Part shown: piece by piece, positions 1 through 37,661 of the stretch
Layout: every line of letters begins with the position of its first letter
How positions within the stretch are numbered: the first letter of the stretch is position 1
NCBI GenBank assembly: GCA_013298125.1
Contig: JAAFJP010000046.1
Location: 1 to 37,661, forward strand
Direction of reading: 5' to 3'
Length of the DNA: 37,661 nucleotides
Source of the DNA: Cytophagales bacterium
GTDB lineage: Bacteria > Bacteroidota > Bacteroidia > Cytophagales > Spirosomataceae
Translations under genes and position numbers: made by a program
The notes under the pieces: generated by a model
What the model was told of the DNA's origin: nothing
Seen by the model: only the letters and a program-made list of their open reading frames with translations
Databases searched by the model: none

Positions 1-265
1 AACTTCCCACTGGGAATCGGTTAAAACTTCGTAACAAGTTTGCATATCTTATAAATTTTGTCGTTTAAAAGATAACAAACCGATTCCCTTTTTTGATTAA
101 AAACTAAAATTTAAACATCTTCTTACAATGAGATGATTAAGTATGTATTTTACCTACTGTCAGTTTCCTACTAAATACTACCTACTATATTTCACTTCTT
201 ATATTTCAAAAACTTTTCTCCAAATTTCTCAGTTTACAATTCACAAACAAAAACTAAAAATTACC

Positions 266-1114
266 ATGAAAAAACTATTCATAACCCTCGTATTTTCAAG
301 TTTGAGCTACATTGGGTTTTCACAGAGTTGTTGCTCCTCTGCCTCAAAAGCTGATTGTAACAAAGACGATATGCAACTAATGGCATCAACAAAAGAATTT
401 CAAAAAGCTCACGACGAGCCTCTTCCTTACACGCACGTAAGCAAGGCAGGTGGCGAGATGATTCAGTTCAAAACGCCCGATGGAGCTATGGCGAATGCCT
501 TTTTGATTAAAGCCGCTTCAAAATCAAACAAATACCTTTTCGTTTATCAGGAATGGTGGGGACTCAACGATTACATCAAAAAACAGTCTGAAACATTCTA
601 CAACGACCTTAAAGACGTAAACGTTATGGCGATTGATATGTATGACGGTAAAGTGGCTACAACCCGTGAAGAGGCAGGTAAACTAATGAGCGGTGCAGAC
701 CAAAAACGTTTGGCTTCTATCATCGAAGGGGCTGTTGGATTTGTAGGAAAAGAGGCTAAAATTGCCTCAGTAGGTTGGTGTTTTGGTGGTGGACTATCCT
801 TGAAATCAGCCATTTTAGAGGGTAAGCAAGCCGTTGGGTGTATTATGTATTACGGGATGCCTGAGAAGGATGTAGAAAAACTAAAAATGCTTAACTGTGA
901 TGTATTGGGGCTTTTTGCAGGAAAAGAACAATGGATTTCACCCGCAGTTGTGACTCAATTTGAAAAAGATATGGCAACGGCTGGTAAATCTGTGAAAGTA
1001 AAAAGCTACGATGCCGAACACGCCTTTGCGAATCCTTCAAATCCTAAATTTGATAAAGTCGCCTCAGAAGATGCTTATGGATTGGCGATTGCTTATTTGA
1101 AAGGGAAGTTTTAG
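266..1114 (+). CDS. Secreted dienelactone hydrolase family protein
   Basis: Alpha/beta hydrolase of the dienelactone hydrolase family, 282 aa. The reading frame is open further upstream, but the ATG at 266 begins a clear signal peptide (MKKLFITLVFSSLSYIGFSQ), so I place the start there; the product is probably periplasmic or surface-exposed. Visible family motifs are QEWWGLN near residue 95 (the Glu that contacts the nucleophile in the family), the nucleophile elbow GWCFGG with Cys172, and DAEHAF with His252. The position of the triad Asp appears to be Glu221 (AGKEQWIS), an unusual substitution. A Cys-rich patch (SCCSS...C) follows the signal peptide and could be a processing or metal site. 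Family members hydrolyse lactones or esters; the substrate here is unknown. It stands alone, followed by an inverted repeat. Confidence 0.87.
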   Translation: MKKLFITLVFSSLSYIGFSQSCCSSASKADCNKDDMQLMASTKEFQKAHDEPLPYTHVSKAGGEMIQFKTPDGAMANAFLIKAASKSNKYLFVYQEWWGLNDYIKKQSETFYNDLKDVNVMAIDMYDGKVATTREEAGKLMSGADQKRLASIIEGAVGFVGKEAKIASVGWCFGGGLSLKSAILEGKQAVGCIMYYGMPEKDVEKLKMLNCDVLGLFAGKEQWISPAVVTQFEKDMATAGKSVKVKSYDAEHAFANPSNPKFDKVASEDAYGLAIAYLKGKF

Positions 1115-1232
1115 GAGAAAAGTTGAAGAGTTATAGAAGTTGAAAAGTTAAAGAGTTGTAGCTGAGTTTTTACTTCAAAACTGTTTAGCTTTATAGCTTC
1201 TGTAACTGTTTAACTTTTACAAATTCTAACTC
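1115..1232. repeat. Intergenic inverted repeat, word AGTTGAAGAGTT
   Basis: Directly after the hydrolase stop, arm 1117-1165 consists of imperfect tandem copies of AAAGTTGAAGAGTTATAGAAG-like words, and arm 1177-1230 is its imperfect complement. Many of the arm differences are transitions that would still pair as G.U in plus-strand RNA. No clean T-run follows, so a classical terminator is not obvious. It is one of the word-repeat hairpins in this window. Confidence 0.7.
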
Positions 1233-1294
1233 AAAAAGTAATTTTGGCACGGCTTTTTCGTTGTAAATTACATATATAAAAAGCTCATTGCTCC

Positions 1295-1492
1295 ATGAAA
1301 AAGCTCATTCTTTTATTCATCATTTTTTCGGCTTTCCAAGTAGAAACCGAGGCTATGAATACTGTTTCAAATAAAAATACGACCATTTCTACCGCTTCAT
1401 TAGAGGTAAAAACAGTCGTAAAACGTCGCCGTAAAAAAGGTTTTCTTTGGGGATTGTTTAAGAAAAAAGACTGCGGTTGTCCGAAGCATTGA
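1295..1492 (+). CDS. Small exported basic peptide, 65 aa
   Basis: Function not recognised. The 65-aa product starts with a short signal peptide (MKKLILLFIIFSAFQ), has a Ser/Thr-rich middle, then a strongly basic segment (KRRRKKGFLWGLFKKK) and ends DCGCPKH. The mature part would be about 45 residues with two cysteines spaced Cys-x-Cys. I recall similar basic, GFLWGLF-type tails with a terminal Cys-Cys-Pro pattern in small Bacteroidota proteins, but cannot verify this. The sequence TAATTTTG at 1239-1246 fits the -7 promoter element TAnnTTTG, with only a weak -33 element upstream, giving a 5' leader of about 40 nt. The stop codon touches the repeat that follows. Confidence 0.65.
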   Translation: MKKLILLFIIFSAFQVETEAMNTVSNKNTTISTASLEVKTVVKRRRKKGFLWGLFKKKDCGCPKH

Positions 1493-1691
1493 TTAGTTAT
1501 TGGTTTATTGGAAACTGGTTAATTGGTTTATTGGAAAACTGGTTATTCGGGTTCTTCCGAATAATCCAATGTTTAATCAACCAGTTCCTCAATAAACCAA
1601 TCAACCAGTTCCCAGTAAACCAATCAACCATGTCCCAATCAACCAGTTCCCCAATCAACCAATCAACCAGTTCCCAGTAAACCAATAACTA
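1491..1691. repeat. Long inverted repeat, word TTGGTTTATTGGGAACTGG
   Basis: Fills the whole gap between two convergent genes. The left arm (1494-1555) repeats TTGGTTTATTGG and AACTGGTTAATTGG; the right arm (1562-1689) carries about eight imperfect copies of the complement, such as CCAATCAACCAGTTCC. The right arm is longer, so several alternative hairpins are possible. The stop codon of the minus-strand PhyH gene lies inside the arm. The same word family returns at 33059-33172. Confidence 0.85.
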
Positions 1692-2504
1692 AACCAAAGG
1701 ATTAATCTCAGAAGCTGCCAAACTACCTACTGGCAAGCCCTTAAACCATCTCATACGATCTGCTTCTTGGTTTTTGTTTTTGGGTTCAGTGATTGTTGCT
1801 CCGTCTTCTATGAAAATAATCGTCATAACTTCTCGCAGTGTATCTGAGTGATTGCCTGGGGCTGAGTGCAAAGTCCAACCTGCATGGAAGGTTGCATCAC
1901 CCGCCTGCATCACCTCCGCCCGTGTGATGGGATAGCCTTTATCTTTCACAATATTTCCTAAAACTTCTTCTGACTTATCCGAAATCTCCAAATTACCCAT
2001 AAAGCCCAATTCCTGCGAACCAGAGGCAAAAGTGAGCATTCCCATTTCTACGGAAATATCTACCAACGGCATCCACATCGTAACCGTTTTTTTAGTTTCG
2101 AGAGGCCAATAATACTGGTCTTGATGCCAAGGCGTATGACCTCCGCCCGCTTCTTTAAACAAGGCTTGGTCGTGGTAAATTCTTACTTTTTCAACACCCA
2201 ATAAATCAGCCGCAATCTTCCCAAAACGTTTTGCCAAAGTAAACTTACGTACATCTTCATCGACCTCCCAAAGATTCATAATTTGTAAAAAAGCCTTTCC
2301 GTAGGTATCACGGTCTTCCATTTTACGTTTTTCAGTATTGAATCTGTCGGCAGCATCCACAATCACTTGGCGATAGGCTTCGGCTTCATCTTGATTAAGA
2401 ATATTTCTCAACAAAATATGTCCATTTGCCTGATAATCAGCTTGTTGCTGTTCGGTAATTGTATAGTTTTGTGTTAGCTCTGGTAATTCAGTTATTGTAT
2501 TCAT
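1689..2504 (-). CDS. Phytanoyl-CoA dioxygenase (PhyH) family protein
   Basis: Fe(II)/2-oxoglutarate-dependent oxygenase of the PhyH family, 271 aa, full length for the family and probably cytoplasmic (no signal peptide). The iron ligands are visible: WHQDQ gives His127 and Asp129, and the distal ligand is His213 in WTLHSAPGNHS, followed by Arg224, the likely 2-oxoglutarate contact. Family members hydroxylate diverse small molecules; the substrate is not predictable. It is divergent from an AraC-type regulator at 2841, the usual sign of a regulator-target pair, although a mobile element now sits between them. The last codons and TAG stop (LV-stop) are formed by the arm of the adjacent repeat. 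Confidence 0.9.
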   Translation of the reverse strand: MNTITELPELTQNYTITEQQQADYQANGHILLRNILNQDEAEAYRQVIVDAADRFNTEKRKMEDRDTYGKAFLQIMNLWEVDEDVRKFTLAKRFGKIAADLLGVEKVRIYHDQALFKEAGGGHTPWHQDQYYWPLETKKTVTMWMPLVDISVEMGMLTFASGSQELGFMGNLEISDKSEEVLGNIVKDKGYPITRAEVMQAGDATFHAGWTLHSAPGNHSDTLREVMTIIFIEDGATITEPKNKNQEADRMRWFKGLPVGSLAASEINPLV

Positions 2505-2605
2505 CGTTTAAATTTTGTTTAATAGTAAATATTTCACAAAGTAATTCATTAGTTTTCAGATACTTATTGTCATTTTTTGCCATTTTTTGTGCAATTTTAT
2601 CATTG

Positions 2606-2833
2606 TTAAAGGTTTTAGGGGTTAGGAGTTGGAGATTAAGTGTTTTAAGTAGTCGAATGTAAATAAACATCGTTTATTTTTTTACCACAAAAGAATCAAA
2701 AGAAAACAAAGTATTTATTCTTTAAACTATTGATACCTTTTGATTCTTTTGTGTTTCAAAAAAACGTTGTTTAAATTGTGTGAACTACTTAATCTACTTC
2801 CCTAATCCCTAATCCCTAACCCCCAATCCCTAC
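2606..2833. repeat. Inverted repeat, word GGGGTTAGG, split by a MITE
   Basis: Outer arms 2611-2645 (TTAGGGGTTAGGAGTTGG) and 2793-2832 (CCCTAATCCCTAATCCC) are imperfect complements. The same word makes up the repeat at 4322-4412, where the arms are close together, so the element here appears to have been interrupted by the 142-bp MITE in its centre. It lies upstream of both divergent genes. Confidence 0.7.
2646..2791. mobile_element. MITE with IS630-like ends and TA flanks
   Basis: Element 2648-2789 flanked by TA at 2646-2647 and 2790-2791. The left end reads AGTAGTCGAATGTAAATAAA; the reverse complement of the right end starts AGTAGTTCACA and again reaches AAACAACGTTT, so the termini are imperfect inverted repeats of about 30 bp. 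An inner perfect 17-bp inverted repeat pairs 2686-2702 with 2737-2753. There is no room for a transposase. The left end closely matches the DNA at 37539-37574 just before a probable transposase gene, which suggests mobilisation in trans by that insertion sequence. The TA duplication is typical of IS630/Tc1 elements. Confidence 0.72.
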
Positions 2834-2840
2834 TTTTTGC

Positions 2841-3701
2841 ATGAAAGCCTCGTTTGAACAATTAGACAACTCCAAAGACGGTTCATTTTTATTCCGCCAA
2901 TTTAACCTTGCATATTTTGATGCTCCATATCATTTTCATCCAGAATTTGAGCTGACCCTTATACTGAAAAGCGAAGGAAAACGTTTTGTAGGCAATCAAG
3001 TAGCTGATTTCAAAGAAGGCGACTTGGTGCTGTTGGGTCCAAACGTACCGCATTGTTGGAAAAACGATGGCATTGGAATTGAAAACTCTTCAAGGTCGAT
3101 TGTGATTCAGTTCAAGGAAGATTTTTTGGGGGATAAATTCTTTGAAAACATTGAAACACAGCCTATTAAATCCCTGTTGGACAAAGCAAAATCAGGTATT
3201 TTGATTTCTGGAAAAACAAGAGATAGAGTTGCCCGTGAAATGATATTTTTATTGACCGTACCACCCTTTCAAAAGCTCTTGGGTATCTTGGATTTATTGA
3301 ACACCATTGCCACCTCAAAAGATATTGAAATAATTGATAATCAGCCAGATAAGTACGATTTGTCAGCCATCGACTTAGACCGAATTAATAAGGTGTATGC
3401 CTACGTAATTGAGCATTATACGCAAGATATTCACTTAGAAACGGCAGCTCATTTGACCAATATGACCGAGACCGCTTTTTGTAGATATTTCAAGAAAATT
3501 ACGAAAAAAACGTTCTTAGATTTAGTTACCGAATTCAGAATCAAACACGCTTGTAACCTCCTCACAACCAGCGACAAACAAGTAGCCGAGGTATGTTTTG
3601 AGAGTGGTTTTGGTAATATTTCACATTTCAACAAACAGTTTAAAGTTTTTACAGGATATAGCCCTCTGAACTATCGGAAGATGTTTTTAGCGACGATTTG
3701 A
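2841..3701 (+). CDS. AraC family transcriptional regulator with cupin domain
   Basis: 286 aa. The N-terminal half is a cupin-like sensor domain (HFHPEFELTLI near residue 35, then GDLVLLGPNVPHCW); the C-terminal third, about residues 180-283, is the double helix-turn-helix of the AraC family (ETAAHLTNMTETAFCRYFKK, then VAEVCFESGFGNISHFNKQF). Such proteins usually sense a small carbohydrate-type ligand and activate neighbouring genes. The divergent PhyH gene at 2504 is the obvious candidate target. The start ATG is preceded by the CCCTAA-type repeat arm with no Shine-Dalgarno sequence. Its stop codon overlaps the -33 element of the promoter for the next gene. Confidence 0.92.
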   Translation: MKASFEQLDNSKDGSFLFRQFNLAYFDAPYHFHPEFELTLILKSEGKRFVGNQVADFKEGDLVLLGPNVPHCWKNDGIGIENSSRSIVIQFKEDFLGDKFFENIETQPIKSLLDKAKSGILISGKTRDRVAREMIFLLTVPPFQKLLGILDLLNTIATSKDIEIIDNQPDKYDLSAIDLDRINKVYAYVIEHYTQDIHLETAAHLTNMTETAFCRYFKKITKKTFLDLVTEFRIKHACNLLTTSDKQVAEVCFESGFGNISHFNKQFKVFTGYSPLNYRKMFLATI

Positions 3702-3728
3702 GGATGATGTTATATTTTGTAAATTTGC
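3698..3728 (+). promoter_or_regulatory. Bacteroidota-type promoter TTTG-N19-TAAATTTG
   Basis: TTTG at 3698-3701 and TAAATTTG at 3721-3728 separated by 19 nt match the Bacteroidota sigma consensus TTTG...TAnnTTTG exactly. The start of the secreted protein at 3774 is about 40 nt after the expected transcription start. The -33 element overlaps the AraC stop codon. Confidence 0.6.
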
Positions 3729-3773
3729 ACTTCTTGCCAAATAATATACAAACAACCATAAAATATAGAATTC

Positions 3774-4319
3774 ATGAAATCATTAAGTATTGCTTTACTA
3801 TTTTCATTACTGATTACAATTACTTTCTCTTCTTTCAAATCCCAACCCACGAGCGTTATTGAAGATGAAGATTACGATACGCTTAACTTCCAATCCATGA
3901 ATGTTTCGGGCATAAAATTGGGAACAAACTACGGTAAAGTTTTAGAAAAATTCGGTACTCCCGACTCTGTACGCAAAGAGGAAACCCCTGATGCTCAGGC
4001 TTCTAACCATTTTGAAGTCTATATTTATGGCAAAGATCACTTCTTTGTAATGGATGATAATATAAGTGGTTTTGAATTAACAACTCCCAAATACGTACTC
4101 GAAAACTTAGGAGGTTTGAAAGTGGGTGACCCAATGTCAAAAGTGAAAAAGCGTTTCCCAAAATCATACAAACTCCGTGATGTAGATAATACTGTTGATG
4201 ATTGGGTTACTACGGTAAGCGTACAGTTTGGCGTAAGTGATTCATTTTTAGAAATCACCGTTCAAAACGATAAAGTTGTGGGATTGGCTACAGTAACGGA
4301 CGATGGGACGGAGGAGTAA
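3774..4319 (+). CDS. Secreted protein with two small BLIP/SmpA-like repeats
   Basis: 181 aa, no firm family assignment. A signal peptide (MKSLSIALLFSLLITITFSS) points to export. Two internal repeats are visible: GIKLGTNYGKVLEKFGTPDS around residue 46 and GLKVGDPMSKVKKRFPKSYK around residue 114, each followed by strands of a small alpha/beta module. This pattern (G-hydrophobic-G-x3-V-x4-G or P) is that of the SmpA/OmlA and beta-lactamase-inhibitor-like fold, so a periplasmic binding or scaffolding role is possible but unproven. It has a consensus promoter at 3698-3728 and is probably monocistronic, ending at an inverted repeat. Confidence 0.75.
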   Translation: MKSLSIALLFSLLITITFSSFKSQPTSVIEDEDYDTLNFQSMNVSGIKLGTNYGKVLEKFGTPDSVRKEETPDAQASNHFEVYIYGKDHFFVMDDNISGFELTTPKYVLENLGGLKVGDPMSKVKKRFPKSYKLRDVDNTVDDWVTTVSVQFGVSDSFLEITVQNDKVVGLATVTDDGTEE

Positions 4320-4321
4320 AA

Positions 4322-4412
4322 GGTGGTTAGGGGTTGGGATATAGGATGTGGGGATTTTTACTCCAAACACTAAATTCCAACCCCTAATTCCTAACCCCTA
4401 TACCTAAAATCA
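4322..4412. repeat. Inverted repeat, word GGTTAGGGGTTGGG
   Basis: Arms 4325-4358 (GGTTAGGGGTTGGG...GTGGGG) and 4364-4402 (CCAACCCCTAATTCCTAACC) are imperfect complements between convergent genes. Same word family as 2606-2833. The right arm runs into the DUF3291 gene and encodes its last residues and TAG stop. Confidence 0.8.
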
Positions 4413-4828
4413 AAAGCAAACTCACTTGCTCCATTTGCTTGAAAATACTCTAATCTTCCACGGGCTTCTTGAACCGTTGGAATATGCCCTTCTTCTACAT
4501 TCCAAAGCACCGTTGAGGGCTTTCCGAATTTTTCAAACCACTTGTTACGGTCTTTCATCACTACGGCATGGGCAGATTTATAGGCAAAATCCATCAATTC
4601 CTCCACAGATTCCCAGACAGACATATTTACGATAATCCTATCATCATCGAATGGGCGTAGATTAGTAGCATTGCCTGCATCATCTTTCAGTCGCCAAACG
4701 AAGCCTTTACTACTTTCTGCCAAAGCGTTTATCGTATCTAATTGAGCCACAAAATCAGCCATGATGGGGTCTTCCATCGTTTCTGGAATAATTCTGGAAA
4801 TGTTTAATTGAGCTAAATGTTTTTTCAT
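4391..4828 (-). CDS. DUF3291 domain-containing protein
   Basis: 145 aa, a DUF3291 protein with a dimeric alpha/beta-barrel-like fold. I take the internal ATG at 4828 (MKKHLAQLNISR) as start rather than the longer open frame from 4936, because family members begin here and the upstream residues would overlap the divergent DUF456 gene. Typical family features are the N-terminal AQLNISR strand, DIVNMSVWESVEELMDF-type segment (here NMSVWESVEELMDFAYKSAH) and the late WNVEEGHIPTVQEA. The function of the family is not known; related folds are small monooxygenases. The final codons YRG and the stop come from the adjacent repeat arm. Confidence 0.83.
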   Translation of the reverse strand: MKKHLAQLNISRIIPETMEDPIMADFVAQLDTINALAESSKGFVWRLKDDAGNATNLRPFDDDRIIVNMSVWESVEELMDFAYKSAHAVVMKDRNKWFEKFGKPSTVLWNVEEGHIPTVQEARGRLEYFQANGASEFAFDFRYRG

Positions 4829-4889
4829 AAATCTAATTTTGTTTACTTGCACAAGATAAGAAATGTTTTGAAATAAATCCCAAACCCAT

Positions 4890-5384
4890 ATGACTGATAT
4901 ACTTCTATTAATTGGCTCAATAATTTGCCTCCTCATAGGCTTGGCAGGGGCGGTACTCCCTTTACCTGGACCACCTATTAGTTTGATTGGGCTATTTATG
5001 TTACACTATTCAAAATACGCTCAATTTGACCGTAAAACGTTGATTTTCTTTACCTTACTAACCGTAGGCATGAGCATATTCGACTACTACGCACCCATCT
5101 GGGGAACTAAGAAATTTGGTGGGACAAAATACGGTTCTTGGGGTTCAACGATTGGGCTTTTGTTAGGGCTTTTCTTTACCCCAATCGGAATGTTTTTGGG
5201 GGCATTTCTCGGGGCATTTATTGGTGAAATTTTGGGTAAGACTGAACCAAAAGTAGCCCTGAAAGCCGCCATTGGCTCTTTTATTGGACTGATTACTGGA
5301 ATTGTTGGAAAAGTTCTTTTGTGTTTGGCGATGATTATTTTGGCAGTGATGGCTGTTGGGGAATATTTTATGATAATGGGGTAG
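4890..5384 (+). CDS. DUF456 integral membrane protein
   Basis: 164 aa, a DUF456 family membrane protein with about five hydrophobic segments. Family features are the N-terminal PLPGPPISLIGL motif around residues 24-36 and the glycine-rich helices GLLLGLFFTPIGMFLGAFLG and AAIGSFIGLITGIVGK, which resemble glycine-zipper packing. No catalytic residues are evident and the function is unknown. It is divergent from the DUF3291 gene with only 61 nt between the starts, so the promoters must be compact; TAATTTTG at 4835-4842 could be its -7 element, without a good -33 partner. Confidence 0.87.
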   Translation: MTDILLLIGSIICLLIGLAGAVLPLPGPPISLIGLFMLHYSKYAQFDRKTLIFFTLLTVGMSIFDYYAPIWGTKKFGGTKYGSWGSTIGLLLGLFFTPIGMFLGAFLGAFIGEILGKTEPKVALKAAIGSFIGLITGIVGKVLLCLAMIILAVMAVGEYFMIMG

Positions 5385-5386
5385 AG

Positions 5387-5487
5387 TAGGATACTGTAGC
5401 TCGAAGAGTGCGACTCCCGATAGCATTTCGAGAAGAGTAGAATAACTGTACTCAGCTTCTCGAAATGCCATTTCGAGCTACAGTACA
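5387..5487. repeat. Inverted repeat between convergent genes, word TTCGAGCTACAGTA
   Basis: TACTGTAGCTCGAA at 5392-5405 pairs with 5472-5485, and an inner pair GCATTTCGAGAAG (5423-5435) with 5456-5468. Each stem is perfect, giving a nested hairpin of about 95 nt. It separates DUF456 from rlmN and its right end encodes the last residues and TAG stop of RlmN. Confidence 0.85.
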
Positions 5488-6536
5488 ACAGGTGCTTTCT
5501 TCCCCGCCAACTGCCCACAAGCCGCATCAATGTCCTTTCCCCGTGAACGACGGACGTTTACAATCATATTTTTGGCTTCTAAAAACGCCGCAAACTTTGC
5601 TAAGGTTTGTGGGTCGGTATTGGTATAATTTGCTTCTGCAATTGGGTTATACTCGATAATATTTATCTTGCAAGGAAACTGTTTGGCAAATTCCCAAAGC
5701 TCACGGGCATCTTCTAAGCTATCGTTAAATTTATAAAAAAGGATATATTCCAACGTGATACGACTACCCGTTTTTCTATAGAAATGTAATAACGATTCTT
5801 TCAAAGCCTCCAAAGTATTCGACTCGTTGATGGGCATAATTTCGTTGCGTTTCACGTCATTGGCAGCGTGTAGAGATAGTGCCAAATTGAACTTCACTTC
5901 ATCATCCCCCAACTTCGTAATCATCTTCGCAATTCCTGCCGTTGAAACCGTAATCCGCTTAGGCGACATTCCCAAACCTTCGGGAGATGTGATATAATTG
6001 ACTGATTCTAAGACATTTGCATAATTCAATAACGGTTCGCCCATACCCATATACACGATGTTGGTGAGGGGAGTTTGATAGTGAGATTCCGCCTGGTCAC
6101 GGATTCTGACTACTTGGTCGTAGATTTCGGCAGGGTCGAGGTTACGCTTTCTGTCCATGTAGCCCGTTGCACAAAATTTGCACGTGAGCGAGCAACCCAC
6201 CTGCGAGGATACACAGGCAGTCATGCGGTCATCGGCAGGAATCAATACGCCTTCGACCAAATTTTTATCGAATAATTCAAAGGAAGATTTGATAGTACGG
6301 TCTGTACTGACCTGTTTCTCAGCCACTTTCACCGCTCGAATTTCAAAATGTTCAGCTAATAATTCACGGGTTTTCAAGGAAAGATTAGTCATTTCCTCAA
6401 AACTCTGCACCGACTTTTTCCAGAGCCATTCATACACTTGTTTCGCTCTGAATGCCTGTTCTTTATGTTCCGTCAAAAACTCTTTGAGTTGAGTGATTGA
6501 CTGTTTGCGTATATCTTTTTTGACGTTAATCAGCAT
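5478..6536 (-). CDS. rlmN: Dual-specificity RNA methyltransferase RlmN
   Basis: Radical SAM enzyme that methylates C2 of A2503 in 23S rRNA, and in some bacteria A37 of certain tRNAs. 352 aa, normal length. The CxxxCxxC iron-sulfur motif is Cys115, Cys119 and Cys122 (GCSLTCKFCATG), the SAM-binding segment YMGMGEPLLNY follows near residue 160, and the methyl-carrying cysteine is Cys340 in DAACGQLAGK near the C-terminus. All catalytic cysteines are present, so it should be active in the cytoplasm. The stop codon is provided by the adjacent inverted repeat. A terminator-like hairpin lies at 6550-6584, just upstream of the start, isolating it from the TonB-domain gene. Confidence 0.97.
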   Translation of the reverse strand: MLINVKKDIRKQSITQLKEFLTEHKEQAFRAKQVYEWLWKKSVQSFEEMTNLSLKTRELLAEHFEIRAVKVAEKQVSTDRTIKSSFELFDKNLVEGVLIPADDRMTACVSSQVGCSLTCKFCATGYMDRKRNLDPAEIYDQVVRIRDQAESHYQTPLTNIVYMGMGEPLLNYANVLESVNYITSPEGLGMSPKRITVSTAGIAKMITKLGDDEVKFNLALSLHAANDVKRNEIMPINESNTLEALKESLLHFYRKTGSRITLEYILFYKFNDSLEDARELWEFAKQFPCKINIIEYNPIAEANYTNTDPQTLAKFAAFLEAKNMIVNVRRSRGKDIDAACGQLAGKKAPVVL

Positions 6537-6549
6537 AATTTATCTCGAC

Positions 6550-6584
6550 AAAAAAAGAGCAAAGATGGATGTCTTTACTCTTTT
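6550..6584 (-). terminator. Hairpin with T-run between TonB-domain gene and rlmN
   Basis: On the minus strand AAAAGAGTAAAGA pairs with TCTTTGCTCTTTTTTT around a CATCCA loop and runs into a T-stretch. It should end the transcript of the TonB-domain gene just before rlmN, only about 14 nt from the rlmN start. Confidence 0.65.
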
Positions 6585-6696
6585 GGGTTTTGAGATTGTA
6601 AAATTACGAAGAAATAATCGTGCAATCAAACATAATGTTATTGTATTGATAATCAGTTGATTGATTTTTTGATGTATTGGAATTATGCTATTTTAT

Positions 6697-8202
6697 TTAT
6701 CTGGATAAAGAGAAATTTATGGGTATTGTATATCTGGATCTAACTTTTCGACCTCTCTGAATGCCCGATGTCCATAATCCACTTGATTTCCGAATAACTC
6801 TAATGGCTTCTTTATCTAAGGATGGATGACCCGCAGATTTTAAAACTTCAAAATCACATAAAGTACCATCTGTACAAACTACAAATTGAAGATATACTTT
6901 ACCTTGAACATTTTGTCTCTGTGCATCACTTGGGTACGAAAGATTAGTTTGTAAGAAACGAGTATAACCATCAATGCCTCCATTAAATGTTGGACTTATT
7001 TCAGCTTCTCCTGCATAAACAGACGAATCTCCTTTTGAATAATATGCAACCCCTTTTACCAAAACGCCCTTTTCAAAAAAATCTCTGTATGAAAATGAAT
7101 TTTCTTTATCTGTTTTACCTGTCCAATATCCTTCTTTTTTGTAATTTTTGACCATTCCTTTTTCTGTAAAAATATTGCTCGATGAATCATACGACTTGAA
7201 TATTGCCTCTCCATTACCTGAAAGAACAGTATGATTTCCTTTTGAGTCAGATTGATTCTGGATATACATAATTTTCTGTGGAGAAATGGGTGCCATTTTA
7301 TTTTTCCCAATCGGTGCAAACAAAGTATCTTTCACATTTATAACTTGTTGAATCTGTCCATTGGGGTACCAATAAGCTGTTTCAACGGTTTTTTTATCAG
7401 AATCTTTATATCTCGAAACCTCACGAACCATTCCATTTTTATAGTATTTGATGTATGTAAAAGGGGCTTTATTAGGCTCAGTATGTGCCTTTTCTAAAAC
7501 AGTCCCATCTGAAAAATAAGTTATAATATCTCCATAATTAGTATTATTCGATTGTTCGTATCTTACGGAATATGTCTTTAAAGTAGAATCAATAAGGTTA
7601 TCTGGGTAGATAGGGGTATATTTTCGTAAACTATCCTTCTTACACGTGATTGTCGCTATTAATTCTTTTTTGTTGAAAAAGTGAATGTTTCCAATTGCTT
7701 GATTTTTTGTAGTATCCATTTTGGTTTTCAGAATGTAACTATATGATTCTGTTTCTTTAACGGGTCTGTAATTTTCATCAAAATAGTCAATTTGCTCTCC
7801 ATTTACAAAGTATATTGTTTCAGTAGTTTTGAAAGAAATAGGATAATTAATTTTCATAGCAACTGGTCTTCCGTTTTTTTGAGCGGGTTTCCAAGCATTG
7901 AAAAGACTAAAAACTCTGATTGCTTCCTTATCACAGTCTGGACGAATGCTTTTCAAAATTTCAACAGATGAAATTTCGCCTTTTTCATTAATTACTCCTG
8001 ATAAAAAGACAGTTCCATTAATTTTGGCTACCCTTGCCATGTATGGAATTTGTAAGTTAGCCTGAATAAAATTTTTCAGAAAAAAATCCCCTCCATTTGG
8101 AATGGCAACCGAATCAACCTCATGAACTTCTAAGGCAGGAGAATTTTGGGCATTGAGCGTTAAGGGAAGAATAAAAACGAAAGCAAACAATAGTTTTTTC
8201 AT
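6697..8202 (-). CDS. Protein with two TonB C-terminal domains flanking YwqK/MORN-like repeats
   Basis: 501 aa, with a signal peptide (MKKLLFAFVFILPLTLNAQ). A TonB C-terminal domain lies at about residues 40-130 (FLKNFIQANLQIPYMARVAK, then GTVFLSGVINEKGEI) and a second at about 410-500 (TRFLQTNLSYPSDAQRQNVQ, then GKVYLQFVVCTDGTL). Between them are tyrosine- and glycine-rich segments such as YYKNGMVREV and YWYPNGQIQQV, typical of MORN/YwqK-type repeats. Unlike a true TonB it has no N-terminal membrane anchor or Pro-rich linker, so it is likely a periplasmic or surface protein using the TonB fold for protein-protein contacts rather than energy transduction. Its start codon directly abuts a terminator-like hairpin, leaving no separate leader. 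Confidence 0.82.
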   Translation of the reverse strand: MKKLLFAFVFILPLTLNAQNSPALEVHEVDSVAIPNGGDFFLKNFIQANLQIPYMARVAKINGTVFLSGVINEKGEISSVEILKSIRPDCDKEAIRVFSLFNAWKPAQKNGRPVAMKINYPISFKTTETIYFVNGEQIDYFDENYRPVKETESYSYILKTKMDTTKNQAIGNIHFFNKKELIATITCKKDSLRKYTPIYPDNLIDSTLKTYSVRYEQSNNTNYGDIITYFSDGTVLEKAHTEPNKAPFTYIKYYKNGMVREVSRYKDSDKKTVETAYWYPNGQIQQVINVKDTLFAPIGKNKMAPISPQKIMYIQNQSDSKGNHTVLSGNGEAIFKSYDSSSNIFTEKGMVKNYKKEGYWTGKTDKENSFSYRDFFEKGVLVKGVAYYSKGDSSVYAGEAEISPTFNGGIDGYTRFLQTNLSYPSDAQRQNVQGKVYLQFVVCTDGTLCDFEVLKSAGHPSLDKEAIRVIRKSSGLWTSGIQRGRKVRSRYTIPINFSLSR

Positions 8203-8265
8203 AAAAAGAGGGCGTTTTCTTATTTGGATTTGAACAATGACCCAAATTAAGAAAACTCCCTCTTT
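8203..8265 (-). terminator. Long hairpin and T-run touching the next start codon
   Basis: On the minus strand AAAGAGGGAGTTTTCTTA pairs with TAAGAAAACGCCCTCTTT (one mismatch in the stem) and is followed by TTTTT then ATG of the TonB-domain gene. It lies downstream of the Fe-S protein gene and probably terminates that transcript, but might also hide the next start codon. Confidence 0.7.
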
Positions 8266-8287
8266 CTAACAAATATTATCAAAATTT

Positions 8288-9082
8288 CTACATCGCCTCC
8301 AACAACAATTCCGCCAAGTCATACACCTTTACAGAATCCTCTTTTTCCTTGTTTTTGACCCCGTCAGACATCATTACCATACAAAACGGACATGCTACCG
8401 CAATGGCACTTGCCCCTGTTTCGAGGGCATCTTCTATGCGTTCGATGTTTACTTCTTTGTTGCCTTTTTCAGCATCTTTAAACATCTGAGCCCCACCTGC
8501 ACCACAACAAAGTCCTTTGGTTTTACAACGTTTCATTTCTACTAAATCAGCGTCCAAAGCCTCCAAAACGGCTCTTGGTGCTTCGTAAACATCATTGGCA
8601 CGTCCCAAATAACATGAATCGTGGTAGGTAATTTTTTTACCTTTAAATTCTCCGCCACCTGAAAGTTTTACTTTTCCAGCATTGATTAATTCTTGTAAAA
8701 AAGTAGAGTGATGAATAACATCGTAGTTACCGCCCAATGCTGGATATTCGTTTTTCAAAGTATTAAAACAATGCGGACAAGCCGTTACGATTTTCTTAAC
8801 GCCGTAGCCATCAAGCACTTGAATATTCATTGTGGCTTGCATTTGGAACAAAAATTCGTTTCCTGCCCTACGTGCGGGGTCACCTGTGCAGGATTCTTCC
8901 GTACCCAAAACGGCAAAGTTTACACCTACGTGGTTTAAGATTTTACAAAAAGCAATGGTTACTTTTTTGTAGCGGTCATCAAACGACCCCGCACAACCTA
9001 CCCAAAAAAGCACCTCGGGAGTCTCGCCCGTAGCCATCATTTCTGCCATTGTAGGCACTTTGTATTCTATTTCTTGTATCAT
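8288..9082 (-). CDS. CCG-domain (Fe-S)-binding protein, heterodisulfide reductase B/LutA-like
   Basis: 264 aa with two cysteine-rich CCG domains: first WVGCAGSFD (Cys30) to VTACPHCFNTLK, second YHDSCYLGR, GLCCGAGG and VACPFCMVM. These cysteines bind the non-cubane or 4Fe-4S cluster known from HdrB and the LutA/GlcF type oxidoreductase subunits. In Bacteroidota this protein commonly sits beside a larger 4Fe-4S electron-transfer partner; no such gene is visible here, so the partner must be elsewhere. It follows the alpha/beta hydrolase by only 19 nt and is probably co-transcribed with it. A strong terminator follows at 8203-8265. The exact electron donor and acceptor are unknown. Confidence 0.88.
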   Translation of the reverse strand: MIQEIEYKVPTMAEMMATGETPEVLFWVGCAGSFDDRYKKVTIAFCKILNHVGVNFAVLGTEESCTGDPARRAGNEFLFQMQATMNIQVLDGYGVKKIVTACPHCFNTLKNEYPALGGNYDVIHHSTFLQELINAGKVKLSGGGEFKGKKITYHDSCYLGRANDVYEAPRAVLEALDADLVEMKRCKTKGLCCGAGGAQMFKDAEKGNKEVNIERIEDALETGASAIAVACPFCMVMMSDGVKNKEKEDSVKVYDLAELLLEAM

Positions 9083-9101
9083 TTATTTTGTTGATTTTTC
9101 T

Positions 9102-10094
9102 TTATTTTTTAGTTAAAATATTATCCAAAAACTTCTCCGTCTCCGCTTGTACCATTACCACATCTTTCGACAAAATCGGCGAAGCCAATACGTGATTTCC
9201 TGTATTTTGGAAGGCTACTTTTTGCTTGTTTTTTGAACCTAATTCATCAAACATTTTTAACATCGCTGGTACGGAAACTACATTGTCTTGCTCTTTTTCG
9301 TTTTTGTAATAATAACCCATAAAAGCGGGACATTTTATCTTCGCAAAAGTCTCTGGCTTCATGGCATTTGTTAGAAAATTTTGTAAAGAAACAACGCCAT
9401 TCAAATGATAATGCGTACTCCAATATTTACCATGTTCTGGGTTAAAAGGTTTAAAATCACGTACGTATGAACCTGAGACGGCTTTCCCTAATTCCAAACC
9501 CCAAGGATCATCCAATAACTCTGCATTATCATCAAAAACTTTGATACAAGGCGAATACATCACAATTGCCTTAATTTCAGGATGTTGCGATGCTAAATGG
9601 GTCGTCAAAGCTGCACCGAAAGACGTTGCCACTATCACCACTTCATCGCCCAACGTTTTGCCAACTGCCAAGGCGTGTTCTGCCGAAAGGATAAAATCAT
9701 CAGCCGTTACTTTTGCCATTGTAGAATCTCCCAAATCAATGCCATGCCCTGCCAAACGTGCCAAATAGAGGTTTGCACCGTATTTTTTAGCAAGATTTCT
9801 ATGTACAGGATTTCCTTCTTCCTGCGTTGCCGAGAAGCCGTGAATATAGACAATTGCCAATTTAGTTTTTACTTTTTTCAAAGAATCCGCCCACACGATA
9901 CGAGCCTGACAATCAGGACGTAAGCCTTCGGTAGCGAGTTCTCCTTCTTGGATTTGTTTTTCCAGAGTAGGTAAATCTCCTGCCAATTTAAACATTGGAG
10001 CTTCCAATTTTGGAGCATCAGGTTTTGGACCTAATAAATAAGCTACCGTTCCAACTCCAATTAGAGCGATTAGTATTTTTAGAAATGTTTTCAT
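9102..10094 (-). CDS. Membrane-anchored alpha/beta hydrolase (esterase/lipase-like)
   Basis: 330 aa, with an N-terminal hydrophobic segment (residues 4-21) that would anchor or export it. The fold is that of serine hydrolases: oxyanion-loop region VYIHGFSAT near residue 83, LARLAGHG, nucleophile elbow ATSFGAA with Ser158 (not the usual G-x-S-x-G first glycine) and the likely catalytic His301 in NTGNHVLA. It resembles carboxylesterases and monoacylglycerol lipases; the substrate is not predictable. It lies in a tight minus-strand run, 28 nt after the DUF6624 gene and 19 nt before the Fe-S protein gene, suggesting one transcript. Confidence 0.83.
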   Translation of the reverse strand: MKTFLKILIALIGVGTVAYLLGPKPDAPKLEAPMFKLAGDLPTLEKQIQEGELATEGLRPDCQARIVWADSLKKVKTKLAIVYIHGFSATQEEGNPVHRNLAKKYGANLYLARLAGHGIDLGDSTMAKVTADDFILSAEHALAVGKTLGDEVVIVATSFGAALTTHLASQHPEIKAIVMYSPCIKVFDDNAELLDDPWGLELGKAVSGSYVRDFKPFNPEHGKYWSTHYHLNGVVSLQNFLTNAMKPETFAKIKCPAFMGYYYKNEKEQDNVVSVPAMLKMFDELGSKNKQKVAFQNTGNHVLASPILSKDVVMVQAETEKFLDNILTKK

Positions 10095-10122
10095 TTGGGT
10101 GGTTTTTGTTGTTGTTGATACA

Positions 10123-11049
10123 TTAGTTATTCTTTTTCTTCAATTTTATTTCATTTAAGGCTTGAATATAACTCTCTATTGATTCTAAGCCCATTTCAAG
10201 CCGTCTATTATTCAAATTTTCTGGTTCGATAACAGGTTGTGGTTCATAGCTTGTACCATCTTTATTTAGCTGAGCTTGTGTTCCATAAATTTGCATTTGA
10301 TTCGTATTTCTTTTTACCCTATCAATAAGGTACGCATAATTCTTAGAGTCAGCATTTTTTACTTCTACTTCTTGTTTCATCATTTTCAGTACCTCTTCCT
10401 GAAAATTCACATCTCTATCACAATGTTGTAAAAGAAGCCAAAAATTATTAGAACCTTTTTTCCCAACCTTATTAAATCCTAAAAATCCGTATTTTTCATA
10501 AATTTGCTTCAACACTTTTCTATTGGAGCTATCTACTTGACTCATTTGTTTCAGTACAACTTGTGTTTCTGGATTACTTTCTCCTTTCTCTCTGATTAAT
10601 TTAGTCCCAAGCACTCTAACATTTTGATCAACAACGACCATTGAATCTAATAATGGAATAAGGTTAGGGTGCTTTACCATCTTTAAATCTTTCTCTTGAA
10701 TAGCTTTACATTTATCCAATACTTCAGTCCATCTTTTATCAGTATATAGAGGCTCAAAACTCTTTATTTTAGGTAAGAATTCAAAAGAATTCCACCCATT
10801 ATCTATTGCTTTATTTAGATAATAGAACGCTTTATCTTTATCTAATGCCTTTGCTGTTATTTGAGAAGCACGCATAAGGTCTAATGGAGTATTTTTACCC
10901 GTTGCAAATGCTTTTTCGTAATACTCAATAGCTTTTTTATACTCCTTTAATTCAGACGCTTTTTCTGCATCACTGATAAATGATTGATAGTCCTGAGTAA
11001 ATCCAGAAACTGTAATACACATTAAAATAACCGTGAGAATCGTTTTCAT
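10123..11049 (-). CDS. Secreted TPR protein with DUF6624 domain
   Basis: 308 aa. A signal peptide (MKTILTVILMCITVSGFTQ) is followed by one or two tetratricopeptide-like helical repeats (residues about 30-100, including EYKKAIEYYEKAFATGK and KAFYYLNKAIDNGW) and then a DUF6624 domain (about 125-300) with the characteristic VLKQIYEKYGFLGFNKVGKK, LLLQHCDRD and late NNRRLEMGLESIESY segments. The function of DUF6624 is unknown; the TPR part suggests protein binding in the periplasm. It is the second gene of a possible minus-strand operon starting at 11759. Confidence 0.8.
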   Translation of the reverse strand: MKTILTVILMCITVSGFTQDYQSFISDAEKASELKEYKKAIEYYEKAFATGKNTPLDLMRASQITAKALDKDKAFYYLNKAIDNGWNSFEFLPKIKSFEPLYTDKRWTEVLDKCKAIQEKDLKMVKHPNLIPLLDSMVVVDQNVRVLGTKLIREKGESNPETQVVLKQMSQVDSSNRKVLKQIYEKYGFLGFNKVGKKGSNNFWLLLQHCDRDVNFQEEVLKMMKQEVEVKNADSKNYAYLIDRVKRNTNQMQIYGTQAQLNKDGTSYEPQPVIEPENLNNRRLEMGLESIESYIQALNEIKLKKKNN

Positions 11050-11093
11050 TTTCTTTTATTTAAGGTTAAATCTATTATTCTTGTAATTTGCTT

Positions 11094-11759
11094 CTATCCC
11101 TCCGAAATCACCAAAACCTCTCTAAAAAACTCTTTTTTCTCTAACACATCCAACATAAACTTCGCCACATTCTTTCTGGGAATCAGCAAGTTAGGCTTTG
11201 GGTAATTGTTTTTTGTAACAATAATCGGTTTTAGTTTTTCAAAATTAGTCAGTCCTACGGGGCGGATGATTGTATAGTTTATAGCTGAATTTTGCAGCAG
11301 TTTTTCCTGTTGTTCATGCCCTTGATAACCGTATTTGATATTGCTAAAATCTATCGTCCAACGAAACCAAAATGGAATATCTTGTTTGGTTTCTGCCACG
11401 CCCCAAGCCGAGATAACCATGACATTTTCGAGCGGATTAGTTTTCGACAAATCAATCAAATTTTGAATCGTTTTCTCCAAAAAATCCTTCGGAGTTCTCA
11501 GTCCAGCCCAAGGAAAATCTGAGTTTCTGGAAATATTCAAAGCACTCAACACGTGCGTACAACCTTGCAAAGCCTTCGCCAAATCTTCTCTGTTGGAAGG
11601 AGTACCTTCAAAAATACTCAGTTTTTCAGAAGTGATACTTATTTTCTTTGCATCTCTTACCAAAATATTCACCTCAAAACCTCTTGCCAAAGCCTCCTTT
11701 AAAAGGTATTTGCCAGTTCGTCCCGTTGAGCCGAGGATTAAGAGTTTTTTGTTAGGCAT
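11094..11759 (-). CDS. NAD(P)-binding Rossmann-fold protein (NmrA/atypical SDR)
   Basis: 221 aa, atypical short-chain dehydrogenase/reductase. The N-terminus carries the dinucleotide motif LILGSTGRTGKYLLKEAL (G-x-x-G-x-x-G at residues 9-15) followed by basic residues in VRDAKK that favour NADP(H). Later segments VMVISAWG and YTIIRPVGL are typical of the NAD(P)H-binding family of isomerase-like or sensor proteins. The catalytic Tyr-x3-Lys of classical SDRs is not clearly present (YGYQGHEQQEK is the nearest), so enzymatic activity is uncertain. It heads the minus-strand run down to 8288, with gaps of 44, 28 and 19 nt. Confidence 0.85.
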   Translation of the reverse strand: MPNKKLLILGSTGRTGKYLLKEALARGFEVNILVRDAKKISITSEKLSIFEGTPSNREDLAKALQGCTHVLSALNISRNSDFPWAGLRTPKDFLEKTIQNLIDLSKTNPLENVMVISAWGVAETKQDIPFWFRWTIDFSNIKYGYQGHEQQEKLLQNSAINYTIIRPVGLTNFEKLKPIIVTKNNYPKPNLLIPRKNVAKFMLDVLEKKEFFREVLVISEG

Positions 11760-12101
11760 GGAGTATATTTTCAGATTTCAAGTTAGTTCACCCACACTAA
11801 GACAAATGTAAATATCCAAAATTCAATAAAAAATAGTTTTTTACAAAAAATTACTAATTGTAGTCTTTTGTCAGTACAAAAAGTATCATAATATTTTTTA
11901 TTAGAAATCATCTCATTTTAAACTTAGTTTTCAGAAACTTTAAAATTACCGAAGTAGATTGAGTAAAACCGATTATTTTTATCTCACGGAAGTTGAAAAT
12001 AGAGAATGAGGGATAAATAAAAAAAAGCTCAAATTCCTGATTGAACTTGAGCCTTTTTTATTTCAATAATTCATCAACCGACATTTCAAAATCATTTAAA
12101 A
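11760..12101. other. 342-nt intergenic region with terminator
   Basis: AT-rich spacer between the NAD(P)-binding protein and ftsA. Apart from the hairpin terminator at 12021-12059 I see no gene. It must contain the promoter for the minus-strand run beginning at 11759, but no clear TTTG/TAnnTTTG pair was found. Confidence 0.5.
12021..12059 (-). terminator. Rho-independent terminator after ftsA
   Basis: On the minus strand GCTCAAGTTC pairs with GAATTTGAGC (one G.U) around AATCAG and is followed by a run of eight T. It ends the ftsQ-ftsA transcript and would also stop plus-strand reads because of the T-run on the other side. Confidence 0.85.
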
Positions 12102-13475
12102 CTACCCCTTCTCATACGAGTCCGAATCCCCTAAATCTTCTCCAATCACCTTTCCGACTACTTTTTTGAATCCTCCAAAAATATTCCAACCACCTTTTTT
12201 CTTTTCCTCAGCTTCTTTTCTACCATTATTGCCTGACGAAGTTTGTACAACAGGAATAGGAACAATAATTGGTGGGGCATCTTTGCGTAATTCTTTATAA
12301 ATATCTTCACGCTCATCGATATCTTTGATTCCTTTCCAAACCAAACCTACGGCAGTGGCGTAGATGGGATTTTTGATTTCTTCGGTAAGGGTTTTGCCAA
12401 GGTTTTCGTTGGGATGTCCGATGCGTACATCACGACCCGTTACACGCTCAAACAACTCACCTATGTATGACATTTGTACAGTCCCGCCTGTGAGGACAAT
12501 TCCACAATTCAGACGATTGCCATAACCACAACGACTGATTTCTGCCTCTACCAAAGCAATGATTTCTTTCAGTCGTTCTTCGATGATGATACCTACGTTT
12601 TTAACAGAGATAGATTTTGTTTTACGTCCGTTGATGCCTGGAATAGAAACGACTTCCTCCACAGGGATTTCATCGGCAACTGCACAGCCAAATTTCACTT
12701 TCAATTGCTCGGCATATTCGTTTGAAATGCCACAACCATTTTCAATATCAGCCGTGATGGCATCACCTGCAAAAGGCAACACCGCAATATGTCGAGTGAT
12801 TCCTTTGTGGAAAATCACGATTTCGGTCATGCCACTTCCGATGTCCACCAAACAAACGCCACTTTTCTTTTCTTGGGAAGTCAAAACCGCCAAAGAGGCT
12901 GCCAAAGGAGCAAAAATCAAGCCTCCTTCTATTTCCATTTTGTCTTTGGCACTTTCAATACAACGCTTGGTTTTATCAAACTCCACCTGTGGCGAAGTTA
13001 TCATAATAAAATCACCTTGTAGTTTTAATCCACTGATGCCTACGGGGTCATAAATATTACCAATGGTATCAGCCACGTACTCTTGCGGGAGCGTGTGTAC
13101 GATGGCATTACCTTTGGAAATAAAGGTTCTTTTGGCATCGTTGGCTACTTGGTCAACGTCGGTAACGGTTACTTCTTCGCCCTCTGTCTGACGAGTAATG
13201 ACCGCACGGTGACGTGTACAAGTAATATTGGGACCCGCCACACTTGCGAAGACCCCTCTGATATGGATATTTGCCTGATTTTCAACTTGTTCTATCGCTG
13301 ATTGTACGGCTTCTATGGTTCTATTGACGTTCAAAACGACACCCTTAGACACTTGTCCAGTGGTATCGGCTTTTCCCAAACCAAGAATTTCCAGCTTGCC
13401 CAAATGGTCAAGTCTGCCAGCAACGACATTTACTTGCTTACTGCCTATGTCAAGTCCAACAATTATTTCGCTCAT
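12102..13475 (-). CDS. ftsA: Cell division protein FtsA
   Basis: Actin-like ATPase that anchors FtsZ to the membrane at the division site. 457 aa. Phosphate-1 motif VGLDIGSKQVNVVAGR at the N-terminus, phosphate-2 region CLVDIGSGMTE, adenosine motif IVLTGGTVQM, and a C-terminal amphipathic segment GGWNIFGGFKKVVGKVIGED that fits the membrane-targeting helix. The SHS2 (1C) domain follows residue 80. It lies downstream of ftsQ in the usual order, but ftsZ, normally next, is absent: a strong terminator and an unrelated gene follow. Between ftsQ and ftsA is a 113-nt gap filled by an inverted repeat rather than the usual short spacer. Confidence 0.97.
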   Translation of the reverse strand: MSEIIVGLDIGSKQVNVVAGRLDHLGKLEILGLGKADTTGQVSKGVVLNVNRTIEAVQSAIEQVENQANIHIRGVFASVAGPNITCTRHRAVITRQTEGEEVTVTDVDQVANDAKRTFISKGNAIVHTLPQEYVADTIGNIYDPVGISGLKLQGDFIMITSPQVEFDKTKRCIESAKDKMEIEGGLIFAPLAASLAVLTSQEKKSGVCLVDIGSGMTEIVIFHKGITRHIAVLPFAGDAITADIENGCGISNEYAEQLKVKFGCAVADEIPVEEVVSIPGINGRKTKSISVKNVGIIIEERLKEIIALVEAEISRCGYGNRLNCGIVLTGGTVQMSYIGELFERVTGRDVRIGHPNENLGKTLTEEIKNPIYATAVGLVWKGIKDIDEREDIYKELRKDAPPIIVPIPVVQTSSGNNGRKEAEEKKKGGWNIFGGFKKVVGKVIGEDLGDSDSYEKG

Positions 13476-13489
13476 GGGAGGGTAGGTTT

Positions 13490-13586
13490 TTAATAAGTGA
13501 TAAGTGATGAGTGATAAGTGATAAGTTAAAGAGTGGTAAAATTATCAACCACTTATAACTTATCACTTATAATTTATCACTCAAAA
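13490..13586. repeat. Inverted repeat, word AAGTGATAAGTGATAAG
   Basis: Arm 13496-13531 holds about five tandem AGTGATA words; arm 13549-13581 is the complement (ACTTATCACTTATAA). It begins right after the ftsQ stop and lies just upstream of the ftsA start, so in the minus-strand transcript it forms a hairpin between two co-directional division genes. Confidence 0.85.
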
Positions 13587-13588
13587 AC

Positions 13589-14344
13589 TCACTCACAAAC
13601 AATTTGATTTCTATATTTAACGCTAATCTTTTTATATTTATCCCAACCTTTTGAAGGGAGAATTTCTTTGTATAAAATCTTCAATTTCTTGAATTTTGCT
13701 TCAATCTCAATGCCCATTCCAAACTCTATTTGATGATTACCAACTTCTGGGACGAGAATGATGCCTCCGTCTTTTTCAACCACCAATTGCGTAATTTGAG
13801 CCTTCCAAAAATCATCGTCATTGATGGCTTTGAGGAGGTCGAGAATGGGTTTACTCTTGGGTTCTTCTAAATTTTCTACTTCATCAAAATAACTGCCCGA
13901 CAACAACAAAACTCTCACCGTGTAATGTGGCGAAACGCCAATAAACCTTCCGTTATCAGTAACGTAATTATCTGGTTTGTTGTTACTTACTATTCTGGCA
14001 AGGGGCGAATATTCTTCTACGTCCACCGTAAGCTCTCCGCTCAAATCACGATGCACCTGACAGCTTTTGACAAGTTTATTCGCACGGACTCTTTCTTCGA
14101 TTTTCTTGAAACTTATTCTATCAAAAGGTTTTCCTTCTGGGCTAACAATAGTATTGGGAGCAATTAATGTTTCTATTTCTTGGGGTGTGATGAGGCGGTT
14201 TTCGTTGCTGCCTTCTATGACAACATTGATTTTTTTGCACTTCTGAAGACGATGGATATTTTCGGCAAACACCACGAGAGACAGCGAGACACCAGCCAGC
14301 ACTGCAAACCATATCCATTTTTTAAACTTCAGTAAGGATTTCAA
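13589..14344 (-). CDS. ftsQ: Cell division protein FtsQ (POTRA domain)
   Basis: 251 aa single-pass membrane protein. A short cytoplasmic tail (MKSLLKFKKW) is followed by a transmembrane helix (WIWFAVLAGVSLSLVVFAEN) and a periplasmic POTRA-like domain (INVVIEGSNENRLITPQEIE...RVRANKLVKSCQVHRDLSGELTVDV, stated by its pieces, residues 38-110), then the FtsQ C-terminal domain. It links early and late divisome proteins (FtsB/FtsL). Assignment rests on the topology, POTRA domain and position directly before ftsA; the sequence is diverged as in other Bacteroidota. Unusually, murC is not directly upstream: nudK is. Confidence 0.88.
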   Translation of the reverse strand: MKSLLKFKKWIWFAVLAGVSLSLVVFAENIHRLQKCKKINVVIEGSNENRLITPQEIETLIAPNTIVSPEGKPFDRISFKKIEERVRANKLVKSCQVHRDLSGELTVDVEEYSPLARIVSNNKPDNYVTDNGRFIGVSPHYTVRVLLLSGSYFDEVENLEEPKSKPILDLLKAINDDDFWKAQITQLVVEKDGGIILVPEVGNHQIEFGMGIEIEAKFKKLKILYKEILPSKGWDKYKKISVKYRNQIVCE

Positions 14345-14525
14345 TTTCTAATGAGCAAATAGATTTGAGACGTAATTTGGCGATAATTTTTTCTTTATCA
14401 TCTTAAATCTGATTAAAACTATACGAAATTAAAAAAAAATTACCTAAAAGTTCGCAAATTTTTATTAAATGGAAAAATGAGGGAGAAATAGGGGAAATTT
14501 GGGTAGAACTATTGGGGATGTTGAT

Positions 14526-15104
14526 TTAAACTATTAGCCCATGTATCTGCACATACTGCAACAACATAATCGTCTTAGCGTCCTTGATTTCGCCCGTTTT
14601 TATCATATCAAGGGCTTGCTTGAAATCTAATTCTAATACATCAATTTCTTCTTCGTCCTCCACACCTCCGCCGTCGTTTAACTTTTGGTCTTTGCTATAT
14701 TTTGCCACAAAAAAATAGAGAATTTCTGTAACTGAACCTGGCGACATATACACTTCAAAAACTTTCTCAACATCCTTGATTTGATAGCCCGTTTCTTCCT
14801 GAGTCTCTTTTTTGATACAATCTTCTGGATTGTCGGCATCTAAAAGTCCTGCACAGGCTTCAATCAACATTCCGTCTGGATTACCATTGAGATAAGTTGG
14901 CATTCTGAATTGGCGAGTCAAAATGACCGTTTTTGATTCATTATTGTACAACAAAATCACTGCACCATTCCCACGGTCATACGCCTCTCTACTTTGGGTT
15001 TGCCAAGTACCATTTTTCTGTTGAAAATCAAATGTAACTTTGCGAAGGACATACCAATTATTTGAAAGAATTTCGGTGGAAATATTTTTTATTTTTGGGT
15101 TCAT
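14526..15104 (-). CDS. nudK: NudK-type Nudix hydrolase (GDP-mannose pyrophosphatase)
   Basis: 192 aa, strikingly similar in length and sequence to Escherichia coli NudK as I recall it: [70 protein letters not shown] and [17 protein letters not shown] all have NudK counterparts. NudK hydrolyses GDP-mannose and other nucleotide sugars. The Nudix helix [10 protein letters not shown] provides the metal-binding glutamates; the first box residues deviate from the general consensus just as in NudK. It is divergent from a DeoR regulator (54 nt between starts), a likely regulatory partnership. Confidence 0.88.
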
Positions 15105-15138
15105 TTTGATTAAATTTGATTATAATTGATTATTTTTG
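15105..15138 (+). promoter_or_regulatory. Candidate promoter for the DeoR gene
   Basis: TTTG at 15105-15108 and TATTTTTG at 15131-15138, spacer 22 nt, fit the Bacteroidota pattern; a second TTTG is at 15115. The start at 15159 is about 15 nt after the expected transcription start. The stretch is rich in TTTGATTA words and could also bind the DeoR protein. Confidence 0.45.
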
Positions 15139-15158
15139 AACAAATTTAAAATAAATAC

Positions 15159-15911
15159 ATGAATTTTCAAGTCAGAAAGCAAAAAATTATTGAGCAATTA
15201 GAGCAAGATGGTATCATTGATGTCAAAGAAATTGCTCCATTGCTCGAAACCTCAGAAATAACCGTCAGGCGAGATTTGGCTATTTTGGCGGAACAAGGTT
15301 TACTCGTGCGTACACACGGGGGAGCAATGAAGGTGAGCCTCTCGCAAATGCCTGTGAGTTTTGCTCAAAAATCAGCCGTGAATGCCGAGCAAAAGGATGA
15401 GATTTGCAGAAAAGCCGCTGCCCAAATTCAAGAGGGAGATGTCGTATTTTTAGACTGTGGAAGTACCGTTTTTAGGATGTGTCCTTTTATCCGAAATCTC
15501 AATATCAAAGTCGTAACTAACTCATTACCAATTATTAACGAATTGATGGGTTCGTCAGTAAGTCTGAATTTTGCAGGCGGAGAAATAGATTCAGAACGAC
15601 AAGCGGCTCATGGAAAAATAGCCGTTGAGCATTTCCAAAGATACCGAGCGGATAAGGCTTTTGTGGGAATAGATGGGATTTCCCTAAAAAATGGATTAAG
15701 TGCATCCAGCGAAAAAGAGGCAGAAATCACGATGGCAGTTGCCCAAAATGCCCGTGAGACGTATTTCCTTTGTGATTCCAGTAAATTAGAAAGAGACCGT
15801 TATTTTCCCTTTGCGGGGATAGATTTTGTGAAACATTTAATCACTGATTCGAGAGCTTCGGAGGGTTTGTTGGGTGAGTATAGGAGTAGGAGGGTAGGAA
15901 TGATAGTGTAA
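15159..15911 (+). CDS. DeoR/GlpR family transcriptional regulator
   Basis: 250 aa. The N-terminal winged helix-turn-helix (residues about 5-60: DGIIDVKEIAPLLETSEITV, RRDLAILAEQGLLVRTHGGA) is the DeoR signature. The C-terminal domain (about 75-235) is the sugar-phosphate-binding DeoRC/phosphosugar isomerase-like fold with VVFLDCGSTVFRM, VVTNSLPI, FVGIDGIS and SSEKEAEI. Such proteins usually repress sugar catabolic genes and respond to a phosphosugar. The divergent nudK, a nucleotide-sugar hydrolase, is the likely target, together with its own gene. No sugar operon follows on its strand. Confidence 0.94.
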   Translation: MNFQVRKQKIIEQLEQDGIIDVKEIAPLLETSEITVRRDLAILAEQGLLVRTHGGAMKVSLSQMPVSFAQKSAVNAEQKDEICRKAAAQIQEGDVVFLDCGSTVFRMCPFIRNLNIKVVTNSLPIINELMGSSVSLNFAGGEIDSERQAAHGKIAVEHFQRYRADKAFVGIDGISLKNGLSASSEKEAEITMAVAQNARETYFLCDSSKLERDRYFPFAGIDFVKHLITDSRASEGLLGEYRSRRVGMIV

Positions 15912-15927
15912 AGTTTTCAAAAAATTA

Positions 15928-15970
15928 TTGCTGGCTTAAAGTCTCTAAAAGTAGAGATTAAGCCAACAAT
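15928..15970. terminator. Hairpin after the DeoR gene
   Basis: TGGCTTAA and TCTCTA pair with TAGAGA and TTAAGCCA around AAAG, with small bulges and flanking TTG/CAA. There is no T-run on the plus side, but six T follow on the minus side, so its efficiency as a terminator for deoR is uncertain. Confidence 0.5.
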
Positions 15971-15991
15971 AAATACAAATTAGATATAAAA

Positions 15992-16033
15992 AATCCCCGA
16001 AAGGTGTCGATGTAAAAGACATTTTCGGGGATT
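15992..16033 (-). terminator. Terminator of the second PhyH gene
   Basis: On the minus strand AATCCCCGAAA pairs with TTTCGGGGATT with an inner GTC/GAC pair, followed by TTTTTTAT. Position 25 nt after the stop of the PhyH gene fits a Rho-independent terminator. Confidence 0.8.
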
Positions 16034-16057
16034 AAATTTGAGTATAAAACCTCTCGT

Positions 16058-16873
16058 TTATTTCTGTACCACCTTCGCAAAACGATGATAGAAAGGAGTT
16101 TTACTGTTCTCATTCTTAGGCATATACTTACCCGTAATGATAGGTACGTACATCACACGACGACGAGATTTTTCTCCTACATTTGGCGATACTTCTACAC
16201 GGTGCCACAAACGACCATCATGTACGGTCAAATCACCCGCTTCGATTTCAAAACCTACCTCACGAGCATCTGGTTTGTGATCAACGAATTGTTTTTTACC
16301 AAATAATAATTTGAAAACACTCTGATTTTGTGTTCCTGGCAATACTCTCAAACCTCCATTAGATGATGGACAGTTATCTAAGTGAATCCCAACATTTAAC
16401 ATTGGAAGGATTTTTTGACCTAAAAACAAATCACGTGGGCTGTCTGTATGCCACCCCATTTGTGTAAATTTACTGTTGGCAGCATTTACGTAGTGATTAA
16501 ATACCAAACCATCCTTCTCTTCGTCGCTGATGCGTCCGTCGTAAGGGGCTAATAGTTCAATCAATAATTGTAAACGTGGGTCTTTCAAAAATTCTCCTAA
16601 GATTGGGCTATACTTGTTGGTAAAGCACATTCTTTGAATCATTTTGTTACCGTGAGGGTCTTTCCCAAATTTTAGGGGAATCCCGTTTATTTTTTCAATG
16701 CCTTCTTCCAACCACTTCTTTTCGATTTTATCCAATTCGTCAATGAAAGTCTTGATGGTGTCAGCGTTGATAAAATTTTTGAAATGAATAACTCCGTACT
16801 GACGGAAATACTCTTTTTGCTCCTGGGTTAGAACCTCGCCAAATGGGAAGGTTTTATACTCGAACTTTACCAT
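16058..16873 (-). CDS. Phytanoyl-CoA dioxygenase (PhyH) family protein, second copy
   Basis: 271 aa Fe(II)/2-oxoglutarate oxygenase. Iron ligands His142 and Asp144 (MGWHTDSPRD) and His224 (GRLWHRVEVSP); arginines 237-239 (KSRRRVMYVP) probably bind 2-oxoglutarate. The segments NVGIHLDNCPSSNGGLRVLP and GDLTVHDG are typical PhyH strands. It is the same length as the copy at 1689-2504 but distant in sequence, so the two probably act on different substrates. It is monocistronic, with a strong terminator at 15992-16033 and a long AT-rich upstream region. Confidence 0.9.
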   Translation of the reverse strand: MVKFEYKTFPFGEVLTQEQKEYFRQYGVIHFKNFINADTIKTFIDELDKIEKKWLEEGIEKINGIPLKFGKDPHGNKMIQRMCFTNKYSPILGEFLKDPRLQLLIELLAPYDGRISDEEKDGLVFNHYVNAANSKFTQMGWHTDSPRDLFLGQKILPMLNVGIHLDNCPSSNGGLRVLPGTQNQSVFKLLFGKKQFVDHKPDAREVGFEIEAGDLTVHDGRLWHRVEVSPNVGEKSRRRVMYVPIITGKYMPKNENSKTPFYHRFAKVVQK

Positions 16874-17296
16874 ATTTTTACCCTTTAATTTAATGTGGTT
16901 TACAAGAACTTATTTCTTGAAGTTCTCGTTACAAAAGCTACGTTTTTTTGACAAATTTCGCTTTGTAAAAAATTGTACAAAAGATAGTTTTACGATTTTT
17001 TGAATCGAACGCAAAATATAGTTGGGCAGAACTATATTCACTTTTCTATCAAAACAAAAAAAAGTATTTTTGTTACTTGATAAAACGATGCAAATTAATT
17101 GAATGTAATCAAATTGTAATTTTTTCGTTAGAAAATTATTAATAATTCTATAAAAAATTATATAAAAATCCGTTTTTTTACAATCATTACTTCAAAATCC
17201 ATTTTGACTTTTTTGACGACATAACAAAATTAAGTCATGGAACTGTAAATTGATATTTTGATTATCCTCTCATACAGCCTTTTATCATTTTTGTAC
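16874..17296. other. 423-nt AT-rich intergenic region
   Basis: No gene seen. It holds the upstream region of the second PhyH gene, including a perfect 7-bp inverted repeat AGAACTT/AAGTTCT at about 16910-16931, close enough to the start to be an operator or leader hairpin. The rest is very AT-rich (about 17040-17250) without evident repeats or a clear promoter pair. Confidence 0.5.
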
Positions 17297-18019
17297 TTAA
17301 CCGATTTTTGAACCTAAGAAAAATACCGTTTGAAGGACTACATAAAAACCAATCATTATGCCCACAGTTATCTGCCATTTCTTATCAACGATTTGGCGAG
17401 CAATTAGGTATGAAAGATAGGTGAAAAATAATGCTCCCAATACATCAATTGTATAATGGATATGTTGAATTAATAACAAAAATGCTAAGACAAAAGTAGC
17501 GATTCCACCAATAATTTTTTCAGTACGACTCTGGACAAACATCCAAATCATTACCATCGTAGCGGTATGTCCTGAGAAAAACAAATCCTTTGTGATGGGG
17601 TCAGCGTCTCCGTAAATTAATAATTCAGAAAATATATCATGGAGAAGTACTAAGTCTTTGGGAGGATTTAGAGGAAATAAATAGATGGTTGTCATACGGA
17701 AAACTGTTTCAATGACAAAGGTGAGGGCAAATAGTAAAAACAAATCAGGCTTACGCAAAACCCGTATGAGCATATAAATCAGAAGTCCGTAAATAATCGC
17801 AAAAATGGGTGTTGAAAAATCAAGGGCGGGAATATTATCCAATACCAAATCGTTCAATAATGCACCTTGACGTTTTTGAATATTTCTAAAATATGTAGGA
17901 AATTGTAATGCACCTGACACGAAGACTGCCACGGCTGTGAGTAATTTTGGGGCAAATCCAGAAGTAGATAGAGATTCTTTCCAACGTTGTAAAACAGTAG
18001 TATTGTAACCTTTTGACAT
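17297..18019 (-). CDS. PAP2/sphingomyelin synthase-like membrane phosphotransferase
   Basis: 240 aa, six predicted transmembrane segments. The PAP2_C (sphingomyelin synthase-like) catalytic residues are visible: FFSGHTATM with His151 and HYTIDVLGA with His188 and Asp192; Arg108 (VFRMTT) may be part of the first motif. Members of this family transfer phospho-head groups to ceramide-like lipids or dephosphorylate lipids. Bacteroidota are known to make sphingolipids and sulfonolipids, so a head-group enzyme for such lipids is a reasonable but unproven role. It is divergent from msrA with an inverted repeat in the shared upstream region. Confidence 0.78.
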   Translation of the reverse strand: MSKGYNTTVLQRWKESLSTSGFAPKLLTAVAVFVSGALQFPTYFRNIQKRQGALLNDLVLDNIPALDFSTPIFAIIYGLLIYMLIRVLRKPDLFLLFALTFVIETVFRMTTIYLFPLNPPKDLVLLHDIFSELLIYGDADPITKDLFFSGHTATMVMIWMFVQSRTEKIIGGIATFVLAFLLLIQHIHYTIDVLGALFFTYLSYLIARQIVDKKWQITVGIMIGFYVVLQTVFFLGSKIG

Positions 18020-18041
18020 CTTTTGTGGTTTTATGTTCGTA

Positions 18042-18152
18042 TGTGATTGGTAATTAGTGATTGATAATTAGAAAATGGAAGACCTATTTATGAATTACAA
18101 ATGTTTGAAATTTCTTAACAACTAATCACTAATTACCAATCACTAATTACTG
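18042..18152. repeat. Inverted repeat, word GGTAATTAGTGATT
   Basis: Arm 18044-18071 (GATTGGTAATTAGTGATTGA) pairs with 18120-18151 (two TAATCACTAATTACCAATCA-type words). Unlike most others here it lies between divergent genes, in the presumed promoter region of both, so it cannot simply be a 3' terminator. Confidence 0.82.
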
Positions 18153-18190
18153 AATAACAAAATTACATCATCTTTTAAATGTTATCAACA

Positions 18191-18853
18191 ATGAAGACTA
18201 AAATAAATTCCTTGATTCTTGGAATAGTTACATTATTCACAAGTGTATCATGCGGTCAAAAGACTGAAAATCAGAAAATTAGCAAAAAAATGAACGAAGA
18301 AAAAGTCAATATGGCAGACATGGAAACTGTTACCTTTGGGGCAGGTTGTTTTTGGTGCGTTGAAGCCGTTTTTCAACAAATAGAGGGCGTTGTGAAAGTA
18401 GAATCTGGATATTCTAACGGACAAGCCAAAAAGCCAACGTACAGAGAGGTATGTACGGGTAATACGGGCTGTGCAGAGGTTGTACAGGTAACTTTCGACC
18501 CTAAGAAAGTATCTTTTGATACAATTTTGGAGATATTCTGGAAAACTCACGACCCAACAACCTTGAATCGTCAAGGGGCAGATGAAGGGACACAATATCG
18601 TTCGGGCGTATTTTATCACAACGAGGCTCAAAAAGCATCGGCGGAGGCATGGAAGAAAAAACTGAATGACGAACACGTTTTCCCGAACCCAATTGTTACA
18701 GAAATTACGGCAGTTGCCAACTATTCACCAGCGGAAGACTATCACCAAGATTATTATGCTCTGAACGGTCATAATCCTTATTGTCAGGTAGTTATCAAAC
18801 CTAAAATGGATAAATTACAGAAGACTTTTAAGGATAAATTGAAAGTTCAATAA
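18191..18853 (+). CDS. msrA: Exported peptide-methionine (S)-S-oxide reductase MsrA
   Basis: Repairs methionine-S-sulfoxide in proteins. 220 aa from the ATG at 18191; an ATG four codons earlier (18179) is possible but weakens the signal peptide. The N-terminus (MKTKINSLILGIVTLFTSVS then Cys21) looks like a lipoprotein signal, although the lipobox is not canonical, so the enzyme is probably tethered in the periplasm. The catalytic motif GCFWC gives Cys53 as the attacking cysteine; GTQYRSGVF, AVANYSPAEDYHQDYY and NPYCQVV are standard family motifs. The C-terminal cysteine in YCQV could be the resolving residue. It precedes dsbD on the same strand, which could supply its electrons. Confidence 0.95.
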   Translation: MKTKINSLILGIVTLFTSVSCGQKTENQKISKKMNEEKVNMADMETVTFGAGCFWCVEAVFQQIEGVVKVESGYSNGQAKKPTYREVCTGNTGCAEVVQVTFDPKKVSFDTILEIFWKTHDPTTLNRQGADEGTQYRSGVFYHNEAQKASAEAWKKKLNDEHVFPNPIVTEITAVANYSPAEDYHQDYYALNGHNPYCQVVIKPKMDKLQKTFKDKLKVQ

Positions 18854-18999
18854 CAGTAATTTACGGTACACGGTAACTTACGGTACACGGTAAAGGGTAA
18901 ACGGTACACGGCAAAACAAAGAATAATTCTGAGTACAACCGTGTACCGTTCACCCTCTACCGTAAATTACCGTGTACCGATAATTACCGTTATCCGAAA
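18854..18999. repeat. Inverted repeat, word TTACGGTACACGGTAA
   Basis: Starts directly after the msrA stop. Arm 18861-18919 has four copies of ACGGTACACGG or shorter forms; arm 18939-18997 carries the complementary CCGTGTACCG words. The hairpin is imperfect and can pair in several registers. It separates msrA from dsbD; the remaining gap to 19148 is plain AT-rich DNA. Confidence 0.85.
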
Positions 19000-19148
19000 T
19001 TTTTTGTTAATTTTGTTAATCAAAATATTTAATCTCAATGTTTATTCGTTTCCTTACAAAATAACCATTAATTGAACCATTAGAAAATGAATAATAGACA
19101 AACAAAATTATTCTCTGTTATCTATTCTCTAAAATTACCCATCTTCAA

Positions 19149-19667
19149 ATGAAAAAATTATTTTTTAGTTTCATTACTCTTCTAATTCTTTCTGTGGGCG
19201 TAAACGCTCAGAAAATCACGCCTTCTAAATGGTCTTGGGCATTATCTAAGCCTAACCCTGCGGTTGGTGAAACGGTAGATATTATTTTCACAATAAAATC
19301 TGATAAAACATGGCATCATTTTGCTACTGATTTTGATGAGGGCGGACCAATTATTACAACCGTAAAATTCAAACCTAATGATTCTTATGAGTTAGTAGGT
19401 AAGCTAAAATCAATTAACCCAATCAAGAAAAAAGATGAGGTTTTTGAAGTAAATGTGGCTTATTTTGAAGGAAAAGGTGAAATCAGACAGTCAGTTAAAA
19501 TTCTAAAAGATAACGTAGTCATCGAAGGTTCGCATGATGGACAGGCTTGTTCAGATGCCACAGGGCAATGTGTACCCATAAAGGGAGCTTTTAAATTAGA
19601 AGCAAAAACTGGTTCTGTTTCGGATTCTGAAAAAAAAAAAGCGACGACCAAGCCGAAAACCAAGTAA
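19149..19667 (+). CDS. dsbD: DsbD N-terminal domain, frame ends after an 11-A run
   Basis: 172 aa as written. Signal peptide (MKKLFFSFITLLILSVGVNA), then the immunoglobulin-like periplasmic domain of the thiol reductase DsbD. Its redox cysteines are Cys134 and Cys141 (GQACSDATGQCVPIKG). After GAA and an A-run the frame reads KKKATTKPKTK and stops. One base back, the other frame is open from 19640 through 47 codons of linker into the membrane domain of DsbD. So this is most likely the first part of one gene, cut by a frameshift in the homopolymer. If translated as is, it would yield a free secreted N-terminal domain with a basic tail. Confidence 0.85.
   Translation: MKKLFFSFITLLILSVGVNAQKITPSKWSWALSKPNPAVGETVDIIFTIKSDKTWHHFATDFDEGGPIITTVKFKPNDSYELVGKLKSINPIKKKDEVFEVNVAYFEGKGEIRQSVKILKDNVVIEGSHDGQACSDATGQCVPIKGAFKLEAKTGSVSDSEKKKATTKPKTK
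19630..19640 (+). other. 11-A homopolymer at the dsbD frameshift point
   Basis: The run lies in GAA AAA AAA AAA GCG of the first frame. A -1 ribosomal shift, or one added A in the mRNA or genome, gives GAA AAA AAA AAA AGC GAC and joins both halves in frame. Runs this long are known sites of polymerase slippage, phase variation and also of sequencing error. Confidence 0.8.
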
Positions 19668-21325
19668 AAGATAAAACTGAGTCACTTTCTGAAACCCAGA
19701 CTGCGACTGAAAAATTAACAAAACAGGAGGAGAAAGTTGTTCCAACTACTGCCGTTATTCCTACAACGACCAATGTTGTGGGTAATACAGTAGATAGTGT
19801 AACGGAAGAGCTTTCTGCTCCTGTTGCTGTTTCTGACTCTTCGGAAGCATCGGTTTCAACCATGAATTCTGCGGAAAAACCCGAAGAAGAAAAATCATTA
19901 TTAAGTTTCTTTTTGATTGCCTTGGGCGTTGGTTTGGCTACCTGCCTTACGCCTTGCGTATATCCGTTAATTCCGATGACGGTGAGCTTCTTTATCAAAC
20001 AAAAAAATGGTGTTGGCAAAGCCTTTATCTATGGTGCTTCTATCATTGGAATTTATGTTTTGTTTGGAACAGTAATTGCAGCTACGTTGGGACAAGCTGC
20101 TCCTAACTTCATCAGTACCCACTGGTTTCCAAATCTTCTTTTCTTTACGATTTTCATCATTTTTGGATTGTCATTTTTAGGCTTATTTGAAATACAATTA
20201 CCTTCAAAATTTGTCAATAATGTGGACGCACAGTCAGATAGAGGCGGTTTGATTGGCATCTTCTTTATGGCTTTTACCTTGGCATTAGTGTCGTTCTCAT
20301 GTACAGGACCATTCGTGGGAACGCTCTTGGGATTAGGTGCTTCAGGGAAATTCATAAAGCCTATTATCGGAATGTTTGGCTTTGGTTTAGGGCTTGCTTC
20401 ACCTTTTGTTTTATTGGCTTTATCGCCTGAATTATTGAAAAAAATTCCAAAATCAGGTGGTTGGATGAATACGATTAAGGTATTTTTTGGCTTCTTGGAA
20501 TTAGCTTTGGCACTCAAATTTTTCAGTACCGTTGACCAAACGTACCACTGGAGAATCTTGGATAGAGAAATTTTCTTAGCTATTTGGATTGCCGTTTTTA
20601 CCTTAATGGGCTTTCATTTATTGGGTAAATTCCAAATGCCACACGATGATAAGGTAGAAAAATTAGGTGTACCGAGATTGATGTTTGCTTTGGCGGTTTT
20701 CTCTTTCGTGGTATATCTTTTCCCAGGAATGTTTGGAGCCCCTCTGAAAGCCATGTCAGGGCTTTTACCACCAACCGAAACGCAAGATTTTGTGTTGTCT
20801 GCATCATCGTCTGGACAATCTTCGGAGAATCAAAATCCTGATTTTCCTAAGTCGGTGAAATACAGTTCATTTCTAAAATTACCGCACGGTATTCAAGGTT
20901 TTTTTGATTACAAAGAAGCCGTGGAATATGCCAAGAAAGTAAATAAACCGCTTTTTATTGATTTTACAGGACATGGTTGTGTGAATTGTCGCAAGATGGA
21001 AGCCAGCGTTTGGATTGACTCAGAGGTATTAAAACGCCTAAAAAATGATTACGTGGTGGTGGCTTTGTACGTGGATGATAAAACAGAATTACCTAAAAAT
21101 GAGTGGTTTACATCAAAGGATGATGGCTTAGAAAAAACAACTTTGGGTGACCAAAACCTTGATTTTGAAATCACGAAATTCAATGCCAATGCACAGCCGT
21201 ATTATTGTTTAGTAAATCCAAACGGCGACCCAAAGCCGATGCTTTTACCCCGTGCTTTCGACCAAGATGTGAAGGCTTTTACAGAGTTTTTGGATGCTGG
21301 AAAAGCTAAGTTTTTGGGGAAATAG
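19640..21325 (+). CDS. dsbD: DsbD membrane and thioredoxin domains (second part after frameshift)
   Basis: Carries the rest of the thiol:disulfide interchange protein DsbD, which moves electrons from cytoplasmic thioredoxin to the periplasm. First comes a low-complexity Thr/Glu/Val linker, then about eight membrane helices with the redox cysteines in GLATCLTPCVYPLIP and SFSCTGPFVG, and a C-terminal thioredoxin domain with Cys-Val-Asn-Cys (codons 20978-20989) in GHGCVNCRKME. A GTG at 19778 could serve as an independent start, but it lies inside the linker, has no ribosome binding site and the upstream frame is open and protein-like, so I treat this as the continuation of the gene starting at 19149. 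Confidence 0.88.
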   Translation, partial: SDDQAENQVKDKTESLSETQTATEKLTKQEEKVVPTTAVIPTTTNVVGNTVDSVTEELSAPVAVSDSSEASVSTMNSAEKPEEEKSLLSFFLIALGVGLATCLTPCVYPLIPMTVSFFIKQKNGVGKAFIYGASIIGIYVLFGTVIAATLGQAAPNFISTHWFPNLLFFTIFIIFGLSFLGLFEIQLPSKFVNNVDAQSDRGGLIGIFFMAFTLALVSFSCTGPFVGTLLGLGASGKFIKPIIGMFGFGLGLASPFVLLALSPELLKKIPKSGGWMNTIKVFFGFLELALALKFFSTVDQTYHWRILDREIFLAIWIAVFTLMGFHLLGKFQMPHDDKVEKLGVPRLMFALAVFSFVVYLFPGMFGAPLKAMSGLLPPTETQDFVLSASSSGQSSENQNPDFPKSVKYSSFLKLPHGIQGFFDYKEAVEYAKKVNKPLFIDFTGHGCVNCRKMEASVWIDSEVLKRLKNDYVVVALYVDDKTELPKNEWFTSKDDGLEKTTLGDQNLDFEITKFNANAQPYYCLVNPNGDPKPMLLPRAFDQDVKAFTEFLDAGKAKFLGK

Positions 21326-21373
21326 AATGTCATTTAAAGATTTCGTTATTTAGAATAATAAAAAGCAAAGTTT

Positions 21374-21586
21374 ATGAAATTTCATACGCAACAAATCCAA
21401 ACAGAACAAGGTTTACTGGTTGGCTTACCTTTACCTGAATGGCAAAAATTATTGAAAAAATTTAGGTACATGGAGCAAAAATTAGATGCTGAAAAAACTC
21501 TCAGAAGTTCATTAAAGGAAATAAAAGACATTCAAGAAGGTAAATTAAAGCCTTTGACTTTAAAAGAATTCTTCGATGAGTTATAG
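21374..21586 (+). CDS. Putative antitoxin of a type II toxin-antitoxin pair
   Basis: 70 aa, highly charged. The C-terminal half (LKEIKDIQEGKLKPLTLKEF) resembles the toxin-binding tail of short Bacteroidota antitoxins, with the Glu-Gly-Lys-Leu...Leu-x2-Phe pattern. No clear DNA-binding fold is visible in the first 40 residues (MKFHTQQIQTEQGLLVGLPL), so operon autoregulation may be atypical. The assignment depends mainly on the overlap of 11 nt with the downstream RelE/ParE-like toxin and on the matched small sizes. Confidence 0.72.
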   Translation: MKFHTQQIQTEQGLLVGLPLPEWQKLLKKFRYMEQKLDAEKTLRSSLKEIKDIQEGKLKPLTLKEFFDEL

Positions 21587-21917
21587 TGTAATTCCGACTC
21601 GGGTTTTTCTCAAAAAATCCAAGAAATTAGTAAAAAAATATGCTTCTTTGAAAGTGGAGTTAAAAGAGTTATTCAATGAATTATCAGAAAATCCATATTT
21701 GGGTACTTCATTGGGCGATAATCGTTTCAAGATTAGGGTTGCAGTGGAAAGTAAAGGCAAAGGTAAAAGCGGTGGAGTTAGGGTAATAACTTATCTTATC
21801 AATGAAAATAACGAAGTTTATACCATTGATATTTATGATAAATCCGAGAGAGACTCTGTTAGTGATAAGGAGGTGAATAGTTTAATAAAAAAATTAAAAG
21901 AAGAATTAGGTTTATAG
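21576..21917 (+). CDS. RelE/ParE-family toxin
   Basis: 113 aa, basic. The order of helices and strands fits the RelE/ParE superfamily: KKSKKLVKKYASLKVELKEL at residues 14-33, the LG-x5-FKIRVAV strand around residue 50, then GGVRVITYLI and VYTIDIYDKSE near the C-terminus. ParE types poison gyrase and RelE types cleave mRNA on ribosomes; the present sequence cannot be placed with confidence in either. It overlaps its antitoxin gene, so the two are translationally coupled. A bidirectional terminator follows at 21941-21972. Confidence 0.85.
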   Translation: MSYSVIPTRVFLKKSKKLVKKYASLKVELKELFNELSENPYLGTSLGDNRFKIRVAVESKGKGKSGGVRVITYLINENNEVYTIDIYDKSERDSVSDKEVNSLIKKLKEELGL

Positions 21918-21940
21918 ATTAACAGGCTTGAAATCAATAA

Positions 21941-21972
21941 AAAATGCCCAAGACATAAGTCTTGGGCATTTT
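21941..21972. terminator. Bidirectional terminator between toxin gene and dedA
   Basis: AAAATGCCCAAGAC pairs perfectly with GTCTTGGGCATTTT around ATAA. Located between convergent genes, with A/T tails on both sides, so it can end both transcripts. Confidence 0.9.
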
Positions 21973-21993
21973 CATTAGTATAAAATCAGGGTT

Positions 21994-22638
21994 TTATTTC
22001 CCTCCAAACTTAGCCTTCAAAACCCCAAAAACCATCGGCAAAACTGACACTCCAACTATCCCCAAGACTACTTTCTCAAAATTGTGTTTTACCCATTCGT
22101 TATTACCCAAAAAATACCCGATTGAGGTAATTCCTGTTACCCACAAAACCGCTCCAATTACGCAGAACGTAATGTATTTTGTGTAGGTCATGCTACCTGC
22201 ACCCGCTACGAAAGGGGCAACTGTACGCACGATAGGTACGAAGCGAGCCATGATAACGGCTTGTCCTCCGTGTTTTTCGTAAAATGCCTCTGTTTCTTCG
22301 ATATGGCTACGTTTCAAGAACAAAATCTTCTCTTTTGACTTGATAAAATCACTGAAAAATTTACCCACAAAATAATTGACATTATCACCTAAAAGTGCCG
22401 CTCCAATTAATAAGGGAATTACGAAAGTTAATTCTATTTTACCCGTTGCTGCCGCCAAAACACCTACTGCAAAAAGTAGTGAATCGCCTGGAAGGAAAGG
22501 CATTACGATAAGTCCTGTTTCTACGAAAATGATTAAGAAAAGAAGTCCATAAGTCAATGCTCCGTGTTCAGTAATGAACTGTGAAAGAGTAGCTAATGGG
22601 TCTTTGAGGAGATGTAATATAAAGTTTATAACTTCCAT
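21994..22638 (-). CDS. DedA family membrane protein
   Basis: 214 aa, DedA (SNARE-associated/VTT) family with about five membrane segments. Visible family features are FVETGLIVMPFLPGDSLLF around residue 40, the re-entrant glycine-rich stretch, the basic ARFVPIVRTVAPFVAGAGSM motif around residue 135 and the WVTGITSIGYFLGN segment. DedA proteins are involved in lipid (undecaprenyl phosphate or phospholipid) flipping and membrane homeostasis. On the minus strand it lies 150 nt downstream of the ComA-like gene, with an inverted repeat between them. Confidence 0.93.
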   Translation of the reverse strand: MEVINFILHLLKDPLATLSQFITEHGALTYGLLFLIIFVETGLIVMPFLPGDSLLFAVGVLAAATGKIELTFVIPLLIGAALLGDNVNYFVGKFFSDFIKSKEKILFLKRSHIEETEAFYEKHGGQAVIMARFVPIVRTVAPFVAGAGSMTYTKYITFCVIGAVLWVTGITSIGYFLGNNEWVKHNFEKVVLGIVGVSVLPMVFGVLKAKFGGK

Positions 22639-22664
22639 TGTGTTATTAGATTTAAGATTAAATT

Positions 22665-22750
22665 TTCAATGCTCAATGTCCAATGCTCAACTTTCAAGGT
22701 AAAAACTACATGAAAATTGAACATTGAAAGTTGAGCATTGAAAATTACTT
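22665..22750. repeat. Inverted repeat, word TCAATGCTCAA
   Basis: Arm 22667-22699 (TTCAATGCTCAATGTCCAAT and following) pairs with 22714-22747 (AACATTGAAAGTTGAGCATT). It sits between two co-directional minus-strand genes, after comA and before dedA. Stem nearly perfect for its inner 20 bp. Confidence 0.85.
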
Positions 22751-22790
22751 TTAATTTTTATCTATGATTCCTACTAAATCTATGTGATTA

Positions 22791-23552
22791 CTACTTATCC
22801 AAGAAATGAGAAAAGGTATCTCCTCTCAATCCTAAACGTATAGTTTCCAACGAGATAACTTCATGTGGAGCGATGTTTCCTACGTTTACATTTGCTCCAA
22901 CCAACTTCACAAACCATACTTGTTGCCCTTTTTGTGGAGCTTCCCAAATGATTTTTTCCTCTGGAATTTCTGTCAAAATCTCTTCAACTAAACCCTGACG
23001 AACCTCACCCGAAGCACGGAATAGTCCAACATTTCCACCCTCACGAGCTTCTCCGATTACTTTCCAAGCACCTGCCTCTAACTCAGCTTTCATCAATTTA
23101 ATCCACTTATAGGGAGGAATAATTTTAGTTTCGTCCTTAGAACCAACTTCTGAAAGTACCGTAACTTGTTCGGCTAATGTTCTGATATAGTGACATTTAT
23201 CGTCCTGTTCCATTTCTAATGAACCATCCGAAACTTCGGCATATTCCATGCCGAATTCGTCAAGCACACGACGGTATTCGTCAAATTGATTACGGATGAT
23301 GAAGGCTTCAAACAATGTTCCTCCAAAATACGTTGGAATTCCAGCGGACTTATATAATGCTAATTTTTCTTTTAGATTTGGTGTAACAAAAGAAGTAGCC
23401 CAACCCAACTTTACGATGTCAGTATAGGCAGCTCCCATTTCTAAAAAATCCTCTACTTGTCTGAGACTCAAACCTTTATCCATCACCATTGTTAATCCTT
23501 TTTGGCGAGGTTTTGCAGTTCTTTCGGGTATTTGATTAAGTGGATAATTCAT
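22791..23552 (-). CDS. comA: ComA-family phosphosulfolactate synthase
   Basis: 253 aa, clearly of the ComA family, which adds sulfite to phosphoenolpyruvate to give (2R)-phospho-3-sulfolactate. Family segments: KGLTMVMDKGLSLRQVEDFL near the N-terminus, YTDIVKLGWATSFV, IPTYFGGTLFEAF, YAEVSDGSLEM, EAREGGNVGLFRASGEVR and EAPQKGQQVWFVKLVGANVN. In archaea the product leads to coenzyme M; bacteria such as Bacillus make sulfolactate. No other sulfolactate genes (phosphatase or dehydrogenase) are in the window, so the endpoint is unknown; a link to the sulfonolipids of Cytophagales is only an idea. The gene symbol reflects the family, not a tested function. Confidence 0.85.
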   Translation of the reverse strand: MNYPLNQIPERTAKPRQKGLTMVMDKGLSLRQVEDFLEMGAAYTDIVKLGWATSFVTPNLKEKLALYKSAGIPTYFGGTLFEAFIIRNQFDEYRRVLDEFGMEYAEVSDGSLEMEQDDKCHYIRTLAEQVTVLSEVGSKDETKIIPPYKWIKLMKAELEAGAWKVIGEAREGGNVGLFRASGEVRQGLVEEILTEIPEEKIIWEAPQKGQQVWFVKLVGANVNVGNIAPHEVISLETIRLGLRGDTFSHFLDK

Positions 23553-23581
23553 ATTTTTAATCTTTGTTAATTTTTAGTCCA

Positions 23582-23612
23582 CAAAAATACTGATAACCTT
23601 TTTATTCCACAA
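23582..23612 (-). promoter_or_regulatory. Candidate promoter for the ComA gene
   Basis: Reading on the minus strand, TTGT (23612-23609) and TATTTTTG (23589-23582) are separated by 19 nt, a good -7 match with an imperfect -33. The start codon at 23552 is about 23 nt after the expected transcription start. Confidence 0.42.
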
Positions 23613-23735
23613 CCCACCAAATCAGTAGATTGTGTTAATTTAATATGATGAATTAGTTAAATATCTGATTATCAAATGATTAATACTTTTAAAAAAATAA
23701 CTTTTCTTAGAATTATAAAAATTTATTTTCAAATA

Positions 23736-23767
23736 TTTGTTTTACTAAACAGTGTTCAGTAAGTTTA
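23736..23767 (+). promoter_or_regulatory. Promoter with TetR operator in its spacer (before DUF2147)
   Basis: TTTG at 23736-23739 and TAAGTTTA at 23760-23767 (spacer 20) resemble the Bacteroidota promoter. The spacer holds the palindrome ACTAAACA-G-TGTTCAGT (23744-23760), one mismatch per half-site. The same palindrome occurs in the promoter at 25540-25570, with the tetR gene between, so this is a strong candidate operator. Confidence 0.68.
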
Positions 23768-23794
23768 CATCGTTTTATTTAAACTTTCTCAATA

Positions 23795-24220
23795 ATGAAA
23801 AAACTCATTGCTTTATTAATTATCTCTTTTTGTTTCGTGAATGCAGGACATTCACAGGCTGTAACCAAAGATGCTGTTCTGGGCGAATGGCTCGCTGAAA
23901 GTAAGGATGGCAAAGTCCTGATTTATAAACAAGGTGAAAAATATTTTGGCAAAATTTCGTGGGGAAAGGATGGTCCAGACAAAAAAGATATTAAAAACCC
24001 CGATGAGAAATTAAGGTCACAATCAATCGTTGGTTCTGTGATTCTGAAAGGATTTGATTTTACTGGAAAGTATTGGGAAAATGGCACAATATATGACCCA
24101 CTCAGTGGTAAAACATATTCGTGTACTATCAAAATGGAAAAATCTAACGAGCTGAAAATCAGAGGATTCGTTGGGATTTCTCTTTTAGGAAGAACGACGA
24201 TTTGGACGAGAGCTAAGTAA
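23795..24220 (+). CDS. DUF2147 secreted protein
   Basis: 141 aa. Signal peptide (MKKLIALLIISFCFVNAGHS) then a DUF2147 domain: LGEWLAESKDGKVLIYKQGE, YFGKISWGK, the Pro/Asp-rich DGPDKKDIKNPDEKLRSQSI loop, GTIYDPLSGKTYSC and the ending RGFVGISLLGRTTIWTR, all typical. The fold is a small beta-barrel related to lipocalin-like proteins; function unknown, often found in stress- or envelope-related settings. It lies under a TetR-type operator and precedes tetR, so it may be the first gene of a tetR operon that shares control with the efflux pump. Confidence 0.87.
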   Translation: MKKLIALLIISFCFVNAGHSQAVTKDAVLGEWLAESKDGKVLIYKQGEKYFGKISWGKDGPDKKDIKNPDEKLRSQSIVGSVILKGFDFTGKYWENGTIYDPLSGKTYSCTIKMEKSNELKIRGFVGISLLGRTTIWTRAK

Positions 24221-24221
24221 T

Positions 24222-24325
24222 TTGAAGATGTGCTAATTTGAAAATTTGATAATGAAACAAAAGCGTTCATGCCAAATTTTCAAATTAACCAATTTTCAAG
24301 CGGTTCGCCGCCCGATTTCAAATTA
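24222..24325. repeat. Inverted repeat, word CTAATTTGAAAATTTG, with UUCG hairpin
   Basis: Arm 24222-24249 (two TAATTTGAA words) pairs with 24272-24288 (CAAATTTTCAAATTA, 15 bp perfect) and with TTTCAAATTA at 24316-24325. Near the end GCGG-TTCG-CCGC (24300-24311) forms a mini-hairpin with a UUCG tetraloop. It separates the DUF2147 gene from tetR. Confidence 0.8.
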
Positions 24326-24330
24326 AAAAA

Positions 24331-24945
24331 ATGGGTATTTTAGAAAGAAAAGAACGGGACAAACTGGAAATGCGGTTGATGATTTTGGAAACCGCCCAGA
24401 AAGTATTTATCGAAGAAGGCTTCGAGAAGGCATCTATACGTGCCATTGCCGAAAGAATCGAATACAGTCCTGCCACGATTTATCTGTATTTTAAAGATAA
24501 AAATGAGCTTTTTTTCGCCGTGCATGAGTTGGGTTTTGACAAGTTATTGCAAGAAATGGAGGCAGTCATTGAAGGTATTTCTGACCCTTTCGAAGAACTA
24601 CGTCGTCGTGGGTATGCCTACATGAAATTCGCTTTTGAAAACCCCGAAATGTACGATTTGATGTTTATCCAAAATGCTCCAATGGATACCTTGAAAAAAG
24701 AGGAAAACTGGCGTAGTGGACATAAATGTTTTATGCTTTTGTGTGAAACTATAAGGAGAGGAATTGAATCTAATCAGTTGAAATTCAACAATATAGAAGT
24801 TGCATCAATGTCCATTTGGTCGTTTATGCACGGGATGGTTTCGTTAAGAATCCGAAATCGTTTTAGAGAATTTAATGAGGAATCTGACATTGACCAATTG
24901 ATGAGAGATTCCTTGGAACAGATGATAGAATTGGTAAAAAAATAA
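24331..24945 (+). CDS. TetR/AcrR family repressor
   Basis: 204 aa. The N-terminal helix-turn-helix is textbook: RLMILETAQKVFIEEGFEKA, SIRAIAERIEYSPATIYLYF, KDKNELFFAV (residues about 13-62). The remainder is an all-helical ligand-binding and dimerisation domain with a WSFMHGMVSL segment found in many such regulators. It most likely represses the two promoters at 23736 and 25540, which carry matching palindromes, and is released by an unknown (lipophilic or drug-like) ligand. Only one base separates its stop from the thioesterase start, so both are co-translated. It has no own obvious promoter and probably relies on the one before DUF2147. Confidence 0.95.
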   Translation: MGILERKERDKLEMRLMILETAQKVFIEEGFEKASIRAIAERIEYSPATIYLYFKDKNELFFAVHELGFDKLLQEMEAVIEGISDPFEELRRRGYAYMKFAFENPEMYDLMFIQNAPMDTLKKEENWRSGHKCFMLLCETIRRGIESNQLKFNNIEVASMSIWSFMHGMVSLRIRNRFREFNEESDIDQLMRDSLEQMIELVKK

Positions 24946-24946
24946 C

Positions 24947-25390
24947 ATGAATCCAGTCTTAGATTTTTTTAAAAGTAATATCGGGAAAACCTCAGCGGAA
25001 GTTAGTCCCTCCCCTTTTGGGCGTTGGTTAAATGGCACTTTGACAGCTGTCGAAGAGGGTTCTGTGACGATGGAGTTTATCGTACGCAAGGATATGTGCA
25101 ACCCTGGGGGCATCATGCACGGGGGCGTTGCAATCGGGATGATGGATGATATTATCGGATTGACTTCTTTTATGATGGGAAATCAGATTTTTTATTCTAC
25201 GGTAAACCTAAATACTGATTTTTTGTATTCGGCAAAACCTGACGAAAAACTAACTGTAAAATCGAAAATAGTAAGAATGGGCAAGAAAATTGCTCATGCC
25301 GAAGGAGAAATCCGCAACGAAGCGGGGCAAATTATAGCAAAATGTACTACTAATTTGGTGGCAACATCGAATGTGGTTGGTAAGTCGTAA
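24947..25390 (+). CDS. PaaI-type hotdog thioesterase
   Basis: 147 aa hotdog-fold protein of the PaaI thioesterase family, which hydrolyses acyl- or aryl-CoA thioesters. The key motif NPGGIMHGGVAIGMMDDIIG around residue 47-66 contains the conserved HGG and the Asp used in catalysis; LNTDFLYSAKPDEKLTVKSK is the following strand pair. Start one base after the tetR stop, so translation is coupled. A thioesterase under TetR control next to an RND pump may relate to acyl or aromatic compounds, but that is inference. A perfect hairpin at 25417-25440 follows. Confidence 0.88.
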   Translation: MNPVLDFFKSNIGKTSAEVSPSPFGRWLNGTLTAVEEGSVTMEFIVRKDMCNPGGIMHGGVAIGMMDDIIGLTSFMMGNQIFYSTVNLNTDFLYSAKPDEKLTVKSKIVRMGKKIAHAEGEIRNEAGQIIAKCTTNLVATSNVVGKS

Positions 25391-25416
25391 AGTTATTTAC
25401 ACAAAATGTTGTTTTA

Positions 25417-25440
25417 CTCAACGGATTTTAATCCGTTGAG
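25417..25440. repeat. Perfect 11-bp inverted repeat after the thioesterase gene
   Basis: CTCAACGGATT and AATCCGTTGAG around a 2-nt loop. No T-run follows, so it is a REP-like palindrome or a weak terminator rather than a classical one. Confidence 0.75.
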
Positions 25441-25539
25441 AGAAGATTTTTGTGTAGTGTTAATTTATAAGTAATTAAAAGTTTTTAAAATCTAACCCAA
25501 AGCATTGATTTTCAAATACTTGAAACAAATGCTTTTTCT

Positions 25540-25570
25540 TTTGAATTTATACTAAACACTGTTAAGTTAT
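25540..25570 (+). promoter_or_regulatory. Promoter with TetR operator before the efflux operon
   Basis: TTTG at 25540-25543 and TAAGTTAT at 25563-25570, spacer 19 nt (-7 element imperfect). The palindrome ACTAAACA-C-TGTTAAGT (25551-25567) fills the spacer, with the same geometry as at 23744-23760. Transcription would begin close to the TolC start codon, so the leader is nearly absent. Confidence 0.6.
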
Positions 25571-25576
25571 TAATCT

Positions 25577-26926
25577 ATGTTTATGAAACCTCTTTTTTTA
25601 TTGATGTTATTGAGTTTCGGAACTTTGGGACAGTCCGAGATTTTGAATAACTACGTGCAGGAAGGTCTGAAAAATAGTCAGACTTTGAAGCAACAAACCA
25701 TCCAGTTACAAAAAGCCCTTTTTGCACTCAGCGAAGCCAAAACGCTTTTTAAACCGAACGTCAATTTCAATACGACTCTCTCTACGGCAGCGGGTGGACG
25801 GAAGATTGAGATTCCCGTGGGTGACTTGGTCAATCCCGTTTATACGACCCTTAATAAACTGACGCAAACGAATTCTTTTCCCCAAATCCAAAACACTTCC
25901 GAACAGTTAGTTCCCAAGGATTTTTATGATATGCGGGTCAAGACTACGATGCCACTTTTGAATGCTGAATTGAAGTATAATCAGGCAATTAAGCAAGAGC
26001 AAATTTCATTACAACAGTCTGAAATTCAAGTATATAAACGTGAATTAGTCAAGGATATTAAGTTGGCGTACATCAATTATTTGAAGGCTACGGAGGCGAT
26101 AAAAGTCTATGAAAATGCCATGAAAATCTTGCGAGAATCAGAGCGTGTAAATGAGAGTTTAATCAAAAATGGCTCGGCAAATCCAACGGTTTTGGTGCGT
26201 ACTCGTAACGAAATTTCTAAGATAAATGCTGAGGTAGATGCCGCCCGAGGTAATCAGAAAAATGCGGCGGCGTATTTCAATTTTTTATTGAATAAAGATT
26301 TTACAGAAAAGATAACATTGGACAGTTTGGGCAAAGACGGATTGAAAACTGAACTTGCAGACGGACACCGTGAAGAATTGGATAAAATCCAGAAAGGTAT
26401 CGACATCAATCAACAGATTTTGGGCTTAAATCAGTCGTACAAAAAGTTTAAAATTGGGGCTTCGTTGGACATTGGTTCGCAAGGAAGATTTGCCCAAATT
26501 GCGAGTGCCGACAAGAACTTTTTTGTTCCAAATGCTTTTGTTCTTTTGGGTGTTTCGTTTGATTTACCCGTCTATTCTTTTGGACGTAATCAACTGAAAA
26601 TCAAGCAATCAGAGCTTGAAATTTCTTCGTTGAATGTACAAATGCAACAGGTCAAAAATCAATTAGATTTACAGGCTGAGTTAGCAAAAAACTCTCTAAG
26701 TTCTGCCAAAGAAATCTACGAATCGAAGGCTTCACAAGTCTCAACCGCCGAGAGATATTACCGTGATATGATGCGGAGATATAAGGAAGGAAATTTGAAC
26801 TTTATTGAGTTGTTGGATGCCCAAACTCAAATAACAACCGCCCAATTGCAACAGTCGATTTCGTTGTATGATGTTTGGACAAAATGGGTGGAATTGGAGC
26901 GGGCGAAGGCGAGTTTTCAATTATAG
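25577..26926 (+). CDS. TolC family outer membrane efflux protein
   Basis: 449 aa; the ATG two codons later (25583) is an alternative start. Signal peptide (MFMKPLFLLMLLSFGTLGQS) followed by the duplicated helical/beta-strand structure of TolC-like channels: long coiled helices with many Gln, Glu, Ala and Lys, for example LNNYVQEGLKNSQTLKQQTI, ELVKDIKLAYINYLKATEAI and the C-terminal RRYKEGNLNFIELLDAQTQI. It forms the outer membrane exit channel of the RND pump encoded next. First gene of the pump operon and under the TetR-type operator. Confidence 0.92.
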   Translation: MFMKPLFLLMLLSFGTLGQSEILNNYVQEGLKNSQTLKQQTIQLQKALFALSEAKTLFKPNVNFNTTLSTAAGGRKIEIPVGDLVNPVYTTLNKLTQTNSFPQIQNTSEQLVPKDFYDMRVKTTMPLLNAELKYNQAIKQEQISLQQSEIQVYKRELVKDIKLAYINYLKATEAIKVYENAMKILRESERVNESLIKNGSANPTVLVRTRNEISKINAEVDAARGNQKNAAAYFNFLLNKDFTEKITLDSLGKDGLKTELADGHREELDKIQKGIDINQQILGLNQSYKKFKIGASLDIGSQGRFAQIASADKNFFVPNAFVLLGVSFDLPVYSFGRNQLKIKQSELEISSLNVQMQQVKNQLDLQAELAKNSLSSAKEIYESKASQVSTAERYYRDMMRRYKEGNLNFIELLDAQTQITTAQLQQSISLYDVWTKWVELERAKASFQL

Positions 26927-26963
26927 CTCTCGTACTACCCAAATTTACAAAAAATATTACGGA

Positions 26964-27093
26964 CGTGCCACGGTTTGCGTAGGATTTGTGCGGGAGACCG
27001 TGGCACGTCTGGGAGTGGATTTATGCAATCAAACAAATCTGCGTTCCAAGCGTGCCACGGTCTCTCACGCAACCCTACGCAAACCGTGGCACG
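26964..27093. repeat. Pair of inverted 44-bp palindromic elements (CGTGCCACGGT)
   Basis: Copy one, 26964-27007 (44 bp), and copy two, 27051-27093 (43 bp, opposite orientation), both begin CGTGCCACGGT and end with ACCGTGGCACG. Each is a hairpin by itself, and the two copies can pair with each other at about 36 of 43 positions. It is GC-rich, unlike its surroundings, and lies in the transcribed gap between the TolC and membrane fusion protein genes. Confidence 0.9.
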
Positions 27094-27147
27094 CTGACCA
27101 GAGAGATTTAAAATTTATCGAAATAATAAGTTAAAATTACTTTAAAC

Positions 27148-28188
27148 ATGAAAAAAATATCCATTCTCTATTTCCTAATCATCTCATTATTAATGAGTTG
27201 TGGAAAGAAAAAAGAACCAAAAAAAGCCTTAATCGAAGATGACATCGTGGCGGTGAAATTAGTTGATGTCTATCAGGCAAACTCTACCGATGCCCTCAAA
27301 GCCTCGGGTTTGGTAGCCTCTTTGGAAGAAGCCCGTTTGTCGTTCAAAACGGGTGGAATCATTGAAAAAATTTATGTAAAAGAAGGTCAGAACGTTCACA
27401 AAGGGCAATTATTGGCAACCTTGAATCTCACAGAAATCAACGCCCAAGTCCAACAAGCGACTGAAAGTGTACAAAAATCTGAGAGAGATTTGAAGCGGGT
27501 TACCAACCTTTACCGTGATTCTGTCGCCACTTTGGAACAAGTCCAAAACCTCACCACCGCCCTCAACGTAGCGAGACAATCCTTAGAAATTGCGAGTTAT
27601 AATCAAGGATATTCCAAAATTTATGCCTCAGCTAATGGCGTGATTGTCAAGAAGTTGATGAATGAAGGCGAACTCGCTGGACCGGGAATGCCCGTATTTT
27701 TCATGAACGCCTCGGGAGCAAATGACTGGGTGATGAAGGTTGGCATTGCCGACAAAGACTGGACTCGCCTACACGTGGGAGACCGTGCGAGTGTGAAATT
27801 GGATGCTTTTCCAGAAGCAATTTTCTCGGCTACAATTTCCAATCTTTCACAAGGGGCAGACGTAAATTCTGGTTTGTATCAGGCGGAGTTAAAATTGAAT
27901 ACGCAAGGTAAAAAAATGGCTACGGGTTTATTCGGAAATGCTCAAATTATACCCTCAGTTATCCAGAAACACACTTCTATCCCGATTGATGCTGTCGTGG
28001 AAGGCAACGGTGATGAGGCTTTTGTGTATGTAGTTTCAGAAGGAAAGGCACGCAAAATGCCAATTAAATTAGTTGGAATTGATAACACAAGGGCTTTTGT
28101 GGCAAGCGGTTTGGCGGGCATTACGCAGGTGATAACGGACGGGTCAGCTTATTTGGTGGAGGGGAGTAAGGTGAAGGTTGTGAAGTAA
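27148..28188 (+). CDS. RND efflux membrane fusion protein (lipoprotein)
   Basis: 346 aa periplasmic adaptor of the HlyD/AcrA type. The lipobox LLMSC (Cys15 or so of MKKISILYFLIISLLMSCGK) indicates a lipid-anchored form. The lipoyl-like halves are SFKTGGIIEKIYVKEGQNVH and YASANGVIVKKLMNEGELAG, flanking the helical hairpin LTEINAQVQQATESVQKSER; beta-barrel and membrane-proximal domains follow (TGLFGNAQIIP, AVVEGNGDEAFVYVV). It connects TolC and the RND pump. The preceding 221-nt gap contains the palindromic repeat pair, the following 201-nt gap another repeat. Confidence 0.93.
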   Translation: MKKISILYFLIISLLMSCGKKKEPKKALIEDDIVAVKLVDVYQANSTDALKASGLVASLEEARLSFKTGGIIEKIYVKEGQNVHKGQLLATLNLTEINAQVQQATESVQKSERDLKRVTNLYRDSVATLEQVQNLTTALNVARQSLEIASYNQGYSKIYASANGVIVKKLMNEGELAGPGMPVFFMNASGANDWVMKVGIADKDWTRLHVGDRASVKLDAFPEAIFSATISNLSQGADVNSGLYQAELKLNTQGKKMATGLFGNAQIIPSVIQKHTSIPIDAVVEGNGDEAFVYVVSEGKARKMPIKLVGIDNTRAFVASGLAGITQVITDGSAYLVEGSKVKVVK

Positions 28189-28197
28189 AAATGTTTG

Positions 28198-28378
28198 AAA
28201 ACGGTCATTGTGAGTGAAGAAATAAAAAATATTAAAATGGCTGTCATTGCGAGCGAAGCGAAGCAATCTGTTGGATTGATGGAGATAAGTTTGAAAGAAA
28301 AACCTTTGTTCTTTTGAGCTTACAGTCTATTTCTCATAAGCAAACAGATTGCTTCGCTTCGCTCGCAATGACAGCTTT
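28198..28378. repeat. Perfect 33-bp inverted repeat (GTCATTGCGAGCGAAGCGAA)
   Basis: Arm 28240-28272 and arm 28343-28375 are exact complements over 33 bp around a 70-nt loop. A decayed third copy GGTCATTGTGAGTGAAGAA starts at 28205. I recall the TCATTGCGAGCGAAG word as a common intergenic repeat of many unrelated bacteria, but cannot check here. It lies between the membrane fusion protein and RND genes. Confidence 0.92.
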
Positions 28379-28389
28379 CAAGCATCATT

Positions 28390-31300
28390 ATGAAAATCTC
28401 TGAATTCTCAGTAAAAAATTACCAATTCACCTTAGTTGTGTTTTTGGGAATATTATCAATTGGTATTTTCTCTCTCTTGAATATGCCACGTGGCGAAGAC
28501 CCTGAGTTTTCGTCGCCTCAGTTTGGTGTTACCGTCATTTACCCAGGGGCTTCTCCCAAGGACGTGGAAGAACTCGTGGCGGATGTTGTGGAAAAACGCC
28601 TCAATGAATTGGACAATATGAACCGTGTCCGTAGTACCATCGTGGACGGGGCTGCCATTTTTCAAGTCGAGTATGATTTTGAGGTAAATCCCGAAGAAAA
28701 ATATCAGGAAGTTGTTCGTGAAATGAACGCTGTACGCAAGGATTTACCCGCTGATGTCTTGGACGTTCGGATTGAAAGATACCAACCCGATGGCGTAAAT
28801 ATCTATCAATTTGCTCTTGTTTCTGAAAATTTACCTTACAATAAATTAGAAAAATATGCCGACGATTTTGAGAAACGTTTAGAGAAAGTTTCAGCTTTAA
28901 AAAACATCAAATCGTGGGGATTTCCGAAACGTAAAATTTCGGTAGAATTGAATTTGAGTAAATTAGCACAAGATAAAATACCGCTCAATCGTGTCTTAGG
29001 GGCTATTCAGTCTGAAAATGTAAATATTCCAGGCGGTTCAATTAATCTTTCTTCCAAAAAATTTAACGTCAAAACTTCGGGAAATTATAAAGATATTGAC
29101 GAAATAAAAAACACGATTGTCTTCTCGAATGGAACAAAAATCGTCCTACTCCGAGACATTGCCGAAGTAAAATACGCCTACGAAGACGAGTCACACAAAA
29201 CCCGTTTGAACGGACACAGAAGCGTATTTGTAACAGCTTGTCAGAAGTTTGGGCAGAACATCATCAAGGTACGTTCACAGGCTGATCCCATCGTAGAAGA
29301 ATTTAGAAAAACGCTTCCTCCATCAGTTGATTTAGTCAAAGTTTTCGACCAAGCGGAGTCTGTACAAAAGCGTTTGGCACGTTTTGCCAAAGATTTTGCC
29401 ATCGCTATCTTGTTGGTACTCATCACTTTATTGCCTCTGGGTTCACGGGCGAGTTTGGTCGTGATGATTTCGATTCCCCTTTCGTTGGCTATCGGATTGG
29501 CACTTTTATATGCCCTGGGTTTTACGATAAATCAACTTTCTATCGTCGGAATGATTGTAGCTTTGGGGATTTTGGTGGATGATTCTATCGTAGTCGTTGA
29601 AAATATTGAGCGATTTATCCGCAAAGGTATTCCCAAAAAACAAGCCGCCATCGAGGCTACCAGTCAAATTAGCGTTGCCGTGATTGGTTGTACAATTCTT
29701 TTGATTTTTGCCTTTTTACCCGTGGCTAATTTGCCAGAAGCCGCTGGTAAATTCATCCGAAGTTTACCAATGGCGGTGTCCGTAACGGTCTTTGCTTCGA
29801 TGATTGTTGCCCTCACGATTGTTCCGTTTTTATCAAGTGTTTTACTAAAAAATCACGAAAATCCAGAGGGAAATTTTATTCTGAGAGGCATGAAAAAATT
29901 GATTTCAGCCACTTACGGAAAGTTGATGACTTGGTGCTTGAAACATCCAAAAACTACACTGGCTCTGTCTGTTGCTGTTTTTGCAGGTGTTATGTTTATG
30001 GCAAAACTATTCTTAGGTTTCTCACTTTTCCCAACGTCCGAGAAACCCATGTTCCTCGTGAACGTGAGTACGCCCGTGGGGACGAACCTACAAACAACTG
30101 ACAATGTGGTGCGTTTTGTGGAAACAGAATTGAAGAAAGTTCCTGAGATCAAGAACATTGCCGCCAATATCGGAAGGGGAAATCCACGGATTTATTACAA
30201 CATCATCGGAGGACCAGAAGTAGAGAATTCGGGACAACTTTTTGTGTTGTTGGAAGACATGGAAACGAAGGATAAAAAGGAGATTATCAATCAGTTGAGG
30301 GATAAATTTATGAATTATCCCAACGCCAAAATTGAGGTAAAAGACTTTGAACAAGGACCACCTCTGGAAGCCCCATTAGCGTACAGAATTTTCGGAAACA
30401 ACTTGGATAGTCTCAAAAAGGAGGCTGGGCGAGTGGAGAAAACCTTAGCCGACCAACCTGGCACAATTTACGTAGAAAACCCACTAAAAGTACAACCAAC
30501 CGACTTTCGGACAATAATCAATCGTGAAAAAGCGGGACTTTTAGGCGTAAATATTTCGGATATTGACCGTGTGGTTCGTTTGGGAGTAGCGGGTATAAAT
30601 ATCGGGACATTCAGAGAAGAAGGGCAAACGGACGACTACAATATCAACGTTTCAATTCCACGAAGCAATACAAAACAGGATTTGAGTGTATTTGATAATA
30701 TATTCGTCAATAACGTGATGGGAACTGCCATTCCGCTAAAACAATTGGTTGAGGTAAAATTTGAAACTTCGCCAACCCAAATTCGACATTTCAATAAAGA
30801 ACGTTACGTAACGATTACCGCTTTTTTGAAATCAGGATTTAACACGGCGGTTGTCAATCAGGAACTTATCAAAAAGTTAGATAAGTTCAAATTCTCGAAA
30901 GGATTTTCGTATAAAGTGGCGGGTGAGGCAGAAAATGCAGAAAAATCTTTCGGAGGCTTAGGGGTAATCATTATGATAACTGTCTTCGGAATGATAGCTA
31001 TCCTAATTTTGGAATTTGGCAACTTCAAATCTACCTTAATTGTGCTTTCAGTAATCCCGCTGGGCATTGTGGGAGCAATTTTAGGACTTTTGATTGCAGG
31101 AGAGACATTAGGATTTACGTCCATCATCGGGTTCATCGCATTGATAGGTATTGAGATTAAAAACTCACTCCTTTTGGTCGATTTCACGAATCAGTTACGA
31201 GAAGAAGGCATGGGACTTGACGAAGCCATCCACGAAGCTGGGGAAGTCCGTTTCGTACCAATTTTATTGACCTCATTTACGGCAATTGGCGGTATGCTTC

Positions 31301-31449
31301 CTTTGGTTTTGGAATACTCAGATTTGTATTCGCCCTTGGCAATTGTCTTGATTGGCGGTATCACGAGTTCGACCTTATTGGCTCGCTTAGTTACGCCCGT
31401 GATGTACAAATTATTGCCACCCAAAGTTATTGTAAAAGTACAATCCTAA
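28390..31449 (+). CDS. RND family efflux permease
   Basis: 1019 aa, full length for the inner membrane pump of a tripartite efflux system. N-terminal TM1 (TLVVFLGILSIGIFSLLNMP), porter domain with PGASPKDVEELVADVVEKRL, then TM2-6 including the proton-relay aspartates Asp397 and Asp398 in LVDDSIVVVENIERF, a second porter and funnel domain and TM7-12 (LVVLSVIPLGIVGAILGLLI-like segments, and GIEIKNSLLLVDFTNQLREE). The GVTVIYPGAS and DDSIVVVEN motifs are typical of hydrophobe/amphiphile exporters; heavy-metal type residues were not recognised. Co-directional with TolC and fusion genes, under TetR control. Exported substrate unknown. Confidence 0.95.
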   Translation: MKISEFSVKNYQFTLVVFLGILSIGIFSLLNMPRGEDPEFSSPQFGVTVIYPGASPKDVEELVADVVEKRLNELDNMNRVRSTIVDGAAIFQVEYDFEVNPEEKYQEVVREMNAVRKDLPADVLDVRIERYQPDGVNIYQFALVSENLPYNKLEKYADDFEKRLEKVSALKNIKSWGFPKRKISVELNLSKLAQDKIPLNRVLGAIQSENVNIPGGSINLSSKKFNVKTSGNYKDIDEIKNTIVFSNGTKIVLLRDIAEVKYAYEDESHKTRLNGHRSVFVTACQKFGQNIIKVRSQADPIVEEFRKTLPPSVDLVKVFDQAESVQKRLARFAKDFAIAILLVLITLLPLGSRASLVVMISIPLSLAIGLALLYALGFTINQLSIVGMIVALGILVDDSIVVVENIERFIRKGIPKKQAAIEATSQISVAVIGCTILLIFAFLPVANLPEAAGKFIRSLPMAVSVTVFASMIVALTIVPFLSSVLLKNHENPEGNFILRGMKKLISATYGKLMTWCLKHPKTTLALSVAVFAGVMFMAKLFLGFSLFPTSEKPMFLVNVSTPVGTNLQTTDNVVRFVETELKKVPEIKNIAANIGRGNPRIYYNIIGGPEVENSGQLFVLLEDMETKDKKEIINQLRDKFMNYPNAKIEVKDFEQGPPLEAPLAYRIFGNNLDSLKKEAGRVEKTLADQPGTIYVENPLKVQPTDFRTIINREKAGLLGVNISDIDRVVRLGVAGINIGTFREEGQTDDYNINVSIPRSNTKQDLSVFDNIFVNNVMGTAIPLKQLVEVKFETSPTQIRHFNKERYVTITAFLKSGFNTAVVNQELIKKLDKFKFSKGFSYKVAGEAENAEKSFGGLGVIIMITVFGMIAILILEFGNFKSTLIVLSVIPLGIVGAILGLLIAGETLGFTSIIGFIALIGIEIKNSLLLVDFTNQLREEGMGLDEAIHEAGEVRFVPILLTSFTAIGGMLPLVLEYSDLYSPLAIVLIGGITSSTLLARLVTPVMYKLLPPKVIVKVQS

Positions 31450-31595
31450 AATTTCAGAGAATCTTAATATGGATGATTGAGATTTAAGGTTATTTAACAA
31501 TAATTATTAAAATATAACTTTTTAATGACACTAATTTTGAATTATTGTCGTTTAATCAATCACAAACATTGTCAAATCTTTAAATTCTCAGAACA

Positions 31596-31844
31596 ATGAA
31601 ATTCAACACCAGTACACTGACACAATTTTTATCACGGAATTTTTATATAAATCCGAGATTGATAGCTCCCCAAAAACGCTTTTATGCCGATTTGGGTATG
31701 AACTCTTTGGAGTTTTTGGAAGTAGTAGTTTATTTAGAGAACACGTACGGAATCACTTTGCCAGACAATGAGATAGATAAAATTCAGACAATCAGACAGT
31801 TATCTGAATTGATGGAAGCGAATTTAGAAATGGCAGAGGCATAA
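31596..31844 (+). CDS. Stand-alone acyl carrier protein
   Basis: 82 aa with the phosphopantetheine attachment motif LGMNSLEFLE; Ser37 is the attachment site. The residue before it is Asn instead of the usual Asp of the DSL motif. The remaining helices (VVVYLENTYGITLPDNEIDK, IQTIRQLSELMEANL) fit the four-helix ACP fold. It is likely not the housekeeping ACP, which in most bacteria lies next to fabF; no synthase or transferase gene is adjacent, so its pathway is unknown. It starts 147 nt after the RND gene and ends in a terminator at 31986-32026. Confidence 0.86.
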   Translation: MKFNTSTLTQFLSRNFYINPRLIAPQKRFYADLGMNSLEFLEVVVYLENTYGITLPDNEIDKIQTIRQLSELMEANLEMAEA

Positions 31845-31985
31845 TAGAGACAGTAAATAGTGTGAAATATGGATTAAAAAAGGTAGGTTCTATAATGATT
31901 TTTCTTAAAAATCCAAACAGTGAATACCGAATGGCTGCATAAGTTAATTCACAGTTCACGGTTAGTTTAAGAAATATTAGTCGTT

Positions 31986-32026
31986 AAAAAAGGGTTGTTT
32001 CAAATAATTTGAGACAACCTTTTTTA
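31986..32026 (+). terminator. Terminator after the acyl carrier protein gene
   Basis: AAAAAAGGGTTGTTTCAAAT pairs with ATTTGAGACAACCTTTTTT with short mismatches; the T-run is evident. Probably functional in both directions. Confidence 0.82.
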
Positions 32027-32084
32027 TTTGCTGAAATAATTGTCCTATATTCACTTATTCATTCAACAATCTCTTATTATCATT

Positions 32085-33059
32085 ATGAAAGCTGTACTTT
32101 GCAAAACTTATGGACCTCCCGAAAGCCTTGCGGTTGAGGATGTTGCGTCTCCCGTTGCCTCAAAAGGGAAGGTCGTTATCAGCGTAAAAGCCTGTGGCGT
32201 TAATTTCCCTGATACCTTAATTATTCAAGGGAAATACCAAATCAAACCGCCCATGCCTTTTTCGCCAGGTGGTGAAGTGGCTGGAATTATCAAGGAAGTA
32301 GGGGAGGGGGTAGAACATCTGAAAGTAGGCGATAAAGTATTTTCCTTGACTGGCTTTGGAGGTTTTGCCGAAGAAGTGGAGGCAGATGCCAAAACCACCC
32401 TCAAAATGCCCGAAGGACTGGATTTTATTACAGCTTCATCTGTAATGTACACCTACGGAACGTCATATCATGCTCTCAAGAATAGAGCTGAGTTGAAGGC
32501 TGGTGAAACTTTGTTGGTCATGGGTGCAGCGGGTGGCGTTGGACTGGCGGCGGTTGAATTAGGCAGAATCATGGGAGCAAAAGTCATTGCGGCAGCTTCT
32601 ACGGATGAAAAATTGGAACTTTGTAAAAAATACGGAGCATCGGAAGTTATCAATTATTCGACACAAGATTTAAGGGAACGTATAAAAGAAATCACGGGTG
32701 GTAAGGGCGTAGATGTGATTTATGACCCTGTGGGAAGTGCCTATACCGAACCCGCTTTCCGCTCTATTGCTTGGAAAGGGCGTTATTTGGTGATTGGCTT
32801 TGCGGCTGGGGATATTCCAAGTTTACCTTTGAATTTGGCTTTATTGAAAGGTGCATCAATCGTGGGTGTATTTTGGGGAGCATTTGCCGCCAACGAACCC
32901 AAAGAAAGTATGCAGAATTTTAAGGAGCTTTTAGGCTTCATCGCCCAAGGAAATTTGAAGCCTCATGTACACGCACAATATTCGCTCGAACAGGCATCGG
33001 ATGCACTCTACGAAATGCTGAATCGGAAGGTGATGGGGAAGGTGGTTGTGGTTGTTTAG
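32085..33059 (+). CDS. NADPH:quinone oxidoreductase (zinc-free MDR family)
   Basis: 324 aa from the ATG at 32085 (MKAVLCKTYGPPESLAVEDV), the usual family start; the frame is open 45 nt further upstream. Medium-chain dehydrogenase/reductase fold: N-terminal GroES-like domain with CGVNFPDTLIIQGKYQIKPP and PGGEVAGIIKEVGEG, then a Rossmann domain with VMGAAGGVGLAAVELGR and VDVIYDPVGSAY. The zinc ligands of alcohol dehydrogenases are absent, fitting quinone oxidoreductases (Qor/zeta-crystallin type). It probably reduces quinones or enones with NADPH. The Val-rich end runs straight into an inverted repeat. Confidence 0.92.
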   Translation: MKAVLCKTYGPPESLAVEDVASPVASKGKVVISVKACGVNFPDTLIIQGKYQIKPPMPFSPGGEVAGIIKEVGEGVEHLKVGDKVFSLTGFGGFAEEVEADAKTTLKMPEGLDFITASSVMYTYGTSYHALKNRAELKAGETLLVMGAAGGVGLAAVELGRIMGAKVIAAASTDEKLELCKKYGASEVINYSTQDLRERIKEITGGKGVDVIYDPVGSAYTEPAFRSIAWKGRYLVIGFAAGDIPSLPLNLALLKGASIVGVFWGAFAANEPKESMQNFKELLGFIAQGNLKPHVHAQYSLEQASDALYEMLNRKVMGKVVVVV

Positions 33060-33172
33060 GAATTGGTTACTGGTTTATCGGTTTACTGGTTTATTGGGAG
33101 CTAAAAATCATTTTCCAGTTTCCCAATAAACCAATAAACCAATAAACCAGTAAACCAGTAACCAATAACGAA
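33060..33172. repeat. Inverted repeat, word TGGTTTATCGGTTTACTGG
   Basis: Arm 33061-33102 (GGTTACTGGTTTATCGGTTT) pairs with 33118-33168 (CCAATAAACCAATAAACCAG). Same word family as the repeat at 1491-1691, and again between convergent genes. Confidence 0.88.
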
Positions 33173-33778
33173 TCACCTCAACTCTCGTTTCGTATCTTTC
33201 AAAGCATATCGTAGCACAACTTTTTTCTTGGAAACATTTTCTAAAAAAGGCTTTAAAATCTGTTCGGCGGATTTTTTGGTTTGTTCCAAAATCCCCATCG
33301 ACTGAGCGTTTTCAGCAATTTGAGATTCAGCTTTTTGGAAGGCGTTATCCACTAATTTTGCTTCGTCCAAAAAAGCATATTCCGTATCATAAACCCTTGA
33401 TTTTGAGTGGTCTATCTTGTAATTGCAAATCTCAGGGTCGGGTAAATGGACTACCAGAGTATCGCCATTTTCGGCAATATCTGACACGCTGATTTTGGTT
33501 AAATCCAAGCAACCTGTGGCTTCGCCAGATACGATTAAAAGGACTTTTGCATCAGGCAATAAGTCCTTTTTTATTTTGCTTTCTACAACATCTCTAAAAT
33601 TGTATTTGACCAATTCCAATTTACCCATTGACGTGATTTGTTGCAACAAAACATTGTGCGAAACTTCGACTTCGCCACCTCCAAAAGGATTCTTGAAATC
33701 TTTGAATTTTTCCCATGCGAAAATGGCAAGGGCTATTACCAAGAAAAGAGGGATTAAACGGATGAGTTTGCGGAGCAT
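33173..33778 (-). CDS. DUF4230 membrane-anchored protein
   Basis: 201 aa. N-terminal transmembrane anchor (LIRLIPLFLVIALAIFAWEK) followed by an extracytoplasmic DUF4230 domain: HNVLLQQITSMGKLELVKYN, LLIVSGEATGCLDLTKIS, VHLPDPEIC and the long C-terminal helix FQKAESQIAENAQSMGILEQ. The function of DUF4230 is unknown; the domain resembles SPFH/prohibitin-like or band-7-associated envelope proteins in layout only. It lies 21 nt downstream of the FAD oxidoreductase on the same strand, so the two may be co-transcribed. Confidence 0.85.
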   Translation of the reverse strand: MLRKLIRLIPLFLVIALAIFAWEKFKDFKNPFGGGEVEVSHNVLLQQITSMGKLELVKYNFRDVVESKIKKDLLPDAKVLLIVSGEATGCLDLTKISVSDIAENGDTLVVHLPDPEICNYKIDHSKSRVYDTEYAFLDEAKLVDNAFQKAESQIAENAQSMGILEQTKKSAEQILKPFLENVSKKKVVLRYALKDTKRELR

Positions 33779-33799
33779 ATTTATGAATTAAAATCTGGT

Positions 33800-35623
33800 T
33801 TATTTAAAATTTCCCTTAAAGTCCACCTCTTTTTTATGAAATGGGTCAATTAATTTATCAATTAAATCTGCCAAAATTGCCCGAGTGATGGGCTGATTAC
33901 GATTTGGATAATTTTTCATAATTGACTGCAAATAGTCTGCGGGAACGGGTTGTATTTTAGTAAGAATCTCAAAAGCATCATCGGCAACTAATTTCTCTGA
34001 CATCACTTGCTCATTGGCTTGCATTTTTAGATTCGGATAAATGACTTTTAGGGCATTAATTACCTCTCCGTTAGTCATTACAGAATCTGGATAAAACCAT
34101 GTCTGATTAGACCATTTGTAGTTTTTGCCTTCTCCTTTCAATATTCCTGTTGCTCCGATTCGTTGGATGGCTTCAAAATTTGGATGCTCTGGTTTTACAT
34201 CTAAAAATGGCAATAAATATGCCTTCGATTTCAAGAGATTATCTTGGACTTTTCTAATAGAAGCCTGTCGGGGTAGCAATTGTTCTTGTACACATAAGGC
34301 GGCTAATGTACCTGCTGCCTGTCCAATACCCATCACTACGGGTTGCAGACGACTTGCTCCGTTTACGATATTTGAAACAGAAACAGATTTCTCTACAACT
34401 ATCAGATTATCAACCCCTTCTGGAATTAAACTGCCCAACGGAATACTAAACGAAGGCACAGGGACATAGTACAAATCAGGAGCATTGGTATTTTTCCCAT
34501 GATGTTGGTCAACGGGATAGTCTCCAACGGCAATGCCCGTTCTGTAAAGCGGTTCAGCTTGGTCGTAAGGCTTTTCCAAATGATTCATATTTGGGCGAGC
34601 CAGTCCATGAATTCTACGACTTTCTCTGTGATAAGGTATCAAAGGCAATTTATCATCCGTCTGAAATTCATCCGAAAGTCCCAAGGTTTTCCAGCCTAAT
34701 TCTGTTTGCATAAAATAGACAAAACCTAATGTATGTTCCTTAGCTTTCTTGATGGCTTCTTCACGCTGTACATTATTCATTTCGACCATATTAGCATAAA
34801 AATCATTCCCATTGATAGGCCAATTTATCATGTATTTTCCATTCTGTAATTTGCCATAAGTCTTCATTTGTTCACAGTCCCAAAGGCGTGGCATTTTTTT
34901 GTCAGGACATAATTTTTCGCAAGCACAAATGAAATCTTCTTTTTTGTAATTTACTGGCTTATTGATAGTTACATCTTTGCTAAACTCTTTCAAAACGACC
35001 ACATACGTCAAATCTTGAACGATATTATTTGCTTTTTCGGGAGCAATTCTTTCGTTGTAAGTGGCTTTTGATTCCATACCTACATCGTATTTTACCCCAA
35101 CTTTTGCAGCAACATCTCCCAATTCAGTCCCATCAATCAGTATTTTGGTAGTGATGGTAATATCATCGCTAAAACCAACTGTCCAACCGCCTGATTTCTT
35201 CTTGATATTGAGCATTTTTACGGAAGAAATTACACTCAAATTCTTCTCCTTTGCACACATTTCTCGTAAGATTTTTTGAGCAACCGCTGGTTCAAACATC
35301 ACCTTACTGACCCAACCCGAAGCCAAAGCCTCTTCACTTCCATAATGTTTGATTAATTTTTCTCTGAACTCAGCCCAAAGTCCAGAAGGAAGGCTATGAT
35401 TACCATCAATGGCACTCACACCCGCCGAAGTCATCATGCCACCAAGCCAAGGCGTTTCCTCTACAATGATGGTTTTTACGCCCATTCTGGCAGATTGAAT
35501 TCCTGCCATTGTGCCGCTTGTACCACCGCCAATGACCAAAACATCAGTGTTAAACCTACTTTTGTCAGAATAAACATTTTTTATCGAAAAAAATAAAAAA
35601 ATAAAACTCAAAGTTGTCTTCAT
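33800..35623 (-). CDS. Secreted FAD-dependent oxidoreductase
   Basis: 607 aa. Signal peptide (MKTTLSFIFLFFSIKNVYSD), then an FAD-binding Rossmann fold: DVLVIGGGTSGTMAGIQSAR (GxGxxG at residues 32-37), TIIVEETPWLGGMMTSAGVS and the later ILIDGTELGDVAAKVG and VVEKSVSVSNIVNGASRLQP typical of the FAD_oxidored family (often annotated as xanthan lyase-like, although no lyase domain is seen). The last 130 residues (FEAIQRIGATGILKGEGKNY, VMTNGEVINALKVIYPNLKM) look like an S-layer-homology-type module, suggesting a cell-surface location. Substrate unknown. A candidate minus-strand promoter is at 35645-35673. Confidence 0.86.
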   Translation of the reverse strand: MKTTLSFIFLFFSIKNVYSDKSRFNTDVLVIGGGTSGTMAGIQSARMGVKTIIVEETPWLGGMMTSAGVSAIDGNHSLPSGLWAEFREKLIKHYGSEEALASGWVSKVMFEPAVAQKILREMCAKEKNLSVISSVKMLNIKKKSGGWTVGFSDDITITTKILIDGTELGDVAAKVGVKYDVGMESKATYNERIAPEKANNIVQDLTYVVVLKEFSKDVTINKPVNYKKEDFICACEKLCPDKKMPRLWDCEQMKTYGKLQNGKYMINWPINGNDFYANMVEMNNVQREEAIKKAKEHTLGFVYFMQTELGWKTLGLSDEFQTDDKLPLIPYHRESRRIHGLARPNMNHLEKPYDQAEPLYRTGIAVGDYPVDQHHGKNTNAPDLYYVPVPSFSIPLGSLIPEGVDNLIVVEKSVSVSNIVNGASRLQPVVMGIGQAAGTLAALCVQEQLLPRQASIRKVQDNLLKSKAYLLPFLDVKPEHPNFEAIQRIGATGILKGEGKNYKWSNQTWFYPDSVMTNGEVINALKVIYPNLKMQANEQVMSEKLVADDAFEILTKIQPVPADYLQSIMKNYPNRNQPITRAILADLIDKLIDPFHKKEVDFKGNFK

Positions 35624-35644
35624 GGCATAAAAATTGTAAAATCA

Positions 35645-35673
35645 TTAAGGTATTTTGATATTTTTTTAACAAA
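35645..35673 (-). promoter_or_regulatory. Candidate promoter for the FAD oxidoreductase gene
   Basis: On the minus strand TTTG (35673-35670), 17 nt spacer, TACCTTAA (35652-35645). The -7 element matches TAnnTTTG at four of six fixed positions, so this is weak. Confidence 0.32.
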
Positions 35674-35777
35674 TTTGCAAAATCTCATATTTAGATTTTT
35701 ATCAAGTTTAACGATGACAATTATCTAAATATATGTATTTCCCAAACTTACTTTATTAATAAAAACTTCCTTAATTT

Positions 35778-36242
35778 ATGTTTAAGTACACAGTAATCCT
35801 TATTTTACTTGCTAATTTACTAACAACCACTAAAATTTCCGCACAAGATTTCAAAGGCAAAGTAACAACTTATCTCACCGAGGCTTATGGTGACACTACC
35901 ACATCTGGTGAAATATTAAATGCTAAAACGTTTACGGCTTCGCACGAGTATTTTCCATTGGGTACAGTAATAAATATCGTAAATCTAAAAAATAAAAAAT
36001 CAATTCAAGTAATTATTAATGATAATGAAATTTCAGACGATGATTTGATGCTTGAATTTACTCACGCAGTGGCACAAAGTTTAGGTATTCGTGACCAAGA
36101 AACGATTGATGCTAAGATTTCGGTGATTACTTGGGGGAAAACTGCTGGTAATATAGCTGTAAATTCCAATAAAGAGCCTGATTTTAAAGTAGATTTTCGT
36201 AAGTATGACTACGTAAAACCAACAGACCAAAAGAAGAATTGA
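35778..36242 (+). CDS. RlpA-like double-psi beta-barrel protein, residues conserved
   Basis: 154 aa. Signal peptide (MFKYTVILILLANLLTTTKI, SAQ) and an RlpA-like DPBB domain. The three residues implicated in RlpA lytic transglycosylase activity have counterparts here: Glu45 (TTSGEIL), His56 (TASHEYFPLG) and Asp82 (VIINDNE), but the RGPF motif after the Asp is missing. RlpA cleaves naked glycan strands at division sites; whether this protein is active is open. No SPOR domain follows. It lies just before a second DPBB protein, separated by a terminator at 36317-36355. Confidence 0.8.
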   Translation: MFKYTVILILLANLLTTTKISAQDFKGKVTTYLTEAYGDTTTSGEILNAKTFTASHEYFPLGTVINIVNLKNKKSIQVIINDNEISDDDLMLEFTHAVAQSLGIRDQETIDAKISVITWGKTAGNIAVNSNKEPDFKVDFRKYDYVKPTDQKKN

Positions 36243-36316
36243 GTAAACGGCTAATTGATTGATAATCAATATTTTATAATCAATTTTTTGTTTATTTTGA
36301 AATATGTAGTACAACA

Positions 36317-36355
36317 AAAAAGTCCATTGAGCGTTATTTCAGTGGACTTTTTTTG
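36317..36355 (+). terminator. Terminator between the two DPBB genes
   Basis: AAAAAAGTCCATTGA pairs with TCAGTGGACTTTTTTT around a 7-nt loop, followed by a T-run. It separates the two DPBB genes transcriptionally. Confidence 0.87.
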
Positions 36356-36427
36356 TGCGTAATGCTGAAAAATTATCCGCAATATATTACCTTTGGGTAT
36401 TCCTGACTTAATCTAAAATTTTATATC

Positions 36428-37063
36428 ATGAAGTTTCTGAAAACAATTTCAGCCCTTACTTTTGCTATTTTAATGAGTTTTTCTCAATCTTTTGCCCAAG
36501 AAGAATATACTCAGGAGGCGAGCGTATATGCCATTGGGCGATACGGAAAGAAAATGGCAAATGGAGATTATTTAAGTAGCCGTCACCGTACTTGTTCGCA
36601 CGATTTTTTACCGATGGGAACATTGATTGAAGTTACTAATCTCGCCAACAAGAGGACAGAGACCGTAGAAGTAAATGGTAAAAGCCAACGTGAAGGCGTT
36701 GAATTGACGCACAGTGTGGCTCATGATTTGGGTTTGACTGGTGGGAATAAAGCAACGGTGAAAGTGTTTGTCGTAAGAAGAGGAGAAGATAATCCAATGC
36801 CCGTACCAGTTGTGGCAGAACGCCCAAGTAGAAGAATGTCTTACGGAAGCCAAACGTCGGTAGAGACGATTCCAGTTTTTGTGAATCCTGAACCAGCCCC
36901 CGTGGTTGTGGAGAGGAAAAAAGAACCCGAATTTCCGAAGGAGTTTCCAAAATACGAACCAATGAAATTTGACTCAGTTACGAAGAAAATTTTGATTAAT
37001 GGAAAACCAATCACAAAGGAAAAAGAAAAGTCTGTTTATCAGGAGAAAATCATTATGAATTAG
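36428..37063 (+). CDS. RlpA-like DPBB protein with altered active-site positions
   Basis: 211 aa. Signal peptide (MKFLKTISALTFAILMSFSQ, SFAQ), DPBB domain (residues about 28-115) and a Pro/Glu/Lys-rich tail. At the RlpA positions it has Asp47 (ANGDYL) in place of Glu, His58 (CSHDFLPMGT) kept, and Gly84 (EVNGKSQ) in place of the catalytic Asp, so lytic transglycosylase activity is doubtful. It may instead be a binding or structural form. TACCTTTG at 36388-36395 matches the -7 promoter element, but no -33 element is at the right distance. Two terminators follow. Confidence 0.8.
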   Translation: MKFLKTISALTFAILMSFSQSFAQEEYTQEASVYAIGRYGKKMANGDYLSSRHRTCSHDFLPMGTLIEVTNLANKRTETVEVNGKSQREGVELTHSVAHDLGLTGGNKATVKVFVVRRGEDNPMPVPVVAERPSRRMSYGSQTSVETIPVFVNPEPAPVVVERKKEPEFPKEFPKYEPMKFDSVTKKILINGKPITKEKEKSVYQEKIIMN

Positions 37064-37079
37064 GATTTGATGTTCATTA

Positions 37080-37116
37080 AAAAAAGCCTTTCAAAGTTGT
37101 TTGAAAGGCTTTTTTG
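37080..37116 (+). terminator. Terminator after the second DPBB gene
   Basis: AAAAAAGCCTTTCAAA pairs with TTTGAAAGGCTTTTTT around GTTG; perfect stem and T-run, 17 nt after the stop codon. Confidence 0.92.
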
Positions 37117-37198
37117 TGTTCTTTCCCCATGGTCTGCACCCTCTCCGTACTATATGGCGAAAGCAACGAAAGTATTTGATTTTTAGATAATTACAAAT

Positions 37199-37245
37199 AG
37201 CAAAAGGTCGTTGATTGATATTTCAACGACCTTTTTGCTATTTTT
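37199..37245 (+). terminator. Second terminator-like hairpin
   Basis: AGCAAAAGGTCGTTG pairs with CAACGACCTTTTTGCT around ATTGATATTT and is followed by ATTTTTGG. No gene lies between it and the terminator at 37080, so it either backs that up or ends an unseen transcript. Confidence 0.75.
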
Positions 37246-37309
37246 GGATATTCATAAATCTCTCCTCGAGGTGCTACCATGAGAGACCAACGACCCGACC
37301 AATGAGGTA

Positions 37310-37459
37310 CTGTCCAAGTTAAAAACTTGAACTATGTCATTGAGGAATACTTCGACCAGATGGGGAACCATGATACCGAACACTTCGACCAGATGGGGGA
37401 ATGAGGACTGTCCAAGTTAAAAACTTGAACCAGACACCGAACACTTCGACCTGATGGGG
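37310..37459. repeat. Interspersed direct repeats (two families)
   Basis: Family one, a 23-bp identical sequence containing CAAGTTAAAAACTTG (itself a hairpin), occurs at 37310-37332 and 37408-37430. Family two, ACTTCGACCAGATGGGG, occurs at 37349-37365, 37382-37398 and, with one mismatch, 37443-37459; the last two copies share the preceding ACCGAAC. Spacing is irregular and GC content is above the surroundings. Confidence 0.88.
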
Positions 37460-37536
37460 TAGCTGAGATGCTAAAATTCAGATTGGATATTAAATTATTT
37501 TAAAAAATAAAGAGTTGACTTTAATATCTTGACTTT

Positions 37537-37574
37537 TAAGTAGTCGCTAATAAATAAACGACGTTTTATTTTGG
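37537..37574 (+). mobile_element. Left terminal repeat of a putative IS630-type insertion sequence
   Basis: TA at 37537-37538 followed by AGTAGTCGCTAATAAATAAA and CGACGTTTTATTTT. This matches the left end of the MITE at 2648 (identical AGTAGTCG and TAAATAAAC blocks). It stands 49 nt before an open reading frame that continues past the window, consistent with the left end of an insertion sequence. Confidence 0.62.
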
Positions 37575-37587
37575 TTACTTTTGTGTT

Positions 37588-37661
37588 ATGGGATACAGAT
37601 TTATACAATTAAGTCCAGAGGACGTAAGTCTTTTGGAGAATACCTCAAAGACAAATTCAAA
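37588..37661 (+). CDS. N-terminus of a putative IS630-family transposase (partial)
   Basis: Only 24 codons lie in the window: MGYRFIQLSPEDVSLLENTS then KTNS. The pattern of an aromatic/basic start, Ile-x-Leu-Ser-x-Glu-Asp and a helix leading to Lys-Thr-Ser-like residues resembles the beginning of IS630-type transposases as I recall them. Support comes mainly from the upstream terminal repeat shared with a MITE that has TA flanks. The rest of the gene, including the catalytic DDE residues, is outside the window, so the family is tentative. Confidence 0.5.
   Translation, partial: MGYRFIQLSPEDVSLLENTSKTNS

What the first reader, a model, noticed from the sequence alone, without database searches (positions are those of the whole stretch)
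1115..33172. Word-built inverted repeats in about a dozen intergenic gaps, most with a different word
Seen: arms made of imperfect tandem copies of a short word, complemented in the other arm, at 1115, 1491, 2606, 4322, 5387, 13490, 18042, 18854, 22665, 24222 and 33060, plus the cleaner inverted repeats at 26964 and 28240. Words differ between most loci (TTGGTTTATTGG, GGGGTTAGG, AGTGATA, ACGGTACACGG and others), though two families occur twice. They lie in convergent, co-directional and divergent gaps. Ordinary terminators with T-runs exist separately at other sites, so terminators are not the whole explanation. Inference: an unknown process builds or maintains these hairpins, or they have an RNA-level role such as mRNA end protection.
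Basis: partly seen in the sequence, partly recalled or inferred. Interest (0 to 1): 0.7.

Follow-up and report, generated by a model that had tools for sequence, protein, structure and literature searches.

The report
Mirrored seven-letter-word hairpins after genes
In this bacterial genome many gaps between genes hold long DNA hairpins built from repeats of a 7-8 letter word, usually starting right after a gene's stop codon, and in several gaps sister species have a hairpin made of a different word; the pattern resembles a little-studied kind of repeat known from cyanobacteria, and how it arises is unknown.

Summary
The window has 14 inverted repeats (IRs) scoring >=34 (11 of the 13 listed, plus 3 others), against 1 in 3 shuffles and 0 in 20 more. 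An unbiased 400 kb of the genome has 90 against 2. The loci are of several kinds: word-built hairpins, palindromic repeats (5387, 26964) and a clean dispersed repeat (28240).

Word-built arms pair in register (0.86 against 0.64 shifted). Intergenic DNA has a 7-8 bp period. In co-directional gaps hairpins start a median 3 nt after the upstream stop. No T-tract follows. The G-richer word is mostly in the 5' arm: 15:4 in unbiased own slices, 21:5 in loci of other named genomes.

Of 53 species pairs with an IR of any class in the same gap, arms are alike in 20 and unlike in 33; of 23 word-word pairs, 11 and 12. Stem changes are mostly one-sided; sense G.U is not favoured.

Best reading: near-perfect mirrored copies born at DNA level, tolerated at gene ends, decaying and replaced; akin to cyanobacterial heptamer (STRR) hairpins. 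An RNA role is not excluded; no mechanism is shown.

The parts
1118..1218 (.). word hairpin AGTTGAAGAGTT/AAAGTTG, 3 nt after stop of the dienelactone-hydrolase-like gene
   Evidence: score 40, 0 of 200 shuffles
1493..1692 (.). word hairpin TTGGTTTATTGG, fills the convergent gap to phyH; a second, inner copy of the 3' arm lies at 1579-1624
2615..2826 (.). nested: outer GGGGTTAGG-type hairpin (weak counterpart in G004), inner CACAAAAGAATCAAAAG-type repeat at 2677-2762
4327..4387 (.). TTAGGGGTTGGG hairpin filling a convergent gap (weakest of the set)
   Evidence: score 26, p 0.005
5392..5485 (.). palindromic repeat TACTGTAGCTCGAA../..TTTCGAGCTACAGTA in convergent gap to rlmN; not word-built
   Evidence: relatives elsewhere in genome
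13493..13581 (.). AGTGATAAGTGATGAG word hairpin in the ftsQ-ftsA gap
18024..18167 (.). GTGATTGGTAATTAGTGATTG word hairpin in the divergent pap2/msrA gap
18842..19002 (.). ACGGTACACGGTAAACGGT word hairpin starting at the msrA stop
22645..22761 (.). TTTCAATGCTCAATGTCCAATG word hairpin (a C-first exception to the polarity)
24222..24299 (.). AATTTGAAAATTTG word hairpin 1 nt after the DUF2147 gene stop
26964..27093 (.). palindromic REP-like pair CGTGCCACGG...
28240..28375 (.). clean inverted pair of the dispersed repeat TGTCATTGCGAGCGAAGCGAAGCAATCTG
33060..33172 (.). TTGGTTTACTGG word hairpin filling a convergent gap; relatives have CAGT-word arms (G002, G004), CAGT-word arms around a terminator (G005, G007) or a terminator-like hairpin (G006, weak in G003)

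Best explanation
These are intergenic snap-back repeats built largely from heptad/octad words. Shown: arms paired in register, word periodicity, location just after stop codons, a G-word-first polarity, mostly one-sided decay, and unlike words in sister species at some of the same gaps. Inferred: each hairpin is born at DNA level, when a short tandem word array next to a gene end is copied in inverted form in one step (fold-back or template-switch synthesis; why G/T-rich strands should be favoured is unknown, G.T self-pairing or transcription-linked R-loops being possible). It is tolerated where it interrupts neither a coding sequence nor a promoter, i.e. just after stops. It then decays by ordinary mutation and is lost or replaced by another array. 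Once transcribed it should form a strong mRNA 3'-end hairpin (median predicted energy -47 kcal/mol), which may affect mRNA ends, but I found no clear sign of selection on its sequence or pairing.
For: Far above shuffles. In-register pairing 0.86 against 0.64 for the best shifted register, higher in 98 of 101 (the IRs were found by that register, so the test leans that way). Period 7-8 in intergenic DNA and 237 core-tetrad chains against 2.9 shuffled. Start a median 3 nt after the upstream stop against 44 nt before the next start; 49 of 60 closer to the stop. Polarity G:C 86:12 of 101 over all slices (partly biased), 15:4 of 20 in unbiased own slices and 7:1 of 10 in 32 other genomes, 21:5 of 26 in 113 loci of other named genomes, 17:1 by similarity group. 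No sense G.U excess; one-sided stem changes dominate. Unlike arms at the rlmN gap between G005 and G007, whose aligned blocks are 87% identical.
Against: Recurrence of the same words at many loci and in many phyla is not explained by independent birth. Most such arrays in other genomes are not in an IR: 60 of 80 listed TTGG loci and 10 of 13 CAGTTAT places. IR presence in a gap is correlated between species even when arms differ (18 of 40 against 3 of 26, p=0.006), although without divergent gaps this falls to p=0.11. Of 8 both-sided changes 7 keep pairing (reciprocal counts), which hints at some selection. No birth event was seen: the closest pair of genomes compared was 91% identical.
Confidence: 0.45

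Rival explanations
1. RNA-level 3'-end hairpins kept by selection for 'any strong hairpin here' (block 3' exonucleases, separate convergent transcripts, or separate cistrons as in ftsQ-ftsA), with sequence free to change.
For: Position right after stops and convergent enrichment; same-gap presence with unlike arms; very stable predicted fold; word arms surround a conventional terminator in G005 and G007.
Against: No sense-strand G.U preference (81 against 111); little compensation; 22 of 47 orthologous gaps lack a significant IR; within ftsQ-ftsA only own and G004 (0 of 200) and, weakly, G005 (score 21, p 0.02) stand out of six species with a scored IR, G007 having none; some lie in divergent gaps.
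Confidence: 0.3
2. Non-autonomous mobile hairpins moved by IS200/IS605-type or RAYT HUH transposases, like REPs/REPINs, each word being a family.
For: Own genome has five Y1_Tnp matches, two of them adjacent; those in L119 and L120 (IS200/IS605 family) and L121 (REP-associated) lie beside palindromic IRs, and the AACGAGGGGT type of L120 resembles dispersed IRs of the same genome. Word families are dispersed; some share an outer end, such as TGTCTGAATCAGGATT.
Against: None of the five transposase loci, seen with about 1.5 kb on each side, is flanked by a word hairpin; members of the TTGG group share a word but, by eye, no common ends or arrangement. The palindromic class shows no polarity (21:22 of 46) and no convergent preference, unlike the word class.
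Confidence: 0.15
3. Unusual intrinsic terminators.
For: Convergent enrichment; 7 of 29 gaps with a word IR also hold a terminator-like hairpin, and 11 of 114 senses have >=7 T in the 12 nt after the 3' arm.
Against: After the 3' arm 3.5 T per 12 nt on average, below the plain IR class (4.3); ordinary T-run terminators exist separately.
Confidence: 0.04
4. Chance or low-complexity artefact.
For: Genome is AT-rich (37% GC).
Against: Shuffles; seen in independent genomes.
Confidence: 0.01

Closest known systems
Cyanobacterial short tandemly repeated repetitive (STRR) heptamer sequences
   Same: 7-bp tandem units in intergenic DNA, able to form hairpins, close to a gene's 3' end in the hoxW case; function not known, proposed transcript stability, translational coupling or termination (PMC2670836, passages). 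[quoted passage not shown]
   Different: Here long mirrored arms, many words per genome, a G-first polarity, and turnover measured across seven species of one genus that I take for Bacteroidota. 250 kb of a Trichormus variabilis plasmid showed no word IR, so like-for-like behaviour was not shown.
TAACTGA direct repeats of Beggiatoaceae, Cyanobacteria and five Bacteroidetes (PMC4679880; passages and section 12 read)
   Same: The heptamer TAACTGA is one of the words here, e.g. ATCAGTT arrays next to ftsA in G005 and G007.
   Different: In the main genome of that paper reported as direct repeats (169 direct sets, one inverted), mostly just upstream of start codons; here inverted, mirrored and mostly after stops.
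REP/REPIN and GTAG/CGTC palindromes with RAYT/TIRYT transposases (PMC3733652; abstract, sections 8 and 16 read)
   Same: The palindromic class of this genome (GTAGGGGCGTATCGCATACGCCC and others) and palindromic IRs beside its HUH transposases.
   Different: Word hairpins have non-palindromic arms, tandem words, polarity, and no transposase neighbour among the five loci seen.

Membership tests
Cyanobacterial STRR | tandem ~7-bp units in intergenic DNA | tested here: met
Cyanobacterial STRR | can form hairpins | tested here: met
Cyanobacterial STRR | occurs in a cyanobacterial genome with the same units | tested here: inconclusive
   one 21-mer word string found in Phormidesmis (L144) without an IR; no word IR in 250 kb of a Trichormus plasmid
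REP/REPIN (RAYT-linked) | short palindromic unit with GTAG/CGTC tag | tested here: not met
   palindromic arms were put in a class of their own by rule, so the word class lacks them by definition; GTAG-tagged palindromes occur in the palindromic class, as read by eye
REP/REPIN (RAYT-linked) | same repeat flanks a RAYT gene | tested here: not met
   five Y1_Tnp loci, none flanked by a word IR within about 1.5 kb
Intrinsic terminators | T-tract directly after the stem | tested here: not met
   on average not; >=7 T of 12 in 11 of 114
Known structured RNA family | match to an Rfam model at gathering score | tested here: not met
   0 matches in the window
Selected RNA stem | compensatory changes or sense G.U preference | tested here: inconclusive
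   81 G.U against 111 A.C; 73 one-sided, 7 both-sided kept, 1 both-sided broken, reciprocal counts over eight gaps; few loci

The most novel reading that the evidence does not exclude
Many bacterial lineages carry an active, sequence-tolerant process that writes mirrored heptad-word hairpins at gene 3' ends, nearly always with the G-rich word first, so that the hairpin's place can last while its 'spelling' is overwritten on the time scale of speciation. The polarity points to one enzyme class or one DNA/RNA intermediate acting on the G/T-rich strand.
Probability: 0.2. Interest if true: 0.85.

Novelty: new variant of a known kind. Interest (0 to 1): 0.6.

Why it matters
The function of heptamer hairpins in cyanobacteria was called unknown in 2009 (PMC2670836, passages), and I found no later explanation in the searches made. 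Here the same design appears in another lineage with three measurable handles: polarity, in-register arms and word turnover at fixed gaps. That turns an old curiosity into a testable question about how bacteria make and lose hairpins at gene ends, and warns that hairpin presence at a gene end need not mean conserved RNA sequence.

Tried and rejected
Rfam scan: no match in the window. Terminators: largely rejected by T content. RAYT mobilisation of word hairpins: not supported by flanks; the transposases of L119 and L120 proved to be IS200/IS605 by NCBIfam and only L121 of the three scanned passes the REP-associated model. Sense G.U selection: not seen. Compensation: too few loci, and two of the eight gaps used are not clean word cases (28240 repeat; a weak IR at p24947/oep). 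Site preference beyond gap type: not established (p=0.11 without divergent gaps). Orientation of arrays outside IRs: 9 G-rich and 3 C-rich in sense, too few. Direct test in Cyanobacteria: only plasmid DNA was had, no word IR and two plain ones in 250 kb; a heptamer-like query found nothing in plasmids, perhaps because of the low-complexity filter. The word strings searched in the library's papers gave one unrelated hit. Literature searches (held library only; 6 to 25 papers listed each) showed no paper on such IRs in Bacteroidota, on the 28240 repeat, found 385 papers of which the 15 listed were unrelated. PMC3542288 was looked at in passages only and gave nothing. The tblastn search was only to find cyanobacterial plasmids and was not used.
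Full report
WHERE IT IS. The window is a whole contig of an unnamed 5.85-Mb genome, 37% GC. That it is a Bacteroidota is my inference from gene content and from the named genomes that share its words. Pfam scans of 20 of its proteins are.

CHECK. I wrote a gapped inverted-repeat finder (W-C pair +2, mismatch -3, gap -4, span <=260; G.T -1.5, and -3 from then on). The window has 14 IRs at score >=34, of which 11 are listed loci and three are not (8202, 19717, 37178); three dinucleotide shuffles had 0, 0 and 1 (recounted), and 20 further shuffles had none. Twenty unbiased 20-kb slices of the same genome have 90 against 2 in shuffles, 74 of the 90 mostly intergenic; twenty slices picked for the TTGG word have 124 against 0. 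Gap-wise shuffles confirm all 13 listed places (weakest 4322, p=0.005).

KINDS. With symmetric scoring, 80 slices and the window (own genome and six sister species, half of the own slices biased) gave 236 mostly intergenic IRs: 101 word-built (tandem score at or above the 95th percentile of shuffled arms, 8), 46 palindromic, 89 plain. Palindromic IRs also stand beside IS200/IS605 and REP-associated transposases. Of the window loci 26964 and 5387 are palindromic (5387 by eye) and 28240 is a clean dispersed repeat, which the rule counted as word-built. The rule also misses some: the GAATTAAG-type hairpin of G005 is classed plain.

ANATOMY OF THE WORD CLASS. Intergenic DNA as a whole has excess self-match at shifts 7 and 8 (0.314 and 0.316 against 0.290 and 0.288 shuffled) and again at 14-15 (biased slices included). 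Chains of at least four copies of a tetrad spaced 7 or 8 nt apart occur 237 times against 2.9 in shuffles (both strands and overlapping cores counted; unbiased own slices, window and relatives); of 600 neighbouring 7-mer unit pairs 422 are identical and 178 differ in the spacer. The arms pair in register at 0.86, best shifted register 0.64, in-register higher in 98 of 101; the IRs were found in that register, so the test leans towards it, but it shows that the arms are not interchangeable arrays. Because an IR reads alike on both strands, which word comes first is an inherent polarity: the 5' arm has more G than C in 86 and fewer in 12 of 101 (3 ties), while the palindromic class has 21 and 22 of 46. 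As the slices were partly biased, note 15:4 of 20 in the unbiased own slices and 7:1 of 10 (2 ties) in 40 slices from 32 other genomes, 21:5 of 26 in 113 loci from other named genomes with the search word's surroundings removed, 18 of 20 for the search word itself, and 17 of 18 similarity groups. The TCAATGTTCAA type (22665) is C-first.

POSITION. In co-directional gaps word IRs (n=60) start a median 3 nt after the upstream stop (quartiles -2 and 13) and end a median 44 nt before the next start; 49 of 60 are nearer the stop. Counts per gaps of >=60 bp are 60/407 co-directional, 27/109 convergent, 14/135 divergent. As a rule no T-tract follows (mean 3.5 T in 12; >=7 in 11 of 114), but in the unbiased own slices and window 7 of 29 gaps with a word IR also hold a terminator-like hairpin.

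TURNOVER. Orthologous gaps were taken from six sister species (matching DNA blocks mostly 74-87% identical); gaps that fell on different contigs or could not be bridged were left out. Examples: the rlmN gap has CTCGAA palindromes (own, G004), ACGGATT words (G003, G006), GAATGAAGAAC (G005), AGAGAATAG (G007). The 33060 gap has TTGG words (own), CAGT words (G004, G002), CAGT words around a conventional terminator (G005, G007), and a terminator-like hairpin (G006; weak in G003). The pap2/msrA gap has one kind in own, G005 and G007, another in G004, and short gaps without a significant IR in G003 and G006. Of 53 species pairs with a significant IR of any class in the same gap, 20 have arms more alike than 95% of different-gap arms and 33 do not; of the 23 pairs in which both are word-class, 11 are alike and 12 unlike, the unlike ones in six gaps. 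If own has an IR, 25 of 47 orthologous gaps do; if not, 3 of 26 (p=0.0004). Removing alike pairs leaves 18 of 40 against 3 of 26 (p=0.006), but without divergent gaps 17 of 34 against 3 of 13 (p=0.11), so a site effect beyond gap type is not established. Pairs share species and gaps, so these p-values are optimistic. G005 and G007, 87% identical in aligned blocks, have unlike arms at rlmN.

RNA OR DNA. Sense-strand mismatches in co-directional word IRs are 81 G.U and 111 A.C (convergent, + strand: 48 and 34): no wobble preference. In eight gaps with alike arms, counted reciprocally, stem pairs were 459 unchanged, 54 one-sided broken, 19 one-sided G.U, 7 both-sided kept, 1 both-sided broken, 69 gapped. 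Hairpins thus look born near-perfect and decaying, although the seven kept double changes are a counter-hint.

SPREAD. Word IRs are commoner in the own genome (20 in 400 kb) than elsewhere: 9 in 760 kb of 31 genomes of other genera and 1 in 40 kb of G001 (genes there were called with a model trained on the own genome, so the intergenic filter is loose for GC-rich genomes). Most of these arrays are plain: 20 of 80 lie in an IR, and 3 of 13 places of a CAGTTAT array. That CAGTTAT string occurs in 12 of 296 genomes of the phylum against 2 of 296 for the reversed control, and not in the own genome although two congeners have it.

KNOWN. Cyanobacterial STRRs are the nearest relative in kind, TAACTGA repeats share one word, and REPs resemble only the palindromic class. 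My searches listed no paper on mirrored, polarised word hairpins in this phylum; that holds only for the library and the lists seen.

VERDICT. Real, found in several lineages, and unexplained; a new variant of a known kind. The DNA-birth reading is my best guess, with an RNA role second.

Noticed in passing
28240-28375: Clean inverted pair of TGTCATTGCGAGCGAAGCGAAGCAATCTG; relatives elsewhere in own genome and at the same gap in G004. I recall similar repeats from distant bacteria; a paper search by string listed nothing related among 15 of 385 papers.
   Followed up: partly
2677-2762: CACAAAAGAATCAAAAG...CTTTTGATTCTTTTGTG repeat nested in the loop of another hairpin; copies elsewhere (L063 8824, L078 18133) look like a small mobile element with fixed ends.
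   Followed up: partly
L119 and L120 (IS200/IS605 type), L121 (REP-associated): Single-domain HUH transposase genes beside strong palindromic inverted repeats, one of which recurs elsewhere in the genome.
   Followed up: partly
33060-33172 orthologues in L097 (G005) and L091 (G007): CAGTTAGC word arms flank an intrinsic-terminator-like core shared by both species, as if words had been added around it.
   Followed up: partly
own genome, e.g. L043 6390, L051 5230, L061 9539: Group GGCACGCAGATGACGCAGAT..AACGCAGATTTTCGCAGAT with recurrent outer end; also GGCACACGGATT and CACAGAGAGCCACAGAG groups with words of about 10 bp rather than 7.
   Followed up: no
ftsQ-ftsA gap 13476-13588: A gap inside what is probably an operon where own and G004 carry hairpins of unlike words, G005 a weaker one (score 21, p 0.02), and the other relatives none that is significant.
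   Followed up: partly
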